From NCBI RefSeq assembly GCF_900114315.1, contig NZ_FOSQ01000001.1, positions 970,202-1,034,201 on the forward strand: DNA of 64,000 bases, written 5' to 3'. This document shows, one piece after another, positions 1 to 64,000 of the stretch. The notes beneath the pieces were generated by a model. It saw only the letters and a list, made by a program, of their open reading frames with translations. It did no database searches and was not told the DNA's origin. The translations under genes and the position numbers were made by a program. This DNA comes from Falsiroseomonas stagni DSM 19981. GTDB taxonomy: Bacteria > Pseudomonadota > Alphaproteobacteria > Acetobacterales > Acetobacteraceae. How positions within the stretch are numbered: position 1 is the first letter of the stretch; each line of letters opens with the position of its first letter.

Positions 1-300
1 GTCGAAGTGGAAGCGCGCCATCAGCGACGCCACGGCATCGCGCGGATCGCGGATGGAGAGGATGGCGCGGCCCCCTGCGCGCGCCGCCAGCCAGCGAAGC
101 CCGCGGGTTGGCGCATGGGTCTTCAGCAGCAGCGGCGCGGCGGCTTCGACGGCCCGGGGAAGCTGGTCCGGACTGTCGGCGAATTGCCGGTGCACCGGGC
201 CGAGTTCCGCTTCCATCAGCGCATGCACGGCGTTGTAGAGCCAGGTGGAGGCGCTTCCATACTGGCCGGCGCAGAGGATGATCGGCGCCGGCCCCGCCAT
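1..300 (-). CDS. Sulfotransferase family protein (3' part cut by window edge)
   Basis: Only the first 100 codons are inside the window; the gene continues past base 1. The N-terminus reads MAGPAPIILCAGQYGSASTW, which has the shape of the 5'-phosphosulfate loop of PAPS-dependent sulfotransferases, and about 60 residues later ILSIRDPRDAVASLM matches the 3'-phosphate (RDPRD) motif. By family knowledge it would transfer sulfate from PAPS to an acceptor that cannot be told from this fragment. The start lies 5 bp after the stop of the acyl-CoA ligase gene, so it is probably the last visible gene of the prpE-crotonase-ligase transcript. The assignment to the superfamily is good; the substrate is unknown. 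Confidence 0.72.
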   Translation of the reverse strand, partial: MAGPAPIILCAGQYGSASTWLYNAVHALMEAELGPVHRQFADSPDQLPRAVEAAAPLLLKTHAPTRGLRWLAARAGGRAILSIRDPRDAVASLMARFHFD

Positions 301-305
301 GGATG

Positions 306-1940
306 TCAGCCGCCCTTGGCCTGGGCGCGCAGCACATGCTTCTGGATCTTGCCCGTGCTGGTCTTGGGCAGTTCCGCGAAGACCACGTGGCGCGGCACCT
401 TGTAGCCCGCGAGGATCGTCTTGCAGTGGGCGATCAGCTCCTCCGCCGTCGTGGCCGTGCCGGGCTTCAACTCGATGAAGGCGCAGGGCGTCTCGCCCCA
501 TTTCTCATCCGGCCGCGCCACCACGGCGGCGACGGCCACGGCGGGGTGCTTGTAGAGCGCGTCCTCGACCTCGATGGAGGAGATGTTCTCGCCGCCCGAG
601 ATGATGATGTCCTTCGACCGGTCCTTCAGCTGGATGTAGCCATCGGGATAGGTGACGGCGAGGTCGCCGGTGTGGAACCAGCCGCCGGCGAAGGCCTTCG
701 CCGTGGCCTCCTGGTCCTTGAGGTAGCCCTTCATGACGACGTTGCCCTGCATCATCACCTCCCCCATCGATACGCCATCGGGGGTGATCGGCGCCATGGT
801 TTCGGGGTCCATGACGCGCAGGCCTTCGAGGGCGATGTAGCGTACGCCCTGGCGGGACATCAGCGCGGCCTGGTCGGCGGCGGGCTGGACGTCCCAGTCG
901 CTGTTCCACTCATTCACCACGGAGGGGCCGTAGCATTCGGTCAGGCCGTAGACGTGGCAGACGGCGAAGCCCGCTTCCTTCATCGCGGCCAGCACGGCGG
1001 CGGGCGGCGGGGCGCCGGCGACGACGAACTGCACCTGGTGGGGCAGGGGCTTCTTTTCCTCCGCCGCGGTGCCCAGCAGCGTCGCCATCACGATCGGCGC
1101 GCCGCACATATGGGTGACGCCTTCCCGCGACATCAGGTCCCACATGGCGTTGCCGCGCACGGCGCGCAGGCAGACATGCGTGCCTGCCTGCGCCGTGACC
1201 GTCCAGGGGAAGCACCAGCCATTGCAATGGAACATCGGCAGCGTCCAGAGATAGACGGGATGCTTGCCCATGCCGGCGGAGAGCACGTTGCCCACCGCCA
1301 GCAGCTGCGCGCCGCGGTGGTGATAGACCACGCCCTTCGGCCGGCCAGTGGTGCCGGAAGTGTAGTTGAGGCTGATGGCGTCCCATTCATCGCCCGGCAT
1401 CGGCCAGGCGAAACCCTCGTCGCCGCCGGCGATGAAATCCTCATAGGGGATGGCGCCGTCCAGGCGGTTGGCGCGGGCGGCGTCGCTGGCCTCCGGGTCA
1501 TCGACCTCGATCACCAGGGGCTTCGCCGCGCACTGCGTCAGGGCCATGCGCAGCAGCGGGACGAATTCGCGGTCCACCACGACCACCTTCGCCTCCCCAT
1601 GGTCGAGGCAATAGGCGATGGTCCCGGCATCGAGCCGCGTGTTCAGCGTGTTCAGCACGCCGCCCGTCATCGGCACGCCGTAATGGCATTCCAGCATTTC
1701 CGGGATGTTCGGCAGCAGGGCGGCTACCGTGTCCCCGCGCCCGATGCCGTGCTGGCGCAGCGCATCGGCGAGCTTCACGCAGCGCGCGCGAAGCTCCGCA
1801 TAGCTGCGCCGCACTGCGCCGTGGACGACCGCGGTGTGGCGCGGGAAGACGGCGGCGGCGCGCTCGAGGAACAGCAGCGGCGTGAGCGGCTGGTGGTTGG
1901 CGGGGACGCGGGGCAGGGCGTCGAAATCGGCAGCGGCCAT
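306..1940 (-). CDS. Acyl-CoA synthetase (AMP-binding, DmdB/FadD-like)
   Basis: A 544-residue ANL-superfamily ligase that would activate a carboxylic acid with ATP and CoA through an acyl-adenylate. The P-loop-like motif YTSGTTGRPKG is at residues 193-203, followed by the FHTGDLA and KDIIISGGENIS segments, and the catalytic C-terminal lysine sits in KTSTGKIQK near residue 531. Length and the C-terminal domain are complete. The overall style is that of the medium/long-chain and 3-methylmercaptopropionyl-CoA ligase (DmdB) group, but the acid cannot be read from sequence alone. It follows the crotonase gene by 14 bp and precedes the sulfotransferase by 5 bp, so it is likely in one operon with prpE. 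Confidence 0.9.
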   Translation of the reverse strand: MAAADFDALPRVPANHQPLTPLLFLERAAAVFPRHTAVVHGAVRRSYAELRARCVKLADALRQHGIGRGDTVAALLPNIPEMLECHYGVPMTGGVLNTLNTRLDAGTIAYCLDHGEAKVVVVDREFVPLLRMALTQCAAKPLVIEVDDPEASDAARANRLDGAIPYEDFIAGGDEGFAWPMPGDEWDAISLNYTSGTTGRPKGVVYHHRGAQLLAVGNVLSAGMGKHPVYLWTLPMFHCNGWCFPWTVTAQAGTHVCLRAVRGNAMWDLMSREGVTHMCGAPIVMATLLGTAAEEKKPLPHQVQFVVAGAPPPAAVLAAMKEAGFAVCHVYGLTECYGPSVVNEWNSDWDVQPAADQAALMSRQGVRYIALEGLRVMDPETMAPITPDGVSMGEVMMQGNVVMKGYLKDQEATAKAFAGGWFHTGDLAVTYPDGYIQLKDRSKDIIISGGENISSIEVEDALYKHPAVAVAAVVARPDEKWGETPCAFIELKPGTATTAEELIAHCKTILAGYKVPRHVVFAELPKTSTGKIQKHVLRAQAKGG

Positions 1941-1954
1941 GGGGTGTGTCGGTC

Positions 1955-2761
1955 CTAGCGATCGCGCCAGACGGGCTGGCGCTTGGAGAGGAAGGCGCCG
2001 ATGCCTTCGGCGGCATCCTCGGCCATCAGATTCTCGGTCATCACCGCCGCAGCATGGGCATAGGCAGTCTCCAGAGGAAGCCCGCGCTGATGGTGGAAGG
2101 CGGCCTTGCCGATGCGGATGGTGTGGGCGCTGCGGGAGGCGATGCGCGCCGCCAGCGATTCCGTGGTGGGTTGCAGGTCGGCCGAGGGCACGACGCGGTT
2201 CACCAGGCCGATCCGCTGCGCTTCGGCGGCGCCGATCATCTCCCCCGTCAGCAGCATCTCCATCGCCGGCTTGGCGGCCACGGCGCGCGACAGCGCCACG
2301 GCGGGGGTGGAGCAGAAGAGGCCGATGTCGACGCCGGGGGTGCAGAAGCGCGCCTGGTCGGAGGCCACCGCCAGGTCGCAGGTCGCGACAAGCTGGCAGC
2401 CGGCGGCGGTAGCCACGCCCTGGACTTCCGCGATGACGGGCTGGGGCAGGGCGACGATGGCCTGCATGAGCGTCGCGCAGCGCGTCATCGCCGTGTCGAA
2501 GAAGCCGCGGCCGCCATCGGGATCGGCGCGATGGGCCGTGATCTCCCGCAGATCATGGCCCGCGCAGAAGACGGGGCCGGCAGCGGCCAGCACGACCACG
2601 CGAACGGAAGATTCCTCCGCGATGGCGCGTAACGCGTCGAGCACCGCACCCATCATGGCGAAGGACAGGCTGTTGCGGCTCCCGGGCCGGTTCAGCGTCA
2701 GCCGCGTGATGCCCGCCGCGCTGTCCTGGCGCAGCAGCAGGGGGGTGGTGCCGTCCGGCAT
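1955..2761 (-). CDS. Enoyl-CoA hydratase/isomerase family protein, ECHDC3-like
   Basis: A 268-residue crotonase-fold protein of normal length. The oxyanion-hole segments are recognisable (CAGHDL, and GVATAAGCQ). Where classical enoyl-CoA hydratases have the two catalytic glutamates (GGCE and QPE), this protein reads AGCQLVATCD and TPGVDIGLFCS, so both acids are absent. That pattern is the one of the ECHDC3 subgroup, whose reaction is not settled, so calling it a hydratase would overstate the evidence. The start is 2 bp after the prpE stop, indicating translation from the same message as the two CoA ligases and a role in acyl-CoA handling. Confidence 0.88.
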   Translation of the reverse strand: MPDGTTPLLLRQDSAAGITRLTLNRPGSRNSLSFAMMGAVLDALRAIAEESSVRVVVLAAAGPVFCAGHDLREITAHRADPDGGRGFFDTAMTRCATLMQAIVALPQPVIAEVQGVATAAGCQLVATCDLAVASDQARFCTPGVDIGLFCSTPAVALSRAVAAKPAMEMLLTGEMIGAAEAQRIGLVNRVVPSADLQPTTESLAARIASRSAHTIRIGKAAFHHQRGLPLETAYAHAAAVMTENLMAEDAAEGIGAFLSKRQPVWRDR

Positions 2762-2763
2762 GG

Positions 2764-4668
2764 CTATTTCTCCGCCTGCTTCAGGACATCCGCGATCTCG
2801 TCCAGGATCAGCGGATCATCGATGGTGGGTGGCACGGTGTAGCTCTCGCGATCCGCGATCTTGCGGATGGTGGCGCGCAGGATCTTGCCGGAGCGGGTCT
2901 TGGGCAGGCGCTGCACCACCCGCGCTTCCCGGAAGGCCGCGACGGGTCCGATGCGGTCGCGCACCATCGCCACCAGTTCCTTCGCGATCTCGGCCTCACC
3001 CTTCGTGGTCCCCGCCTTCAGCACGACGAGGCCAAGCGGCGCCTGGCCCTTGAGCGAATCCTTCACGCCGACCACGGCGCATTCCGCGACATCGGGGTGG
3101 GCGGCCAGCACCTCCTCCATCGCGCCGGTGGACAGGCGATGGCCCGCGACATTGATGATGTCGTCGGTGCGGGACATGACCCAGACATAGCCATCCCCGT
3201 CCACCATCCCGGCGTCGGAGGTGTTGTAGTAACCGGGAAAGGCCTCGAGGTAGGCTTCACGGAACCGCGCATCGGCGTGCCAGAGCGTCGGCAGGTTGGA
3301 AGGCGGCAGCGGCAGCTTCACCGCCAGCGTGCCGATCTGCCCGCGCGGCACTTCCTGCCCCGCTTCGTCCAGCGCGCGGAGATCATAGCCTGGCGCGGGC
3401 TTGCCGCCGGAGCCGGGACGGTTGGGGAAGAGGCCCAACCCCCGAAAATTGCCGCTGATGCTCCAGCCCGTCTCGGTCTGCCACCAATGATCGATGACGG
3501 GCTTGCCCAGCAGTGTCGCGGACCATTCGGCGGTCGGCGGGTCGCAGCGTTCGCCCGCCAGGAACAGCGCCTCCAGCGCGGAGAGATCGTAGCGCGCCAG
3601 CAGCGCGCCCTCCGGGTCTTCCTTGCGGATGGCGCGGATCGCGGTGGGTGCCGTGAACAGCACCTTCACGCGATGCTCGGCGGCCACGCGCCAGAAGGCG
3701 CCGGCATCGGGCGTGCCGACGGGCTTGCCCTCGTACATCACCGTCGTGCAGCCCGCGAGGAGCGGCGCATAGACGATGTAGGAATGGCCGACGACCCAGC
3801 CGACATCGCTCGCGGTCCACATCACGTCGCCGGCCTTCAGGCCGTAGAGCATGGACATGGAATTCATCAGGGCCACCGCATGCCCGCCATTGTCCCGCAC
3901 GATGCCCTTGGGCTTTCCCGTCGTGCCGGAGGTGTAGAGGATGTAGAGCGGGTCCGTCGCCGCGACATCGGTGCAGGGCGCGGGCGTGGCCGCGGCCTCG
4001 GCGTCCAGGAAGTCCATGTCGCGGCCCGGCGTCAACTCGCAGGGATGCTCGGGGCGCTGCAGGATCAGGCAGTGGCCGGGCTTGTGCGGGGACAGCGCGA
4101 TCGCCGCATCCAGCAGCGGCTTGTATTTCACGATGCGCCCGGGCTCGAGCCCGCAGGAGGCGGAGATGATCGCCTTCGGTTGCGCATCGGCGATGCGGGC
4201 GGAGAGTTCCGCCGCGGCGAAGCCGCCGAAGACCACGGAATGGATGGCGCCGAGCCTGGCGCAGGCCAGCATGGCGATGGCGGCTTCCGGCACCATGGGC
4301 ATGTAGATGATGACGCGGTCGCCCGCGCCGACGCCCCGCGCGGCCAGCGCGCCCGCGACGCGCGCGACCCGGTCCAGCAATCCGGCATAGGTGAAGCGGG
4401 CGCTGCGGCCGGTGATGGGGCTGTCCCAGATCAGGGCCGTTTGCGCGCCGCGGCCGGCGGCGACGTGGCGATCCAGCGCATTGAAACAGGTGTTCAGCCT
4501 GGCATCGGGGAACCAGCGGCCATAGACGCCTGCCTCGCCATCGAAGATGCGGGTGGGGGGCGTCGCCCAGTCGATGGCCTCCGCCGCCTGGCGCCAATAG
4601 CCCTCGGGGTCCGCGCGCCAGGCGCCATAGGCCTCCTCATAGCGGCTGGTGCCGGTGCTGCCATCCAT
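2764..4668 (-). CDS. prpE: Propionyl-CoA synthetase
   Basis: A 634-residue acetyl/propionyl-CoA ligase that activates propionate to propionyl-CoA. It has the N-terminal ACAS domain (YEEAYGAWRADPEGYWRQAA), the adenylation motif YTSGTTGKPKG at residues 245-255, WWQTETGW, and the C-terminal PKTRSGKILRATIRKIAD with the acetylatable lysine. The reading frame stays open upstream to 4893, but the start at 4668 is preferred: it gives the normal family length, has a GGGGAA-type ribosome site upstream, and the extension contains the intergenic terminator neighbourhood. It heads a probable operon with the crotonase, the second ligase and the sulfotransferase. Acetyl-CoA synthetase is the alternative; the N- and C-terminal style favours PrpE. 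Confidence 0.9.
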   Translation of the reverse strand: MDGSTGTSRYEEAYGAWRADPEGYWRQAAEAIDWATPPTRIFDGEAGVYGRWFPDARLNTCFNALDRHVAAGRGAQTALIWDSPITGRSARFTYAGLLDRVARVAGALAARGVGAGDRVIIYMPMVPEAAIAMLACARLGAIHSVVFGGFAAAELSARIADAQPKAIISASCGLEPGRIVKYKPLLDAAIALSPHKPGHCLILQRPEHPCELTPGRDMDFLDAEAAATPAPCTDVAATDPLYILYTSGTTGKPKGIVRDNGGHAVALMNSMSMLYGLKAGDVMWTASDVGWVVGHSYIVYAPLLAGCTTVMYEGKPVGTPDAGAFWRVAAEHRVKVLFTAPTAIRAIRKEDPEGALLARYDLSALEALFLAGERCDPPTAEWSATLLGKPVIDHWWQTETGWSISGNFRGLGLFPNRPGSGGKPAPGYDLRALDEAGQEVPRGQIGTLAVKLPLPPSNLPTLWHADARFREAYLEAFPGYYNTSDAGMVDGDGYVWVMSRTDDIINVAGHRLSTGAMEEVLAAHPDVAECAVVGVKDSLKGQAPLGLVVLKAGTTKGEAEIAKELVAMVRDRIGPVAAFREARVVQRLPKTRSGKILRATIRKIADRESYTVPPTIDDPLILDEIADVLKQAEK

Positions 4669-4792
4669 GGTGCCGTTTTCCCCTTCTGGCGCCGGGTATG
4701 CCCTCGGCTGATTGTCGCAGAGAGTGCCGCCGGCGGCCGGCTTCGCGCAACCATGCCAGCCCGGCCCCTTGCCGCCCTTGATGCAGGACAAG

Positions 4793-4821
4793 AAAAAGGC
4801 GCCGGGGTTGCCCCCGGCGCC
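4793..4821 (-). terminator. Intrinsic terminator of the MFS gene
   Basis: A perfect 10-bp stem GGCGCCGGGG / CCCCGGCGCC with a 4-nt loop ends in a run of five T on the minus strand. It lies about 25 bp after the stop of the MFS carrier gene and upstream of prpE, so it separates the two transcription units. Confidence 0.85.
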
Positions 4822-4846
4822 GTTCAACCCGTGCGGGATGCCCGGA

Positions 4847-6556
4847 TCAGCGCGCCTTGCGGAAATCCGCGGCGCTGGCCGACCCGTCCGCATTGGTCGC
4901 GAAGATGTCGCGGTCCTTCGTCTCCGGCACCATGAAGAAGCCGATGACGACGGTCGCGAGGGCGATCACCACGGGGTACCAGAGGCCGAAATACACGTCG
5001 CCGGTCTGCGCGATCATCGCGAAGGCCGTCGCCGGCATCAGCCCACCGAACCAGCCATTGCCGATGTGGTAGGGCAGCGACATGGAGGTGTAGCGGATGC
5101 GCGTCGGGAACAGTTCCACCAGCGCCGCCGCGATCGGGCCATAGACCATGGTCACGTAGATCACGAGCAGCGTGAGGATGCCGATCAGCACCGCCGGCTG
5201 TTCGCGGAAGATGTCGAAGGGACCGGACATCTTGACCACGGTGGGGTTCGACGCCGCCGGGTAGCCCGCCGCCGTCACCGCGGTGCCGAGGGCCGCCGCA
5301 AAGTTGGGCTGGTCGGACGACACGGTCTGGTTGCCGATGGTGACGCGCACGCCGGTCTGGCCCGGCTTGTTCTCCACCGAATAGTTCACCGACAGCCGGG
5401 CGAGCGCGGCCTTGGCCACGTCGCAGGGCTGGGTGAAGCGCGCCGTGCCCGTCGGGTTGAACTGGAAGGAGCAGGTGGCCTTGTCCACTTCCACCACCGT
5501 GGTGATGGTGCGGTGGGCCTGCGTCAGCGACGGGTTGGCTTCCGCGCTCATCAGCGAGAAGAGCGGGAAGTAGGTGACCGCCGCGATCAGGCAGCCGCCG
5601 AGGATGATCGGCTTGCGGCCGATCTTGTCGGACAGCCAGCCGAAGAACACGAAGCCGCCGGAGCCGAGGATGAGCGACCAGGCGATCAGCATGTTGGTGG
5701 TGAAGCCGTCCACCTTCAGCACGGAGCCGAGGAAGAACAGCGCGTAGAACTGGCCCGTGTACCAGACGACCGCCTGGCCCATGACCAGGCCGAGCAGCGC
5801 GAAGAGCGCGATGCGGGCGTTCTTCCACTGGCCGAAGGCCTCGCCGATCGGCGCCTTGGAACCCGTGCCCTCATCCTTCATCTTCTGGAAGGCCGGGCTT
5901 TCCTGCATCTGCATCCGGATCCAGACGGAGATGCCAAGCAGCACGATCGAGATCAGGAACGGCACGCGCCAGCCCCAATCCGCGAAGGCGGCCTCACCCA
6001 GGAAGGAGCGGGTGGTGAGGATGACGATCAGCGACAGGAACAGGCCAGCCGTCGCGGTGATCTGGATGAAGCTGGTGTAGAAGCCGCGGCGCCCGTTCGG
6101 CGCGTGCTCCGCCACATAGGTCGCCGCACCGCCATACTCGCCGCCCAGCGCCAGGCCCTGCAGCATGCGCAGCACGATCAGGATGATGGGGGCGAGAATG
6201 CCGATCTGGTCGGAGGTGGGCAGGATGCCGACCACGAAGGTCGAGGCGCCCATGATCACGATGGTGACGAGGAAGGTGTATTTCCGCCCGACGAGGTCGC
6301 CGAGGCGGCCGAACACCAGGGCGCCGAAGGGGCGCACCAGGAAGCCGGCGGCGAAGGCGAGCAGCGCGAAGATGTTCCGCGTGCTCTCGTCGTACATGGA
6401 GAAGAACTTCGCGCCGATGACGGCCGCGAGCGATCCGTACAGGTAGAAGTCATACCATTCGAAAACGGTGCCGAGGGAGGAGGCGAGGATGACCTTTCGC
6501 TCCTCCTGCGACATTGGTCGCGCGGCCCCGCCGGCCGCGGCGTGCGATGCAGACAT
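4847..6556 (-). CDS. MHS-family MFS transporter with a large periplasmic insert
   Basis: A 569-residue major facilitator of the metabolite:H+ symporter type. The N-terminal FEWYDFYLYG segment (residues 33-41), the loop motif GRLGDLVGRKYTF, the LRMLQGLALGGEYGGA segment and the second-half GWLSDKIGRKP are typical. About 12 membrane helices are visible. Unlike the roughly 430-residue standard members, residues ~340-450 form a hydrophilic domain between helices 8 and 9, with two cysteines (362, 378), so it should face the periplasm. Related carriers import dicarboxylates, proline/betaine, shikimate or similar acids; the substrate here is unknown. It is followed by a strong terminator and so is probably monocistronic. 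Confidence 0.88.
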   Translation of the reverse strand: MSASHAAAGGAARPMSQEERKVILASSLGTVFEWYDFYLYGSLAAVIGAKFFSMYDESTRNIFALLAFAAGFLVRPFGALVFGRLGDLVGRKYTFLVTIVIMGASTFVVGILPTSDQIGILAPIILIVLRMLQGLALGGEYGGAATYVAEHAPNGRRGFYTSFIQITATAGLFLSLIVILTTRSFLGEAAFADWGWRVPFLISIVLLGISVWIRMQMQESPAFQKMKDEGTGSKAPIGEAFGQWKNARIALFALLGLVMGQAVVWYTGQFYALFFLGSVLKVDGFTTNMLIAWSLILGSGGFVFFGWLSDKIGRKPIILGGCLIAAVTYFPLFSLMSAEANPSLTQAHRTITTVVEVDKATCSFQFNPTGTARFTQPCDVAKAALARLSVNYSVENKPGQTGVRVTIGNQTVSSDQPNFAAALGTAVTAAGYPAASNPTVVKMSGPFDIFREQPAVLIGILTLLVIYVTMVYGPIAAALVELFPTRIRYTSMSLPYHIGNGWFGGLMPATAFAMIAQTGDVYFGLWYPVVIALATVVIGFFMVPETKDRDIFATNADGSASAADFRKAR

Positions 6557-6769
6557 CCCCCATCCCTTCTCTCGCGGGCACGCCAGCCCGCCATCATTGT
6601 TGCGGTGCCCCGCGCTATGCGCGTGGCGCGCGCTGGGTTTGATCCCGGCGCATGGCGCTGTTCATGCGGGGGCGGGCATGGGGGATCAATGCGCGTTCCG
6701 GTTAATTCGTGTCCAGAAATCGCTCAAGGGCTGCCGAAACTGTAACATGTTGAATTTCAGTAACTTGCT

Positions 6770-7387
6770 TTACCGCAATGACGCGGCGCGCATTTCCTGA
6801 ACCAGCGCTGCCGGATCGAAGCCGCGCTCCATCTCCTGCTGGGTGGAGACGATGTGGAAGCGCAGCGCGCCACGGATCGACGGCGTCTCCCCGATCCGCT
6901 GGTCGGGGTGGATAGGCAGGGTCGCCAGCAGGGGTGCTTCCGCCGTCAGCCGCAGGCGGTCGGCGCTGACAGGGGGCGATTCCTGTGCGGCGGCGAGCAG
7001 GCGGGGCAGCCCCTCCCGCGCCGCATCCAGCGTCTCGCGCTCCCCTTGGGGGGGCTCGGCGCCGGCCAGGATGGTGGCGCCGATGGCCGAGAGGGCCGCG
7101 GCCAGCCTGGCTTTCTCGCCGCCGGCATGGGGCCGCAGCCAGGATTCGGCCAGCACCGTCACATCCCCCACCGCGGCGGCGTAGGTCTGCCACCGGCAAT
7201 GCGCCAGCGCGGCCAGGAAGTCCGGGTCGGCGAAGGTCTGCCGTTCATGCCGCCCGGCCTTGACCCGGCAATAGTCGATCACGGTCTTCTGGGCGACGAA
7301 GGCCGCCTGCCGTTCCAGGAAGGCGGCGAAGGCCGCCGTATCGCGCCCGCGGGGGGGGCGGATGCGGTCCCGGAGCCACGTCAGCAT
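6770..7387 (-). CDS. Hypothetical protein
   Basis: A 205-residue soluble protein without signal peptide or membrane helix. It is Ala/Arg-rich and mainly helical, with a central region (RWQTYAAAVGDVTVLAESWL) and a C-terminal block (SIRGALRFHIVSTQQEMERG). I do not recognise the family. AGGGAG stands 11 bp upstream of the ATG at 7387. It is transcribed away from the symporter module across a 146-bp gap, and a possible job is regulation or maintenance of that transporter, but only position supports this. Codon use matches its neighbours, and no competing frame is more convincing. Confidence 0.7.
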   Translation of the reverse strand: MLTWLRDRIRPPRGRDTAAFAAFLERQAAFVAQKTVIDYCRVKAGRHERQTFADPDFLAALAHCRWQTYAAAVGDVTVLAESWLRPHAGGEKARLAAALSAIGATILAGAEPPQGERETLDAAREGLPRLLAAAQESPPVSADRLRLTAEAPLLATLPIHPDQRIGETPSIRGALRFHIVSTQQEMERGFDPAALVQEMRAASLR

Positions 7388-7533
7388 TGCTAGAACACTC
7401 CCTCGCTCTCAACGATGTTGCATGACATGGCGGACACGTGATAGCCGCAGCGCTTAACAATAATTCATCGCCCCTCCGGGGGGGAGCTTAACCGTCGCCG
7501 GAAAGGCCGGCGGCGCGATGGGGAGAAAGCGGG
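7388..7533. promoter_or_regulatory. Divergent intergenic region before the symporter module
   Basis: A 146-bp gap between divergent genes. It holds an AT-rich block around 7453-7470 (CTTAACAATAATTCATCG) that is unusual for this genome and a good place for a promoter, and GGGGAGAAAG just before the small-subunit ATG as ribosome site. No clear -35/-10 pair was assigned. Confidence 0.4.
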
Positions 7534-7839
7534 ATGCCGTTGGTGGAGAATGCCGATGATCCGAAGGGGGCGACCGTCGCCGCCACGGATCAGATCAATG
7601 GGGCGGCCTACTGGAAGAAAACCTCGGGGCTGATGTGGACGATGCTGGCGATCTGGTTCGTCGCCAGCTTCGGGATCCATTTCTTCGCCACGGCCCTGAA
7701 CCCGATCCATATCCTGGGTTTCCCGCTGGGCTTCTACATGGCCGCCCAGGGCAGCCTCATCATCTTCGTCGTCGGCCTGTTCTGGTTCGCCAAGCGCCAG
7801 AACGAGATCGACGAGGAATTCGGCGTGCAGGAGGACTGA
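7534..7839 (+). CDS. Na+/solute symporter small subunit (DUF4212)
   Basis: A 101-residue membrane protein with two hydrophobic helices (about residues 32-52 and 66-86) joined by the FGIHFFATALNPIHILGFPLG segment that is diagnostic of the DUF4212 / TIGR03647 small subunits. It should assemble in the inner membrane with the large symporter subunit encoded 4 bp downstream. A GGGGAGAAAG ribosome site precedes the ATG. The role of the small subunit is not known in detail for the family. Confidence 0.92.
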   Translation: MPLVENADDPKGATVAATDQINGAAYWKKTSGLMWTMLAIWFVASFGIHFFATALNPIHILGFPLGFYMAAQGSLIIFVVGLFWFAKRQNEIDEEFGVQED

Positions 7840-7843
7840 GCCC

Positions 7844-9886
7844 ATGTCCACCAGCACGGGGGACAAGGATCCCTTCATCGCCAGCCTCGGCAAGATCTAT
7901 GCCGGCTACACCGGCGGCTTCGCCGCCTTCGTCATCATCCTCGCGATCCTTGAGCAGATGGGGGTGCCGGACAAGATCATCGGCTACCTCTTCGTTTTCC
8001 TGACCATCGGCGTCTATGCCTATATCGGCATCATCAGCCGCACCGCCGCCGTCGCCGAATATTACGTGGCCGGCCGGCGGGTCCCCGCGCTCTATAACGG
8101 CATGGCCACCGGGTCCGACTGGATGTCGGCGGCCAGCTTCATCGGCATGGCGGGCAGCCTCTACGCCCTCGGCTATGGCGGCCTCGCCTTCATCCTGGGC
8201 TGGACCGGCGGCTACATGCTGGTGGCCATCCTGCTGGCGCCCTACCTGCGGAAGTTCGGCCAGTACACCGTGCCGGACTTCCTGGGCGCGCGCTTCGGCG
8301 GCAACCTTGCCCGTTCGCTCGGCGTCATCGTCCTGCTCACCTCCTCCTTCGTCTATGTGGTGGCGCAGATCGTGGGCGTGGGCATCATCACCCAGCGCTT
8401 CCTGGAAGTGTCCTTCCTCACGGCCGTCTTCCTCGGCCTGGCGGGCATCCTGGTGTGCTCCATGCTGGGCGGCATGCGGGCCGTCACCTGGACCCAGGTG
8501 GCGCAGTACATCATCCTCATCATCGCCTACCTGATCCCCGCCATCCTGATGTCGATGAAGGTCACGGGCGTTCCGGTGCCGCAGCTGATGTACGGCTTCG
8601 CGCTGGAACGGATCGAGGGGCTGGAGAACGGCTTCCGTGCCGCGGGGATGACGCCACCGCCCGGGGTGACGGGGTGGCATACCGCGCCCTTCATCGGGCC
8701 GAATGGCGCCTTCTCCTGGTCCGCGGCGCTGAACTTCTTCGCCCTCGTCTTCTGCCTGATGGTCGGCACGGCCGCCCTGCCGCACATCCTGATGCGCTAC
8801 TTCACCACGCCGTCGGTGCGCGAAGCCCGGCAGTCCGTGGCCTGGTCGCTGTTCTTCATCTTCCTGCTGTACTTCACGGCGCCGGCCTATGCGGCCTTCG
8901 GCAAGCTCGAGATCTACCAGACCGTCATCGGCCAGCCGATCGCGGCCCTGCCGGAGTGGATCAAGAACTGGCAGATCGTGTCGCCCTATGGGGTGCCATG
9001 GGTGAACATCGTCGACGTCAACCGCGACGGCATCGTGCAGTGGGGCGAATTCCGCATCCATCCGGACGTGGTCGTGCTGGCGACGCCGGAAATCGCGGGC
9101 CTGCCCTATGTGATCGCCGGCCTCGTGGCCGCCGGCGGCCTGGCCGCCGCGCTCTCCACCGCGGACGGGTTGCTGCTGGCGCTGGCGAACGCGCTGTCGC
9201 ATGACGTCTACTACAAGATGATCGACCGCAACGCGCCCACCGCGAAGCGCCTCATCATCTCCCGCGTCCTGCTCATCCTGGTGGCCATCCTGGCGGCCTG
9301 GACGGCGGGCAATGCGGGGGCGGACATCCTGTTCCTGGTCGCCTGGGCCTTCTCCATCGCCGCCGCGGGTCTCTTCGCCGCGCTGGTGATGGGCGTCTGG
9401 TACAAGAAGACGACGAACGCCGCGGCCTGCTGGGGCATGGCGGTCGGCTACGTCTTCACCTTCGGCTACCTGATCTGGACGGAGTTCTACGGCCTGTCCT
9501 TCGTGGAACTCTTCGGGACGAAGGAAGCCATCCTGGCCGCCGCCCGGCAGACCGCGGCGCTGCCCGCGGCCGATCCGGCGCTCAAGGCCTATGCCGCCGC
9601 GCTGGTCGCCAATGCGGGCCAGATCACGGATGGCGCGATGTCCTGGTTCGGCCAGCTGATCCTGACGACCGACAGCGTGGTGCTGCGCGGCCGGACGGTG
9701 GCGAGGCTCTGGACGCTGAACAACATCTCGGGCGGCATCGTCGGCGTGCCGCTGTCGTTCCTCACCATCTGGCTGGTGTCCAAGTTCACCACGGCGCCCA
9801 GCCAGGCGATGCAGGACTTCATCGACGACATCCGGATCCCGAAGGGCGGCGTCCGCCTGGTGGACCGGAGGGAAGCCGTCGAGTAG
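7844..9886 (+). CDS. Na+:solute symporter large subunit (VC_2705 subfamily)
   Basis: A 680-residue SSS-family transporter, longer than the ActP/PutP type. It has a dozen or more helices, beginning at GFAAFVIILAILEQMG, and the family core AEYYVAGRRVPALYNGMATGSDWMS. The helices ATPEIAGLPYVIAGLVAAGG and TADGLLLALANALSHDVYY are also typical. By homology it imports a small carboxylate (acetate-like) with Na+. Residues 391-402 (DVNRDGIVQWGE) form a textbook EF-hand calcium loop in an extramembrane loop (see findings). The ATG is 4 bp after the DUF4212 stop, so the two subunits are co-translated. A strong hairpin terminator follows. No histidine-kinase or DUF294 regulator, often linked to this pair, is adjacent. 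Confidence 0.92.
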   Translation: MSTSTGDKDPFIASLGKIYAGYTGGFAAFVIILAILEQMGVPDKIIGYLFVFLTIGVYAYIGIISRTAAVAEYYVAGRRVPALYNGMATGSDWMSAASFIGMAGSLYALGYGGLAFILGWTGGYMLVAILLAPYLRKFGQYTVPDFLGARFGGNLARSLGVIVLLTSSFVYVVAQIVGVGIITQRFLEVSFLTAVFLGLAGILVCSMLGGMRAVTWTQVAQYIILIIAYLIPAILMSMKVTGVPVPQLMYGFALERIEGLENGFRAAGMTPPPGVTGWHTAPFIGPNGAFSWSAALNFFALVFCLMVGTAALPHILMRYFTTPSVREARQSVAWSLFFIFLLYFTAPAYAAFGKLEIYQTVIGQPIAALPEWIKNWQIVSPYGVPWVNIVDVNRDGIVQWGEFRIHPDVVVLATPEIAGLPYVIAGLVAAGGLAAALSTADGLLLALANALSHDVYYKMIDRNAPTAKRLIISRVLLILVAILAAWTAGNAGADILFLVAWAFSIAAAGLFAALVMGVWYKKTTNAAACWGMAVGYVFTFGYLIWTEFYGLSFVELFGTKEAILAAARQTAALPAADPALKAYAAALVANAGQITDGAMSWFGQLILTTDSVVLRGRTVARLWTLNNISGGIVGVPLSFLTIWLVSKFTTAPSQAMQDFIDDIRIPKGGVRLVDRREAVE

Positions 9887-9913
9887 CCATCCCGCCCGGA
9901 AGGGTGGAAAAGG

Positions 9914-9945
9914 GGGCGGCCGCGGCGACGCGGCCGCCCTTCCTG
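9914..9945 (+). terminator. Intrinsic terminator after the symporter
   Basis: An 11-bp perfect GC stem, GGGCGGCCGCG / CGCGGCCGCCC, with loop GCGA, followed by TTCCTGTTT. It begins 28 bp after the symporter stop codon. Confidence 0.75.
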
Positions 9946-9995
9946 TTTCGACGCCAGTGCCGCCTTCACGAACGCCGCAGGGGAAAGACCGCGCC

Positions 9996-10313
9996 GTGCA
10001 GCCCTTCATCGCCGACCATCTCGGCTTCTGGATCCCGATGTATGTCCTGGCCCTGACGGCCTGGGCCTGCCTCGGCCGGTTCCTGATGCAGGTCATGGTG
10101 CCCCATGACAGCCCGAACTACATCTGGCGCGGCTTCCGCCTGCTGACGGACTGGGCCGTCTGGCTCGCCCGCCGCGCCGTGCCGTCCTATGTCGAGGGTC
10201 GGTTCCTGCCGCTGGTCGCGGCCTGCTGGCTGTTCGGCATCCGCCTGGTCGGCGGCGTGCTGATGCTCTCCGCCGGCCTCGGCCCGCGGATCACGCCGCC
10301 GGGCGCGGGGTGA
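9996..10313 (+). CDS. Small inner-membrane protein, possibly YggT-like
   Basis: With the GTG start at 9996 the protein has 105 residues, two or three hydrophobic helices (FWIPMYVLALTAWACLG; FLPLVAACWLFGIRLVGGVL) and a basic middle. The helix-loop pattern resembles YggT proteins (osmotic/assembly membrane proteins), but key residues are not distinct enough to be sure. The GTG is preferred to the ATG at 9957 because GCAGGGGAAAG lies at a good distance and the extra 13 residues carry no membrane character. It sits after the symporter terminator and overlaps the next small membrane gene (GTGA), so the two are probably coupled. Confidence 0.65.
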   Translation: MQPFIADHLGFWIPMYVLALTAWACLGRFLMQVMVPHDSPNYIWRGFRLLTDWAVWLARRAVPSYVEGRFLPLVAACWLFGIRLVGGVLMLSAGLGPRITPPGAG

Positions 10314-10609
10314 ACGCGATGACGCCGCAGAACCTTTTCGTCGTCGTCGTCGGCCTGTGCCTGATGAACGGCCTGGTCAGCCCGGTGCTGCCGGTGATGA
10401 TGGCGCTGCATCCGGTCTGGCTGCCGGAAATGCTGCCGCCCACGAATGAGATCGTGTTCTACGGAGCGAGCCTGATGGTTTCCACCGGCACGCTGCTGCT
10501 GGCCGGGCTGCCGGCCGCGCTCCTGGAACGCCTCGGCGCCGGCCTGACCCAGGCCATGCTGGCCTGGGCTGCCGGCGCCGGGCTGCTGCTGCTGCTCGGC
10601 CTGGCCTGA
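10310..10609 (+). CDS. Small hypothetical membrane protein
   Basis: A 99-residue hydrophobic protein with about three helices (LFVVVVGLCLMNGLV; LMVSTGTLLLAGLPAALL; AMLAWAAGAGLLLLLGL). I do not recognise the family. The GTG at 10310 overlaps the TGA of the previous gene by 4 nt, suggesting coupling; an ATG at 10319 is the alternative start. The stop codon TGA at 10607 is at the same time the first three bases of the 104-bp inverted-repeat element, so the original C-terminus may have been longer before that element arrived. Confidence 0.6.
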   Translation: MNAMTPQNLFVVVVGLCLMNGLVSPVLPVMMALHPVWLPEMLPPTNEIVFYGASLMVSTGTLLLAGLPAALLERLGAGLTQAMLAWAAGAGLLLLLGLA

Positions 10610-10710
10610 GAGCTTGTGAATTAATGCCCGAAAGCGCCGGAATCCGAGGAAAAAGACCAATGATTTCAACGGGCATTAATGCTCAAGCTCGATTCTTTCA
10701 CAGGCTCTGA
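10607..10710. repeat. 104-bp inverted-repeat element, copy 1
   Basis: Terminal inverted repeats TGAGAGCTTGTGAA / TCAGAGCCTGTGAA (12 of 14 match) flank a body with an inner inverted repeat TTAATGCCCG / CGGGCATTAA. It differs from copy 2 (53695-53798) at one base only. It fills the space between two convergent genes, begins with the stop codon of the upstream gene and ends 7 bp before the stop of the downstream one. No coding capacity is believable; it looks like a MITE or REP-like element. Confidence 0.9.
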
Positions 10711-10717
10711 CCGGGGG

Positions 10718-11347
10718 TCAGCGCCAGACGAAGTCGTTGACGCTGCAGGTCTCGATCCGCCGCCGCTCGAAGGATCGGCCATCGGCATAGACCACGCGCA
10801 TATCGACGGTGCAGACGCGGCCGGCGGGCAGGCTGACCTGCAGGCGCTGGCCGGGCTGGAGGACGTTCTGGCCCAGCCGGTCCCCGCCCCAGTTGTTGTC
10901 GGTGGACAGCGACACATAGACCTCCCGGATCGTCAGGCCGGTGCCGTTGACGAAGTAGAAGCTGGGGTTGCCTGCCACCGAGGCGCCCGCGCCGCCGCCG
11001 CCGATGCTGGCCCCCGCGCCGGCGCCGGACCGGCCGAAGACGATCTGGCTGAGGCTGCAGGCATTGACCTGCATCCGGCTTTCCTCCCCCCCGCCCTGGT
11101 AGGTCACGCGAAGGTCGAGGACGCAGTCGCCGAAATTGGGCGTCACCCATACCCGCTGGCCCGGCGGCAGCACCGACGTGCCCAGGATGTCCGGCCCCCA
11201 GTCGGAGACGCGGGAGGATGAGACGTAGGCGCGTTCGATCACGCGGCCGGTGTCATTGACCAGCCAGAAGCGGTTCTGGGCCTCCGCCGCGCTCGCGCCG
11301 AGGAGACCGGCGAGCAGGGCAAGGATGGCGATCAGATGGCGACGCAT
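10718..11347 (-). CDS. Secreted protein with an internal tandem duplication
   Basis: A 209-residue exported protein. The ATG at 11347 follows GGGAGGT at good spacing and starts a clear signal peptide (MRRHLIAILALLAGLLGASAAEAQ); the frame extends upstream to 11464 but that part is not signal-like. The mature part is two copies of one domain of about 75 residues: FWLVNDTGRVIERAYVSS... ending NACSLSQIVF, and FYFVNGTGLTIREVYVSL... ending ETCSVNDFVW. The repeats share N-(D/G)-TG near the start, WG-x-D, (L/V)PPGQR or LQPGQR, and two cysteines each, separated by a Gly/Ala/Ser-rich linker. The function is unknown; a periplasmic binding or envelope role is a guess. Confidence 0.82.
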   Translation of the reverse strand: MRRHLIAILALLAGLLGASAAEAQNRFWLVNDTGRVIERAYVSSSRVSDWGPDILGTSVLPPGQRVWVTPNFGDCVLDLRVTYQGGGEESRMQVNACSLSQIVFGRSGAGAGASIGGGGAGASVAGNPSFYFVNGTGLTIREVYVSLSTDNNWGGDRLGQNVLQPGQRLQVSLPAGRVCTVDMRVVYADGRSFERRRIETCSVNDFVWR

Positions 11348-11608
11348 GAGGGGACCTCCCGGGATGCTGTTCGTATCGAAAGGTATCGGAATGGTTCTGG
11401 CAATGCTTCTGGCGCCGGCCGCGCATCGGACGCATCCTGCCCGCGCCGGAGTCGCGCGCGGCATCCGCGGGCGGCATCACGCAAGGCGTCGCGGGCCGAT
11501 CGCCGGTTAACGATGGCTTGATGCACTTGAAAGTTGCATTTGCTCGCCTTCCGGACCATGTTCTCCTGCGTACTGTCGCGTCCCGGTTGGGCGTGCCTGG
11601 GGTCATCC

Positions 11609-11950
11609 ATGTCACTCGATGCCACTCAGTCTGAGGCTGCCCTCCGTCTCTCCGTTGCCATCGATGAGATGCGCGCGGAAGTGACGGCCACACGCGCCGT
11701 GCTGAAGGCGGTCATGGCGGAGGACGGAGCCACCGCAGGTCCGATCGCGGAACTGGCGGAATCCGCGAGCCGCCTCGTGGGCTTTGCCGAGGGCGATGCG
11801 GCCGCGCAGCCCCCATCGGTGCTTGGTAAAGAGGCGGCCGCCGTCCCCCTTCATCCCATGCGCCGCATCACGGATTGGGCGGAGGGTGTCCTCCATGCCC
11901 TTCCCCCCGGCAGCCACATCGTCACCCGCCGGCGATCCGAACAGTATTGA
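11609..11950 (+). CDS. Small hypothetical protein
   Basis: From the ATG at 11609 the product has 113 residues, beginning MSLDATQSEAALRLSVAIDE, with a helical N-terminal half that could form a coiled coil, then a loose C-terminus ending RRRSEQY. No family recognised. The frame opens at 11534, but the upstream part is rich in Cys/Arg and less gene-like. The TPR lipoprotein gene follows after 153 bp. The frame is only weakly supported by base composition; it may not be a gene. Confidence 0.4.
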   Translation: MSLDATQSEAALRLSVAIDEMRAEVTATRAVLKAVMAEDGATAGPIAELAESASRLVGFAEGDAAAQPPSVLGKEAAAVPLHPMRRITDWAEGVLHALPPGSHIVTRRRSEQY

Positions 11951-12103
11951 CGCGACGGGCCGCGTCGGTGCCGAAGGACGGGCGAGGCGCGGCATGCGGC
12001 CGCACCGGGACCGTGGCAAATTGGCATCGCCATTCCGCCACATGTTGCAACAGCGCCACGCCGCGGTGGCGCAGCGCGGCCTTCCCCGGCTAGGCTGCGG
12101 CCA

Positions 12104-13822
12104 ATGATCAGGCTCGTGCCCCCTCGCCGTGCCGTCCTCCTCGCGGCGGCCCTCCTGTCGGCCTGCGCGGCGGCCGGCACGCCCGTCCCCGCCACCGCGC
12201 CCGCCCAGGCGCAGCCCGCCGAACCCGCGGGCGTCTTCGGCACCTATCTGGCCGGCCGCTTCGCCCAGTCCGAGACCGATACCCGCGCCGCGGCCGACAA
12301 CCTGCTGGACGCGCTGCGGCGGGAGCCGGATCAGGCGGAACTCATCAACCGCGCATTCGCCGCCGCGCTGCTCGATGGCCGCCCCGATGCGCTGCGCCTC
12401 GCGCGCCGGCTGCCGGACAACCAGGCGGCCGCGCTGCTGCTGGTGGGATCGGAAGCCGTGGCCGGCCGCTGGGACCGGGCGGAACAGCGTGTCCGCGCCC
12501 TGCCGCGCCAGGGGCCTTCGCAGATCCTCCAGCCCCTGCTGCTGGCCTGGGTCCAGCAGGGCAAGGGGCAGACCGACGCGGCTCTCGCCACCCTCCGCCC
12601 GCTGGCCGAAAGCGGCCGGCTGCGCGGCATCCACGCGCTGCATCTTGCGCTGATCGCCGATGTCGCCGGCCGGCCGCGGGAAGCGGAGCGCGCCATCCGC
12701 ACCGCCCTGGCCGAAACGCCGGAGCCCTCGCTCCGCCTGCTGCAACTCTCCGCCGGCATCCTGGCCCGCAGCGGGCGTGAGGCCGAGGCGCTGCGCCTGA
12801 TGGAAGCCTTGGGGCGGGGCCTCGGCGATTTCGCCATCGCGGCCGGCACGGACCAGGCGCGCCGCGCCGTCATCGTCCAGCGCGGCGTCGTCTCCGCGGT
12901 GGAGGGGATCGCGGAAGCGCATCTCGCTTTGGCCGCGGCGCTGCGCCAGCAGGGGGCGGGGGAGGGGGCGCTGATTCTCGCCCGACTGTCGCTGCGGCTG
13001 CGGCCCAGTTTCGCGCCCGCCCTGCTGCTGATCGCCGAAGCCTATGGGGAGGAACGGCACCCCGACACCGCCCATGCCGTGCTGGAACAGGTCCCGGCGA
13101 GCGATCCGCTGGCCCGTGTGGCCGCGCTGCGTCGCGCCGCGCTGCTGGACCGCATGGACCGCGTGCCGGAAGCCGAGGCCGCCTTCCGGGCCATCGCGGC
13201 GGAGGTGCCGAACGCGCCGCAGCCGATGGCGCGGCTCGGCGACCTGCTGCGCGCGCGCAACCGCTTCGCCGATGCCATCGCCGCCTATGATGCGGCGCTG
13301 GAACGCGTCGGCACGCCGACGGCGGCGGAATGGCCGCTGCTCTACGCCCGCGGCATCGCGCATGAACGCGCCGGCGCCTGGCCGCGCGCGGAGGCCGACT
13401 TCAAGCGGGCGCTCGAATTGTCGCCCGAACAGCCCTACGTCATGAACTACCTGGCCTATACCTGGGTGGAGCAGGGCAAGGACCTGCCCGCGGCGCGGCG
13501 CATGCTGGAACGCGCCGTGGAGCTTCGGCCGAATGACGGCAACATCGTCGACAGCCTCGGCTGGGCGCTGTTCAAGATGGGCGACCTGCCCGGCGCCATC
13601 CGCTGGCTGGAACGCGCGGTGGAGCTGGAGCCGCGCAACAGCGTCATCAATGACCACCTCGGCGATGCCTATTGGGCCGCGGGGCGGGAGAGGGAGGCGC
13701 GCTTCCAATGGACCCGCGCCCTCGGGCTGGAACCGGAGCCGGGCGACCTCGTGAAGATCGAGGCCAAGCTGCGGGACGGGCTGCCGCCATCGGCCATGCC
13801 CACCGCGCAGCGCACGGATTGA
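12104..13822 (+). CDS. TPR-repeat lipoprotein
   Basis: A 572-residue protein with a lipoprotein signal (LLSAC, lipidated Cys at 21) and many helical tetratricopeptide repeats. The clearest run is C-terminal: [65 protein letters not shown] and [20 protein letters not shown]. It probably sits at the outer or inner membrane facing the periplasm and scaffolds an envelope complex. ispE starts 20 bp later in the same direction; a TPR gene before ispE is a usual alphaproteobacterial arrangement. The precise partner is unknown. Confidence 0.9.
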
Positions 13823-13841
13823 CGGCGCCAACCCGGCCGGC

Positions 13842-14741
13842 ATGAGCGGCTTCGCCCCCACCTTTGCCCCTGCCAAGGTGAATCTGGCGCTGCGCGTCAC
13901 GGGCCGGCGCGCCGATGGCTATCATCTGCTGGACAGCCTGGCGGTTTTTGCCGGTGTTGGGGATGTCGTCTCCGCCAGGCCGGCGGAGGGGCTGACCCTG
14001 TCCCTGGCCGGGCCGGGCGCGGAGGCCCTGCGGGCGGAGCCCGACAACCTGGTCCTGCGCGCCGCCCGCGCGCTGGCCGATACCGCCGGGGTGCCGGCAC
14101 GGGCGGCCATCACCCTCGAAAAGCACCTGCCGGTCGCCTCGGGCATCGGTGGCGGTTCCGCCGATGCGGCGGCCGCGCTGCGGGTGCTGGATGCGCTCTG
14201 GGGCACCGCGATCGGCGCCGAGGGCCTCCGGCAGGTCGCCGCCGGGCTGGGCGCCGATGTGCCGGTCTGCGTCGAAAGCCGGCCGATGCGCATGCGTGGC
14301 GTGGGTGAGGTGCTGGACCCGGTGCCGCCCCTGCCGCCCTTCGGGCTGCTGCTGGCCAATCCGCGCCTGGCCCTGGCGACGCCCGCCGTCTTCAAGGCCC
14401 GCGCGCCCGGCTTCTCGCCGCCGATCGCCTACCCGGAAGGCTGGCGGGATGCCGCGGCGCTGGCGGATTGGCTGCGGCCGCTCGGCAACGACCTGGAAGC
14501 GGCGGCGATCACCCTCTGCCCCCCCATCGCCGAGGTGCTGGCCGCCATCGCGGCGACACCAGGTTGCCTGCTGGCGCGGATGAGCGGCAGCGGCGCCACC
14601 TGCGTCGGCATCTTCGCGACACCGGCCGCGGCCGAGGCCGCGGCGGCGGCCCTGCCCGCGTCCTGGTGGCGCTGGGGCGGGGCCGAGGCGCCCGGCGATG
14701 CCGGCCTTCCCGCTGCCGCACGGGGTCCGCGTCTGCCCTGA
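13842..14741 (+). CDS. ispE: 4-diphosphocytidyl-2-C-methyl-D-erythritol kinase
   Basis: A 299-residue GHMP kinase of the MEP isoprenoid pathway, which phosphorylates CDP-ME at the 2-hydroxyl using ATP. Visible motifs are [19 protein letters not shown] at the N-terminus (catalytic Lys and substrate Asp region), the ATP loop [17 protein letters not shown] near residue 105, LGADVPVC, and the GHMP C-terminal [16 protein letters not shown]. The ATG at 13842 gives the usual N-terminus. It is likely co-transcribed with the TPR lipoprotein upstream. ispH of the same pathway is also in the window (51993-52955) but far away. Confidence 0.95.
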
Positions 14742-14782
14742 ACCACCCGGATATCGTCCTTTCCCATGGGGAGATGATGAAC

Positions 14783-15370
14783 ATGCGATGGCTTCTTGCC
14801 CTGGTGCTTCTCGCGGGACCGGTGCGGGCGGAGACGCCGCCGGCGCCACCGATGGCGGAGCGACTGCTGCCCGGTGAGAGGGACGGCTTCGTCACCGACG
14901 CGGCGCGCGGATGCTGGCTCTGGCTCGGCGGGCTGTCGGACCTCGCGGCCGATGTCGAGGCGCGATGGAGCGGCGCCTGCCCCGACGGACCGGCCGAGGG
15001 CGCCGGCCGGGCCCTGTTCCTCTGGCGCGAGGGTCGTGCCGTGCGCGGCATGGTCTATGAGGGCGTGATGAAGGGCGGTCGCCCGGACGGCCGCGGTGCC
15101 CTGGCTTATCTGCGCAACGGGGAACCGACGATGACCGAAGCCGGGGACTACACGAAGGACGGACTCGTGCGGGGCCGGGTTGAGGTGCTGGTGCAGGGGC
15201 TGGTCTATGAGGGCGCGCTATCGGACGGCGTGCCGCACGGCCCCGGCATGCTGCGCAGCGCAGGGGGAAGTGTTGCCGGCATCTGGGCCAGTGGCTGCCT
15301 TCCCCTGCCGGGCGGCGCCTGGGCGGCCTTCCTCCGTCCCGAGGAAGGCTGCGCGGCAGCCGAGGATTGA
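14783..15370 (+). CDS. Secreted MORN-repeat-like protein
   Basis: A 195-residue exported protein starting MRWLLALVLLAGPVRAETPP, a short signal peptide. Three ATG codons lie at 14774, 14777 and 14783; the last is chosen because GGGGAG then sits about 9 bp upstream. The C-terminal half shows MORN-like repeats: MVYEGVMKGGRPDGRGALAY, AGDYTKDGLVRGRVEVL, and LVYEGALSDGVPHGPGMLRS. MORN repeats in bacteria are usually in envelope proteins of unknown role. There are four cysteines (RGCWLW, SGACPD, SGCLPL, EGCAA) that could form disulfides. It lies 41 bp after ispE but probably is a separate function. Confidence 0.75.
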   Translation: MRWLLALVLLAGPVRAETPPAPPMAERLLPGERDGFVTDAARGCWLWLGGLSDLAADVEARWSGACPDGPAEGAGRALFLWREGRAVRGMVYEGVMKGGRPDGRGALAYLRNGEPTMTEAGDYTKDGLVRGRVEVLVQGLVYEGALSDGVPHGPGMLRSAGGSVAGIWASGCLPLPGGAWAAFLRPEEGCAAAED

Positions 15371-15529
15371 TACCAACGGCCGCTTTCAGCGACTCGTTGG
15401 TATTGTTTTGCTGCCCTCAAGCGCCGGGCGGCCGCTCCGCGGCCTTGGCTCGCCGGACGACCGGCGGGCCGCATTCGCGGCCTCGGCCGGCTTTGCCGGC
15501 CGCAGGTCACTCCATCGTGCCGTTGGTAT
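15371..15529. repeat. Palindrome-rich intergenic block bounded by TACCAACGGC inverted repeats
   Basis: The stretch between two convergent genes opens with TACCAACGGC (15371-15380) and closes with its exact complement GCCGTTGGTA (15520-15529); a third copy, CGTTGGTA, lies at 15395-15402 and can pair with the first as an 8-bp stem. Inside lies copy A of the GC-rich double-hairpin repeat. It could be a small mobile or regulatory element; no gene is seen. Confidence 0.6.
15412..15475 (+). repeat. GC-rich double-hairpin repeat, copy A
   Basis: Begins TGCCCTCAAGCGCCGGGCG, then hairpin GGCCGC-TCC-GCGGCC, then CTTGGCT, then hairpin GCCGG-ACGA-CCGGC, ending GGGCCGCATT. It shares this order with copy B (31325-31380) and copy C (23950-24010). 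It lies between the convergent MORN-like and aminotransferase genes. Confidence 0.7.
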
Positions 15530-15574
15530 GATTCCGCCGCGGCGCACGAGGCGCCGAAAGCCGCGAAGGGTGCC

Positions 15575-16756
15575 CTATCGCCCGAGCCAGGCTTTCAGCC
15601 GCGCGGGCGCCTGCACCATCGCTGCTTCCGGCCCGCAATAGCTGAAGCGGAGGAAGCGGCTGCCCCGCTCGCGGTCGAAATCCACCCCGGCGGAGGCCGC
15701 GATGCCCGCGCCCTCCAGCATCCGGGCGCAGAATTCGAGGCTGTCATTCGTGAGGTGCCCGACATCGCACCACAGGTAGAAGGCGCCGTCGGCGGCCGCG
15801 ATCCGGTCGAAGCCCGCCGCCGGCAGGCCATCGAGCAGCGCGGCCCGGGCGCGGGCATAGCCGGCCTTGTTCGCCTCCAGTTCCTCCCGGCAGTCGAAGG
15901 CGGCCTCGGCGGCGACCTGCGCGACATGGGGGGCGCTGATGAACAGGTTCTGTGCCAGGCATTCCACCGGGCGGACCAGATCCTCCGGCAGCAGCAGCCA
16001 GCCGATCCGCCAGCCCGTCATGGAGAAGTACTTGGAGAAGCTGTTCACGACGATGGCGCTGTCGCTGAAGGCGACCGCCGTGCTTTCCGCGACGGTGCCG
16101 TAGGACAGGCCGTGATAGATCTCGTCCGACACCAGCCGCACGCCATTCGCATGGCACCAGCGGGCGATGGCGGCCAGTTCCTCCGGCGACAGCATGGTGC
16201 CGGCGGGGTTGCAGGGGCTGGCGACGATCAGCCCGGCGGGCAGCGGGTCCAGCTTCTCCAGCATGGTCAGGGTCGGCTGGAAGCGCGTTCCGGCATCGCA
16301 GGGCAGCAGCTGCGGCACCATGCCGAGCGCCGTCAGGATGTTCGCATAGGGCGGGTAGAAGGGCGCCGCCATCGCAATGCGATCGCCGACGTCGAAGGCC
16401 GCCAGGAAGGCCAGCGGGAAGGCACCGGAAGCGCCCACCGTGACGGCGATGCGCGACGGCGCGACCGTGACCCCGTATCTGTCCCGGTAATGCCCGGCGA
16501 TCCGCGCGCGCAGCGAAGCCAGGCCGAAGGCTTCCGTATAGCCCATCGGGTTGCCGGCCTGCAGCGCGCGGATGGCCGCTTCCGCTGCGCCACGCGGCGC
16601 GCCGCTGCCGGGCTGGCCGACCTCCATGCGGAGGATTCCCAGGGAATCGGGATATGCCCCCGGGGGCAGCGACGCGGCGCGCGCATTCGCGGCCGCGATC
16701 ACGTCCATCACCAGGAAGGGGGGTGCTTCCGCGCCCCGCCCCGTCTTCAGCGCCAT
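15575..16756 (-). CDS. Class I/II pyridoxal-phosphate aminotransferase
   Basis: A 393-residue fold-type I aminotransferase. It shows GYTEAFGLASLRARIAGHY, the VTVGASGAFPLAFLA helix, SPCNPAGTM (substrate/PLP-binding Asn), LVSDEIYHGLSYG (Asp/Tyr of the cofactor site) and the PLP lysine in NSFSKYFSMTGWRIGW; the C-terminal arginine is in FLRFSYCG. It transfers an amino group between an amino acid and an oxo-acid in the cytosol; the sequence does not decide which. Its ATG overlaps the TGA of the GGT-like gene (TGATG), so both are translated from one message. Confidence 0.92.
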   Translation of the reverse strand: MALKTGRGAEAPPFLVMDVIAAANARAASLPPGAYPDSLGILRMEVGQPGSGAPRGAAEAAIRALQAGNPMGYTEAFGLASLRARIAGHYRDRYGVTVAPSRIAVTVGASGAFPLAFLAAFDVGDRIAMAAPFYPPYANILTALGMVPQLLPCDAGTRFQPTLTMLEKLDPLPAGLIVASPCNPAGTMLSPEELAAIARWCHANGVRLVSDEIYHGLSYGTVAESTAVAFSDSAIVVNSFSKYFSMTGWRIGWLLLPEDLVRPVECLAQNLFISAPHVAQVAAEAAFDCREELEANKAGYARARAALLDGLPAAGFDRIAAADGAFYLWCDVGHLTNDSLEFCARMLEGAGIAASAGVDFDRERGSRFLRFSYCGPEAAMVQAPARLKAWLGR

Positions 16757-18195
16757 CAGCGGTCCACGGCGCCGATGGCGAGGCCCATGCCGCGCGGATC
16801 GGTCAGCGAGTAGCAGCTGTTGGGATCGCCCGGCAGGTAGCGCGGGCAGGCCATCAGATTGCCCCGGCCTGGATTGGGCACGCCCGCGAAGGCGGCATCC
16901 TGCGGCGCGTTGCGCAGCGCCTGGGCCAGCGGCGCGGCCGCCGCGATCGGTGCCGCGTGCTGCCCGCTGCCCGCGCTGGCGGCGCGGAAGGTGCGCAGCG
17001 GCGCGTTGAAGGCGATGGCGGCGGACAGCAGCGGCGGCTGCACCTGGCCGATGCCCGGCGCCGCCGCCAGCAGGATCCCCGTGCCCGGCGCAACGCGCCC
17101 CGTGCCGAAGAGGTTGTTCATGGTGAAGGCGCAGGACACGGCCATGCCGTCCCGGTCCACCACCACCAGGCTGGTGGAGGCCGGCAGTACCGGCCAGCCC
17201 TGGTCGGCCGGGACTTGCGCCGTCACCAGCGCCATCGGATCGCCGCCGCGTTCGCGCCAGGCGCGGGCGACGGCGACGCCGCGCAGTGCCGCGGCATCCG
17301 GCGTGGCGCCGGCGGCCAGCGCCGTGAAGGCTGCGGCGGTGGCCAGGCCGCCATCGGCGGGCGGCGGCAGAAAGGCCACGCTGTCATTGCCCGACCGCAG
17401 GATCAGCGGCGCCGCGATCCGGGGGACGGAGGCGCGCATCTCCGCCACCGTCAGCCCGCCGCCGGCGGCGAGGGAGGCTTCGGCCACGCGGCGCGCCAGC
17501 GCGCCCTGGTGGAGATCACCCACCCCCGCGGTGCGCAGTGACCCGAGCGTGGTGCCGAGGTCCGGCTGCACCAGCGTGGCGCCCGCCGCCAGCGGCTGGC
17601 CGCCGGGGCCCGCGAAGACCGCGGCCGCGCCGGGGTCCGCCATCAGCGGGCCGGCCACGGCGGCGATATCGGCGGCCAGAGCGCGGCTGACCTCCACCCC
17701 GAAGCGGGCGGCCTGCTCGGCGGGGGCGATCAATTCCTCGAAAGGCCGCACGCCGCCGCGGGCATGCAGCGCGAAAAGGCCGCGCGCCAGCATCGGCACG
17801 GCGGCGGGGCGGTCGGCGCCCGGCGGTGTCGCTTCCCGCGCGCCGGGCAGGAACAGGATGGCCTCGGCCTCCGCCCGGCGGGGCGCGAACAGAAGGCAGG
17901 CGCCGCCGCCGCCGAGGGCCGCGCGGGAGGGCTGGGTGACGGCGAGCATGAGCCCGCCCGCCACCGCCGCATCGGCGGCGGACCCGCCGGCGGACAGCGT
18001 GTTGCGCGCGACCAGCGCCGCGCGCGGATCGTCCGACACGGCCCCGCCCAGGAAGCCGCGCACGAAGCCGGCCTGGCCGGGCTGGGGCGCGTTGGGGTCG
18101 GGCGCGAAGGCCGAGCAGCCGGTCAGCGCGAGCGCCGCCAGGGCCGCCAGGGCGGGGTGGGAAGCGGACGCCTTGCGCGCTAGCCTCCGGCCCAT
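16756..18195 (-). CDS. Gamma-glutamyltransferase-like lipoprotein (short form)
   Basis: A 479-residue member of the Ntn-hydrolase GGT family. The signal ends in ALTGC (lipid Cys 27), so it should be anchored on the periplasmic side. GGT hallmarks are visible: SAGGSAADAAVAGGLMLAVTQP in the large part and the junction with STSLVVVDRDGMAVSCAFTMNNLFGTG, where the Thr after Ser would be the candidate nucleophile. It is about 90-100 residues shorter than ordinary GGTs and the usual THxSVVD context is altered, so activity is uncertain. The start at 18195 is chosen over the longer frame because AGGAGG lies 8-9 bp upstream. Coupled to the aminotransferase by a TGATG overlap. Confidence 0.82.
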   Translation of the reverse strand: MGRRLARKASASHPALAALAALALTGCSAFAPDPNAPQPGQAGFVRGFLGGAVSDDPRAALVARNTLSAGGSAADAAVAGGLMLAVTQPSRAALGGGGACLLFAPRRAEAEAILFLPGAREATPPGADRPAAVPMLARGLFALHARGGVRPFEELIAPAEQAARFGVEVSRALAADIAAVAGPLMADPGAAAVFAGPGGQPLAAGATLVQPDLGTTLGSLRTAGVGDLHQGALARRVAEASLAAGGGLTVAEMRASVPRIAAPLILRSGNDSVAFLPPPADGGLATAAAFTALAAGATPDAAALRGVAVARAWRERGGDPMALVTAQVPADQGWPVLPASTSLVVVDRDGMAVSCAFTMNNLFGTGRVAPGTGILLAAAPGIGQVQPPLLSAAIAFNAPLRTFRAASAGSGQHAAPIAAAAPLAQALRNAPQDAAFAGVPNPGRGNLMACPRYLPGDPNSCYSLTDPRGMGLAIGAVDR

Positions 18196-18250
18196 GCCGC
18201 GACCCTCCTTCCTTCCCAGGCCCCCGGCTTCCGAGACACCGGCTTCCGCC

Positions 18251-19642
18251 ATGGTCTTCCGTGCCATGGGTGCCGCCCCGAAGCTGGTCGTCATGCTGGT
18301 CGTCCTCGCCCTGCTCGCCGCGCTGGTCGTCCCTGGATCCGCCTCGGCGCAGTCGGCGGCGTCACGCATCGTCACCATCCGGGACGCCGAGACCGAAAGC
18401 CTGGTCCGGCGCCTGTCCCACCCCCTGCTTCGCACCGCAGGGGTGGATCCCGGCCTGGTTCGGACCACGCTGATCCAGGACCGCGCCATAAACGCCTTCG
18501 TCAGTACCGGCAACCGGCTGTTCATCCATACAGGCCTGATCCAGCAATCCACCAGTGCCCTGGAACTGGTTGGCGTGCTGGCGCATGAGACCGGGCACAT
18601 CGCCGGCGGCCATTTGGCCCGGCTGCCGGAGGAGATGCGAAACGCCATGCTGCGCAGCATCGGCGCCATGCTGCTGGGCGGCGCGGCGGCCGCCGCCTCG
18701 GGCTCCAGCTCCCCGCTGGTGGCGGGCATGCTGGGCGGCCAGGCCAGCGCGATGGGCGAGTTCTATGCCTTCACCCGCAGCCAGGAACAGGCGGCAGACC
18801 AGGCAGGGGTCAACTACCTGGATCGCCTCGGCTGGTCTTCCCGCGGGCTGGAGAGGCTTCTGGAACGGCTGCTGGACCAGGAACTGCTCGCCACCAGCCG
18901 GCAGGACCCCTATTTCCGCACCCATCCGCTGTCCCGCGACCGGCTGGAATTCATCCGCGAACACCTGTCCCGGTCCCGCTTCGCGGAGGCACCCTTCCCC
19001 GCCGACCTCGATGCCGCCTTCGCCATGGTGCGGGCCAAGCTCGACGGCTTCATCGATTCGCCCCTGCTGACGATGCGGCGCTACCCCGAAAGCGACACCA
19101 GTGCGCCCGCCCGCTACGCCCGCGCCATCGCCCAGTTCCGCTCCGGCCGGATCGCGCCCGCGGTGGCGATGGTGGATGCGCTGATCGCGGAGCAGCCGGC
19201 CAGCCCCTGGCTGCATGAGCTGAAGGGCCAGATCCTGTTCGAGGGGCAGCGCGTGGCCGATTCGCTGGCGCCCTACGCCACCGCGGCGCGGCTGGCGCCG
19301 GATGAAGGGCTGATCCGCCTCAGCCATGCGCGGGTGCTGATGGAACTCGGCCAGCCCGCCCAGCTTCGCCAGGCGCTGGGCGAACTGGACGCCGCGATGC
19401 GCACGGAACGCGACAGCGCCTTCCTCTGGCGCCAGGTGGCGGTGGCGCGCGGCAGGCTGGGGGAGATGCCGATGGCGGACCTCGCCTTGGCGGAGGAGGC
19501 GATGCTGCTGGGCGATGCGCTGGCCGCGCGGACCCTGGCCGCGCGGGCGGAAGCCGGGCTCCCCCCCGGCCCGATGCGGCTCCGCGCCTCGGACCTCAAG
19601 AACGCCGCGCAGCCGGAGAACCTGCCGCCCCGTCGGCGGTGA
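18251..19642 (+). CDS. M48-family zinc metalloprotease with TPR-like C-terminus (BepA-like)
   Basis: With the ATG at 18251 the protein has 463 residues; ATGs at 18194 and 18266 are alternatives. A signal or anchor sequence (KLVVMLVVLALLAALVVPGSASA) is followed by the peptidase domain with the zinc motif HETGH at residues 112-116 and the third ligand glutamate in SQEQAADQAGVNYL. The C-terminal 180 residues are helical repeats of TPR type (YARAIAQFRSGRIAPAVAMV...). Such proteins work in the periplasm on outer-membrane protein quality control. Divergent from the GGT-like gene; a DsbA-like oxidoreductase follows by 65 bp, consistent with an envelope theme. Confidence 0.88.
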   Translation: MVFRAMGAAPKLVVMLVVLALLAALVVPGSASAQSAASRIVTIRDAETESLVRRLSHPLLRTAGVDPGLVRTTLIQDRAINAFVSTGNRLFIHTGLIQQSTSALELVGVLAHETGHIAGGHLARLPEEMRNAMLRSIGAMLLGGAAAAASGSSSPLVAGMLGGQASAMGEFYAFTRSQEQAADQAGVNYLDRLGWSSRGLERLLERLLDQELLATSRQDPYFRTHPLSRDRLEFIREHLSRSRFAEAPFPADLDAAFAMVRAKLDGFIDSPLLTMRRYPESDTSAPARYARAIAQFRSGRIAPAVAMVDALIAEQPASPWLHELKGQILFEGQRVADSLAPYATAARLAPDEGLIRLSHARVLMELGQPAQLRQALGELDAAMRTERDSAFLWRQVAVARGRLGEMPMADLALAEEAMLLGDALAARTLAARAEAGLPPGPMRLRASDLKNAAQPENLPPRRR

Positions 19643-19707
19643 GGGGGCCAGGGGGTGGTCCAGGGGGCGCCGGTGGCACCGTGGCCCCGGCTGGGATATG
19701 GACAGGC

Positions 19708-20472
19708 ATGACCCGATCCCTCCTCCGCCCTGTCCTCGCCCTCTGCCTGGTCCTGATCGCCGGCGGCGCGCCGGCCCAGGCGCAGGAAGCGCCGGCCTTC
19801 ACCGCGGGGCAGCGCGCCGAGATCCTCGGCATCCTCCGCCAGGCGCTGCGGGAGGATCCGAGCATCATCCGCGAGGCCCTGGCCGGGCTGGAGGAGGCGG
19901 ACCGCCGCGACCGGAGCGAAGCGCAGCGCGCCGCCATCGCCGGCAATGCCGACGCCCTGTTCCGGGACGCCGCCGACCCCAGCAAGGGCAATGCGCGGGG
20001 CGACATCACCATCGTCGAGTTCTTCGATGCGCGCTGCGGCTACTGCAAGCAGTTGCAGCCCGCGATGGACGCGCTGCTGCGGCGGGACCCGAATGTCCGG
20101 GTGGTGCTGAAGGACCTGCCGATCCTCGGCCCGAACAGCGTCCTTGCCTCCCGCGCCCTGCTCGCGGCGCAGCGGCAGGGGCGCTACGTGCCGCTCTATG
20201 ACGCGCTGCTGTCGCTGCGGACGGAACCGACCGAGGCGGTGCTGCGCCAGCAGGCCGAGAGGGCCGGGCTCGACTGGTCGAGGCTGCGCCGCGACATGGA
20301 CGACCCCGCCATCGGCGCGCGGATCGAACGCAACCTGGCCCTGGCGCAGCGCCTCGGCATCGAAGGCACGCCGGCGCTCATCATCGGCAATACCCTGGTG
20401 CCGGGCGCGATCGAGCTGCCGGCCCTGGAACGGCTCGTGGCGGAGGCGCGGGCGGCGCTCAATCCCCGTTAG
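19708..20472 (+). CDS. DsbA-family thiol:disulfide oxidoreductase (Com1/ScsC-like)
   Basis: A 254-residue exported thioredoxin-fold protein. The signal peptide MTRSLLRPVLALCLVLIAGGAPAQAQ starts at the ATG at 19708 (ACAGG upstream; the frame opens at 19639 but that part lacks signal character). An N-terminal helical segment (residues 35-80), typical of oligomerising ScsC/Com1-like members, precedes the thioredoxin domain with active site CGYC at 110-113 and the cis-proline loop EGTPALIIG. It oxidises or isomerises disulfides in the periplasm. The gene follows the M48 protease and could be co-transcribed. Confidence 0.9.
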   Translation: MTRSLLRPVLALCLVLIAGGAPAQAQEAPAFTAGQRAEILGILRQALREDPSIIREALAGLEEADRRDRSEAQRAAIAGNADALFRDAADPSKGNARGDITIVEFFDARCGYCKQLQPAMDALLRRDPNVRVVLKDLPILGPNSVLASRALLAAQRQGRYVPLYDALLSLRTEPTEAVLRQQAERAGLDWSRLRRDMDDPAIGARIERNLALAQRLGIEGTPALIIGNTLVPGAIELPALERLVAEARAALNPR

Positions 20473-20570
20473 TCTCAATCACGGGTAGAAGATGGACTTT
20501 CTTTAAGCGCCTCCGGGCCGGATTGCCGGGCGGTGTCCGCCGTATAGACTGGCCCCCAAGGGGGAATCCG

Positions 20571-21731
20571 ATGGGGGCGGGACCGCAGGCGGTCGAGGTT
20601 CTGGCACGGCTGGTGGCCTTCGATACCACCAGCGCGCGAAGCAACCTGGACCTGGTGCGCTATGTGCAGGCCGAGCTTGCCACGCATGGCGTGGAGAGTC
20701 GGCCCGTCCACGACCCCGTGCAGGACAAGGCCGCGCTGCACGCCATCCTCGGCCCCGCCGTGGCGGGGGGCGTGGCGCTGTCGGCGCATAGCGATTGCGT
20801 GCCGGTGGCGGGCCAGGCCTGGACCGGCGACCCCTTCGCGCTGCGGCAGCAGCATGGGCGGCTGGTCGGGCGTGGGTCGGTGGACATGAAGGGCTTCTGG
20901 GCCTGCGCCATGGCCGCCGTGCCGGGGCTGCTGGCCAAGGGGCTGAAGCGGCCCGTGCATCTCTGCCTGAGCTTCGATGAGGAGACGACCTTCGCCGGCG
21001 CCCCGCTGCTGGTGGGCAGCCTGGCGGAGGCCGCGCCGCCACCCGCCTTCTGCGTGGTGGGCGAGCCCACCGGGATGACCCCGGTGGTTGCCCACAAGGG
21101 CTACGCCTCCTGGGATGTGCGCGTCACCGGCCGGACAGGCCATTCCAGCCTGACGCACCGCACCGCCAACGCCCTGGAAGCTGCCGCGGAAGCGGTCGCC
21201 TGGCTGAAGCGGGAAGCCCGGCGCATCGCCGCCGGAGGCGGCCGGGCGGCGGGGTTCGAGCCGCCCTGGAGCACCATCCACACCGGCACCTTCCACGCCG
21301 GCACCATCCTCAACATCGTCCCCGACCTGGCCGAATTCGTCTTCGAGGTCCGCAGCATCCCCGGGGAGGATGGCCGCCTGGTGCGGGGCGCGCTGGAGGC
21401 CTGGCTGGCGGCGGAGGTGCTGCCGGGCCTGCGCGCGGCGGCGCCGGATGCCGGCTTCACCTTCGCCACGCGCTGCTATGCGCCGCCCTTCGAACTGCCC
21501 GCGGGGTCGGCGCTGCTGGGGCTTGCCCAGTCCTGCGGCGCCCGCGGGGGGCCGCTGCGCGTGCCCTATGGCACCGAAGCCGGCGTCTTCCAGCGCGCGG
21601 GCATCGATTCCATCGTCTGCGGCCCCGGCCAGGTGGCGCAGGCGCACCAGCCCGATGAATGGATCGAGGAGGCCGAGATGGCGGCGTGCTGCGCCTTCAT
21701 CGACCGCCTTGGCGACGCGCTGGCCGCATGA
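20571..21731 (+). CDS. argE: Acetylornithine deacetylase (M20 family)
   Basis: A 386-residue M20 zinc hydrolase. The start at 20571 has AAGGGGGA about 7 bp upstream and the typical MGAGPQAVEVLARLVAFDTTS N-terminus. Metal and catalytic motifs are present: SAHSDCVPV (His/Asp), GRGSVDMKGFWA (Asp metal bridge), SFDEETTFAGA (Glu-Glu), GEPTGM, and the dimer/substrate block HTGTFHAGTILNIVPD. The usual reaction is removal of acetate from N-acetylornithine, but related M20 deacylases look alike. It overlaps the next gene, an aspartoacylase-type protein, by ATGA, so the two deacylating enzymes act from one message. Confidence 0.85.
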   Translation: MGAGPQAVEVLARLVAFDTTSARSNLDLVRYVQAELATHGVESRPVHDPVQDKAALHAILGPAVAGGVALSAHSDCVPVAGQAWTGDPFALRQQHGRLVGRGSVDMKGFWACAMAAVPGLLAKGLKRPVHLCLSFDEETTFAGAPLLVGSLAEAAPPPAFCVVGEPTGMTPVVAHKGYASWDVRVTGRTGHSSLTHRTANALEAAAEAVAWLKREARRIAAGGGRAAGFEPPWSTIHTGTFHAGTILNIVPDLAEFVFEVRSIPGEDGRLVRGALEAWLAAEVLPGLRAAAPDAGFTFATRCYAPPFELPAGSALLGLAQSCGARGGPLRVPYGTEAGVFQRAGIDSIVCGPGQVAQAHQPDEWIEEAEMAACCAFIDRLGDALAA

Positions 21732-22711
21732 GCATGACGACCGGCGACCTCACCCAGGGCCTGCCCCGCTTCGACCTGCCCGACCTGGCCGTGCGCCTGC
21801 CGGTGCCGGACATCGCGCCCTGGCGGGCGGGGAATGTCGGCATCCCCGGCGTCTGGACCCAGGCGGCGGCGGAGCCGGGGCCACATCTCCTCGTCAGCAC
21901 GCTGGTCCATGGCAATGAGATTTCCGGCGCGCTGCTGGCCACCCGCTGGCTGCGGGAGGGGGTGCGCCCGCGGCGGGGACGGCTGACCTTCCTCTTCGCC
22001 AATTTGGCGGCCTTCGACTTGTTCGATCCCGGCGACCCCACCGCGAGCCGCTTCGTGGATGAGGATATGAACCGCCTCTGGGCGCCCGTGGCGCTGGCGG
22101 GCGGGCGGCGGTCGGTGGAGCTGGAACGGGTGCGGGCGCTGCTGCCGGTGGTGCGGCAGGCGGATGTGCTGCTGGACCTGCATTCCATGCTGTGGCCGTC
22201 CGACCCGCTGTTCCTGGCGGGGACGGGGCTGGAGGCGCGGTCGCTGGGCCGGCTGGTGGGCACGCCGCCGCTGGTGGTGGGGGATGATGGCCATGCGGCG
22301 GGGCTGCGCATGATCGACCATCCCCGCTTCGGCCAGGATGGCGCGCGCGGCCTGCTGCTGGAGGCCGGGCCGCATTGGCAGCCGGAGACACTGGCGCAGA
22401 TGGAAGTGGCGGCCGCGCGGGTGCTGCGGCTGCTCGGCATGGCGGAGGATGGCGCGCCGATCGCGCCCGACGTCCTGGTGGCACCCGGCCGCGTCGCCCG
22501 CGTCACCCGCACGGTGACGGCCGCCACGGGCGGCTTCGCCTTCCTGCGCGACTATCGCGGCGGCGACATCATTGCCCGCCGCAACACGCTGATCGCCCTG
22601 GATGGGGAGGCGGAGATCCGCACCCCGCATGATGACTGCCTGCTGGTGATGCCGAGCCCGCGCGTGATGCGCGGCCATACGGCGGTGCGGCTGGCGCGGT
22701 TCGAGGGGTAG
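21728..22711 (+). CDS. Succinylglutamate desuccinylase/aspartoacylase-family protein
   Basis: A 327-residue zinc carboxypeptidase-fold amidohydrolase. Zinc ligands are in STLVHGNEISGALLA (HxxE) and DVLLDLHSM (His), and DEDMNRLW carries the Asn-Arg substrate region of the family. It would hydrolyse an N-acyl amino acid; which one is not determined. The start at 21728 overlaps the argE stop by 4 nt (ATGA); the frame extends upstream but inside argE. Being coupled to an ArgE-type enzyme suggests that both work on acylated amino acids. Confidence 0.85.
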   Translation: MSMTTGDLTQGLPRFDLPDLAVRLPVPDIAPWRAGNVGIPGVWTQAAAEPGPHLLVSTLVHGNEISGALLATRWLREGVRPRRGRLTFLFANLAAFDLFDPGDPTASRFVDEDMNRLWAPVALAGGRRSVELERVRALLPVVRQADVLLDLHSMLWPSDPLFLAGTGLEARSLGRLVGTPPLVVGDDGHAAGLRMIDHPRFGQDGARGLLLEAGPHWQPETLAQMEVAAARVLRLLGMAEDGAPIAPDVLVAPGRVARVTRTVTAATGGFAFLRDYRGGDIIARRNTLIALDGEAEIRTPHDDCLLVMPSPRVMRGHTAVRLARFEG

Positions 22712-22827
22712 GGGCACGCCGGTGATGATGGGGAAGGCGCTGCCTTCCCCATGCGCCTGCACCGTCATCAGGTTGATGTCATGAAAAACCTCGCGGTCCA
22801 GGGGCCCGAGGCCCCTGGCGTGGGGGT

Positions 22828-22852
22828 GAAGGGGGAGCAGCGCTCCCCCTTC
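22828..22852. terminator. Stem-loop between convergent genes
   Basis: An 11-bp perfect stem GAAGGGGGAGC / GCTCCCCCTTC with a 3-nt loop. It lies between the end of the aspartoacylase-type gene and the end of the TctC gene, so it can serve either strand. No T-run follows, so termination is only probable. Confidence 0.5.
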
Positions 22853-22859
22853 GTCAGCC

Positions 22860-22921
22860 TGCCATCCCGATGGCAAAGGTCAGTTTGCCATCCCGATGGC
22901 AAAGGTCAGTTTGCCATCCCG
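22860..22921. repeat. 26-bp tandem repeat spanning the TctC stop codon
   Basis: Two exact 26-bp units (TGCCATCCCGATGGCAAAGG plus TCAGTT) at 22860-22885 and 22886-22911, then the first 10 bases of a third. Each unit contains the palindrome TGCCAT...ATGGCA. On the minus strand each unit carries ATGGCAAACTGA, the last codons and stop of the receptor gene, so the gene end has been duplicated downstream. Confidence 0.9.
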
Positions 22922-23877
22922 TCCGCCGCCTCGATCAGCGGCTTCCACCGCGCGATCTCCGCCCGCCAGAAGGCCTGCGCGCCTTCCGGCGTCGTGCGAT
23001 CCCCGCTCGCCGGCCCGCTGCCGAGGTCGCCCATGCGGCGGATCACCGTCTCGTCCCGCAGGGCCACATGCAGGGCGCGGTTCAGCCGATCGATCACCGG
23101 GCGCGGCGTGCCGGCGGCGGCGAAGAGCATGTTCCAGCCCGACATGCGCATGGCGGGCAGCCCGGCTTCCGCCGTGGTGGGCACGCCCGGCAGGGCGGCG
23201 GCCCGTTCCGGCGTGCTGATGGCATAGGCGCGGATCGACCCCGCGCGGATCTGCTCCGCATTGTTCGTCGTCTGGTCGCAGCCCAGATCGAGGGTCCCGC
23301 CAACCAGATCGTTCATCACCAGCGCATTGCCGCGATAGGGCACCAGCGTCACGGGCGTGCCGATGGAGGCCATCAGCAGCAGGCTGCAGAGATGGCTGGT
23401 GGATCCCACCCCGGCATTGCCGAGGTTGAGCCGCCGCCCGTCCCGCCGCACCAGCGCCACCATCTCCGCCAGATTCGCGGCGGGGAAGGTGGGGCGGGCG
23501 ATGATGGCCATCGGGACCTCATTCACCAGGCCCACCGGTTCCAGCGCCAGGGGATCGAAGCTGAGTTGGCGATAGAGGGTCGGGATGGTGGCCTGGGCCA
23601 GGCTGCCGAAGAGGATGGTGTGGCCATCGGGCCGCGCGGCGGCGACCCTCGCCTGGCCGATGGACCCGCCGGCGCCCGAGGCGTTCTCTACCACGACGGT
23701 CTGGCCGAGATCGGCCCCGAGGGAGGGCGCGATCAGGCGGGCCACGACATCGGCCGGGCCGCCGGGCGCGAAGCCGACGACCATGGAGATGGGGCGCGTC
23801 GGATAGGCGGGCTGCGCGGCGGCGGTGCCGGTGGCCAGCAGCAGGGCCAGCAGGCCCTGGCATGCGCTCCTGAACAT
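22906..23877 (-). CDS. Tripartite tricarboxylate transporter receptor (TctC/Bug family)
   Basis: A 323-residue periplasmic binding protein. The start at 23877 has GGGAGGA upstream and a signal peptide (MFRSACQGLLALLLATGTAAAQ). The mature part begins PAYPTRPISMVVGFAPGGP and contains VVVENASGAGGSIGQARVA, the usual Bug ligand-loop signatures. Members bind carboxylates and related metabolites for TctAB membrane proteins; no tctAB genes are in this window, as is common for the many orphan Bug proteins. The last codons are duplicated by the 26-bp tandem repeat. Confidence 0.92.
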   Translation of the reverse strand: MFRSACQGLLALLLATGTAAAQPAYPTRPISMVVGFAPGGPADVVARLIAPSLGADLGQTVVVENASGAGGSIGQARVAAARPDGHTILFGSLAQATIPTLYRQLSFDPLALEPVGLVNEVPMAIIARPTFPAANLAEMVALVRRDGRRLNLGNAGVGSTSHLCSLLLMASIGTPVTLVPYRGNALVMNDLVGGTLDLGCDQTTNNAEQIRAGSIRAYAISTPERAAALPGVPTTAEAGLPAMRMSGWNMLFAAAGTPRPVIDRLNRALHVALRDETVIRRMGDLGSGPASGDRTTPEGAQAFWRAEIARWKPLIEAADGMAN

Positions 23878-23949
23878 GGTCGATCCTCCCGTTTCGTTGC
23901 CGCCAGGGATCGCCGCATCGGGCGCCAGCCGCAAGGGAGAAAATCGCCG

Positions 23950-24010
23950 TGCCCTCAGACGCCGGGCGCGGCCTCCGGCCGCTTGGCTTCGCGGCACTTG
24001 CCGCGGGCCG
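23950..24010 (+). repeat. GC-rich double-hairpin repeat, copy C
   Basis: TGCCCTCAGACGCCGGGCG, hairpin GCGGCC-TCC-GGCCGC, TTGGCTT, then hairpin CGCGGC-ACTT-GCCGCG, ending GGCCGC. The order of blocks equals copies A and B but both hairpin arms have different bases, changed in pairs. It lies between the MFS stop and the TctC start. Confidence 0.6.
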
Positions 24011-24031
24011 CCGGAGGCGGCCGCCCTCGCA

Positions 24032-25291
24032 TCAGCCCCGCCGCGCGCCTCGCAGCGCCAGCCAGCAGGCGCTGCCCGTCGCCGCCATGGTCAGCGCCGT
24101 GCCGATGCCCGCGCCGTATTCCACCAGCCCGACGACGAAGGTCATCAGCGCGCCGAAGCCCATCTGCAACGCGCCGACCAGGGAGGAGGCGGTGCCCGCC
24201 AGCTGCGGCTTGGCGCTCAGCGCGCCGGCGATGGCGTTGGGCTGCGTCATGCCGTTGCCGACGCCGACCAGCACCATGGGCACGAAGAACACCAGGATAT
24301 GCGGCGGGAAGGCCAATTGCCCGACCACGGCGCCGATGGAGCCCACCACGGTGATCATCGTGCCCACGCTGAGCATCCGGAGGATGCCGAGGCGCTTGGA
24401 CAGCACCCCCGCCAGCCAATTGCCCGCCGCGAAGAAGACGGAAATGGCGGCGAATCCGATGGCGAACTGCACCGGCGTGTAGCCCATGCCCTGCACCACG
24501 ACATAGGGCGCGCCGCCGAGGAAGGCGAAGAACACGCCGGTGGCGCAGGCCGTCAGCGCCGCATAGGCGCGGAAGACGGGAATGGCCCAGAGGCTGCGAT
24601 AGGCCGCGAGGATGGCGAACAAGCCGGGCAGTGGCTGCGGCGCGGGCAGCGTCTCCGGCAGGCGCTTCCAGGCGACCAGCGCCAGCGGCAGGCCGAAGAC
24701 CAGGCAGGCCCACATGCTGGCCCGCCAGCCCAGCGTCTGGTCGAGGTAACTGCCCAGCAGCGGCGCCAGCATCGGCGCGATGGTCATGCCCATGGTGACG
24801 TAGCCGAGGACGGAGGCCGCCTGGTCCCGCGCCCAGACATCGCGGATGACGGCACGCGCCAGCACCACGCCGGCGCAGGCGCCCATGGCCTGGAAGGCGC
24901 GGGCGATGACCAGCCAGCCGATCCCCCCCGCCATGGCCGCGCCGAGGGAGGCGACGGCATAGAGCGCCAGCCCCCCCATCAGCAGCGGTCGCCGCCCGAA
25001 GCGGTCCGACAGCGGCCCGTAGATCAACTGCCCGACGCCGACCGACAGCAGATAGAGCGTGACCGTGAGTTGCACGGCCGCGGTGGAAGCGCCGAAATCC
25101 CGCCCCATGGAGGGCAGGGACGGCACCAGCACCTGCATGGTGAAGGGCCCGATGGCGATCATCGCGACCAGGAGCCAGATCGGCGGGCGGGGTTTCGTCG
25201 GATCGGCCGAAACACCCGGCGCGCCAGGGAGGGGCATCGTGGCCGGGGGCGGCTGGGGGTTCTGCGTGTTCACTGGCACCAGACTAGGCAC
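24032..25291 (-). CDS. Bcr/CflA-family MFS exporter
   Basis: A 419-residue drug:H+ antiporter-like facilitator with 12 helices. Motifs include IAIGPFTMQVLVPSLPSMGRDF in helix 1, the loop GPLSDRFGRRPLLMGG, the helix 4 RAFQAMGACAGVVLARAVIRD and the helix 5 TIAPMLAPLLGSYL that is typical of Bcr-type exporters. It would export a toxic or excess small molecule from the cytosol. The first 30 residues are hydrophilic and the start could be further in (for example at 25237). It is downstream of pyrD and the HAD gene on the same strand with a 67-bp gap. Confidence 0.88.
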   Translation of the reverse strand: MPSLVPVNTQNPQPPPATMPLPGAPGVSADPTKPRPPIWLLVAMIAIGPFTMQVLVPSLPSMGRDFGASTAAVQLTVTLYLLSVGVGQLIYGPLSDRFGRRPLLMGGLALYAVASLGAAMAGGIGWLVIARAFQAMGACAGVVLARAVIRDVWARDQAASVLGYVTMGMTIAPMLAPLLGSYLDQTLGWRASMWACLVFGLPLALVAWKRLPETLPAPQPLPGLFAILAAYRSLWAIPVFRAYAALTACATGVFFAFLGGAPYVVVQGMGYTPVQFAIGFAAISVFFAAGNWLAGVLSKRLGILRMLSVGTMITVVGSIGAVVGQLAFPPHILVFFVPMVLVGVGNGMTQPNAIAGALSAKPQLAGTASSLVGALQMGFGALMTFVVGLVEYGAGIGTALTMAATGSACWLALRGARRG

Positions 25292-25358
25292 CGCCGCCCG
25301 CCTGCGCAGGGGCCATATTTCGCAGGTCGCCCCCGCGCCGGGCGGGAAGCGTGCCCCG

Positions 25359-26222
25359 CTACCAGCGCAGCCCGGTCAGGGCGGCGACCGGCGTCACGCC
25401 CTCCGCCGCCGCCACCGCGGCCAGGCGGTCGGAATCCGGCGCCTCGCCATGGGCATGGGCGGCGAGTCCGGTCAGCGCCCAGACCGCATCGATCCCCGCG
25501 GCTTGAGCCCCGGCCAAATCCGTGTGCGGGCTGTCCCCGATCGCGACCAGACGCGCGCGATCGGCGATGCCCAGAGCCTCCATCACCGGGTCATAGACCG
25601 CGGGGTCCGGCTTGCCGATCTCGATCGCCTTAGGGCCGCCGAGGGTGACATAGAGGTCGGCCAGCGCGCCGGCACAGATGATGTGGCGGTCGCCCACCAT
25701 CACATGCCGGTCCGGGTTCACGCAGACCATGGGCAGGCCGCGTGCCGCGCAGGGGGCGAGCTGCGCCGCATAGGCGCCCGCATCCTCCGCCCCCCGATCC
25801 GGATCGGGGCCGGTGTTCAGGACGAAATCGGCCTGGTCGAGATCGGCCACGATGGTGACGCCGCTGTCCCGCACCACGGAGAGATCCCGTTCCGGCCCGA
25901 TATGGATCGCTCGCGTGCCGAGCGCGGCGAAGGCCGGCGTGTCCCGCCGCGCCAGGTGCCGCCAGGCGATCTCGCCGGAGGTGACGATGGCGGTCCAATG
26001 GGCGGAATCGAGCCCCATGCCGGTCAGCAATTCATGCACCACGAAGGACCGGCGCGGCGCGTTGGACAGGAAGACGATCCGCTTCCCCTGCTCCGTCAGC
26101 CGGGCCAGCGCATCCGCCACGCCGGGATAGGGGCGCCGGCCATCATGCACGACGCCCCAGATGTCGAGGATGAAGCCGTCATAGCGCGGCGCCAGGCTCC
26201 GCACGCCATCGAGGATCTTCAT
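25359..26222 (-). CDS. HAD-superfamily IIA hydrolase (TIGR01459-like)
   Basis: A 287-residue phosphatase-fold protein. HAD motif I appears as GFILDIWGVVHDG (the nucleophile Asp is DIWG with the second Asp replaced by the V-HDG variant), motif II is FLSNAP, and motifs III/IV are in EIGKPDPAVY and AIGDSPHTDLAGA. It belongs with the NagD/pyridoxal-phosphatase-like subclass IIA that is encoded next to pyrD in many alphaproteobacteria. The substrate is unknown. Its ATG overlaps the pyrD stop by 4 nt. Confidence 0.9.
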   Translation of the reverse strand: MKILDGVRSLAPRYDGFILDIWGVVHDGRRPYPGVADALARLTEQGKRIVFLSNAPRRSFVVHELLTGMGLDSAHWTAIVTSGEIAWRHLARRDTPAFAALGTRAIHIGPERDLSVVRDSGVTIVADLDQADFVLNTGPDPDRGAEDAGAYAAQLAPCAARGLPMVCVNPDRHVMVGDRHIICAGALADLYVTLGGPKAIEIGKPDPAVYDPVMEALGIADRARLVAIGDSPHTDLAGAQAAGIDAVWALTGLAAHAHGEAPDSDRLAAVAAAEGVTPVAALTGLRW

Positions 26223-27283
26223 CGCACATCCACGCCCACGGCTTCGGCGACGCTGGAGAAACCCTCGCGCCGCATCGCCGCGGCCAGTTCGCGCTTGATG
26301 CGCGGGATCAGCGCCGGCCCGTCATAGGCGAAGGCGGCGTAGAGCTGCACCAGGCTGGCGCCGGCCTTGATCTTCTCCAGCGCATCGGCGCCGGAACCCA
26401 CGCCGCCGCAGCCGATCAGCGTCAGGCGCCCCTGCGTCACGCGCGCGACGCGCTTGAGGAGCTCCGTCGAGGCTTCGCGCAGCGGCGGGCCGGACAGCCC
26501 CCCGGCCTGCGACTTCAGTGCGGATCGCAGCGGCGCCGGGCGGGCGATGGTGGTGTTGGAGACGATGAGGCCCTGGATGCCGTGCAGCAGCGCCGATTCG
26601 ACGATGGGCTCGACCGCGCCCGGCGACAGATCCGGCGCGATCTTCACCAGGATCGGCGGGCGCGGGCCGGCGATGGCGTCCCGCGCCGCCGCCAGCGCCG
26701 CCAGGATGTCCCGCAGCTGCTGCTCCCCCTGCAGGTCGCGCAGCCCCGGCGTGTTGGGGGAGGAGACGTTGACGGCGACATAAGCGGCATGGGGGGCGAC
26801 GGCGGTGTAGAGCGCGGGATAGTCCCGCAGGGGCGCCGCGCCTTCCTTGTTGATGGCGATGTTGCAGCCCAGCACGGCGGGCCGGGGGTTCGGCAGATGG
26901 GCGAGGCGCGCCAGGAAGGGCGCCAGGCCAGCATTGTTCATGCCCATGCGGTTGATCACCGCCCGGTCCTCCACCAGGCGGAACAGCCGGGGCTTCGGAT
27001 TGCCGAATTGCGGCTTGGGCGTCACCGACCCCGCTTCGACGAAGCCGAAGCCGAGGCGCATCAGCGGCGCGATGGCCACCGCCGATTTGTCGAAGCCGGC
27101 GGCCAGCCCGATCGGGTTGCGGAAACGGATGCCAAGCGCCTCCGTGGCCAGGATCGGATCGTCCGGGGACCGGTCGGCGCCGGCCAGGCCGAAGCGCAGC
27201 GCGCGCAGCGCCAGGTCATGCGCGCGTTCGGGATCGATGCCGCGCATCAGCGGCATGAGGGTCGAGGCTATGCGGGGGGTCAT
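26219..27283 (-). CDS. pyrD: Dihydroorotate dehydrogenase (quinone), class 2
   Basis: A 354-residue FMN enzyme of pyrimidine synthesis that oxidises dihydroorotate to orotate and passes electrons to the quinone pool at the inner membrane. Class 2 features: an N-terminal amphipathic extension, LAAGFDKSAVAIAPLMRLGFG, VEAGSVTPKPQFGNPKPRLFR, NRMGMNNAG, and the catalytic-base serine in NVSSPNTPGLR, followed by the FMN-phosphate loop GCGGVGSGADALEKI. The frame is open up to 28189, but the ATG at 27283 gives the standard length. Coupled to the HAD gene downstream. Confidence 0.95.
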   Translation of the reverse strand: MTPRIASTLMPLMRGIDPERAHDLALRALRFGLAGADRSPDDPILATEALGIRFRNPIGLAAGFDKSAVAIAPLMRLGFGFVEAGSVTPKPQFGNPKPRLFRLVEDRAVINRMGMNNAGLAPFLARLAHLPNPRPAVLGCNIAINKEGAAPLRDYPALYTAVAPHAAYVAVNVSSPNTPGLRDLQGEQQLRDILAALAAARDAIAGPRPPILVKIAPDLSPGAVEPIVESALLHGIQGLIVSNTTIARPAPLRSALKSQAGGLSGPPLREASTELLKRVARVTQGRLTLIGCGGVGSGADALEKIKAGASLVQLYAAFAYDGPALIPRIKRELAAAMRREGFSSVAEAVGVDVR

Positions 27284-27358
27284 CGCCGCGGCTTGTGCCC
27301 CGGCGCGCGGGGAATGGGAAGCGGGAAGGTCGCGCAAGGCTGTGCTGCGCTTCAGGCG

Positions 27359-28270
27359 ATGGACAGCGCCGCGAACGGCGGCCAGAAGGGCGCCTGGAAT
27401 CCCGGGGGGAAAGGCGTGCGCGGTCCCGCGCTGATGTTCGGCGCGATCCTGCTGTTCGGCGTGCTGGATGCCAACAGCAAGCTGCTGGCCGACCACCATG
27501 CGATGGCGCAGGTGCTGCTGGTGCGATTCGTCGTGCTGCTGGTCCTGGTGCTGCTGCTGCTTCCCGTCGCGCCCCGGCTGATGGGGAGGCTCTCCACCCG
27601 CCATCCCTGGCTGAATGCGGGCCGCGCGCTGGCCATGCTCGGCAGCGCGGCGTTCTTCTTCCTGGCCTTCCGCGACCTGCCGCTGGTGGAGGGCTACCTG
27701 GTCTTCTTCACCGCGCCGCTGATCGTGCTGCTGGCCTCCGCCCTGTTCCTGCGGGAAAGGGTCTCGCCACTCGCCTGGGTGTGGTGCGCGGTGGGGTTCG
27801 GCGGCGTGGCGATGGCGCTGGCGCCGGGCTTCGCCAGCGGGCTCGGCAGCGGGCCCTTGAGTGGCTACCTCTACGCGCTCTGCGGGACGGGCACCTATTC
27901 CGCCGTCTTCATCCTGAACCGGCAGCTGCGGGATGAGCCCGGGATCGCCCGCGTGCTGTTCTGGCCGGCGCTGCTGGGGCTGCTGCTGATGGCCCCCTTC
28001 GGCATCGCCGAATGGCAGCCGCCGACGGCGATGGGCTGGGCCCAGATGATCGCCGCGGGGATGACGGTGGCGGGGGCGACGGTGATGATCGCGGAAGCCT
28101 TCCGCCACGCCCCGGCCGCGCGGCTGGCGCCGATCAGCTACACCGGCATCATCTGGTCGGTCGCCTTCGATGCGCTGTTCTGGGGCCACGCGCCCGCGCT
28201 GGTCACGCTGGCGGGCGCGGGGCTGGTGGTGCTGGCCTGCGTGATGAGCGAGCGGGTGGCGCGGCGGTAG
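27359..28270 (+). CDS. EamA-family (DMT) transporter
   Basis: A 303-residue membrane protein with about ten helices and two EamA repeats. The first repeat runs from ALMFGAILLFGVLDANSK to FLRERVSPLAWVWCAVGFGG, the second from YLYALCGTGTYSAVFILNR to FWGHAPALVTLAGAGLVV. DMT exporters move amino acids, nucleosides or similar metabolites out; the substrate is unknown. The frame opens far upstream, inside pyrD antisense; the ATG at 27359 is the first with a sensible N-terminus though its ribosome site (CAGG) is weak. Its stop abuts the stop of the MBL gene directly (TAG|CTA). Confidence 0.85.
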   Translation: MDSAANGGQKGAWNPGGKGVRGPALMFGAILLFGVLDANSKLLADHHAMAQVLLVRFVVLLVLVLLLLPVAPRLMGRLSTRHPWLNAGRALAMLGSAAFFFLAFRDLPLVEGYLVFFTAPLIVLLASALFLRERVSPLAWVWCAVGFGGVAMALAPGFASGLGSGPLSGYLYALCGTGTYSAVFILNRQLRDEPGIARVLFWPALLGLLLMAPFGIAEWQPPTAMGWAQMIAAGMTVAGATVMIAEAFRHAPAARLAPISYTGIIWSVAFDALFWGHAPALVTLAGAGLVVLACVMSERVARR

Positions 28271-28930
28271 CTACCGCGGCAGGAAGGGATTGGTCCGCCG
28301 TTCCTCGCCGAAGGTGGACCCCGGGCCATGGCCGCAGAGGAAGCGCATCTCGTCCCCCAGCGGCAGCAGTTTGGTGACGATGGAGCGGATCAGCGCCTCA
28401 TGGTCGCCATAGGCGAAATCGGTGCGGCCGATGGAGCCGCGGAACAGCACATCCCCCACCACCGCGAAGCCGAGCGCCACGGAGGTGAAGACCACATGCC
28501 CCGGCGCATGGCCCGGGCAGTGCAGCACGTCGAAGGGCTGGCCGGCGATGGAGACCGTGTCCCCCTCCTCCAGCCAGCGATCCGGCGTCACGGATTGCAG
28601 CTCCGGCGCGCCGTATTGGGCGCCCTGGGCGGGGATATTGGCCAGCAGCGGCGCATCGTCGCGGTGCGGGCCCTCCACCGGCACCGGCGTGCCCTGCTTC
28701 GCCTCCAGCGCCGTCTTCAGGCCAGCGGCACCGCCGGCATGGTCGAGGTGGCCATGGGTGATGAGGATGCGGTCCACCGTGCAGCCCGCACGCTCGATCG
28801 CGGCCAGGATGCGCGGCACGTCGCCGCCGGGGTCGATCACCGTGCCGGTCCCGCTCTCCGCGTCCCAGACGAGGGCGCAGTTCTGCTGGAAGGGGGTGAC
28901 CTGGATCTGGGCGGCTTGCAGCTTGGGCAT
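28271..28930 (-). CDS. MBL-fold hydrolase (glyoxalase II-like)
   Basis: A 219-residue metallo-beta-lactamase-fold protein. The metal site is THGHLDHAGG, with the further ligands in CPGHAPGH, VGDVLFRGSIGRTDF and CGHGPGST. This pattern and size match the short glyoxalase II type (YcbL/GloC), which hydrolyses S-lactoylglutathione or a related thioester. It starts 31 bp after the BLUF stop and reads the same way, and its stop codon touches that of the convergent EamA gene. Confidence 0.9.
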   Translation of the reverse strand: MPKLQAAQIQVTPFQQNCALVWDAESGTGTVIDPGGDVPRILAAIERAGCTVDRILITHGHLDHAGGAAGLKTALEAKQGTPVPVEGPHRDDAPLLANIPAQGAQYGAPELQSVTPDRWLEEGDTVSIAGQPFDVLHCPGHAPGHVVFTSVALGFAVVGDVLFRGSIGRTDFAYGDHEALIRSIVTKLLPLGDEMRFLCGHGPGSTFGEERRTNPFLPR

Positions 28931-28961
28931 GGCGGAGGGGTGCCGCGACCGTCGCCTCGCG

Positions 28962-29378
28962 TCAACCGGACGCGGCGCCCTCCCGCGGTTCGCTGGCGAT
29001 GCGGGCGAAGGCGCGGCGGGCTTCCTCGGCGGAGGCCGCGCCGGGCGCGCCGGCGCGCACCTCCTCCCGGTTCCACATCCAGGACCGTGCCGGGTCCTCC
29101 AGCATGTCCCAGTCGGGGAAGCTGCGGAACGGCGCGTCCCCGCACCACAGCAGCGTCACCTCGATATGGCGGTCATCGCGCAGGATGCGGCCGAAGGTGG
29201 CCGTGACCTTGCTGCGCGGGCCTTCCAGCATCTGCATGAACAGGTCGTTGCGGCAGATCAGCGCGCCCGTGATGCCATCCGCCCGGTTGCGGCGGCGCGC
29301 CGTCATCAGGATGTCGTCCAGCGTGTCCCCGCTGAAGCCGAAGGGGCGGGAGGCGTAGATCAGCTGCATCAGGCGCAT
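28962..29378 (-). CDS. BLUF-domain blue-light photoreceptor (stand-alone)
   Basis: A 138-residue protein, essentially one BLUF domain. Starting at MRLMQLIYAS (ATG 29378), the flavin-photocycle residues fall where expected: Tyr8 in LIYAS, Asn31 in RRRN, Gln49 in FMQMLEG; RADGITGALI follows the Asn as in PixD/BlrB. The domain ends near residue 95 (FPDWDML) and a charged Ala/Glu/Arg-rich tail of about 40 residues follows, without a GGDEF/EAL or HTH output domain. The signal is thus probably passed by protein-protein contact. It lies 61 bp after mutL and 31 bp before the MBL gene on the same strand. Confidence 0.88.
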   Translation of the reverse strand: MRLMQLIYASRPFGFSGDTLDDILMTARRRNRADGITGALICRNDLFMQMLEGPRSKVTATFGRILRDDRHIEVTLLWCGDAPFRSFPDWDMLEDPARSWMWNREEVRAGAPGAASAEEARRAFARIASEPREGAASG

Positions 29379-29439
29379 GGGCCAGCGGTCCGGACGTTTC
29401 CGACAGTCTGCCCATGAAGCGCCGTCTGCGACCAGGGGC

Positions 29440-31278
29440 TCAGCGACGGCCGAACAGCTTCTCCAACTCCGCCTTGCCGAGGCGCAGGACCGTCGGGCGG
29501 CCATGGCTGCAGGTGGCGGCGCGGGGCGTCGCCTCCATCTGGCGCAGCAGCGCCGCCATCTCCGCCCCCTTCAGCCGCCGGCCCGCGCGGATCGACCCGT
29601 GGCAGGCCAGGCGCGCCACGGCGGCATCGAGGCGGGTTTCCAGCGCCATCGCCTCATCCATCTCCGCCAGTTCGGCGGCGATGTCGCGCAGCAGGGGCGC
29701 GGGTTCGGGATTGCCGAGCAAAGCGGGAAGGGCGCGGACCAGGATGGCGCCAGGGCCGAAGCCCTCGATCTCCAGCCCGAGGCGCGCGAGTTCGCTGGCC
29801 TTGTCCAGCAGGCGGGCGACGTCGCGGGCGGGCAGTTCCACCACGGCCGGCAGCAGCAACGGCTGGGCGCGGACGCCGCCTTCGACCAGCTGGGCGCGCA
29901 GCGCCTCATGCACCAGGCGTTCATGCGCGGCGTGCTGGTCCACCAGCACCAGCGACCCGTCCGGCGCCTCCGCGAGCACATAGGTGTCGAGGATCTGCGC
30001 CAGCGGCCGGCCGAGCGGCCCATCCTCCGGGAAGTCGGGCAGGGGTTCCGGCGCCGGCGCGGGGGCGAAGGCCAGCGGCAGGGAGGGGGGGCGCGCCCCG
30101 GTGCCAGGGCGGCGCGCGACGGGGCCGGCGGGCGGGCGCCAGCCCGGGAAGACGGGGACGGGCGCCTCCGCAAAGCCCGGGCCAGGGGCGACGGGGGGCG
30201 GGGGGGTGACGGGGCTGTAGGACGGCACCGCCACCGGCTCCACCGACCAGCCATCGGAGGCCAGCCCATCGGGCGCCGCGCCCTGCGCGCCCACCGCCAG
30301 GGCGCGGCGCAGCGCGGCGATCATCAGCCCGCGCACCCCGTCGGAATCGCGGAAGCGCAGTTCGGTCTTCATGGGGTGGACGTTCACGTCCACGGCCTCC
30401 GGCGGTACCTCCAGGAACAGCGCCGCCGCGGGGAAGCGCCGGGCCGGCACCAAATCCCGGTAGGCGACGCGCAGCGCGGTCTTGAGCTGGGGGTCCCGCA
30501 CCGGGCGGTTGTTGACGACGAGGTGCTGCGCCTCCCCGGTCGCGCGGTGATGCGTCGGCAGGCCGGCGAGGCCCGTCAGCGTGATGCCGTCGCGGGCGGC
30601 CTCCACCACCACCGCGGCGGCGGCGAAATCGGCGCCGAGCAGCGCGGCGATGCGGCCGGCGCGGTCGGATGGCGCCAGGTTCAGCGCGACGCGGCCATCG
30701 ACGGTGACGCGGAAGCCGACGCGCGGCCAGGCCATGGCCAGGCGCTCCACCGCCGTCACGGCGGCCTCGGATTCGGTGCGCGGGGATTTCAGGAACGCCC
30801 GCCGCGCGGGGGTGGCGTAGAACAGGTCCCGCACCTCCACCCGCGTGCCGGGCGGGCCGGCGGCGGGGGCGACGGGCGATTTGCGCCCGCCCTCCACCGT
30901 GATGGCATGCGCCTCCCCGCTGCCGTTGCGGGAGGTGAGCGTGAGCCGCGCGACGGCGCCGATGGAGGGCAGGGCCTCTCCCCGGAAGCCCAGCGTCGCG
31001 ATGCGGAACAGGGCCGCTTCTTCCGGCAGCTTGGAGGTGGCGTGGCGCTCGACCGCGAGGTCGAGGTCATCCGGCCCCATGCCGCCGCCATCATCCTCCA
31101 CCAGGATGCGGCCGATGCCGCCTTCCTCCAGCGTCACGGCGATGCGGGTGGCGCCGGCATCCAGCGCGTTCTCCACCAGCTCCTTCACCGCGGCGGCCGG
31201 GCGCTCCACCACCTCGCCGGCCGCGATGCGGTTGGCGGTGGTCTCCGGCAGCAGGCGAATCCGGGGGGCGGTGGCCAT
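29440..31278 (-). CDS. mutL: DNA mismatch repair protein MutL
   Basis: A 612-residue GHKL ATPase that links MutS recognition to strand removal. ATPase motifs are complete: ELVENALDAGAT, DDGGGM, ATLGFRGEAL, and GTRVEVRDLF. A Pro/Ala-rich linker of about 100 residues follows (TPPPPVAPGPGFAEAP...), then the C-terminal dimerisation/endonuclease domain with DQHAAHERLVHE, ACHGSIRAGRR and TCSHGRPTV, so it should be the nicking type found in bacteria without MutH. The ATG at 31278 gives the standard N-terminus IRLLPETTANRIAAGEV; the frame is open further upstream. yqgE is 106 bp upstream and a BLUF gene is downstream. Confidence 0.95.
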   Translation of the reverse strand: MATAPRIRLLPETTANRIAAGEVVERPAAAVKELVENALDAGATRIAVTLEEGGIGRILVEDDGGGMGPDDLDLAVERHATSKLPEEAALFRIATLGFRGEALPSIGAVARLTLTSRNGSGEAHAITVEGGRKSPVAPAAGPPGTRVEVRDLFYATPARRAFLKSPRTESEAAVTAVERLAMAWPRVGFRVTVDGRVALNLAPSDRAGRIAALLGADFAAAAVVVEAARDGITLTGLAGLPTHHRATGEAQHLVVNNRPVRDPQLKTALRVAYRDLVPARRFPAAALFLEVPPEAVDVNVHPMKTELRFRDSDGVRGLMIAALRRALAVGAQGAAPDGLASDGWSVEPVAVPSYSPVTPPPPVAPGPGFAEAPVPVFPGWRPPAGPVARRPGTGARPPSLPLAFAPAPAPEPLPDFPEDGPLGRPLAQILDTYVLAEAPDGSLVLVDQHAAHERLVHEALRAQLVEGGVRAQPLLLPAVVELPARDVARLLDKASELARLGLEIEGFGPGAILVRALPALLGNPEPAPLLRDIAAELAEMDEAMALETRLDAAVARLACHGSIRAGRRLKGAEMAALLRQMEATPRAATCSHGRPTVLRLGKAELEKLFGRR

Positions 31279-31324
31279 GACGAAGAGATGCGCCGGGCTG
31301 GCATCAGGGGCAAGCGCAACCCGA

Positions 31325-31380
31325 AATGCGGCCCGCCGGCAGTCCGGCGAGCCAAGCGCGCGCCCGGCGCTTGAGGGCAC
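31325..31380 (-). repeat. GC-rich double-hairpin repeat, copy B
   Basis: On the minus strand it reads TGCCCTCAAGCGCCGGGCG, a short GCGCGC palindrome, CTTGGCT, hairpin GCCGG-ACTG-CCGGC, and GGGCCGCATT. It equals copy A except for the first hairpin, which is shortened by about 9 bases. It lies between the yqgE stop and the mutL start. Confidence 0.7.
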
Positions 31381-31384
31381 GCCG

Positions 31385-31993
31385 TCAGGCGTGTCCGGCG
31401 AAGCCCGACAACGCGCCGGGGTCCACATGCAGCTTGCCGAGCGCCTGGCGCCACAGGTCGCCGGCATTCCGGCCGAAGAGCAGGCCCGCATCCGCCGGCA
31501 CGTTGAGCCAGGCATTCTGCTGGATCTCGGCTTCCAGCTGCCCCGGCCCCCAGCCGGCATAGCCCAGCGCCAGGAAGCCCTCCCGCGGCCCGCCGCCGCC
31601 GGCGATCGCCTTCAGGATGTCGACGCTGGCGGTCAGGGCCACATCCTCGCTGACCCGCAGGCTGCCCTCCGTCTCCCAATCCGCGGTGTGGAGGACGAAG
31701 CCGCGGCCGCCCTCCACCGGGCCGCCGGAGACCAGGCGGATGCGGCGCTGCGGCGGCACCGGGTCCAGCCCGAGCTGGCCGAGCAGATCGTCGAAGCTCA
31801 GCCCTTCCAGCGGCTTGTTCAGCACGATGCCCATCGCGCCCTCCGCCGAATGGGCGCAGAGGCAGATGACGGTGCGGGCGAAGCGGGGATCCTCCATGGT
31901 CGGCATGGCGACCAGGAGCTGGCCGGCGAGGTAGCCTTCCTCGACAAGCGGGACGGTCGGCGGGGGCGGGGCTTTGGGGGCGCGGCGTGCCAT
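31385..31993 (-). CDS. YqgE/AlgH family protein (UPF0301)
   Basis: A 202-residue cytosolic protein. The family core is intact: [56 protein letters not shown], and [23 protein letters not shown]. The biochemical role of the family is not known. The start at 31993 is chosen over the longer frame; it is the closest ATG to the conserved part. Divergent from the peroxiredoxin gene by 180 bp. Confidence 0.92.
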
Positions 31994-32173
31994 GGTCCGA
32001 CAGAACATGGCGGCGCCCCCGCCGGGCCGCAAGCATGGCGCGGGGCGGCGGGCATCCCGCAGCGGCCTTCTTCCGGCGCGGCGGGAGTTCCATGGCGCGC
32101 CTGCATGGCCGCCGCGCATGGACGCGACCCCCCGATCCGCCGTATGTCAGAACCCACAGAGGGAGATTCCGCG
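31994..32173. promoter_or_regulatory. Divergent intergenic region yqgE / peroxiredoxin
   Basis: A 180-bp very GC-rich gap that must hold promoters for both directions. GAGGGAGA before the peroxiredoxin ATG is a good ribosome site. I see no OxyR-like palindrome and could not assign -35/-10 boxes. Confidence 0.3.
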
Positions 32174-32656
32174 ATGACGATCCAGGTTGGCGACAGCATT
32201 CCGGCCACGAAGCTCATGCAGGCGACGGCGGAGGGGCCGAAGGAGGTCTCCACCGAGGAGCTCTTCGCGGGCAAGACGGTCGTGCTGTTCGGCGTCCCCG
32301 GCGCCTTCACGCCCACCTGCTCCGCCAAGCACCTGCCGGGCTTCGTGACCCAGGCGGAGGCGCTGAAGGCCAAGGGCGTCGACACCATCGCCTGCATGTC
32401 GGTCAATGACGCCTTCGTCATGGGCGCCTGGGGCCGCGACCAGGGCATCACCGACCAGGTCGTGATGCTGGCCGATGGCTCCGCCGTCTTCACCAAGGCG
32501 CTGGGGCTGGAACTGGACCTGACGGCGCGCGGCCTCGGCCTGCGCTGCCAGCGCTTCGCCCTGGTGGCGAAGGACGGCAAGGTCACGCATGTCGCCGTCG
32601 AAGCCGCCGGCGCCTTCGAGGTTTCCAAGGCGGAAGCCATCCTGGCGGTCCTCTGA
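32174..32656 (+). CDS. Peroxiredoxin, Prx5/AhpE-like (atypical 2-Cys)
   Basis: A 160-residue thiol peroxidase. The peroxidatic Cys49 is in PGAFTPTCSAKHLPGF, the diagnostic Prx5 motif. A second cysteine in LGLRCQRFALVAKDG replaces the usual serine/lysine position and may be the resolving Cys. It reduces peroxides in the cytosol with glutaredoxin or glutathione. The ATG at 32174 with GAGGGAGA upstream is clear, although the frame is open far upstream. Its TGA overlaps the next ATG (TGATG). Confidence 0.93.
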   Translation: MTIQVGDSIPATKLMQATAEGPKEVSTEELFAGKTVVLFGVPGAFTPTCSAKHLPGFVTQAEALKAKGVDTIACMSVNDAFVMGAWGRDQGITDQVVMLADGSAVFTKALGLELDLTARGLGLRCQRFALVAKDGKVTHVAVEAAGAFEVSKAEAILAVL

Positions 32657-32925
32657 TGCCGCCGGCCGCCTACGCGCTGTTTGCCTGGCAGGCGGGCTGG
32701 GTCTTCACGCTGCGCAGCCTGCAGCTGGCGACGGACCCGGTCCAGGCGGCCTCCACCCTGACCGCCATGATGGCGGAAAAGCAGAAGGCCTTCGCCGACG
32801 GCGCCATCGCCGCCGGCGCGGCCATGATGGCGGGCGCCATGCCCGACGCCGTGGCCGCCGCTGCGCTGCGCCCGGCCCAGCGCCGGGTCGCGGCCAATAT
32901 GCGGGCGCTCAAGAACCCCGCCTGA
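32656..32925 (+). CDS. Small Ala-rich hypothetical protein
   Basis: An 89-residue helical protein with a Trp-rich N-terminus (YALFAWQAGWVFTLRSLQLA) and an Ala/Met-rich middle (MMAEKQKAFADGAIAAGAAMM). The composition recalls phasin-like or granule-associated helices but no family is recognised. Translation is coupled to the peroxiredoxin by a TGATG overlap, so they are expressed together. Confidence 0.65.
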   Translation: MPPAAYALFAWQAGWVFTLRSLQLATDPVQAASTLTAMMAEKQKAFADGAIAAGAAMMAGAMPDAVAAAALRPAQRRVAANMRALKNPA

Positions 32926-33012
32926 GACCCGCGCCGCCACGCGCCTGTCCGGCTCCTCGCCGGCCGATGTCCCGTGCCTACCGTGCCATCGGCCCTTCGA
33001 GGAGTGCCCGCC

Positions 33013-33819
33013 ATGCGCATCAGCGCCGGCTGCGAGATCACCTATGACTGCCCGCAGCCGACGCCGATGGCGTTGATGCTGCACGCCCATCCCAGCCGCG
33101 TCGCCGATTTGATCGGCCCGCAGGAGATGCGCTTCGACCCGCCGGTGCCGTCGCGCACCTATCACGACAGCTTCGGCAATTTCTGCACGCGCATCGTGGC
33201 GCCGGCCGGGCGGATCACCATCAGGACGAAGCTGCTGATCCAGGATAGCGGGCTGGTCGAGGGCAGCGTGCCGACGGCCCGCCAATGGCCGCCGGAACAA
33301 TTGCCGGATGAGATGCTGCTCTGGCTGCTCGGCAGCCGCTACTGCGACACGGACAAGCTCTCCAACCTCGCCTGGGCGCTGTTCGGCCAGGGGCCGACGG
33401 GATGGGCGCGGGTGCAGGCGATCTGCGACTATGTCCATAACCACATCGCCTTCGGCTACGAACATGCCGATGCGACGCGATCGGCGTCCGAGGCCCATGC
33501 GGCGGGTCGCGGCGTGTGCCGGGACTACGCCCACCTGGCCGTCGCGCTGTGCCGCGCCGTCAACATCCCCGCGCGCTACTGCACGGGCTTCCTGGGCGAC
33601 ATGGGCACGCCGCCGCCCTGGGGGCCGATGGATTTCGCCGCCTGGTTCGAGGTCTATCTGGACGATGCCTGGCACACTTTCGACGCCCGCAACAACACGC
33701 CCCGCATCGGCCGCATCCTGATGGCGCGCGGGCGGGATGCGACCGATGTCGCGATGGTGACGAGCTTCGGGCCCTGCACCCTCTCCGGCTTCACCGTCTT
33801 CACCGACGAGGTGACGTGA
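33013..33819 (+). CDS. Transglutaminase-like family protein
   Basis: A 268-residue papain-like-fold protein. After an N-terminal beta domain the triad is visible: Cys169 in GRGVCRDYAHLAVALCRA, His221 and Asp224 in DDAWHTFDARNN. The start at 33013 has GAGGAG upstream. Bacterial members act as proteases or amidases rather than true transglutaminases; the target is unknown. Its TGA overlaps the GTG of the following N-formylglutamate amidohydrolase-like gene (GTGA), so both are co-expressed. Confidence 0.88.
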   Translation: MRISAGCEITYDCPQPTPMALMLHAHPSRVADLIGPQEMRFDPPVPSRTYHDSFGNFCTRIVAPAGRITIRTKLLIQDSGLVEGSVPTARQWPPEQLPDEMLLWLLGSRYCDTDKLSNLAWALFGQGPTGWARVQAICDYVHNHIAFGYEHADATRSASEAHAAGRGVCRDYAHLAVALCRAVNIPARYCTGFLGDMGTPPPWGPMDFAAWFEVYLDDAWHTFDARNNTPRIGRILMARGRDATDVAMVTSFGPCTLSGFTVFTDEVT

Positions 33820-34550
33820 ACCCTCCAGGGGGAGAAATCGCCTGGGTGGAGAACGCGGCCGGCGGCGGCGATGTGCTGCTGGTCTGCGAACACGCCTCCC
33901 ACTGGATTCCGCCGCAATACGCTGACCTCGGCGTGTCGGAGGCCGATCGGCAGCGGCACATCGCCTGGGACATTGGCGCGGCGGCGCTGGCGCGGGGGCT
34001 GGCGCGGCGGCTGGATGCGCGGCTGGTGCTGTCCGGCGTCTCCCGCCTCGTCATCGACTGCAACCGCCCTTTGGGCGCGCCATCCTCCATCCCGCTGCGG
34101 AGCGAGGACACCGACATCCCCGGCAATGCCGGGCTGACGGCGGCGGAGATCGCCTTCCGCCAGTGCGCGTATTTCGAGCCCTTCCGCGCCCTGGTGGCCG
34201 GTGTGATCGCGGCGCGGCGGCCGGCCATGCTGGTGGGCGTGCACAGCTTCACCCCGGTCTTCCGCGGCGTGGCGCGCCCCTGGCATGCCGGGGTGCTCTA
34301 CGCCGACGCCTCGGCGCTGGGGGAGCGCTTGGTGGCCGGGCTGCGGGCCGACCCGGCGCTGGTGGTGGGGGCCAATGAGCCCTACCGCATCGAGGCCGAG
34401 GAGGATTTCACCGTCCCCATCCATGGCGACGCCAACGGGATCCCCGCCGTGCTGCTGGAGGTGCGGCAGGATCTGCTGGCGGATGCGGCGGGGATCGAGG
34501 CCTGGGCGGCACGGCTGGCGCCGCTTCTGGAGACACCTGTTGCTTTTTAG
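33816..34550 (+). CDS. N-formylglutamate amidohydrolase-like protein
   Basis: A 244-residue zinc amidohydrolase. Family marks are VLLVCEHASHWIPPQY, ARLVLSGVSRLVIDCNRPL, LVGVHSFTPVFRGVARPWH and IPAVLLEVRQDLLAD. HutG-type enzymes release formate from N-formylglutamate in histidine degradation, but no other hut gene is here, so the physiological substrate may be another N-acyl glutamate. GTG start overlapping the preceding TGA by 4 nt; the frame extends further upstream inside the transglutaminase gene. The gene ends in a small GTTGCT/AGCAAC stem. Confidence 0.85.
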   Translation: MNPPGGEIAWVENAAGGGDVLLVCEHASHWIPPQYADLGVSEADRQRHIAWDIGAAALARGLARRLDARLVLSGVSRLVIDCNRPLGAPSSIPLRSEDTDIPGNAGLTAAEIAFRQCAYFEPFRALVAGVIAARRPAMLVGVHSFTPVFRGVARPWHAGVLYADASALGERLVAGLRADPALVVGANEPYRIEAEEDFTVPIHGDANGIPAVLLEVRQDLLADAAGIEAWAARLAPLLETPVAF

Positions 34551-34657
34551 CAACTAACCCGTTTAAGCCGATTATGCCGTTTATGCGCATTTAGCACCGA
34601 TTTCGCGGGGGTCCGGGCGCGAACCGACCTCTGATCTGCGGAACATAGCGGAAACAC

Positions 34658-34670
34658 AGCGCCCGGCGCT
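34658..34670 (-). terminator. Weak hairpin after the heterocycle operon
   Basis: AGCGC-CGG-GCGCT followed on the minus strand by GTGTTTCC, 8 bp after the last stop of the eleven-gene operon. It is short and the T-run is poor, so a weak or Rho-assisted terminator is all that can be said. The rest of 34551-34657 is unusually AT-rich and shows no gene. Confidence 0.3.
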
Positions 34671-34677
34671 ACCCCTT

Positions 34678-35265
34678 TCAGCGCTGCCCGTCCCATTGCG
34701 CGATATCCGCCTGCGCCAGCCCGCCGACCCGCGCATGGGGTCGCCCGCCGGTGGTCATGGCCAGCGCGAAGAGGATCTCCTCCGCCCGAGGCGCATCCGG
34801 CACCACGCAGGAGATGCCGTCGAAATGGCTGCGCACATAGGCGGCGTTGCGGTGGTGGATGGGCAGGTCGAGCATGGCGCCCATCGGCCCCACCTTGGTC
34901 ATGGACGGCACGATGGACAGCGCCTGGCCCAGCAGCCCGCGCATCGCATAGCCCCCCGCCACATGCCACAGCGCGCCGTGCTCCAGCTCCCCCGCGCTGC
35001 CCACGATGCCGCCCTTGCCATAGGCCTCGATCCGCCCGGGATCGCCGCCGAGCCCCGCCAGCAGCCTCTCCGCCACCATCAGGCCGATCGGCTTCATCGC
35101 CTCCATCATCCACATCAGGTCGGGCTCGTAGCGGCCGGCGAAGGGGTTGCGCAGCACCACGGCGCACCAGCCCTTCAGGATGGGGGTGGCCAGCACCGGG
35201 CCGCCATCATGGCGCACCTCCTCCACGCAGAGGACGGTCTTGCGGATGACGAGGTCCTGGCTCAC
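34678..35265 (-). CDS. AA_synth family protein (DUF1185, BB2672-like)
   Basis: A 195-residue protein of the family named amino acid synthesis (PF06684) on weak grounds. The core VRNPFAGRYEPDLMWMME, the KGGIVGSAGELEHGALWH block and GPMGAMLDLPIHHRNAAYVRSHFD are recognisable. The true reaction is not established. It is the last gene of the eleven-gene operon and overlaps the UPF0280 stop by 4 nt, so in this organism its job is most likely in breakdown of the heterocycle, for example a ring or amide hydrolysis step or product handling; that is inference from context. Confidence 0.88.
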   Translation of the reverse strand: MSQDLVIRKTVLCVEEVRHDGGPVLATPILKGWCAVVLRNPFAGRYEPDLMWMMEAMKPIGLMVAERLLAGLGGDPGRIEAYGKGGIVGSAGELEHGALWHVAGGYAMRGLLGQALSIVPSMTKVGPMGAMLDLPIHHRNAAYVRSHFDGISCVVPDAPRAEEILFALAMTTGGRPHARVGGLAQADIAQWDGQR

Positions 35266-36101
35266 GCGGGGGTCTCCAGTGCGAAGGGCCGGCCCAGGAT
35301 GCGGCTGGCACTGGCCAGGCGCAACGCGGCGGCGATGATCAGGCCGTCGCGCAGGAAGCCCGCGGCGGTGGCGGCGCCGGCATCGAGGGCGGTAGCGATG
35401 TCTGCCGGGTTCAGCTTGCCGACATCGGTGGTGACGAGCCGTGCGCCCAGATCGCTGTCCGGGTCGAGGGAGCAGGCGGGCGCGCGGGCGATGGCGGGGC
35501 TGTCGATGTCCACCGCATTGGCGATCAGCGTGGCCGCCGCATCGGCGGTCGCGGCATCCCGCGCCAGCACCGTGACGGCATCGGCGATGCCCATGGAGAA
35601 GGAGCGGCCATGCCGGCCGGAGGTGGCGATGCCGCCGACGCCGTCGCCGCCGCGCAGCCGCAGCGCCCCGTCGAAACTCGCGAGGCGCGGATCGAGGGCG
35701 AGGCCGATGGCCAGGCTCTCCCCGGGCGCGGCGAAGACGGCGATGTCGCCGCCATCATTCACGAAGGCGCGGGTGAGGCCCGGCGCGGCCGCGCGCATGG
35801 TGGCGAGGAGGTAGTCCGCTACCGCACCGGCGACGGCGGCCATCGGCGTGATGAACAGGCCGCGCGCCGCGAAGGGCGCGCAGGCCGCATGCATCCGGCG
35901 CGCGACCGGGCCTTCCGGCATGGCGCCGAGGGGCTGGCGCAGCAGGGCCAATTCGCCGACGAGCTCGGGCAGGATGGCGGGGAAGCGGACCAGGGCCGCC
36001 TGCTCCGCCAGGGCCGCATCGCGGCCCCAGCCGCGCAGCACGACATCGATCGGCCCGTGGTGCAGGTGCAGCCGCCCATCGGCCAGCCGCGCGGCCTGCA
36101 T
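35262..36101 (-). CDS. UPF0280 family protein (ApbE-like fold)
   Basis: A 279-residue protein of the UPF0280 family, related to ApbE FAD:protein FMN transferases. Visible segments are FITPMAAVAGAVADYLLATM, AFVNDGGDIAVF (the NDGGD motif shared with ApbE), GGIATSGRHGRSFSMGIADAVTVLA and TADAAATLIANAVDID. No signal peptide, so cytosolic. It starts 3 bp after the stop of the 6-hydroxynicotinate-reductase-like gene. Because the characterised 6-hydroxynicotinate reductase carries covalently bound flavin, a flavin-attachment role here is an attractive inference. Confidence 0.88.
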   Translation of the reverse strand: MQAARLADGRLHLHHGPIDVVLRGWGRDAALAEQAALVRFPAILPELVGELALLRQPLGAMPEGPVARRMHAACAPFAARGLFITPMAAVAGAVADYLLATMRAAAPGLTRAFVNDGGDIAVFAAPGESLAIGLALDPRLASFDGALRLRGGDGVGGIATSGRHGRSFSMGIADAVTVLARDAATADAAATLIANAVDIDSPAIARAPACSLDPDSDLGARLVTTDVGKLNPADIATALDAGAATAAGFLRDGLIIAAALRLASASRILGRPFALETPA

Positions 36102-36104
36102 CGC

Positions 36105-37601
36105 CTATAGCGCGAAGGGCCAGGGGTTGGCGGCATCCCAGCCCTGGATGCGCAGCCCATCGCCCAGCCCGCGCAGCAGCGTCTCCACCGGCACGATGTC
36201 GCCCATATGCCCGCCGAGCCGCGCATAGAGGTCCCGCGGCAGGGTGAATTCGATGGGCGCGACCAGGGCGGGTGTCGGCACATGGCCGAAGCTGCCGCGC
36301 GGCATGCGCAGCACATCCGCCATGATGGTGATGCCGCCGCCGGGCCAGAGATAGACGGGCGCGCCACCCATCGTCACGCGCACCTCGCCGGATGCGACGG
36401 CGCGCGTCAGCAGCACGGGGTTTTCCGTGACGCCGGCACGCAGGCTGCCGCCCGCGCCCGCCATGAACAGCACGGTGCAGAGCGAGGGTTCGCAATTCTC
36501 CCCGATGCGGTCCACCACCTGGCGCACGGCATCGGGCATCGCCGCCGGCTGGGGTTTCAGTTCATCGTCCAGCACGCACCACAGCGCATCCTCCCCGGTC
36601 GTGGAGGTCATCAGCAGCCGCAGGCCGGGCCAGGCGAGTTTCGGGTCGATGCTTTCGATGATGGCGAGCGGATCGGTGATGTCGGTGCCGCCCCAGCCCA
36701 GGCCGGGCCGCGCCACCTGGAAGTACCGGCCGGGGGTGGAACGGCGGCCGCGGACGCGGATGCCGGCCGGGCGCATGGACAGCACCTTGCCCGCCTGGTG
36801 TTCCGTCAGCACGCCGGTGATGTGGTCATCGACCACGATCACCTCATCCACATGGCCCTGCCATTGCTGCGCGAAGATGCCGACAGCCGCGCTGCCGCAG
36901 CCGACCCGCATGCGGCGTTCGGGCACGCCATCCACGATCGGCGCCTGCCCGGCCTGGACGATGACGCTGTGGCCGCCATCGATGGTGAGTTCGACGGCCT
37001 CGCCCTCGCACAGTTTCAGCAGCGCCTCGCAGGTGACGACGCCTTCCTTCTTGCTGCCGCCGGTCAGGTGATGGACGCCGCCGAGTGAAAGCATCTGCGA
37101 CCCGTATTCGGCCGTGGTGACATGGCCGATCTGCTCCCCCTTCGCGCGCACGGCGGCGGTTTCGGGGCCGAGGTGCCGGTCCGTGTCGATCTTCACCTTC
37201 ACGCCGCAATAGCTGAACATGCCCTCCGTCACGACGGTCACGGTATCGACGCCGGCATGGTCGCTGCCGACGATGAAGGGCGCGGGCTTGTAGTCGGGAT
37301 AGGTGGTGCCGGAACCGACGCCGGTGATGAAGGCGCGGGAGGGGTCGAGCAGCTTGCCGTCCCACTCCGCCTCCGCGAAGGGCACCACGGCGCCGCCGGC
37401 ATCGACAACATGGGCCAGCGCCAGCGCGGGATCGGTGCGGACCAGCACGCCATCCTGGTTCGCGTAGCGCGAACAGGCGCCGCTGCGGCCCGGGCGGATG
37501 CGGCACAGCACGGGGCAGGCATCGCAGCGGATGATGCCGCCATCTTCCGCGGCCCCGAATTTCTTCGAGCGAGCCTCGGCGGAGATGTGGTCCCCACTCA
37601 T
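36105..37601 (-). CDS. 6-hydroxynicotinate reductase-like iron-sulfur flavoprotein
   Basis: A 498-residue protein with an N-terminal iron-sulfur motif, cysteines 26, 29, 33 and 43 (CDACPVLC...GAC), and further Cys in SYCGVKVKIDT, VTCEALLKLCEG and RVGCGS. The sequence style is that of Hnr, the enzyme that reduces 6-hydroxynicotinate to tetrahydro-6-oxonicotinate in Eubacterium barkeri nicotinate fermentation, which has iron-sulfur clusters and covalent flavin. A motif SGTT at residues 97-100 (GVGSGTTYPDY) resembles ApbE flavinylation sites. The start at 37601 overlaps the upstream stop by ATGA; a GTG at 37616 is less likely. The real ring substrate is inferred only. Confidence 0.82.
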   Translation of the reverse strand: MSGDHISAEARSKKFGAAEDGGIIRCDACPVLCRIRPGRSGACSRYANQDGVLVRTDPALALAHVVDAGGAVVPFAEAEWDGKLLDPSRAFITGVGSGTTYPDYKPAPFIVGSDHAGVDTVTVVTEGMFSYCGVKVKIDTDRHLGPETAAVRAKGEQIGHVTTAEYGSQMLSLGGVHHLTGGSKKEGVVTCEALLKLCEGEAVELTIDGGHSVIVQAGQAPIVDGVPERRMRVGCGSAAVGIFAQQWQGHVDEVIVVDDHITGVLTEHQAGKVLSMRPAGIRVRGRRSTPGRYFQVARPGLGWGGTDITDPLAIIESIDPKLAWPGLRLLMTSTTGEDALWCVLDDELKPQPAAMPDAVRQVVDRIGENCEPSLCTVLFMAGAGGSLRAGVTENPVLLTRAVASGEVRVTMGGAPVYLWPGGGITIMADVLRMPRGSFGHVPTPALVAPIEFTLPRDLYARLGGHMGDIVPVETLLRGLGDGLRIQGWDAANPWPFAL

Positions 37602-40306
37602 CGCATGGCCTCCCACAAGCGGTGCGGCAGGACGGGCACGCGCGTCACGCGCACCCCCGTGGCGTGGCGGATGGCGCCGAGGATGGCGGGGGCGGTCGGG
37701 ACCAGGGCGGGTTCGCCGACGCCCTTGGCGCCATAGGGGCCCTCGGGCTCCGGGTCCTCCACCAGGTGGATGCGGATGGGCGGCACGTCGCCGGCGGTCG
37801 GGATCAAATAGTCGTGGAGGTTCTCCGTGCGGCCGGGGATGTATTCCTCCATCAGCGCCAGGCCGAGCCCCTGCGCGATGCCGCCATGGATCTGGCCCAG
37901 CACAAGATCGGGGTTGATGGCGCGGCCGACATCCTGCGCGGCGACGATCTCCTCGACCTTCACGGTGCCGAGCTGCGTGTCCACGCGCACCAGCGCGATC
38001 TGGGCCGCGAAGCCGTAGGTGGCATAGGGGATGCCCTGGCCATCGGCGTCGAGCGCGGTGGTGGGCGGATCGTAGCGGCCTTCCGCATCGAGATCGGCGG
38101 GCAGGGTGGCGAGGTCGATGCCGCGCGCGGCGCCGGCGCTGTCGGTGATGGTGAGTGTGGTGCCGGCGAGCGAGATACGCGCATCATCGCCGGCATTGGC
38201 CAGCTTCAGGATCTGCGCCCGCAGCGCCTGCCCCGCCTGCATCGCGGCGCGGCCACTGACGAAGGTCTGGCGCGATGCGCTGGTCTTGCCGGCGTCATGC
38301 GTCAGCGCCGTGTCGCCCGTGACGATGGTCAGCGCGGCCACGGGCAGGCCCAGCGCATCGGCGAAGATCTGCGCGATGACGGTGGTGCTGCCCTGGCCGA
38401 TATCCACCGCGCCATTCCACAGCGTGAGCCGCCCGTCGCGCGCCAGCGTGGCGCGGATGCGCGACGGGTTGGACATCGACGTATTGCCGCAGCCATACCA
38501 CATGCAGGCGATGCCGGCGCCGAGGCGATGGCGCGGGTTGTCGGCGTTATGCGCGGCAACCTTCGCCAGCATCGCATCCCAATCCGGCTTCAGCGCATCG
38601 AGGCATTCCGGCAGTCCGGCGGAGGCGTGCAGCACCTGGCCGGAATGCGTGGCATCGCCGCGGGTAAGGGCGTTGCGCCGGCGGATGTCCCAGCGATCCA
38701 TGCCGAGTTGCAGGGCGAGATCATCGACCAGCGATTCGGTGGCGATCGCGGCCTGCGGCACGCCGAAGCCGCGGAAGGCGCCGGAGGGTGGTTCGTTGGT
38801 GTGCACGGCGCGGGCATGGGCCCGCACATGCGGCACGCGATAGGGGCCCGCGGCGTGGACGGGCACGCGGTTCGCGACCGTCGGGCCCCAACTGGCATAG
38901 GCGCCGGTGTTGAAATCGCCCTCCAGCGTATAGGCGAGGAAGTTGCCCTCGGCATCGGCGGACATGCGCGCCTGCATCTGCGCGGGATGGCGCTTGGTGG
39001 AGGACGCCATGCTTTCGGTGCGGCTGTAGGTGACGCGCACGGGCCGGTTCACGCGCCGCGCCGCGATGGCGAGAAGCGGCTGCACGGAGACATCGAGCTT
39101 GCCGCCGAAGCCGCCACCGCAGGCGGAGGGGATGATGCGGACCGAGTCTTCCGGCGTGCCGAGCACGCGGGCCACTTCCTCCCGGTCCATATAGGGCGCC
39201 TGGGTGCAGGCGATGATGTCCATGCCGTCCTCGCGGGGGATGGCGTGGCCGGCCTCGGGCTCGATATAGGCGTGCTCGACGAAGCTCGTGGTGAAGGCGC
39301 CTTCCGCGGTGGCGGCGGCCGTGGCGTGCGCGGCATCGGGGTTGCCGCGCGCCAGGCGACCCTGGACGAGGATGTTGCCAGGGGCGTGGGCGTGCAGCAG
39401 GGGCGCGCCATCGGCCCGCGCCGCCGCCACGCCGATCAGCGCGGGAAGCGGCTGCCAGGTGATGGGTAGGTCGGCGTCCCGCACCGCCTCCACCGCCGCG
39501 CGATCGCCGACCAAAGCGAGCACGGCTTCCCCGCGATAGCGCACGAAACCATCGGCCAGCACGGGCTGGTCCTTCAGCGCGGGCATGATGCCGAAGGCGT
39601 TGAGGCCGGGCACATCGGCTGATGTGAGGATGGCCGTGAGGCCGAGGCGCGTGCGGGCGGCATCGAGTTCACCCAGCGTGAAGCGCGCGCTGGCATGGGG
39701 CGATCGCACGACGCGCAGCCACAGCGCATCGGCGGGCGCGGCATCGGCGCCGTAGCGTTCCGTGCCCAGCACCTTGGGCCAGCCATCGAGGCGCGCGATG
39801 GAGGCGCCCACGGCCCCGCCAGCAGGCGCTTCCTGTTCGACGGCGGCGAAGCCCTGCGCGGCGGCCAGGATGGCCTCCACGATCTTCTGGTAGCCCGTGC
39901 AGCGGCAGAGCACGCCGCCGATGGCATCCCGCACGGCCTGCGCATCCGGCGCGGCGTCGCGCAGCAGCAGGTCGGCGGCGGCCATGATCATGCCGGGGGT
40001 GCAGATGCCGCATTGCGCGGCGCCATGGGCCATGAAGGCAGCGCGGAGCCTGGCCAGCAGCGCGCCCGCCTCACCCGACTGCATCTCGATGGTGGTGATC
40101 TCGGCGCCTTCCACCTGCGCGGTCGGGACCAGGCAGGCGCAGGCCTGGACGCCGTCGATCAGCACGGTGCAGGCGCCGCAATCCCCGGCCTCGCACCCCA
40201 CCTTGGTGCCGGTGAGGCCGAGGGATTCGCGGAGCGTGTCCGACAGCGGCGCGAAGGGCGCGGCATCGGTGCGGGCGGGTGCGCCGTTCAGGGTGAAGGC
40301 GATCAT
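37598..40306 (-). CDS. Molybdenum hydroxylase, fused 2Fe-2S and Mo-cofactor subunit
   Basis: A 902-residue xanthine-dehydrogenase-family protein. Residues 1-150 hold both [2Fe-2S] sites: Cys38/43/46/58 (GCEAGDCGACTV...CAC) and Cys99/102/134/136 (CGIC...CRC). The rest is the aldehyde-oxidase/Mo domain, with RDEDM-type substrate loops replaced by GHAIPREDGMDI, the cofactor stretches CGGGFGGKLD and GAFRGFGVPQA, and the catalytic Glu865 in GVGEPALVP. It would insert an oxygen from water next to a ring nitrogen. Small and large subunits are usually separate genes; here they are one. It overlaps the FAD subunit gene by 4 nt. Confidence 0.92.
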   Translation of the reverse strand: MIAFTLNGAPARTDAAPFAPLSDTLRESLGLTGTKVGCEAGDCGACTVLIDGVQACACLVPTAQVEGAEITTIEMQSGEAGALLARLRAAFMAHGAAQCGICTPGMIMAAADLLLRDAAPDAQAVRDAIGGVLCRCTGYQKIVEAILAAAQGFAAVEQEAPAGGAVGASIARLDGWPKVLGTERYGADAAPADALWLRVVRSPHASARFTLGELDAARTRLGLTAILTSADVPGLNAFGIMPALKDQPVLADGFVRYRGEAVLALVGDRAAVEAVRDADLPITWQPLPALIGVAAARADGAPLLHAHAPGNILVQGRLARGNPDAAHATAAATAEGAFTTSFVEHAYIEPEAGHAIPREDGMDIIACTQAPYMDREEVARVLGTPEDSVRIIPSACGGGFGGKLDVSVQPLLAIAARRVNRPVRVTYSRTESMASSTKRHPAQMQARMSADAEGNFLAYTLEGDFNTGAYASWGPTVANRVPVHAAGPYRVPHVRAHARAVHTNEPPSGAFRGFGVPQAAIATESLVDDLALQLGMDRWDIRRRNALTRGDATHSGQVLHASAGLPECLDALKPDWDAMLAKVAAHNADNPRHRLGAGIACMWYGCGNTSMSNPSRIRATLARDGRLTLWNGAVDIGQGSTTVIAQIFADALGLPVAALTIVTGDTALTHDAGKTSASRQTFVSGRAAMQAGQALRAQILKLANAGDDARISLAGTTLTITDSAGAARGIDLATLPADLDAEGRYDPPTTALDADGQGIPYATYGFAAQIALVRVDTQLGTVKVEEIVAAQDVGRAINPDLVLGQIHGGIAQGLGLALMEEYIPGRTENLHDYLIPTAGDVPPIRIHLVEDPEPEGPYGAKGVGEPALVPTAPAILGAIRHATGVRVTRVPVLPHRLWEAMR

Positions 40307-41148
40307 TCCCCCAACTCCCAGAGCAGGTCGCGCAGCAGGCGCAGCGCGGCGTCGCGGCGATAGGCGGCGGTGGCGCGGATGTCATCGATGGGGGCGAGGT
40401 GGTCGAGGTGCCGGGCCTCCGGCACCTTGTCCGCGTGATAGAGGGAGGTGCCGCGCAACTCACCCTCCAGCGCCGGCAGACGCTGCGCGGTGGCGGTGCA
40501 GGCGCCGATGGAAAGGCGCGCCATCAGGATGCGGCCATTCTCGTCGATGTCCACGACACCCGCCACCATGGCGATGGAGATGACGAGGTAGTGCCGCGCG
40601 CCGAGTTTGCGGAAGCCGCTGACGGCGCGGGGCATCTTCGCAATGTGCAGCGCCAGCGCGATCTCGTCGCGGGCGAGCGCCGTGGCGCGATAGCCCGTGA
40701 GGAAATCGGCGACGGGCATCATGCGCGTGCCATTGGGGCCCGCCACCTCCACGCTCGTATCCAGCGCCAGCAAATTCGGGATGCCGTCCCCGGCTGGCGA
40801 CGCGGTGACGAGGTTGCCGAGGATGGTGCCGCGGTTCTGCACCTGCACGCCGCCGACATGGCGGGCCGCCTGGCGGAGGCCGTCGAACTGTTTCGGCAGA
40901 TCGGCGCGCGCGACCTGCGACCAGGTGACGAGGCAGCCGAGACGAAAGCCATGCGGCGTCTCGGTGATGTCGCGCAGGCCGGGGATGGCCGTGATGTCCA
41001 GCACATCCTTGTGCGTCGGGTCGCCCCAGGCGCGGCGATTGGCGCTCGCGGGGTAGATGTCGGTGGCGCCGGCGAGGATCGCGACATCCTCGCTGGCGCG
41101 GATGGACAGCGCCTCCGTCAGCGTCGCGGGGCGGTGGTAGCGGGTCAT
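40303..41148 (-). CDS. Molybdenum hydroxylase, FAD subunit
   Basis: A 281-residue CoxM/XdhB-type protein. The FAD-binding segments AILAGATDIYPASANR (pyrophosphate loop) and VQNRGTILGNLVTASPAGDGIPNLLAL are clear, followed by the CO-dehydrogenase flavoprotein C-terminal domain (FRKLGARHYLVISIAMVAG). It takes electrons from the 2Fe-2S clusters of the fused large subunit encoded downstream. It overlaps both neighbours by 4 nt, so the Mo enzyme is produced in balanced amounts with the hydantoinase-type proteins. Confidence 0.92.
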   Translation of the reverse strand: MTRYHRPATLTEALSIRASEDVAILAGATDIYPASANRRAWGDPTHKDVLDITAIPGLRDITETPHGFRLGCLVTWSQVARADLPKQFDGLRQAARHVGGVQVQNRGTILGNLVTASPAGDGIPNLLALDTSVEVAGPNGTRMMPVADFLTGYRATALARDEIALALHIAKMPRAVSGFRKLGARHYLVISIAMVAGVVDIDENGRILMARLSIGACTATAQRLPALEGELRGTSLYHADKVPEARHLDHLAPIDDIRATAAYRRDAALRLLRDLLWELGE

Positions 41149-42872
41149 CGTGCCGCGCGCCTCGCCTGCGTGGCGGCTTCGTCCACCACGCCATCGCGCA
41201 GCACGACGCCCCAGAGGGATTCTGCCTGCGCGGTGGTGTAGGTGCCGCGCATCACGTCGCGCGCCACCAGCGCGGGGTCGCGCGTGAAGGGATCGCCATG
41301 GCCACCGCCGCCGGGGGTCATGACCTCCACGCGGTCGCCGGCGCGAAGCCGCAGGCCCTGGTCCTTGGAGAGATGGGCGGGGATGGTGGTTTCGCCGTCG
41401 CGATGCAGGCGCACGACATTGCGCGCGCCATCGCCGCCGCCACGCACACCAGGCGGGCCGAAGCGGCCATGATCCATCACGAAGCTTGCCTTCGCCTCGC
41501 CGCGCAGCAGCTCCACCTCGTAATGCACGCCGAAGCCGCCGCGATGGCGGCCGGCGCCGCCGGATCCCTCATGGATCGCGAAGCGGCGGAAGAGGATGGG
41601 GTAGTATTGTTCCATCACCTCCACCGGCGCGGTCTTGCTGATGCCGATGGTGGAGCAGCCATTGGTCAGGCCATCGGCATCGGCGGTGCCGCCATAGCCG
41701 CCGCCGGTGATCTGGTACATCACATAGCCGGCGTTGCGCGCGGGATCGAAGCCGCCGAGCGCGAAATTGCCGGAGGTGCCGGCGGGCGCGGCCCAGATGT
41801 CGAGAACGGGGGCCAGCGCCAGGAACACCGCTTCCGCCACGCGCTGGGAGACCTCCGCCGCGCAGCCGGAGACGGGGCGGGGATAGCGGGCATCGAGGAA
41901 GGTGCCCTCCGGCCGTGCCACGCGGATGGGCTCGAAGGTGCCGGCGTTGATCGGCACATCGGGGAAGATGTGCTTCATCGCGAGATAGACGGCGGAACAG
42001 GTCGTGGCCCAGACGGAATTCATCGGGCCCTGGCAGGGTGGGGAGGAGTCCGACAGGTCGAAATGCAGTTCATCGCCCGCGCGCGTGACAGTGAGGGCGA
42101 TGCGCAGCGGTTCGTTGACCACGCCATCGGAATCGACGAAGGCCTCGGCCTTGTAGGTGCCTTCGGGGATGCGGCGGATCTCTGCGCGCATGCGATTCGC
42201 CGCGCGGTCGCTTATGCCGGCGATGGCGTCGCGCAGCGTCGCCAGGCCGTAGCGGGCCACCATCTCCCGCAGCCGCTGTTCGCCCACCAGCAGGGCGGCG
42301 GCCTGCGCCTTGATGTCGCCGATGCGCTGTTCGGCCACGCGGATGTTGGACTGGATGATGGACAGGATCTCCCGGTCCAGCACGCCGCGCTTGAAGAGCT
42401 TCACGGGGGGCAGGCGGAGGCCTTCCTGCTCGACCTCCGTGGCATGCGCCGAGAAGCCGCCGGGGACCATGCCGCCGATATCGGGCCAGTGGCCGGTGTT
42501 CTGCAGCCAGCAGAACAACTCCCCTTCCACGAAAAAGGGCAGGGCGAAGCGCACATCCATGAGGTGCGTGCCGCCGAGATAGGGGTCGTTGACGATGTAG
42601 ATGTCGCCGGGCTCCGGCGTGGCGACGGCACCTTCGCGGATCAGGCGCACGAGATGCGCGGCGGAATGGGCCATGGTGCCGACGAAGACGGGCAGGCCCA
42701 ATTCGCCCTGCGCGATCAGCGCGCCATCCGCCGCGGCGTAGATGCCATCCGACCGGTCATCGGCCTCCGCGATCACGGGGGAGAAGGCGCTCCGGGAGAA
42801 GGCGATGTCCATCTCGTTGCAGACCTGCTGGAGGCCCGCCTGGATGACGGCGAGGGTGAGGGCATCCATCAT
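41145..42872 (-). CDS. Hydantoinase B/oxoprolinase family protein
   Basis: A 575-residue B (catalytic) subunit of the HyuAB/oxoprolinase family. Conserved blocks are FSRSAFSPVIAEADDRSDGIY, GDIYIVNDPYLGGTHLMDVRF, DLSDSSPPCQGPMNSVW, and the C-terminal GGAGRHRGGFGVHYEVEL and TPGGGGHGDPFTRDP. With the A subunit it cleaves a cyclic amide (hydantoin, 5-oxoproline, lactam) at the cost of ATP. In this operon it is the best candidate for opening the reduced, oxo-bearing ring. ATGA overlap with HyuA upstream. Confidence 0.92.
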   Translation of the reverse strand: MMDALTLAVIQAGLQQVCNEMDIAFSRSAFSPVIAEADDRSDGIYAAADGALIAQGELGLPVFVGTMAHSAAHLVRLIREGAVATPEPGDIYIVNDPYLGGTHLMDVRFALPFFVEGELFCWLQNTGHWPDIGGMVPGGFSAHATEVEQEGLRLPPVKLFKRGVLDREILSIIQSNIRVAEQRIGDIKAQAAALLVGEQRLREMVARYGLATLRDAIAGISDRAANRMRAEIRRIPEGTYKAEAFVDSDGVVNEPLRIALTVTRAGDELHFDLSDSSPPCQGPMNSVWATTCSAVYLAMKHIFPDVPINAGTFEPIRVARPEGTFLDARYPRPVSGCAAEVSQRVAEAVFLALAPVLDIWAAPAGTSGNFALGGFDPARNAGYVMYQITGGGYGGTADADGLTNGCSTIGISKTAPVEVMEQYYPILFRRFAIHEGSGGAGRHRGGFGVHYEVELLRGEAKASFVMDHGRFGPPGVRGGGDGARNVVRLHRDGETTIPAHLSKDQGLRLRAGDRVEVMTPGGGGHGDPFTRDPALVARDVMRGTYTTAQAESLWGVVLRDGVVDEAATQARRAAR

Positions 42873-44905
42873 GGCGTCACTCGGAGATTGCCGATGGCAT
42901 CGACGATGGCGCGCGATCCCGGTTCCAGCACCGTCGTCGCATCCGCCTGCTGGATGATGGCGGGGCCGGTGAGCACGGCGCCTTCCGTCAGCTTCTCCCG
43001 CTGCCAGACGGCGGCGCGATGCCAGGCGCCATCGGCATAGAGATCGCGGTCGCCGATACGCGCGGCGTCGATCCCGCCCCGGCGCGCCTCGGGGTCCAGC
43101 AGCGCGGAAAGCGGAAAGGAAGGCCGGCGGCCGATGACGGTGGTCAGCAGGTTCACCAGCACGGCGCGGATCTCCGGCAACTCCACGCGGAAGCGGGCGA
43201 AGTAGGCGGCCTCGAAGGCTTTCTGGATGTTCTCAAGTGCCATGTCGGCATGGGGCAGCGCGACGCGGATGAGGTGCGTCTGGCCGCGGAACTGCATCTC
43301 CGCGCTGTGCAGCACGATGATGTCGTCCAGCGCGGGCGCATCGGCCTGGATCATCGCGATGCCGCGGTCGCGCTGCATGACCAGCGTCGCGGCGATCTCG
43401 TCTTCGGGGATCTCGAACAGGCCACGATTGATGGTGTTGACGAAATCCTGGCGGAGGTCGGCGACCAGGCAGCCCAGCGCATTGGTCAGGCCGGGGCGGG
43501 CGGGGACCAGGACCTCCGGAATCCCGATCTCCCGCGCCAGCGCCACCGCATGCAGCGGGCCGGCGCCGCCGAAGGCGAACAGGCAGAAATCGCGGGGGTC
43601 GTGGCCCTTGGAGAGGGAGACCAGGCGGATCGCGCCGGTCATGTGGACATTGCCGAGGCGGATCACCGCCTCCGCCGCCTGCTCTACCGTCATGCCGAGC
43701 GGGCGCGCGAGGTTGCGCGCAAAGACTTCCCTGATGCTGTCGAGGGAAACCGCATCCTTCACCGCCAGCAGCCGCGCGGGGTCGAGCCGGCCGAGGATGA
43801 TGTTCGCATCCGTGATCGTCGGCCGCGTGCCGCCGCGTCCGTAGCAGATCGGCCCTGGCGTGCTGCCCGCGCTTTCCGGCCCCACGCGCAGCATCCCCGC
43901 GCGGTCCAGGCCGGCGATGGAGCCGCCACCGGCGCCGACGGTGCGCACATCGACCATCGGCAGGTGGATCGGCAACCCATAGGCGATGGAGAGTTCGGCG
44001 GAGACTTCTGGCACGCCGCCCGCGATCAGCGCCACATCGGTGGAGGTGCCGCCCATGTCGTAGGTGATGGCGTTGCGCAGCCCGCTCTGCGCCAGCGTCG
44101 CGGCCGCGGCCATCACGCCGGAAGCGGGGCCGGACATCACGGTCTTGGCGGCGTCGCGCGACACCAGGCGGGCGGAGACGGTGCCGCCATTGCCGTTCAT
44201 CACCAGCAGGTCGCGCTTGTGGCCGCGTGCCGCCAGTTGCTCCTGCAACCGCGTGATGTAGCGGTCCAGCACGGGCTGCACGGCGGCGTTCACCGAAGCC
44301 GTCGTGCCGCGTTCGTATTCCCGGAACTCCGAGAGCAGTTCATGGCCGAGCGTGACATGTCCGTTCGGCCAGATCCCGCGCGCGATCTCCCCCGCGCGGC
44401 GCTCATGCGCGGGGTTCGCATAGGCGTGGAGGAAATGGATGACGAGGGATTCGCAGCCCGCTGCCGCCAGCGCGCGCACCTCGCGCGCCACCGCATCCTC
44501 GTCGAGTGGCGTGACGACGGCGCCGCGCGCATCCATGCGTTCCGCCACTTCGCGGCGGAGTTCGCGCGGCACCAGCGGCTCGAACCCGCCTTTCAGCCCA
44601 TAGGGGTTGGGCCGTGTGCGGCGGCCGAGTTCCAGAACGTCCCGGAACCCCAGCGTCGTCACCAGGCCGACCTTGGCGAGTTTCCGCTCCAGCACGGCAT
44701 TCGTCGTGGCCGTGGTGCCGTGGATGATGAGGTCGAGGGTCGCGGGGGTGGCGCCCGCGGCCTCGATCGCGGCGAGCACGCCATCGGCCTGGTTGGCGAT
44801 GGTGGTGGGGACTTTCGCCAGGTGGATGCGGCCATCTGCGCCGCGCAGCAGCAAATCGGTGAAGGTCCCGCCTACATCGATGCCCGCGATCACACCGTCA
44901 GCCAT
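42869..44905 (-). CDS. Hydantoinase A/oxoprolinase family protein
   Basis: A 678-residue A (ATP-binding) subunit. ASKHA-type ATP motifs are DVGGTFTDLLL (residues 10-20), IHGTTATTNAVLERK, DMGGTSTDVALI, and the SAGSTPGPICYGRGGTRPTITDAN and FCLFAFGGAGPLHAVALA blocks. It phosphorylates the ring amide so that the B subunit can hydrolyse it. The length is at the usual value for separate HyuA. Its 5' end overlaps the LivF stop by 16 nt, joining the import genes to the catabolic genes in one transcript. Confidence 0.92.
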   Translation of the reverse strand: MADGVIAGIDVGGTFTDLLLRGADGRIHLAKVPTTIANQADGVLAAIEAAGATPATLDLIIHGTTATTNAVLERKLAKVGLVTTLGFRDVLELGRRTRPNPYGLKGGFEPLVPRELRREVAERMDARGAVVTPLDEDAVAREVRALAAAGCESLVIHFLHAYANPAHERRAGEIARGIWPNGHVTLGHELLSEFREYERGTTASVNAAVQPVLDRYITRLQEQLAARGHKRDLLVMNGNGGTVSARLVSRDAAKTVMSGPASGVMAAAATLAQSGLRNAITYDMGGTSTDVALIAGGVPEVSAELSIAYGLPIHLPMVDVRTVGAGGGSIAGLDRAGMLRVGPESAGSTPGPICYGRGGTRPTITDANIILGRLDPARLLAVKDAVSLDSIREVFARNLARPLGMTVEQAAEAVIRLGNVHMTGAIRLVSLSKGHDPRDFCLFAFGGAGPLHAVALAREIGIPEVLVPARPGLTNALGCLVADLRQDFVNTINRGLFEIPEDEIAATLVMQRDRGIAMIQADAPALDDIIVLHSAEMQFRGQTHLIRVALPHADMALENIQKAFEAAYFARFRVELPEIRAVLVNLLTTVIGRRPSFPLSALLDPEARRGGIDAARIGDRDLYADGAWHRAAVWQREKLTEGAVLTGPAIIQQADATTVLEPGSRAIVDAIGNLRVTP

Positions 44906-45603
44906 GTCGCCCGCACCTGCTCGTCATTCTCCAGCGCTTCCATCGTGCCGTTCCAGCGGATCTCGCCACGCTCGATGACGATCGCGCGGTCCGCGACGGC
45001 GGCGGCGAAATCGAGGCTCTGTTCGGAAAGCAGCACGGCGATGCCTTCCTCCTTCATCCGCAGCACGGCTTCCGCCATCTGCTCGACGATGACGGGGGCC
45101 AGGCCCTCCGACGGTTCGTCCAGCAGCACGGCGTCGGGGTTGCCCATCAGCGTGCGGGCGATGGTCAGCATCTGCTGCTCCCCGCCCGACATGGCGCTGG
45201 CGCGGCGGCCGCGCATCTCCGCCAGGTTAGGGAAGAAGGACCAGAGGCGTTCCGGCGTCCAGGGCGCGCGGCCGCCGCGCGCGGGGCGGCGACCGACCTC
45301 CAGATTCTCCGCCACCGTCAGGTCGGTGAAGATGCGGCGATCCTCCGGCACATAGCCGAGGCCCGCGCGGGCGATGCGGTAGGGCGCCCAGCCCGTGATG
45401 TCGGCGCCGGCGAAGCGGATGCGGCCCGCGCGGGGCGGCAGCATGCCCATGATGGCCTTCATCGTGGTCGATTTGCCGGCGCCGTTGCGGCCCATCAGGG
45501 CCGCGACCTCGCCCCGGCGCAGCGTGAGATCGACGCCGAACAGGATCTCCGCGGGGCCATAGCCGGCCTTGAGGCCGGTGACGTCGAGGACCAGGTCATC
45601 CAT
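44890..45603 (-). CDS. ABC transporter ATP-binding protein, LivF-type
   Basis: A 237-residue ATPase of a branched-chain-amino-acid-type importer. Walker A GRNGAGKST is at residues 38-46, the signature MSGGEQQML, Walker B DAVLLDEPSEGL and the switch His-region SEQSLDFAAAVADRA. LivF features are GYGPAEILFGVDLTL and RPARGGRAPW. With LivG it powers uptake of the substrate caught by the LivJ-type protein. Overlaps LivG by 8 nt. The substrate is probably the heterocycle degraded by downstream genes, not a branched-chain amino acid. Confidence 0.92.
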   Translation of the reverse strand: MDDLVLDVTGLKAGYGPAEILFGVDLTLRRGEVAALMGRNGAGKSTTMKAIMGMLPPRAGRIRFAGADITGWAPYRIARAGLGYVPEDRRIFTDLTVAENLEVGRRPARGGRAPWTPERLWSFFPNLAEMRGRRASAMSGGEQQMLTIARTLMGNPDAVLLDEPSEGLAPVIVEQMAEAVLRMKEEGIAVLLSEQSLDFAAAVADRAIVIERGEIRWNGTMEALENDEQVRATWLTV

Positions 45604-46378
45604 GCGCGGCGCGCCTCGCCCGCAGCGCGGCCTTGTGGCCCGAGGTGCCGAGGTAGACGCGCTGGACCTCCGGGTTCGCGCGCACCTGCTCGGGCGTGCC
45701 TTCGGCGATCACCTCGCCCCGCACCAGCACCAGGATGCGGTCGGCATGGGCGAAGACGGCGTCCATGTCGTGTTCCGTGAACAGCACGCCGATGCCGCTG
45801 CCCCGCGCGATGTCGGCGGTGAGTTTCATCAGCGCGGCGCGTTCGCGGGGCGCCATGCCGGCCGTCGGTTCATCCATCAGCAGCAGCCGCGGCGCGGCGG
45901 CCAGCGCGATGGCGAGTTCGACGCGCTTCACATCGCCATAGGCGAGTTCGCCGATGGGGCGATCCGCTTCGCCATCCATCCCGACGCGGGCCAGCAGCGC
46001 GAGCGCTTCCGCGCGATACAGCGCCGCGGCATCGGCCACCACATCGCGCGTGCGCCCGTGATGCGCGATCAGCGCCATCTGCACGTTGCCGGCGACGGAC
46101 ATGGAGAGAAAGGTCTGGGCGACCTGGAAGGTGCGGCCGACGCCCATCCGGCAGATCTGGCGGGGCGGCTGGCCGGTGATGTCCTGGCCCGCGAGGACCA
46201 CGCGGCCGGTATCGGGGCGCAGCTGGCCGCCCACCATGTTGAAGGTGGTGGATTTGCCGGCGCCGTTCGGGCCGATGATGGCCAGCATCTCCCCCGCCGC
46301 CAGCGCGAAGGTGACGTCATTCGCGGCGACGACGCCACCGAACTTCTTGTTCAGCCGCTCCACCGAAAGCAGCGTCAT
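45596..46378 (-). CDS. ABC transporter ATP-binding protein, LivG-type
   Basis: A 260-residue ATPase. Walker A GPNGAGKST is at residues 36-44, then GRTFQVAQTFLSMSVAGNVQMA, the Q-loop region, a signature variant LAYGDVKRVELAIAL and Walker B LLLMDEPTAGM. The start at 46378 overlaps the LivHM stop by ATGA; the frame is open far upstream, but that part lies inside the permease gene. It forms a heterodimer with LivF. The signature sequence LAYGDVKR departs from the usual LSYGQQR, as it does in several such importers. Confidence 0.92.
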   Translation of the reverse strand: MTLLSVERLNKKFGGVVAANDVTFALAAGEMLAIIGPNGAGKSTTFNMVGGQLRPDTGRVVLAGQDITGQPPRQICRMGVGRTFQVAQTFLSMSVAGNVQMALIAHHGRTRDVVADAAALYRAEALALLARVGMDGEADRPIGELAYGDVKRVELAIALAAAPRLLLMDEPTAGMAPRERAALMKLTADIARGSGIGVLFTEHDMDAVFAHADRILVLVRGEVIAEGTPEQVRANPEVQRVYLGTSGHKAALRARRAAHG

Positions 46379-48228
46379 GCCCGCCCCCTGAGCGCCGCGA
46401 AGGCGCCGCCCAGCCCGCGCGGGAAGATCAGCACCAGCGCGATGATGGATGCGCCCAGCAGAAACCGCCAGAAATCCGTCAGCGGCATGAAGATGTCCTT
46501 GATGGTGTGGAAGGCCGCGGCCCCCGCGACCGCCCCCATCACCGTCTGGATGCCACCCAGCAGGATCATCGCCAGGAAATCGACGGAAAGCGGGATGGCC
46601 AGCAGCGTCGGGTCGATGGAGCCCTTGGAGAAGGCGTAGAGCCCGCCCGCGAGACCGGCCGCGCCGCCGGCGAGCGTGAAGGCCAGCCAGCGATGGGTGC
46701 GGACATCGATGCCGATCGCATCCGCGCGCTGTTCCGAATCCCGCGCCGCGCGCAGCGTCGCGCCGAAGGGCGCATAGACCACGCGGCGGAGCGCGATGAT
46801 GGCCAGGATGGCGCAGATGGCGACGACGTAGTGATAGACGTGGCGCGAGGATGCCCAGGCGCTGGGCCAGACGCCGACCACGCCATTGTCGCCGCCCGTC
46901 ACCTCGACCCATTGGAAGCAGACGGCATAGGCGATCTGCGCGAAGGCCAGCGTCAGCATCGCCAGATAGATGCCGGAGAGCCTGACGACGAAGAAGCCGA
47001 ACAGCGCGGCGAAGGCGGCGCCCGCGATGGGGGCTGCGACCAGCGCCGGTTCCATGGGCAGCCCGCCCTTCGTCACCAGCAGCCCCGCGGCATAGGCGCC
47101 GAGGCCGAAATAGGCGGCATGGCCGAAGCTGACGATGCCGCCATTGCCGACGAGAAAATTCAGCGAGAAGGCGGCGAGGGCGAAGATCAGCACCTCCGTC
47201 GCCACCTTCACCATGTAGGTGTCGCCGAAGACGGGCACGGCCAGCATGGCGGCGATGGCGAGGCCCGCGATGATGCGTTCCGGCACGCCGAAGGCGCGAA
47301 TTGACAGAATACCCTCCGGCAGCGCGGCGCGCCCGGCGGCGGCTTCCGGCCGGCCGAGCAGCCCCCAGGGCTTCACCACCAGCACCACCGCCATCAGCAG
47401 GAAGACCAGCACCAGCGTGATCTTCGGAAACACCAGCACGCCGAACGCCTGGAGCTGTCCGATCAGCACGGCGGCGAGGAAGGCACCGGGCACGCTGCCC
47501 ATGCCGCCGATCACCGTCACCACGAAGGCCTCCGTGATGATGGAGAGGTCCATCTGCGATGACGCGGAGACGCGCGGAATCTGCAGGGCGCCGCCGAGGC
47601 CCGCGAGCGCGGCGCCGAGGAACAGCGTGCCGGTGAAGAGCATCGCCTGGTTCACGCCGAGCGCGCCGACCATCTCCCGGTCCCGCGTCGCGGCGCGGAT
47701 CAGGATGCCGAAGCGCGTGCGGTGCATCAGCAGCCAGAGCAGGCCGAGCACGGCGGGGCCGATGACGATCAGGAACAGCTCATAGGCCGGGAAGCGCTGG
47801 CCCAGGATCTCCACGCCATGGCGCAGGCCGGGTGCGCGCGGGCCGGGGATATCGACGGGGCCCCAGATTTTCAGCACGGCATCCTGCACCATCAGCACCA
47901 CGCCGAAGGTGGCCAATAGCTGAAACAGCTCCGGCACCTTGTAGAGGCGGCGCAGCAGCAGGAGTTCCATCAGCACGCCGAGCACGCCTACCGCGATGGC
48001 GGAGATCAGCACGCCCACGAAGAACAGCGTGGGCGAGCGGTCGATCTCCAGCAGCCAGGGCACCACCGTGACGGCGATATAGGCGCCCAGCATGTAGAAG
48101 CTGCCATGCGCGAAATTGACGATGCGCGTGACGCCGAAGACGAGGGTGAGGCCCGAGGCGATGATGAACAGCGCGGAGGCGCTGGCCAGTCCCGAGAGGG
48201 ACTGGACCACGATGAACCCGATATCCAT
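46375..48228 (-). CDS. ABC transporter permease, LivH-LivM fusion
   Basis: A 617-residue protein that holds both permeases of a branched-chain-type importer. Residues 1-290 are LivH-like (SGLTLVFGVTRIVNFAHGSFYMLGAY; MGSVPGAFLAAVLIGQ) and residues about 310-617 LivM-like (FSLNFLVGNGGIVSFGHAAYFGLGAYAA; RGLGGAFAALRG). About 17 helices in all. Usually two genes, so a single polypeptide is a fusion, and it gives a fixed one-to-one ratio. There is no frame break between the halves. The gene starts 5 bp after the LivJ-type stop. Confidence 0.93.
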   Translation of the reverse strand: MDIGFIVVQSLSGLASASALFIIASGLTLVFGVTRIVNFAHGSFYMLGAYIAVTVVPWLLEIDRSPTLFFVGVLISAIAVGVLGVLMELLLLRRLYKVPELFQLLATFGVVLMVQDAVLKIWGPVDIPGPRAPGLRHGVEILGQRFPAYELFLIVIGPAVLGLLWLLMHRTRFGILIRAATRDREMVGALGVNQAMLFTGTLFLGAALAGLGGALQIPRVSASSQMDLSIITEAFVVTVIGGMGSVPGAFLAAVLIGQLQAFGVLVFPKITLVLVFLLMAVVLVVKPWGLLGRPEAAAGRAALPEGILSIRAFGVPERIIAGLAIAAMLAVPVFGDTYMVKVATEVLIFALAAFSLNFLVGNGGIVSFGHAAYFGLGAYAAGLLVTKGGLPMEPALVAAPIAGAAFAALFGFFVVRLSGIYLAMLTLAFAQIAYAVCFQWVEVTGGDNGVVGVWPSAWASSRHVYHYVVAICAILAIIALRRVVYAPFGATLRAARDSEQRADAIGIDVRTHRWLAFTLAGGAAGLAGGLYAFSKGSIDPTLLAIPLSVDFLAMILLGGIQTVMGAVAGAAAFHTIKDIFMPLTDFWRFLLGASIIALVLIFPRGLGGAFAALRGRA

Positions 48229-48233
48229 CGATA

Positions 48234-49463
48234 TCAGCTGCGGCGCGCGGCGCGCACCTCGGCTTCCGGGAACATGAAGTCGGCGCCGTCGGCGTAGCGC
48301 ACATTGCGCATGGCGCCATTGCGGCCGCGCAGCACCGTCTCTCCCACCCAGGTGCCCATGGTGCCCTGCTGGTCGATGCCGCGCATGGTGACGTTGCCGA
48401 CGACGGTATCGGTGCGCAGGTCCTTGAAGGCATCCACCAGCACTTCGCTGTCGATGGAATTCGCCTTGTTCAGCAGATTCGCCACCACCTGCGCGGTGAC
48501 ATAGCCCAGCAGCGACCCCTTGCGCGGCGTGTCGTTGAAGCGGGCGCGGTAGGCGTCGATGAAGGCCTTGTGCGGCCCATCCGTGATCTGTTCCCAGGGA
48601 TAGCCGGTGACGATCCAGCCCTCCGGCGTCTCATCCCCCAGCGGGATCATGTATTCGGGCTCGCCCGTCAGCAGGGACAGCACGAAGCGGCGTTCGAACA
48701 GGCCGCGGGTGTTGCCTTCGCGGACGAAGGCGGTCAGGTCCGGTCCGAACAGCACGTTGAAGATGCCATCGGGGCGCGCCTGGGCCAGCGCGCCGACGGT
48801 GGCGCCGGCATCGACGCGGCCCAGCGCCGGGTATTGCTCCGCCACGATCTCCGCGCCCGGGATGCTGGCGGTGATCAGGCGCTTGAAATTGGCGGCGGCG
48901 GACTGGCCGTATTCGTAGTTGGGCGCGACGATCGCCCAGCGCCGCGTGGTGCGGCCGCGCGCCGCTTCGGTCAGCATCCGCGTCTGCATGTAGGTGCTGG
49001 GGCGCAGGCGGAAGGTGTAGCGGTTGCCCTGCGCCATGGTCAGCGCATCGGTCAGCGGTTCCGTTGCCAGGAACAGCCGCCGGCGCTGGTTCGCCAAATC
49101 CGCGACGGCGAGGCCGACATTGGAGAGGAAGGTGCCGGCCAGGAAGGCGCAGCCTTCGCGCGTCAGCAGATCCTCCGCCACGCGCACGGCGTCACCGGGT
49201 GTCGATCCATCGTCGCGGAAGACGAATTCGAGGGGCCGGCCCCCCATGACGCCGCCGGCGCGGTTGATGCCATCCACCGCCAGCTGGATGGCGTTGCGGT
49301 AGGGGACGGAGAAGGCGGCCATGCGGGAGTAGGAGTTGAGTTCCCCCACCTTCACCGGCGCGCCCTGCGCCTGCGCACCGCGCGCGCGGATCAGCGCGGC
49401 GGATGCGATGCCGGTGCCTGCCGTCGCCAACGCCGCGCGGCGGGTGAAGGAAATGCCAGCCAT
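48234..49463 (-). CDS. ABC transporter substrate-binding protein, LivJ-type
   Basis: A 409-residue periplasmic-binding protein with a Tat-like signal (FTRRAALATAG, twin Arg at 8-9). The receptor fold is shown by VKVGELNSYSRMAAFSVPYRNAIQLAVDGIN, GGVMGGRPLEFVFRDDGSTP and AGTFLSNVGLAVADLA. The mature protein should bind the substrate of the operon; family members bind amino acids, amides, urea or aromatic acids. It is the first gene of the operon and the only one with a gap upstream (129 bp), so the promoter must lie there. Confidence 0.92.
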   Translation of the reverse strand: MAGISFTRRAALATAGTGIASAALIRARGAQAQGAPVKVGELNSYSRMAAFSVPYRNAIQLAVDGINRAGGVMGGRPLEFVFRDDGSTPGDAVRVAEDLLTREGCAFLAGTFLSNVGLAVADLANQRRRLFLATEPLTDALTMAQGNRYTFRLRPSTYMQTRMLTEAARGRTTRRWAIVAPNYEYGQSAAANFKRLITASIPGAEIVAEQYPALGRVDAGATVGALAQARPDGIFNVLFGPDLTAFVREGNTRGLFERRFVLSLLTGEPEYMIPLGDETPEGWIVTGYPWEQITDGPHKAFIDAYRARFNDTPRKGSLLGYVTAQVVANLLNKANSIDSEVLVDAFKDLRTDTVVGNVTMRGIDQQGTMGTWVGETVLRGRNGAMRNVRYADGADFMFPEAEVRAARRS

Positions 49464-49592
49464 GCCAAGCCCCCATCGGTTCGTTCGAGGGCGAGCATCG
49501 CGCGCAAGCGGGGCGGTCGTCCAGACGGCGTTTCGGGTTGCGGCCGGCCTGAGCGGGCGCGCCGCCCGGCGCTGCCCCCGGCGGGGCCAGGA
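49464..49592 (-). promoter_or_regulatory. Upstream region of the heterocycle operon
   Basis: The only non-overlapping space before the eleven-gene operon. It contains a GGGGGC ribosome site close to the LivJ ATG and GC hairpins (GCCCC-GCC-GGGGC) after fkbM. No operator palindrome could be assigned, and no regulator gene stands beside it. Confidence 0.35.
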
Positions 49593-50564
49593 TCAGCCCT
49601 TATTCTGCGCAGGCGTCGGCGTCGGGGCCTGCCGTGAGAGGATGAGCAGCGTATCCTCCCGCTGTTCCATGATCTCGGCCGGCGTCACCAGCTGCACGTC
49701 CCCTCCCAGCCGGAGTTCGCGCAGCGGGAAGCGGGTGGCGATGTCCGCCAGCGTGGCTTCCGGCGTGCGGCAGCGCAGCGCGTTGAATTCCATCAGCACG
49801 GTGATGTCGGGGCTGGCGTCCAGCAGCCGGGTGAGACCGCCCCAGGCCTGCTCTTCCGCCCCCTCCACGTCGATCTTGATGAAGTCCACGGGGCCGGCGA
49901 CCAGATCGTCCAGCCGCATGCCGGTCACGGCGATCTCCGCGGTGTCGCCATCATCGGGCAACACGCCACCGGCCTTCACCACACGCCCATTCTTCGGATC
50001 GGAGGCCACGAAGCGGAAGGCCAGCGCCTCGCCGCTCGTCGCGCCGACGGCGATGCGTTCGACGCGCGCCGTATGCCAGAAGCCGTTCAGGGCGAGGTTG
50101 CGTTCCGTCAACTGCGCCATGCGCGGATTGGGCTCCACCGCGACGACGCGCCCGTCCGGGCCGACGAGGTCGGCCAGGAGGACGGAGAAGTAACCAAGAT
50201 TGGCGCCGACATCGATGACGACCATGCCCGGCCTGATATGGGCCAGCATGTATTCCGTGCACCACATCTCCCAGTAGCCATCCAGCATGAGATGCGGGGC
50301 CAATGCGATATCGCGGCCATCGACGAGGAATTTGAAGCGGCCGAGGACGCGGCACAGCACCGTCCAGGGATCAACCTGCACGGCCTGGCAGCGTATCCGC
50401 GCAGCGTTCTCTAGATCCGTCCGCGTCAGCTGGCGCATCTCCGCGAGGCTCAGCAGCGAACCATTCGCCGGCGGCGGCGGGATCGTGGCGCGGGGGTCAG
50501 GGGCGGCCGCGCCGCTGTCCGAAAGGCGCGCGACAATCCCGTTCCACCAGGCCGCGAGCGCCAT
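49593..50564 (-). CDS. FkbM-family SAM-dependent methyltransferase
   Basis: A 323-residue protein. The SAM-binding motif is MVVIDVGANLGYFSVLLADLV with VAVEPNPRMAQL following, and VDFIKIDVEGAEEQAW is the FkbM signature. The N-terminal 90 residues carry a WW-rich stretch (LDGYWEMWCTEYMLAHI). FkbM enzymes methylate hydroxyls on sugars or secondary metabolites; the acceptor is unknown. The start at 50564 shares one base with the rnhA stop (TGATG), so it belongs to the ispH-thrB-rnhA transcript although its function has no clear link. Confidence 0.88.
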   Translation of the reverse strand: MALAAWWNGIVARLSDSGAAAPDPRATIPPPPANGSLLSLAEMRQLTRTDLENAARIRCQAVQVDPWTVLCRVLGRFKFLVDGRDIALAPHLMLDGYWEMWCTEYMLAHIRPGMVVIDVGANLGYFSVLLADLVGPDGRVVAVEPNPRMAQLTERNLALNGFWHTARVERIAVGATSGEALAFRFVASDPKNGRVVKAGGVLPDDGDTAEIAVTGMRLDDLVAGPVDFIKIDVEGAEEQAWGGLTRLLDASPDITVLMEFNALRCRTPEATLADIATRFPLRELRLGGDVQLVTPAEIMEQREDTLLILSRQAPTPTPAQNKG

Positions 50565-51019
50565 CACCCCGCCCCCATCCGCGCCTTCGTCGCCAGCACG
50601 TCGGCGCGTTCGTTCATCGCGTCCCCGGCATGGCCGCGGACCCATTTCCATTCCACGTCATGCGGCTTCGCCGCTTCCAGCAGACGCTGCCACAGCGGGT
50701 AGTTCGCCACCGGCTCCTTCGCCGCGTTCTTCCAGTTGTTCCTGACCCAGCCCTTGATCCAGCGTTCCATGCCGTTGCGGACATATTCGCTGTCGGTGTG
50801 CAGCACCACGCGGCAGGGGCGCTTCAGCGCCTCCAGCGCCGCGCAGGCGGCGGTCAGTTCCATGCGGTTGTTGGTGGTGGCGGGGTCGTGGCCCGTCAGC
50901 TCCTTCTCCGTCGCCCCGAATTTCAGGATCGCGGCCCAGCCGCCCGGGCCCGGATTCGGCTTGCAGCCGCCATCCGTCCAGATCTCGACCAGCGGCCGGT
51001 CGTCAGAGTCCAAGGGCAC
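50564..51019 (-). CDS. rnhA: Ribonuclease HI
   Basis: A 151-residue enzyme that cuts the RNA strand of RNA-DNA hybrids. The catalytic carboxylates are Asp16 ([15 protein letters not shown]), Glu54 (NNRMELTA), Asp76 (HTDSEYV) and Asp140 (NERADVLA), with the loop His130 ([15 protein letters not shown]). The basic handle [18 protein letters not shown] is present. It overlaps thrB by 17 nt, the conserved alphaproteobacterial order ispH-thrB-rnhA. Confidence 0.95.
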
Positions 51020-51983
51020 CGGCGGTCTCGGCCTGGGCGAAGAAGCGCAGCTTTCGCAGGTATTCCAAGGGATCCTTCCGGGTCACCAGCGCATCCGCGG
51101 GGGTATGCGTCCAGTCATAGAGGCGGGTCAGCAGGAAGCGGATGGCGGCGCCGCGGCACAGCACGGGCAGGGCCGCGCGTTCGGCCAGCGATAGCGGGCG
51201 CACGCCCTCATACCCCGTCAGCAGGGATCGCGCCTTCGTCACGTTGAACATGCCATCGGCCTCGAAGCACCAGGCATTCAGGCAGACGGCGATGTCATAG
51301 GCCAGCAGGTCCGTGCAGGCGAAGTAGAAGTCGATCAGGCCGGAGACGCGCGGCCGCCCGGCGGCATCGTCCAGGAAGAAGACGTTGTCGGGGAAGAGGT
51401 CGGCATGGATCTGCCCGACCGGCAGGGCGCCCGCCGCCGGCCAGGCGGCCAGGATGCCGGCCAGATGGCCATCGAGTTCCGCCACCAGCCCGGGTGCGAC
51501 CTCATCGCCGCGTTCGCGGCAGCCTTCCAGCAGCGGCGCCCAGCCCTTGGGGCCCAGCGCATTGGGACGGTTGGCGGGGAAATCCCCGCTGGCATCGTGC
51601 AGCCGCGCCAGCGACTGGCCGAGGGGCGCCAGGTGGTCCGGCCGCACGCGGCGCGGCCAGACGCCTTCCAGGAAGGTGCAGATCGCCGCCGGGCGCCCGG
51701 CCAGTTCGCGCAGCGCATCGCCATCCCGCCCGCGCACCGGCACCGGGCAGGCCAGGCCGCGCGCCGCCAGATGGTCCATCAGGCCGAGGAAATAGGGCAG
51801 TTCCGTCGGATCGACGCGCTTCTCGTACAGCGTCAGCACATAGTCGCCGCGATCGGTGCGCAGCGCGTAGTTCGAATTCTCGACGCCCTCCGCGATGCCG
51901 CGGAAGGCGACCAGGCCGCCGATGTCGTAATCGCCCAGGAAGGCGCGCAGCGCCTCGTCCGAGACCTCGGTATAGACCGCCAT
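51003..51983 (-). CDS. thrB: Homoserine kinase (choline-kinase fold)
   Basis: A 326-residue ThrB of the alphaproteobacterial type. It has [29 protein letters not shown] at the ATP site, [12 protein letters not shown], the catalytic [11 protein letters not shown] and the metal segment [24 protein letters not shown]. It phosphorylates L-homoserine in threonine synthesis. Nine bp after the ispH stop. Confidence 0.93.
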
Positions 51984-51992
51984 GGATCAGGG

Positions 51993-52955
51993 CTATTCCG
52001 CGGCCAGCCCGGCGGGCAGGCGGAAGACCACCTTCTCCTCCGCCACCACCACTTCCTCCACCACCAGGGTGAAGCGGGTGGCGAGCTTGGCCAGCACCTC
52101 CTCCACCAGCACTTCCGGCGCGCTGGCGCCGGCGGTCAGGCCGATGGTGGTGCAGCCATCGGCGATGGCGGGATCGAGTGCCGCGCCGCGCTGCACGAGG
52201 ACGGAGCGCGCCGCGCCGGCGCGCTTCGCCACTTCCGCCAGGCGGACGGAATTGCTGCTGTTGGGGGCGCCGACCACGATCACCAGCTCCGCCCCCTTCG
52301 CCGCGATCGCCTTCACGGCGGCCTGGCGATTGGTGGTGGCGTAGCAGATGTCCTCCTTCGCCGGGCCCGCGATCTCCGGGAATCGGCGCTGGAGGATGGC
52401 GACGATGCCGGCGGTGTCGTCGACCGAGAGGGTGGTCTGGGTGGTATAGGCCAGCGGGATGCCGGAGGGCGGCTCCACCGTCTCGGCATGGGCGGCATCC
52501 TCCACCAGCGTCACGGCGCCGGGGGGAAGCTGGCCCATGGTGCCGATCACCTCCGGATGGCCGGCATGGCCGATCAGCAGGATGTGGCGGCCGCGGGCGA
52601 AATGGCGCTCGGCCTCCCGGTGCACCTTGCTCACCAGCGGGCAGGTGGCGTCGAGGGCGAAGAGGTTGCGCTTCGCCGCCGCCTCCGGCACCGCCTTCGG
52701 CACGCCATGGGCGGAGAAGACGACGGGGCGGCCGTCATCGGGGATCTCGTCCAGTTCCTCGACGAAGACGGCGCCCTGGCGTTCGAGGCTTTCGACCACG
52801 AAGCGGTTGTGCACGATCTCATGCCGGACATAGACGGGCGCGCCGTGGCGGCGCAGCGCCTCCTCCACGATCTTGATCGCGCGGTCCACGCCGGCGCAGA
52901 ATCCGCGCGGGCCTGCCAGCAACACGTTCAGCCGGGGCTTCGTCTCATCGGGCAT
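51993..52955 (-). CDS. ispH: 4-hydroxy-3-methylbut-2-enyl diphosphate reductase
   Basis: A 320-residue iron-sulfur enzyme, the last step of the MEP pathway giving IPP and DMAPP. The three cluster cysteines are in [15 protein letters not shown] (Cys20), [14 protein letters not shown] and [14 protein letters not shown], with the substrate motifs [18 protein letters not shown] and [11 protein letters not shown]. The ATG at 52955 yields the usual N-terminus; the longer frame up to 53321 crosses the divergent promoter region. First gene of the ispH-thrB-rnhA-fkbM transcript. Confidence 0.95.
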
Positions 52956-53118
52956 CGGGGCTTCGGCGGCTCGGCTTCTGGTGGTTGGGCGGGGATCGGC
53001 GCAGGGGGATGATCGGTCGGGGATAGTCGGGCGGCGCCCGCGATGCGATAGACGCAGCGGGTGGCGCGGCGCCACCTTACCGGCCGCGGTCACGGGTTCA
53101 AAGGGGGAGTGCTCCGGC
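52956..53118. promoter_or_regulatory. Divergent region ispH / lipoprotein
   Basis: A 163-bp gap between divergent genes. AAGGGGGAG at the right edge is the ribosome site of the lipoprotein gene. No confident promoter box was found. Confidence 0.3.
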
Positions 53119-53697
53119 ATGGCGCATCCAGGCTTCCGGTCCGTTGTGGCCAAGGGTGTGGCGGTGTTGGCGCTGCCGGCGATGCTGGCGGCCTGCGGCG
53201 GCAGCGAATCGACCAGCAACGTGCTGACCGCCGGGCAGGCACCCTGCCCGCGCATCACCATCCTGGCCGATGGCGCGGACCTGACCCAGTATGTCGCCGG
53301 CGCGCCGCGCGACCTGACCACGATGGTGCTGGATGCGCGGATCGCGGGCTTCGACGCGGTCTGCGACTACGCGTCGCGGGACCGGCGGGCACTGGATGTG
53401 CGCGTGACGCCGCGCTTCCAGGTCGAACGCGGCCCGGCCGCGCGGGGCGGCAGCCTCGACATGCCGTGGTTCATCGCGGTGTCGGATGCCGGTGACACGG
53501 ATGTGATCGAGCGCCAGGCCTTCACGGCGCGGGCGACGCTCGCCTCCAACCAGACCCGCGTGAACAGCACGGGCCAGGCGGCGCGGCTGCGCCTGCCGAT
53601 CGGCGAGGGCGTGTCCGCCGGCAACTACCTGGTGCGGATCAGCTTCCAGCTCACGCCGGACCAGCTGGCGCAGAACCGCAGCCGCGGCCCGCGCTGA
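53119..53697 (+). CDS. Hypothetical lipoprotein
   Basis: A 192-residue exported protein with lipobox AMLAAC (Cys26) after a short signal. GGGGGAG lies 10 bp before the ATG. The mature part has two Cys (APCPRITIL and AVCDYAS) and reads like an alphaproteobacterial outer-membrane-anchored protein ([49 protein letters not shown]), of unknown role. The TGA stop at 53695 is the first triplet of copy 2 of the 104-bp repeat. Confidence 0.82.
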
Positions 53698-53798
53698 GAG
53701 CTTGTGAATTAATGCCCGAAAGCGCCGGAATCCGAGGAAAAAGCCCAATGATTTCAACGGGCATTAATGCTCAAGCTCGATTCTTTCACAGGCTCTGA
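53695..53798. repeat. 104-bp inverted-repeat element, copy 2
   Basis: Same as copy 1 at 10607-10710 with one base difference (C for A at the ...AAAAAG-CCC position). It also starts with the stop codon of a plus-strand gene and lies before the end of a convergent minus-strand gene. Terminal inverted repeats are TGAGAGCTTGTGAA / TCAGAGCCTGTGAA. Confidence 0.9.
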
Positions 53799-53827
53799 GC
53801 GCGGGGCCGCGGCCCAGGGGCCGTTCT

Positions 53828-54436
53828 TCAGCCCTCCCGCTGCTTCCGCGCGGCCAGCGCCGCCGGGCGGCTGACGCAGGCATCGAGCCACGCCTTGGCC
53901 TTCGGGAAGGGGCCGAAATCGAAGCCGTTGGACCAGGCGCCATAGAGCACGGCGGCCAGGTTGCAGTCGGCGATGGTGTAGTTCGCCCCCAGCAGCCAGG
54001 GGCCGGTCTTCGCCAGGTGGCCTTCCAGCACCGCGAGTCGCGCCGCGACTCCCTCCGCCCCCGCCTTCGCCACCGCCGGATCGCGCTGGTCGGCCGGCTT
54101 CAGGTAGGTGTTGTAGGCCCACATCCCGGCCGAGGGCTCGACCTCCGTCGCCGCCCAGAAGGTCCATTGCAGGACGCGGGAGGCATCGTCGCCCGCGGGC
54201 ATCAGCGGCGCGCCGGCCTTGGCGGCGATGTGCAGGTTGATCGCCAGGCTTTCGAACAGCACCAGGTCGCCATCGGTCATCGCCGGGATCTTGCCGTTCG
54301 GATTGACGGCCGAGATGGCGTCCTTCAGGCCCGGGCCGAAGCCGACGGGGATGACTTCGTAGGGCAGGCCCGCTTCCTCGGCCGCCCAGATGCAGCGGAA
54401 GGCCCGGCTGCGCGCGATTCCATGGATCTTCAGCAT
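53828..54436 (-). CDS. Glutathione S-transferase family protein
   Basis: A 202-residue cytosolic GST. The N-terminal thioredoxin-like domain reads MLKIHGIARSRAFRCIWAAE, then NPNGKIPAMTDGDLVLFESLAINLHIA (cis-Pro and Glu-Ser glutathione site); the helical C-terminal domain contains GPWLLGANYTIADCNLAAVLYG (N-capping box). The ATG at 54436 has AAAGGA upstream. The open frame runs on to 55177 through a broken cupin gene, which is a chance read-through. Confidence 0.9.
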   Translation of the reverse strand: MLKIHGIARSRAFRCIWAAEEAGLPYEVIPVGFGPGLKDAISAVNPNGKIPAMTDGDLVLFESLAINLHIAAKAGAPLMPAGDDASRVLQWTFWAATEVEPSAGMWAYNTYLKPADQRDPAVAKAGAEGVAARLAVLEGHLAKTGPWLLGANYTIADCNLAAVLYGAWSNGFDFGPFPKAKAWLDACVSRPAALAARKQREG

Positions 54437-54507
54437 GGTCGTATCCTTTACCCCGTGGGTTGGGGAAAGGTTTGCTCCGCTTCGCGGCTGGCGACAACCG
54501 GGGCCGG

Positions 54508-55177
54508 CTATTCCTCGCCGGGGGCCTCCTCGGGCCCGCGCCGCTTCAGGCCGGGATAGGGCGTGCCGTCGCGGTGCGTGTACATCGCGGGCTGCCCATG
54601 CGCGGGCGACAGCATGTCGATGTCCGGATAGACGGCGCCATCGCCCTCGATCCGCGTGCCGATCTCCAGCACCAGCACATCCCGGTCCGTATGGTTGCGG
54701 AGGTGGTGGCCATCGGGGTCGCCGGCCTTTACAGGCTGCGGAAAAACGGGACGGGTCGGCTGGACGGCGCCTTTCCGCGCAGGATTCGTCTGCCGCTTGC
54801 CACGATGCAACCACATCGTATCTGCGCGTCATCCTTTCCTGCACGAAAATTCGCTCGCCCATCCTCAGCCGCCCGTCCTTCCGCAGCCTGTTAAAGCCCG
54901 CGGCCTCCCCGGCCTTCAGCACCTCCTCCCCCGCATCGGTCACCAGCGTGACATCACCGGCCAGGACGAAGACGAATTCATCGGAGAGGGTCTGCCAGTG
55001 GCGCTGGCTGGACCAGGCGCCGGGAGGAAGGCGGAGCAGGTTGACGCCGAACTGCGTCAGCCCCGCCGCATCCCCCAGCTTCGTGCGCGCCCGGGCGAGG
55101 CAGGGGGTGTGGAAGGGCGGCGGGTAGAAGGTGCCCACCACCGGGGCAAGGGTGGCGGGGTCGATTCGCCTGGCCAT
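54508..55177 (-). pseudogene. Cupin-domain protein disrupted by a 161-bp element
   Basis: The N-terminal part (54892-55177) begins MARRIDPATLAPVVGTFYPP and contains the cupin core QRHWQTLSDEFVFVLAGDVTLVT up to KAGEAAGF; the C-terminal part (54508-54730) continues in another frame as KAGDPDGHHLRNHTDRDVLVLEIGTRIEGD...GLKRRGPEEAP. Between them lies a 161-bp inverted-repeat element, and the frames differ, so an intact protein cannot be made. Before insertion it would have been a single-domain cupin of roughly 165-170 residues with unknown substrate. Confidence 0.85.
54731..54891. mobile_element. 161-bp MITE-like insertion with 13-bp terminal inverted repeats
   Basis: Perfect ends ACAGGCTGCGGAA / TTCCGCAGCCTGT, extended inward by imperfect pairing (GGGACGGGTCGGCTG against GGACGGGCGGCTG). 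It splits the cupin gene exactly between GEAAGF and the following KAGDPDGHH. No transposase is encoded. The flanks are T/A-rich (CCTTT | TAAAG), and the target duplication is too short to fix with certainty. Confidence 0.8.
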
Positions 55178-55233
55178 GCCGTCGTCTCCTCCTGCGTCAG
55201 GGAGGCATCACAGCATGGCCAGGCGCTGTCGCG

Positions 55234-55707
55234 TCAGTGGTGGTGATGGCCGCCCGCCGCCGGGCCGCGGGCGCCGGCGGATTCGACGGCGAGTTCCACC
55301 TGCACCTCGCCCGCCCGTTCGAAGACGAGCGTCACGGGGATGCGTTCGCCCTGCCGCAGCGGCGCGGTCAGGCCGATCAGCATCAGGTGGAAGCCGCCCG
55401 GCCGCAGCTGCACCTCGCCCCGCGCCGGGACCTCGATGGCGGGCACGGGGCGCATGCGCATCACGCCATTGTCGTGGATGTGGGTGTGCAGCTCCACCGT
55501 GCGGGCGATGGCGGCGCGGGCCGACACCAGGCGATCCGGCGCCGCGCCGGCATTGCGCAGCGTCATGAAGCCCGCCCCCGTGCCACCCTGGCCCGCGGCG
55601 CGGGTCCAGGGGGCGTTGACGGTGACGCCGGGCTGCTGCGCCGCGGCGACGGCGGGGACGATCAGCATCGCCGCGGCGATCGCGCCGCGGCGGGTCAGGA
55701 TGGTCAT
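55234..55707 (-). CDS. Copper chaperone PCu(A)C
   Basis: A 157-residue periplasmic protein with signal peptide (MTILTRRGAIAAAMLIVPAVAAAQ). The copper motif is seen as ELHTHIHDNGVMRMRPV followed, about 22 residues later, by GGFHLMLIGL, that is H-M...H-x-M. It carries Cu(I) for assembly of the CuA centre of cytochrome oxidase or other copper proteins. It ends in AGGHHHH, an additional metal-binding tail. Ten bp after a small Cys protein gene and part of a copper cluster with YcnI and DUF2946. Confidence 0.93.
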   Translation of the reverse strand: MTILTRRGAIAAAMLIVPAVAAAQQPGVTVNAPWTRAAGQGGTGAGFMTLRNAGAAPDRLVSARAAIARTVELHTHIHDNGVMRMRPVPAIEVPARGEVQLRPGGFHLMLIGLTAPLRQGERIPVTLVFERAGEVQVELAVESAGARGPAAGGHHHH

Positions 55708-55717
55708 GGCGTTCCCC

Positions 55718-56065
55718 TCAGCCCAGCAGGTCGAGCGTGAGGCTCTGCACGCCGGCCCGCCCCTCGATGCGCCCCGCGAGGCGCGCGAGGTTGGCGGCGA
55801 TCCGGGCGCCCGCGACGGGGTCGCCGGTGGTGCAGGTGGAATTGGCGATGGTCAGCGCGCGCTGCATCGCCATCCGCTCCTCCGGCGTCGCGTGTTCCAT
55901 CGCGGCGGCGAGCGCCTGGCGGGCGGGTTCCAGCGCCCCGTCGCAGACGGCGGTCAGGTGGGCTTCCATCGCCTCCGCATCGCAGGCGGAGGCGGGGCGG
56001 GGGGCGAGGCTGGCGGCCCCCGCGGCGAGGGCGGCGAGCGGCAGCAGCCGGCGGGTCTGGTCCAT
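55718..56065 (-). CDS. Small exported protein of the copper cluster
   Basis: A 115-residue protein beginning MDQTRRLLPLAALAAGAASL, an exported signal. The mature part is helical with three cysteines (SACDAEA, AVCDGAL, STCTTGD). The family is not recognised. It lies between the YcnI-like gene (14 bp upstream) and PCuAC (10 bp downstream) on the same strand, suggesting a joint role in periplasmic metal handling. The frame is open up to 56188 but the ATG at 56065 begins the signal peptide. Confidence 0.72.
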   Translation of the reverse strand: MDQTRRLLPLAALAAGAASLAPRPASACDAEAMEAHLTAVCDGALEPARQALAAAMEHATPEERMAMQRALTIANSTCTTGDPVAGARIAANLARLAGRIEGRAGVQSLTLDLLG

Positions 56066-56079
56066 GGTCCGAAGCCCCT

Positions 56080-56595
56080 TCAGTTGCGCGGCGCCAGGCG
56101 CACGGCCGGCGCGGGCATGCGGTAATCGGTCACGCGGCGGCCTGCCTCCGGGATCTCCACCCAGGCGGCCTGCTTCCCATCCGGGCAATCCTGCACGACG
56201 GGGATGTAGAGCAGTTCGCCGGGGCGGTCGGGAAGGCGCATCCGCACGATGAACTCATCGTAATGGGCGTCGTCGAGGCTGCCACCCTCCCAGATGACCT
56301 CCGCGACCGGGGGCGCGGCGCCGTGGCCAGCCGCCGCGGGGGCGGTGGCGCGGGGCACGGTGCGCAGCGTCCAGCCGGCCTTGGGCATGGGCCGGGCTTC
56401 CGTCACGCCTTCCGGCAGGCGGACGGTGAGGCGGATGGTGGGCGCGCCTTCGCAGCCATGCGGCACGCGGAAGACGCCGCGATAGGTGGAATTGGGCGGG
56501 GCCTGCTGGACCTCCAGCGTGACATGGGCCTCCGCGGCCAGCGGCAGGCAGGCGAGCAGGCCGAGCGTCGCGGCCTTGATGATGGAACGGGACAT
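56080..56595 (-). CDS. YcnI/DUF1775 periplasmic copper protein
   Basis: A 171-residue exported protein, signal MSRSIIKAATLGLLACLPLAAEA; the mature N-terminus begins with His (HVTLEVQQAPPNSTYRGVFRV), as needed for the mononuclear copper site described for YcnI. The conserved GCEGAPTIRLTVRLPEGV and AGWTLRT segments follow, with WEGGSLDDAHYDEFIVRMRLP. The frame extends to 57054, but the start at 56595 yields the signal. Probably co-transcribed with the small Cys protein and PCuAC. Confidence 0.92.
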   Translation of the reverse strand: MSRSIIKAATLGLLACLPLAAEAHVTLEVQQAPPNSTYRGVFRVPHGCEGAPTIRLTVRLPEGVTEARPMPKAGWTLRTVPRATAPAAAGHGAAPPVAEVIWEGGSLDDAHYDEFIVRMRLPDRPGELLYIPVVQDCPDGKQAAWVEIPEAGRRVTDYRMPAPAVRLAPRN

Positions 56596-56654
56596 GATGC
56601 GTTTCCTGGAACCGTTGGGGCATGCCGGCGCGGGGCCGGCGGGCATGGACGGGT

Positions 56655-57038
56655 TCAGGAGGTCGGTGGTGCCCGGGGCGGGGGCTGGCAGCGGGGCGGG
56701 GGCGCCGGGCTGGGGGTGGAAGGCGGCGGCGGCTGCGGCGCCTGCACCAGCAGCAGCGGCGCCACCAGGGTGACCGCCGGCGGCGGCAGGGCCACCGCGG
56801 CGGGGCCGGCGCAGGCAGGGCAGATGAAGGCGGGCGGATGGGCGGGGCTCGGCGCCACCGGGTCCGTCCCGTCCTGGTCGATCGGCATCGCCAAGCGCTG
56901 GATGCCGTCTGGCGTGCAGATCTCCAGGTGGAGCAGCGCTTCCGGGGAGGCCATGCGCAGGCAATGGCCGAACGCCGTGCCCCACTGCAGCAGCAGCAGG
57001 ACGGTCAGCAGGCGGATCAGGGCGGGGCGCAGGCGCAC
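56655..57038 (-). CDS. DUF2946 family exported protein
   Basis: A 127-residue protein with N-terminal hydrophobic helix (ALIRLLTVLLLLQWGTAFGH), then LHLEICTPDGIQRLAMP and a CPAC motif in PPAFICPACAG, which is the DUF2946 pattern; the C-terminal 35 residues are Pro-rich (QAPQPPPPSTPSPAPPPR). The start is GTG at 57038, since the nearby ATG is out of frame. DUF2946 genes often go with copper genes, as here. Confidence 0.8.
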   Translation of the reverse strand: MRLRPALIRLLTVLLLLQWGTAFGHCLRMASPEALLHLEICTPDGIQRLAMPIDQDGTDPVAPSPAHPPAFICPACAGPAAVALPPPAVTLVAPLLLVQAPQPPPPSTPSPAPPPRCQPPPRAPPTS

Positions 57039-57074
57039 GGCGGTGCCATAGCATTGAGCGGCCCCAAAACGGAA

Positions 57075-57104
57075 GCGGCGCGCACCCCGGGGGATGCGCG
57101 CCGC
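57075..57104 (-). terminator. Hairpin after the Bax-inhibitor-1 gene
   Basis: A 10-bp stem GCGGCGCGCA / TGCGCGCCGC with an inner CCCC-GGGG pairing, located about 30 bp after the stop codon on the minus strand, followed downstream by TTCCGTTTTGG. A moderate intrinsic terminator, separating this gene from the copper cluster. Confidence 0.55.
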
Positions 57105-57133
57105 CTTGTTCAGCCCCTTCCGGGTGCTGGCTG

Positions 57134-57931
57134 CTATTCGCGGCGGACGCCGACGAACTGCAGCAGCAGCTGGAAGATGTTGACGAAGTTCAGGTAGAGG
57201 CCGAGCGCGTCGAAGACGCTGCGCTTGCCGGCTTCATCCGTGCCTTCGGCATAGGCGTATTCCAGATAGTCCGCCTTGATCCGCTGCGTGTCGTAGGCGG
57301 TGAGGCCGACGAAGACCACCACGCCGATCACGCTGATCGCGAAGTGCAGGGCGGAGGACTGGAGGAACATGTTCACCAGGCCCGCGATGATGATGCCGAT
57401 GAGGCCCATCATCATGAAGCTGCCCATCCGGGTCAGGTCCGCCTTGGTCGTGTAGCCGTAGAGGCTGACCGCGCCGAACATCGCCGCCGTGATGAAGAAG
57501 GTGGAGGCGATGGAGGCGCCCGTGTAGATCGCGAAGATGTTGGACATCGACGCGCCCATCACGGCGCAGAAGACCCAGAACAGCGCCTGCGCCGTCGTCT
57601 TGCTCATCCGGTTGATGCCGAAGCTCAGCACCAGGATGAAGGCAAGCGGTGCGAACATCGCGATCCAGCCGAGGATGGTCGGCACGGTGCTGATGCCGCG
57701 CGGGCCGCGGACCACCTGGTAGAACAGCGCGGCCACGTCGGGGTTCGACGAGATCAGGTAGGCCACGATGCCGGTCATCAGGAGGCCGGAGGCCATCCAG
57801 TTGTAGACGCGCAGCATGTAGCTCCGCAGCCCTTCGTCGAGCTGCGCCTGATCAACGGCCGCGGACCGCCCGAAGGGCTGGGTCCAGGCCGACGCGCCCG
57901 TCTGAAAGCGGTTGTCGGGACCGAAAGCCAT
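57134..57931 (-). CDS. Bax inhibitor-1/YccA family membrane protein
   Basis: A 265-residue protein with seven hydrophobic helices, from MASGLLMTGIVAYLIS to LGLYLNFVNIFQLLLQFVG. The TMBIM core AYDTQRIKADYLEY (Asp pair region) and GWIAMFAPLAFILVLSFGINRMS are typical. Members leak calcium or protons across the inner membrane or interact with FtsH; the true role is not set. The start at 57931 is the first ATG with a typical N-terminus (MAFGPDNRFQTG). Confidence 0.93.
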   Translation of the reverse strand: MAFGPDNRFQTGASAWTQPFGRSAAVDQAQLDEGLRSYMLRVYNWMASGLLMTGIVAYLISSNPDVAALFYQVVRGPRGISTVPTILGWIAMFAPLAFILVLSFGINRMSKTTAQALFWVFCAVMGASMSNIFAIYTGASIASTFFITAAMFGAVSLYGYTTKADLTRMGSFMMMGLIGIIIAGLVNMFLQSSALHFAISVIGVVVFVGLTAYDTQRIKADYLEYAYAEGTDEAGKRSVFDALGLYLNFVNIFQLLLQFVGVRRE

Positions 57932-58098
57932 GGTTTGAAGACCTCCTGCGGGGCGAGGGTTAGAGCCGCCCCGGCATGCGCCATCATATGGAGTTTTCGT
58001 AATCCAGATCAACCCGGGAGGCGCGGCCATCTGCGGCCCCGGTCCGGGTGCTGAAAGATCCTGTAACGCGGATGGCTTACGGGCGCCTTACACGGCGC

Positions 58099-58638
58099 TC
58101 AGGCGGCGCCCTGGACCCAGTAGCCCTGGTGGGGGACGGCGCCCTCGGCCTCCAGCGCCGGGCCCACCACTTCCACGGACTCGGCTGCCGTGGCGAGGAC
58201 CGCGCGGCAGGAGAGGTTGAGGCCGGCGGTGTGGGGCTGCGCATTGCGCAGATGCAGGATGGCGGCGGCGGAGAGGCCGTACACCACCCGGCCGATGCCG
58301 GTGTAGAAGATGGCCGAGGAGCACATGGAGCAGGGCTCGCCCGAGGAATAGATCGTGGCGGCCCGCAAGGTGGCGCGGGGGATGCCGGCGGCGATGACGG
58401 CCTGGCAGGCATTCATCTCGCTGTGGGCGAGCGTGCCGCCGCCCCCGGTGCCCTGGGTGGACAGGCCCTCCGCCAGGATGGTGCCGTCGGCGGCGACCAC
58501 CACGGCGGAAAAGGGACGGTCGCCCCGGGCGCGGGCCTTGCCGGCCAGGGCATAGGCGTGGCGGAGGCGGGCGGCGTCTTCCGCCGAGAGGGCGGCTTCG
58601 GGGCCCGCCGCGGGGGCGGCGTCTGCAAAAATGTCCAT
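58099..58638 (-). CDS. Nucleoside/cytosine deaminase family protein
   Basis: A 179-residue zinc deaminase. Catalytic His72 and Glu74 are in LAHSEMNACQA, zinc cysteines 103 and 106 in GEPCSMCSSAIFYTGIGRVVYG. The pattern fits the guanine-deaminase/TadA-like group of free-base deaminases rather than tRNA TadA, but substrate is uncertain. The start at 58638 was chosen because the frame upstream runs through the permease gene. It follows the YbbP-type permease stop by 20 bp. Confidence 0.88.
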   Translation of the reverse strand: MDIFADAAPAAGPEAALSAEDAARLRHAYALAGKARARGDRPFSAVVVAADGTILAEGLSTQGTGGGGTLAHSEMNACQAVIAAGIPRATLRAATIYSSGEPCSMCSSAIFYTGIGRVVYGLSAAAILHLRNAQPHTAGLNLSCRAVLATAAESVEVVGPALEAEGAVPHQGYWVQGAA

Positions 58639-58658
58639 GCCCCGATGAAGCCCGAGCT

Positions 58659-61172
58659 CTACTCGTTCCGCAACAGCGGCGCCGGCCGCGCCCGCAGCGC
58701 CAGGGCTGTGCCGATGTAGCCCAGCGCCAGGGTCAGCAGCACGCAGCCCGCCACCGTCACCGCCAGCGTCCCCGGCAGGAAGACCCAGGGCGCATTCATC
58801 ACGAAGCGCATCACGGCCCAGGAGGCCGCGGAGCCCGCGGCGGCGGCCAGCAGCCCCGCCACCAGGCCGAGCAGCCCGAATTCCACCAGCCAGGCGCCCC
58901 GGACCTGGCTGCGCGTGGCGCCGATGGTCTTGAGGATGACGGCATCGCGCACCCGCGCCCGCTGCCCCGCCGCGACCGCGCCGGCCAGAACCAGCATCCC
59001 CGCCAGCAGCGTCACCGACGACGTGGCCTGGAGTGCCACGCCGACGCGGGACAGCAGCCCGGCCACCGCCTCCAGCGCATCCCGCACCCGGATGCCGGAG
59101 ACATTGGGGAAGGCATCGGTGATGGCGCGCAGGACCGACACCTCCTGCGCCGCCTCCGACCGGACGGTGGCGATGTGGGTGTGGGGGGCGGCGGAGAGCA
59201 GGCCGGGGGAGGCGACCATGACATAGTTGATGCCGAGGCCCCGCCACTGGATCTCCCGCAGGCTCGCGATCTTCAGGTCGATGTCGCGGCCGAGCACATT
59301 CACGGTCAGCGTGGCGCCGATGCCGATGCCCCAGCCGCGGGCGATGGCGGCGTCGAATGACACCAGAGGCGGGCCGCTGTAGTCGGCCGGCCACCACTGG
59401 CCCTCCACCAGGCGCGTGCCCTCCGGCGGCGTCGCGGCATAGGTCAGGCCGCGGTCGCCGCGCAGCGCCCAGCGCGTCTCCTCGGTCGCGTTCACCTGCT
59501 CCGCCGGCGTGCCGTTCACCGCGACGACGCGGGCGCGGAGCGAGGGGACGCGGCGGACATCGTCCACGCCGGCCTGGGCGCGGGCGATGCGGTCGAATTC
59601 CTCCGCCTGGTCGTTCTGGATGTCGATGAAGAAGAAGCTGGGGGCGGCGCGCGGCAGCTGGTCGGCCAGCTGGGCGCGGAGATTGCCCTCGATCGTCGCG
59701 ATGGCGGCGAGCGTCGTGAGGCCGATGCCGAGCGCCACCAGCATGGTGGGCGTCGGCGCGCCAGGGCGATGGAGGTTGGCGAGGCCGAGGCGGAAGGCCG
59801 GGCGGCGGATGCCGCGCAGCCCCTTCGCGAAGCGCATCAGGCCCGTGGCACCCAGGCGGAACAGCAGCAGCGTCACCGCCGCGCCGCCGCAGAAGCCGAG
59901 GGCGAATTTCGGCTGCTCCGCCGTGCCCACCACCAGCGCCACCAGCGCCAGCGCCGCCAGCAGATTGGCCAGCAGGATCGGGCGGGACGGCCAGCCCGGA
60001 TTGGCGGTGACGAGGTCCCGGAACAGCGCCGCCCCCGGGATGCGCTGCGCGCGGCCGAGCGGCCAGAGCGCGAAGGCCAGCGCCGTCAGCAGGCCGTACA
60101 GCGCCGCCAGACCCAGCGCGCCGGGGTAGAAGCCGAGTCGCGGCGGCACCGGCAGCGCTCCGGCCAGCGCCTGCGCCGCCAGCCAGGTGACGCCCGATCC
60201 GACGACGAGACCGATGGCGATGCCGATCGCCGCCAGCACCAGCACCTGGATCAGGTAGGTCGCCAGGATGGTGCCCGACGGCGCGCCGAGGCAGCGCAGC
60301 GTCGCGATGGTGCGGCCGCGGGCTTCCAGCCAGGCGCGCACGCCGGTGGCGACCCCGATGCCGCCCACCAGCAGGGCGGTGAGGCCCGCCAGCGTCAGGA
60401 AGGCCGCGGCGCGGTCCAGGAAGCGGTTCACCCCCGGCTCCGCCTGGTCCGAATAGCGCACGCGCCAGCCGCCATCGCCCATCGCCGCCTGCCAGGCGCG
60501 GCCGAAGGCGCGGGAATCCGTGCCCGGCGGCAGCAAGGCGCGGGTGTCGTAATTCACCAGCGATCCCGGCTGGATCAGGGCCGTGGCGGGCAGGGATTGC
60601 GCCAGGATCAGCGCGCGCGGGCCGAGCACGGCCGGGCTCGCCACCCGGTCCGGTTCCTGGGCGATGGTGCCGACGAAGGTGAAGCTCGCCTCGCCGATGC
60701 GGATCGCCTCCCCGGGCGCGATGCCCAGGCGATCGACGACGGAGGCTTCCAGCGCCACGGCGGGGCGGCCGGCCTGGGGCGCCAGCGTCGAGCCCGTCAC
60801 GGTGGAGAATTCGCCGATCAGCGGCCAGGCGGCATCCACCGCCTTCAACTCCACCAGGCTGCGTTCCCCGTTGGGGGCCACGGCCATGGCGCGCATCTCG
60901 ATCACCTCGGAGACGCGGGCGCCGCGGCTGGTGGCCCAGGCGCGGGCCTCCGGCGACAGGGGGCGGTAGGCGACGCGGACCTCCACATCGCCGCCGAGCA
61001 GCCGCGCGCCATCGGCCGCCAGCCCCGCCTTGGTGGCGGATTGCAGGGTGCCAACGGCGGTGATGGCGGCGACGCCCAGCGCCAGGCAGGCGAGCACGAT
61101 GCGGAGCGAGGCGAAGCCGCCCCGCAATTCCCGCCGCGCCAGGCGGAAGCCCTGGCTGATATGGGTCAGCAT
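58659..61172 (-). CDS. ABC transporter permease of FtsX/YbbP type
   Basis: An 837-residue membrane protein with two FtsX domains. The N-terminal helix (FRLARRELRGGFASLRIVLACLALGVAAITAVG) is followed by a large periplasmic part, then helices (ALGLAALYGLLTALAFALWPL), a second half and the typical end VTLLAGMLVLAGAVAAGQRARVRDAVILKTIGATRSQVRG. Together with the YbbA ATPase encoded 6 bp upstream it forms a mechanotransmission-type ABC complex, not a classic importer. Confidence 0.92.
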   Translation of the reverse strand: MLTHISQGFRLARRELRGGFASLRIVLACLALGVAAITAVGTLQSATKAGLAADGARLLGGDVEVRVAYRPLSPEARAWATSRGARVSEVIEMRAMAVAPNGERSLVELKAVDAAWPLIGEFSTVTGSTLAPQAGRPAVALEASVVDRLGIAPGEAIRIGEASFTFVGTIAQEPDRVASPAVLGPRALILAQSLPATALIQPGSLVNYDTRALLPPGTDSRAFGRAWQAAMGDGGWRVRYSDQAEPGVNRFLDRAAAFLTLAGLTALLVGGIGVATGVRAWLEARGRTIATLRCLGAPSGTILATYLIQVLVLAAIGIAIGLVVGSGVTWLAAQALAGALPVPPRLGFYPGALGLAALYGLLTALAFALWPLGRAQRIPGAALFRDLVTANPGWPSRPILLANLLAALALVALVVGTAEQPKFALGFCGGAAVTLLLFRLGATGLMRFAKGLRGIRRPAFRLGLANLHRPGAPTPTMLVALGIGLTTLAAIATIEGNLRAQLADQLPRAAPSFFFIDIQNDQAEEFDRIARAQAGVDDVRRVPSLRARVVAVNGTPAEQVNATEETRWALRGDRGLTYAATPPEGTRLVEGQWWPADYSGPPLVSFDAAIARGWGIGIGATLTVNVLGRDIDLKIASLREIQWRGLGINYVMVASPGLLSAAPHTHIATVRSEAAQEVSVLRAITDAFPNVSGIRVRDALEAVAGLLSRVGVALQATSSVTLLAGMLVLAGAVAAGQRARVRDAVILKTIGATRSQVRGAWLVEFGLLGLVAGLLAAAAGSAASWAVMRFVMNAPWVFLPGTLAVTVAGCVLLTLALGYIGTALALRARPAPLLRNE

Positions 61173-61178
61173 GGCGGG

Positions 61179-61904
61179 CTACTCCGCCGCCATGCGCAGG
61201 CCATCGCCGCTATCGGCGGTGATGCGGCCATCCTCCATCCGCACCTGCCGGCCGCAACGCTCCGCCAAGGCGGGGTCATGGGTGATGAGGATGAGGGTGG
61301 TGCCGAGGCGCTCCCGCAGCCCGAAGAGCAGGTCCATCACGACGGTGCCGGTGGCGCGGTCGAGGTTGCCGGTCGGCTCATCCGCCAGGATCAGCCGCGG
61401 TTCCGCCACCACGGCGCGGGCCAGGGCCACGCGCTGCTGCTCCCCGCCCGACATCTGGCCGGGATAATGGTCCAGGCGATGGCCGAGGCCGACATCCCTG
61501 AGTGCCGCCGCCGCGCGGTCGAAGGCATCCCGCCGGCCGGCGAATTCCAGCGGCATGGCCACATTCTCCAGCGCCGACATGGTGGGGATGAGGTGGAAGG
61601 CCTGGAAGACGATCCCCACTTCGTCCCGGCGGAAGCGGGCGAGGGCGTCCTCGTCCATCGCCTTCAGGTCCTGGCCCGCGACCCGGAGGCTACCCGCGGT
61701 GGGGCGTTCCAGCCCCGCCAGCAGCATGAGGAGCGATGTCTTGCCTGACCCCGAGGGACCGACGATGCCCACAGCCTCTCCCGCACCGACGGTGAGATCG
61801 ACGCCGCGGAGCACATGGACGGGGCCGGAAGCGGCAGCGGCGGTGAAGACGAGGCCGTTCGCCGATACCAGTGGCCCAGCCGTCTCCGTTTGGGGATCTG
61901 ACAT
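61179..61904 (-). CDS. ABC transporter ATP-binding protein, YbbA-type
   Basis: A 241-residue ATPase of the LolD/YbbA group. Walker A is GPSGSGKT at residues 49-56, signature MSGGEQQRVALARA, Walker B LILADEPTGNLD, and switch HDPALAERC. It drives the FtsX-type permease. The ATG at 61904 has GAGGA 5-6 bp upstream; the start codon itself overlaps the divergent tesA start (CATG). Confidence 0.93.
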   Translation of the reverse strand: MSDPQTETAGPLVSANGLVFTAAAASGPVHVLRGVDLTVGAGEAVGIVGPSGSGKTSLLMLLAGLERPTAGSLRVAGQDLKAMDEDALARFRRDEVGIVFQAFHLIPTMSALENVAMPLEFAGRRDAFDRAAAALRDVGLGHRLDHYPGQMSGGEQQRVALARAVVAEPRLILADEPTGNLDRATGTVVMDLLFGLRERLGTTLILITHDPALAERCGRQVRMEDGRITADSGDGLRMAAE

Positions 61905-61905
61905 G
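61902..61905. other. Overlapping divergent start codons (CATG)
   Basis: The minus-strand ATG of the YbbA-type gene (61904-61902) and the plus-strand ATG of tesA (61903-61905) share two bases in a single CATG. Each has its own ribosome site inside the other gene (GAGGA on the minus strand, GGGGA on the plus strand). Confidence 0.6.
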
Positions 61906-62577
61906 AAGTCCTCGCAAGGTTTGGCCCGATATGGGCGCCGCGCTGCGCTGCAAAAGGCCATGGCGGGTTGCGGAGTGTTGCTGGCGGCTAGCCCTGCGGT
62001 AGCACAGGGCCAGGAAATCCGCCTGCTGATGCTGGGGGACAGCATCACCGCGGGCTTCGGCCTGGCGCGCGGCGAAGGCCCGCCGGCGCGGATCGAGGCG
62101 CTGCTGCGGGCCAGGGGCCGCCCCGTGCGCGTGCTGGATGCCGGCGTGTCCGGCGACACCACGGCGGGCGGGCGGGCGCGGCTGGAATGGGCGCTGGCGG
62201 ACCGGCCCCATGCGGTGATCGTGGCACTCGGCGGCAATGACGGGCTGCGGGGCCTGACGCCCGCGCAGATGCGGGGCAACCTGGTCGCGATCCTGGATGC
62301 GCTGGCCCGGCGCAACCTGCCGGTGCTGCTGGCGGGGATGATCGCGCCGCCCAACCTCGGCGCTGAATACGGCCGCGAATTCGCGGCGGTGTTCAGCGAC
62401 CTGGCGCGGGACCGTCCCGATATCGTGTTCTACCCTTTCCTGCTGGAAGGCATCGCCGGCGACCCCGCTCTCAACCAGCCGGACCGCATCCACCCCACCG
62501 CACGGGGCGCACAATTGCTGGCGGAGCGCATCCTTCCTGCCATCGAAACGCTACTGGACCGGGTGCGGCCTTTGTAG
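61903..62577 (+). CDS. tesA: Arylesterase/thioesterase, TesA type (SGNH hydrolase)
   Basis: A 224-residue exported lipase-like enzyme. A signal peptide of Tat-like form (RRAALQKAMAGCGVLLAASPAVAQ) is followed by the SGNH blocks: Ser in MLGDSITAGFG, Gly in VSGDTTAGG, Asn in ALGGNDGLRG, and Asp-His in DRIHPTARG. It hydrolyses acyl esters or thioesters in the periplasm. The ATG at 61903 has GGGGA upstream; an ATG at 61960 is a shorter alternative, but it would lose the basic part of the signal. Divergent from ybbA, as in E. coli. Confidence 0.92.
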   Translation: MKSSQGLARYGRRAALQKAMAGCGVLLAASPAVAQGQEIRLLMLGDSITAGFGLARGEGPPARIEALLRARGRPVRVLDAGVSGDTTAGGRARLEWALADRPHAVIVALGGNDGLRGLTPAQMRGNLVAILDALARRNLPVLLAGMIAPPNLGAEYGREFAAVFSDLARDRPDIVFYPFLLEGIAGDPALNQPDRIHPTARGAQLLAERILPAIETLLDRVRPL

Positions 62578-62613
62578 TCCGCTGGGGCTGCCCCGGATTC
62601 GGAGCGCCTGCCG

Positions 62614-63150
62614 ATGCTGCGCCTGTTTGTCGCCCTCTCCCTCCCCCCCCTGGTCAAGGCCCAGATCTCGGCCCTGTCCGGGGGCATACCGGGTGCCCGT
62701 TGGGTGCCGCCGGAGAACTACCACCTCACCCTCCGTTTCATCGGGGAGGTGCAGGGCTGGCAGGCGGAGGAGGTGGACGCGGCGCTGGCCGCCATCCGTT
62801 GCCCGCGCTTCGACCTGGTCCTGGCCGGCGTCGGCACCTTCGAGAAGGCGGGGCGCATCCAGTCCCTGCATGTGACGGCGGAGCGGTCGGACGCCCTGAC
62901 CCGCCTGCAGAACAAGGTGGAAACCGCCATGCAGCGCATCGGGCTGGAGCCGGAGCGCAAGCGCTTCGCCCCCCATGTGACGCTGGCGCGGACGGACCGG
63001 GCGGAGACGCACAAGCTGATCGGCTTCGTCCAGGCCCACAGCCTGTTCCGCACGCCCCCCGTGACGGTGGAGCATTTTACTCTCTTCTCCTCCTTCCTCG
63101 GGAAGGAGGCCGCGCATTACGTGCCGGAGGTGGAATACGAGTTGGCGTGA
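62614..63150 (+). CDS. thpR: RNA 2',3'-cyclic phosphodiesterase
   Basis: A 178-residue 2H phosphoesterase with both catalytic motifs: His37 in NYHLTLRFIG and His121 in APHVTLARTD. Size and the LFVALSLPPLV N-terminus fit ThpR/LigT, which opens 2',3'-cyclic phosphates (RNA ends) in the cytosol. The ATG is 36 bp after tesA in the same direction. Confidence 0.93.
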   Translation: MLRLFVALSLPPLVKAQISALSGGIPGARWVPPENYHLTLRFIGEVQGWQAEEVDAALAAIRCPRFDLVLAGVGTFEKAGRIQSLHVTAERSDALTRLQNKVETAMQRIGLEPERKRFAPHVTLARTDRAETHKLIGFVQAHSLFRTPPVTVEHFTLFSSFLGKEAAHYVPEVEYELA

Positions 63151-63217
63151 TCGACAACGGCTGGTGCGCGTCGCGGGGCCCGGGCGGCCCGCTTCGCAAC
63201 CCGCCTGCGGCAGCCTG

Positions 63218-64000
63218 TCAAAAATACCCTTCGCGTTTCTTGCGTTCCATCGACGCCTCCTGGTCGCTGTCGATCAGGCGGCCCTCGCGTTCGCTCTTCC
63301 GGCTTTCGCGGATTTCGGCCAGGACCTGCCCGATCGTCTCCGCCCGGCTTTCATGGGCGCCGGTCAGGGGCCAGTCGCCCATGGTGCGGAAGCGGACCCA
63401 CATCGGCTCCACGCTCTCCCCGTGCTCCAGGGGCATCCGGTCGTCGTCGCGCATGATGAGGGCGCCGGAGCGGCGGACCATCGGGCGCAGGGCCGCGAAA
63501 TAGAGGGGTACCACGGGGATCTCCTCCGCCGCGATGTAGTCCCAGACGTCGAATTCGGTCCAGTTGGAGAGGGGGAAGACGCGCATGCCCTCCCCGGCGT
63601 TGAGCCGCGTGTTGTAGAGGCCCCAGAGTTCCGGCCGCTGGTTCCGGGGCTCCCAGGCATGGCCGGCGGTGCGGTGGCTGAAGACGCGTTCCTTGGCCCG
63701 TGCCTTCTCCTCGTCCCTCCGCGCGCCGCCCAGGGCGGCGTCGAAGCCATGCGCGTCCAGCGCCTGCTTCAGCGCCTCCGTCCCCATGACGTTCATATGG
63801 AGCTGGGAGCCGTGGGTGAGGGGGCCGATGCCGCGCGCCAGGCCGTCGGGGTTGGTGTGGACGATGCAATGCAGGCCGAGTTCCGCCACGCGCCGGTCCC
63901 GGAATTCCAGCATCGCCTTGAAATCCCAGCCCGTCGCGATGTGCAGCAGGGGGAAGGGCGGCTTGCCGGGCGCGAAGGCCTTCATCGCCATGTGCAGGAC
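63218..64000 (-). CDS. cysD: Sulfate adenylyltransferase subunit 2 (5' end cut by window edge)
   Basis: The last 260 residues of CysD are present and the frame is open at base 64000, so the start is outside. The text [20 protein letters not shown] is followed by [25 protein letters not shown], the family signature, then [28 protein letters not shown] and the ending [10 protein letters not shown]. With CysN it makes adenylyl sulfate (APS) from sulfate and ATP in assimilation. cysN should lie downstream but this window shows only thpR convergent to it, so it must be elsewhere. Confidence 0.93.

Follow-up and report, generated by a model that had tools for sequence, protein, structure and literature searches.

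We report that, among genomes encoding a homologue of 6-hydroxynicotinate reductase (Hnr), HyuB and enamidase are near-completely mutually exclusive. An operon of Falsiroseomonas stagni DSM 19981 is of the HyuAB type, and we consider it likely that it serves the uptake and reductive breakdown of nicotinate, or of a close relative that can be 6-hydroxylated, with HyuAB replacing enamidase. From the sequence, we infer the substrate, every reaction, and the product. In the proposed pathway, LivJ, LivHM, LivG, and LivF would bring in nicotinate, which the FAD and FeS/Mo subunits would convert to 6-hydroxynicotinate; Hnr would reduce the latter to 1,4,5,6-tetrahydro-6-oxonicotinate (THON), a six-membered lactam; HyuA would activate this lactam with ATP, and HyuB would hydrolyse the activated lactam at a metal site to the enamine form of 2-formylglutarate, from which ammonia would be lost. 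UPF0280 would act as a dedicated partner of Hnr, possibly as the Hnr flavin transferase. If true, an energy-spending ring-opening step would be added to the degradation pathway of a vitamin (B3), and THON would be a candidate substrate for the products of genes that now carry hydantoinase, oxoprolinase, or acetophenone carboxylase annotations.

Organization of the operon

All coordinates are positions in the 64,000-nt stretch of contig NZ_FOSQ01000001.1 that was analysed here (the window). Eleven intact genes run from 49463 to 34678 (Table 1), as checked against the window coordinates. Their junctions are, in the 5' to 3' direction, a gap of 5 bp, overlaps of 4, 8, 16, 4, 4, 4, and 4 nt, a gap of 3 bp, and an overlap of 4 nt. 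The first-pass annotation had described eleven genes read in one direction with these junctions, all of which are exact; the strand, which it did not give, is the minus strand. For LivG, the longest open reading frame begins at 46912, and the gene start was placed at 46378, while for Hnr, the longest open reading frame begins with a GTG at 37616 and the ATG at 37601 yields the 4-nt overlap. We suggest that the genes are transcribed as a single unit. A consensus scan of 34200-34700 returned no terminator- or promoter-like site, and a scan of the flanking genes returned no further pathway genes. The MarR regulator and the ferredoxin that are present in some relatives had no match within window positions 30001-55000.

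Table 1. Genes of the F. stagni operon, listed in the direction of reading
Gene product	Coordinates	Strand	Length (aa)	Supporting matches
LivJ-type periplasmic binding protein of ABC importer	48234..49463	-	409	Peripla_BP_6, 203.9 bits
Fused LivH-LivM permease	46375..48228	-	617	Two BPD_transp_2 stretches in a single protein
LivG ATPase	45596..46378	-	260	ABC_tran, BCA_ABC_TP_C
LivF ATPase	44890..45603	-	237	ABC_tran
HyuA, ATP-binding subunit of putative THON lactamase	42869..44905	-	678	Hydantoinase_A
HyuB, metal-site subunit of putative THON lactamase	41145..42872	-	575	Hydantoinase_B
Mo hydroxylase FAD subunit	40303..41148	-	281	FAD_binding_5, CO_deh_flav_C
Fused 2Fe-2S/molybdopterin subunit, putative nicotinate dehydrogenase	37598..40306	-	902	Fer2, Fer2_2, MoCoBD_1, MoCoBD_2
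Hnr (6-hydroxynicotinate reductase homologue)	36105..37601	-	498 (from ATG)	Named plasmid homologues
UPF0280 protein, ApbE-like predicted fold	35262..36101	-	279	NF003322, above cut-off
AA_synth (DUF1185) protein	34678..35265	-	195	PF06684; structures 3byq, 2qtp

The same gene order recurs in three other loci (L002, L003, and L004), where it is kept from LivHM to AA_synth, LivJ lying outside the flank fetched there. This conservation of gene order exceeds chance.

Relation to known nicotinate systems

The E. barkeri route is described as a Mo-dependent hydroxylation of nicotinate, a reduction by Hnr to THON, and a hydrolytic ring opening (PMC9304392). These three elements are common to that pathway and the window operon, where they are predicted. 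The two systems also differ: E. barkeri uses an enamidase, whereas the window operon has HyuAB; in the nicotinate dehydrogenase 3hrd the Mo part is divided into a large and a medium chain, whereas the window has one fused FeS/Mo subunit; and the window operon, unlike the E. barkeri system, includes an importer and has no further pathway genes among the flanking genes scanned. The first-pass annotation had regarded the operon's own ABC importer as a distinguishing trait, which it is not, as a nicotinate cluster of Azorhizobium and Bradyrhizobiaceae is described as containing a putative nicotinate ABC transporter together with Hnr and two conserved unknown proteins (PMC3511419). By its description, that cluster carries the genes for the first three E. 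barkeri steps and would, therefore, include an enamidase (PMC3511419).

The window cluster is a widespread variant of this nicotinate (Hnr) cluster. It is conceivable, if rather improbable, that the HyuAB form has already been described outside the literature that we searched, which would be compatible with our preferred explanation and would fit with a 2006 paper on E. barkeri that reportedly placed the first three pathway genes in nine Proteobacteria. A cluster that combines Hnr and an importer with two conserved unknown proteins has also been published (PMC3511419). However, in the literature searched, which covered few subscription papers, no paper mentioned both a hydantoinase and hydroxynicotinate, and among the matches listed in a broader search none paired a hydantoinase with a nicotinate term.

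Distribution of HyuB and enamidase

The F. stagni genome, in which Hnr is present in a single copy, is without an enamidase orthologue; the best of eight matches was a short piece with an E value of 5.8e-9. By comparison, the amidohydrolase of a sister locus (L042) matched the E. barkeri enamidase 2vun with an E value of 2.1e-110, the next best match having 1.3e-5. The counts of HyuB and enamidase across genomes rest on tblastn or genome searches. In a first set of 389 genomes, 92 had any Hnr match and 83 a strong match, of which 80 were counted, leaving out G000 (searched separately) and G320 and G172 (Hnr cut by a contig end). These 80 comprised 32 genomes with enamidase, 47 with HyuB, none with both, and 1 with neither. 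In a second set, 40 of 396 genomes had Hnr, and subtracting six already seen gave 34 (30 of the same class and 4 outside it), among which enamidase was found in 22 and HyuB in 14, with both in 2 and neither in 0. Thus, among 114 further Hnr genomes, 52 had enamidase without HyuB, 59 had HyuB without enamidase, 2 had both, and 1 had neither. In control searches at identical cut-offs, 80 Hnr-negative genomes of the same class, hand-picked at even steps, gave enamidase in 1 and HyuB in 2; in two Hnr-less genomes with a HyuB orthologue, HyuB adjoins a different Mo hydroxylase. These observations support the earlier proposal of an E. barkeri-like route in which HyuAB stands in for enamidase.

In each of the two genomes with both enzymes (G485 and G514), Hnr, HyuB, and enamidase lie on three contigs, and the G514 HyuB has an in-frame stop. 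The enamidase counts exclude weaker enamidase-like paralogues (38-43% identical; E values of 1e-76 to 1e-95), which occur in the HyuB genomes G076, G215, and G376; including them moves these three genomes into the group with both. The same pattern was observed among the fetched loci: HyuA was present in 33 and enamidase in 28 of 80 loci (neither, 19), and in 33 and 21, respectively, of 82 loci (neither, 28), with both in none of either group.

The two types alternate along the Hnr tree. After dropping 10 of 163 loci for length or coverage, 153 rows were left, 18 of them without a label; the 135 labelled rows showed 13 changes between HyuAB and enamidase, of which 7 were forced by supported branches. 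A tree of 77 rows (76 class loci and the window, leaving out L128, L139, L141, L169, L170, and L171 of 82) showed 10 type changes, 5 of them forced by supported branches; owing to relatedness among the genomes, the independent pairs resting on supported branches of this tree number only 5 (p 0.0625). If true, two unrelated enzymes trading places several times in one pathway would constitute a clean non-orthologous replacement.

Substrate of the pathway

The operon's heterocycle is probably nicotinate. The first-pass annotation had left the heterocycle unnamed, and here we differ from it, while its logical order of import, Mo hydroxylation, reduction by Hnr, and ATP-dependent lactam opening is supported. 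Nicotinate is the likely substrate because four sister clusters have a NicB-type enzyme next to HyuAB and because a nicotinate cluster has been described (PMC3511419). Hnr homologues were present in 26 plasmid records, and 11 of these regions were read, 3 of them without annotation in the stretch. Four had NicB with HyuAB and one NicB with enamidase, two had FAD/Mo subunits with HyuAB and three FAD/Mo subunits with enamidase, and one had HyuAB with no Mo enzyme in view. In the four named plasmid HyuAB clusters, the NicB-type nicotinate dehydrogenase replaces the FAD/Mo enzyme. NicB was found in 1 of the 163 genome-set loci, which is of the enamidase type. Depositors' names and neighbour genes are the basis for regarding the L177 NicB as a nicotinate dehydrogenase. 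Rhizobium homologues of NicB (66% identical) adjoin genes annotated as MarR, FAD-dependent monooxygenase, alpha/beta hydrolase, amidohydrolase types, and leucyl aminopeptidase, which we take to be nicR, nicC, nicD, nicF, and nicX.

We regard it as unlikely that the HyuAB type serves another N-heterocycle (a different pyridine, a diazine, or a substituted nicotinate) with a reduced lactam that enamidase could not open, such that HyuAB follows a change of substrate instead of replacing enamidase. Two substrate types would likewise give mutual exclusion of HyuB and enamidase, and HyuAB orthologues do occur in other Mo-hydroxylase clusters without Hnr. Moreover, NicB adjoins HyuAB in plasmid records only, and the structure matches of the window's Mo enzyme are mixed: the FeS/Mo subunit matched the two Mo chains of 3hrd, a nicotinate dehydrogenase (chain A, 268.1 bits; chain B, 209.9 bits), while its best single-chain match was an aldehyde oxidoreductase (379.5 bits), which is not decisive because 3hrd is split over chains. 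On the other hand, the repeated alternation of HyuAB and enamidase types along one Hnr tree, the NicB-type enzyme in four HyuAB clusters, and the NicR annotation on the MarR regulators of two HyuAB clusters argue for nicotinate.

HyuAB as a candidate ATP-dependent lactamase

HyuA matched the structures of N-methylhydantoinase, which was the best match, and CapA, and contains the ATP-site motifs DxGGT, DxGGT, and GxxPGP (DVGGT at 10, DMGGT at 283, and GSTPGP at 347). These motifs are described for the caprolactamase subunit CapA (PMC8453981). The best structure match of HyuB was CapB (6yra_B), and alignment and pattern search place an Asp-His-Asp-His site at D39, H103, D106, and H128 of HyuB, the positions of the metal ligands in CapB. 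The related OplAB opens delta-valerolactam using ATP (PMC11033972). Thus, CapAB, OplAB, and N-methylhydantoinase resemble the window HyuAB in both subunits and in the ATP and metal residues, whereas the latter sits in a predicted pyridine-catabolism operon and does not reach the NCBIfam cut-offs for caprolactamase (485.5 and 308 bits for the equivalogs NF050156 and NF050157, each with a 1000-bit cut-off).

It is very unlikely that HyuAB acts as a carboxylase, or as a lactamase on some other lactam that is imported, with the ring being opened elsewhere: although acetone and acetophenone carboxylases belong to the HyuAB family and the hyuAB genes are annotated apc3/apc4 in two records, HyuA scores higher with the CapA model (485.5 bits) than with that of the acetophenone carboxylase gamma subunit (302.8 bits), its best structure match is N-methylhydantoinase, and, of the 60 genomes among the 114 with Hnr that have no enamidase, 59 have HyuB.

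Hnr and its candidate partner UPF0280

The Hnr-like protein matched no Pfam or NCBIfam model at an E value of 0.001, and sequence searches against solved structures gave only E values of 0.29 or worse. Its homologues in the 26 plasmid records are 60-78% identical and are annotated as 6-hydroxynicotinate reductase in 17 records and as hypothetical in 3, while 6 have no feature there. Across 153 homologues, eight cysteines are at least 99% conserved. The AlphaFold2 model of Hnr was poor (pLDDT 59.9).

The first-pass annotation had assigned no function to UPF0280 or AA_synth. UPF0280 was found in every one of 80 Hnr-positive genomes and in none of 80 Hnr-negative ones. Its AlphaFold2 model (pLDDT 92.2) gave Foldseek E values of 3.8e-5 to FmnB and 4.8e-5 to ApbE with modest TM-scores; after two 2o34 chains, the matches at ranks 3-41 consisted entirely of ApbE, FmnB, and flavin-trafficking FMN transferases. 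In E. barkeri, Hnr carries a covalently bound flavin. Based on the distribution of UPF0280 and its ApbE-like fold, this protein may attach the Hnr flavin. UPF0280 shares the predicted fold of the ApbE flavin transferases, but with a sequence identity of 11-19% and TM-scores of 0.30-0.49, and it scored 21.8 bits against Pfam ApbE, below the cut-off of 25.6. ApbE proteins have a sequence motif around the catalytic histidine, and in the Vibrio cholerae ApbE, Ser241, His257, and Asp285 are conserved. By contrast, UPF0280 seems to be without the catalytic His: in alignment A3 (27 rows; A1 and A2 had 31 and 22, all hand-picked), with correspondence assigned by eye, TSG and ADAAAT are kept with no conserved His between them.

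The exact ApbE flavinylation motif D-x-x-[ST]-G-A-[ST] was rejected for Hnr, as 0 of 153 homologues carry it. A less strict pattern, [DE]-x-x-[ST]-x-x-[ST], is present at Hnr residue 124 in 153 of 153, such patterns being found at 8 of 64 spacings tried. We tentatively raise the joint possibility, which we hold with limited confidence, that HyuAB is an ATP-dependent THON lactamase repeatedly swapped with enamidase and that UPF0280 is a cytoplasmic, divergent ApbE-type flavin transferase dedicated to Hnr, which would attach the flavin covalently to Thr/Ser 130, a conserved residue in D-x-V-T-V-V-[S/T]. The distribution of the uncharacterised UPF0280 family ties it to one enzyme, Hnr, with a possible role in its maturation.

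For AA_synth, a role in branched-chain amino-acid metabolism was suggested from ABC-transporter neighbours (PMC2954203). Such a role is not needed here because ABC-transporter neighbours equally fit a nicotinate cluster.

Operon layout and distribution of the cluster

The first-pass annotation described one operon of eleven genes (LivJ, LivHM, LivG, LivF, HyuA, HyuB, FAD subunit, fused FeS/Mo subunit, Hnr, UPF0280 and AA_synth). We confirmed its genes and junctions and place it on the minus strand, with all eleven genes and ten junctions reproduced exactly given the LivG and Hnr starts listed in the table. The names assigned to the transporter, HyuA, HyuB, the FAD subunit, the fused FeS/Mo subunit, UPF0280 and AA_synth match family scans, which returned no Pfam or NCBIfam model at E 0.001 for Hnr, the 6-hydroxynicotinate reductase homologue. 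Judged from sequence comparisons, the operon most likely encodes a variant form, of HyuAB type, of reductive nicotinate breakdown. A nicotinate cluster with Hnr, an importer and two conserved proteins of unassigned role has been published for Azorhizobium and Bradyrhizobiaceae (PMC3511419). PMC9304392 describes the route through 1,4,5,6-tetrahydro-6-oxonicotinate (THON) for E. barkeri and A. caulinodans; in a literature search with most subscription journals outside its scope, we found no paper joining "hydantoinase" with "hydroxynicotin".

The host assembly (6.38 Mb, 44 contigs) has a single Hnr gene, and the cluster of the window is not unique. A one-genome-per-species scan matched at least 596 stretches, at least 586 of them coding for a relative; the 80 best of these became the named loci. 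The closest among the matches listed were loci of Falsiroseomonas algicola and Roseomonas ponticola (Hnr 93% identical), and the gene order, sought in other genomes, is kept from LivHM to AA_synth in L002, L003 and L004. Hnr homologues (60-78% identity) also occur in 26 plasmid records, named 6-hydroxynicotinate reductase in 17 and hypothetical protein in 3, with no feature at the site in 6. A record titled Mesoflavibacter sp. MAG chromosome (L081) carries the cluster with an Hnr identity of 71% and would be either mislabelled or a case of transfer. In L169, from genome G019, Hnr is apparently split into two overlapping pieces in different frames.

The MarR regulator, ferredoxin and reductase of some relatives had no match in window positions 30001-55000. 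The ferredoxin- and reductase-like genes of L030 and L032 possibly supply electrons to Hnr.

Features of the operon region and of fetched loci (L, with flanks; G, sampled genomes)
Feature	Location	Remarks
Eleven-gene operon	window 49463-34678	minus strand
LivG start	window 46378
Hnr start	window 37601	ATG
FkbM methyltransferase-domain gene	window 49593-50651	same direction as operon, 129 bp upstream of it
2Fe-2S ferredoxin- and reductase-like genes	L030:5862-6179; L032:12993-14505	by eye, inside relatives' clusters
Tandem AA_synth genes 3' of UPF0280	L176:14341-15500; L185:15314-16476; L186:15290-16455	one gene in window
HyuAB pair	L176:3513-7252; L177:15638-19431; L182:16104-19939; L183:8759-12558	annotations vary
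HyuAB orthologues beside a Mo hydroxylase	L172:9122-15269 (G229); L173:5503-11641 (G164)	large subunit ~780 aa, 28-29% identical to window's
Enamidase orthologue	L174:9504-10673 (G060)	genome without Hnr match

HyuAB and enamidase probably replace each other

The proposal that HyuAB acts instead of the enamidase of E. barkeri gained comparative support: a whole-genome search found no enamidase orthologue in the window genome, and exactly one of HyuB and enamidase is present in 111 of 114 Hnr genomes. The reference for the alternative type is L042 (Paracraurococcus ruber), where HyuAB is absent from view and an amidohydrolase matches E. barkeri enamidase 2vun at 2.1e-110 (next match, 1.3e-5). 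Among 389 sampled genomes of the class Alphaproteobacteria, 92 had any Hnr match and 83 a strong one; 80 of the latter were searched whole, leaving out G000 (enamidase search already done), G320 and G172 (Hnr cut by a contig end). Using cut-offs of E <= 1e-150 for enamidase and E <= 1e-235 for HyuB, we identified enamidase in 32, HyuB in 47, both in none and neither in one (G365). Hnr was also found in 40 of 396 sampled genomes of the phylum Pseudomonadota, of which 34 had not been covered before (30 within the class, 4 beyond it); enamidase was present in 22, HyuB in 14, both in 2 and neither in none, and all 4 outside the class are of the enamidase type. Fisher tests gave 1.5e-21 (n=80) and 7e-29 (n=114), values that are not probabilities of independent events because the genomes are related. 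In 80 Hnr-negative control genomes of the class, the same cut-offs identified enamidase in 1 and HyuB in 2, besides five weaker HyuB matches. With flanks of ~10 kb per side, HyuA, enamidase, both and neither were found in 33, 28, 0 and 19 of the named loci (best 80 of at least 586), and in 33, 21, 0 and 28 of 82 class loci; two named loci with HyuA lie outside the class (L071, a Burkholderiales MAG, and L076, a Thiotrichales MAG). This comparative evidence strongly suggests that HyuAB stands in for enamidase.

The sole double carriers, G485 and G514, each have Hnr, HyuB and enamidase spread over three contigs, and the HyuB gene of G514 contains an in-frame stop; perhaps replacement is under way in these genomes. 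In a phylogenetic tree of 153 Hnr proteins, of which 135 were labelled (77 HyuAB and 58 enamidase), we counted at least 13 label changes, and supported branches force 7 of these. A second tree, built from 76 class loci plus the window and labelled from the whole-genome searches, gave 10 changes (5 forced), and a pair test on its supported branches gave 5 pairs (p 0.0625). As the trees are unrooted, no direction can be assigned to the changes.

HyuA best matches the structures of N-methylhydantoinase and the caprolactamase subunit CapA, scoring 485.5 bits with CapA (cut-off 1000) versus 302.8 with an acetophenone carboxylase subunit. PMC8453981 states that caprolactamase activity needs ATP motifs and metal-site residues, and these are found in HyuA/HyuB of the window. 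PMC11033972 describes ATP-dependent opening of delta-valerolactam by the related enzyme OplAB; THON is likewise a six-membered lactam, and we infer that HyuAB would open it with ATP. HyuAB pairs in the table are variously annotated as hydantoinase/oxoprolinase, N-methylhydantoinase or acetophenone carboxylase subunits.

UPF0280 accompanies Hnr

UPF0280 was matched in 80 of 80 Hnr-positive versus 0 of 80 Hnr-negative genomes. In 79 of 82 class loci it lies on the same strand as Hnr and within 1 kb 3' of it (one at 1.5 kb, two loci cut), as it does in 76 of the named loci (best 80 of at least 586; two further off, two with none in view). The name UPF0280 was not found among the matches listed in the literature search. 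The E. barkeri Hnr reportedly carries a covalent flavin. An AlphaFold2 model of UPF0280 (pLDDT 92.2) matched the fold of 2o34, a DUF375 protein, and ranks 3-41 were all ApbE, FmnB or flavin-trafficking FMN transferases (E from 3.8e-5; TM-scores modest, 0.30-0.49). A role as flavin transferase for Hnr would fit this model. Two findings speak against this role: UPF0280 has no conserved histidine at the position needed by ApbE, and the standard ApbE target motif is absent from 153 of 153 Hnr proteins. A looser motif is conserved at Hnr positions 124-130, reading D-T-V-T-V-V-T in the window and ending with Thr in 116 and with Ser in 37 of the 153 proteins; this is weak evidence because such patterns turn up at 8 of 64 spacings tried.

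Nicotinate as the probable substrate

We examined 11 of the 26 plasmid regions with Hnr, 3 of them without annotation there, and typed all 11 by tblastn. Four combine a NicB-type enzyme with HyuAB (Neorhizobium, Allorhizobium, Rhizobium lusitanum and Paracoccaceae La 6), one NicB with enamidase (Comamonadaceae), two FAD/Mo with HyuAB and three FAD/Mo with enamidase; one shows HyuAB and lacks any Mo enzyme in view. Because NicB or FAD/Mo combines with HyuAB or enamidase, Hnr and UPF0280 appear to form a fixed core around which the first enzyme can be exchanged, and the ring opener too. One of these first enzymes is of the nicotinate dehydrogenase type, which is the chief reason to regard nicotinate as the putative substrate. 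In L177, the molybdopterin domains of NicB are permuted and the protein carries three CxxCH sites; two records annotate the gene as nicotinate dehydrogenase subunit B. Homologues of this NicB on two Rhizobium plasmids (66% identical) neighbour genes annotated as MarR, FAD-dependent monooxygenase, alpha/beta hydrolase, isochorismatase or N-carbamoylsarcosine amidohydrolase, and leucyl aminopeptidase, with an Asp/Glu racemase in one; we take these neighbourhoods to be the Pseudomonas nic pathway. The argument has limits: NicB belongs to a broad family, with 224 plasmid records matching at E 1e-100, and it occurs in only 1 of 163 genome-set loci, that one of the enamidase type; at the thresholds used, no Mo enzyme was caught in 24 of the 163.

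The alternative that HyuAB-type clusters serve another heterocycle keeps a real share of the probability. HyuAB orthologues in the Hnr-less genomes G164 and G229 adjoin a different Mo hydroxylase, which argues that HyuAB is able to serve other substrates. The best single structure match of the window Mo subunit is aldehyde oxidoreductase (379.5 bits), while nicotinate dehydrogenase matched with two Mo chains, at 268.1 and 209.9 bits; as these chains divide what is a single chain in the window, the scores do not discriminate between the two enzymes. The HyuAB/Mo-hydroxylase loci of G229 and G164 perhaps represent another heterocycle pathway.
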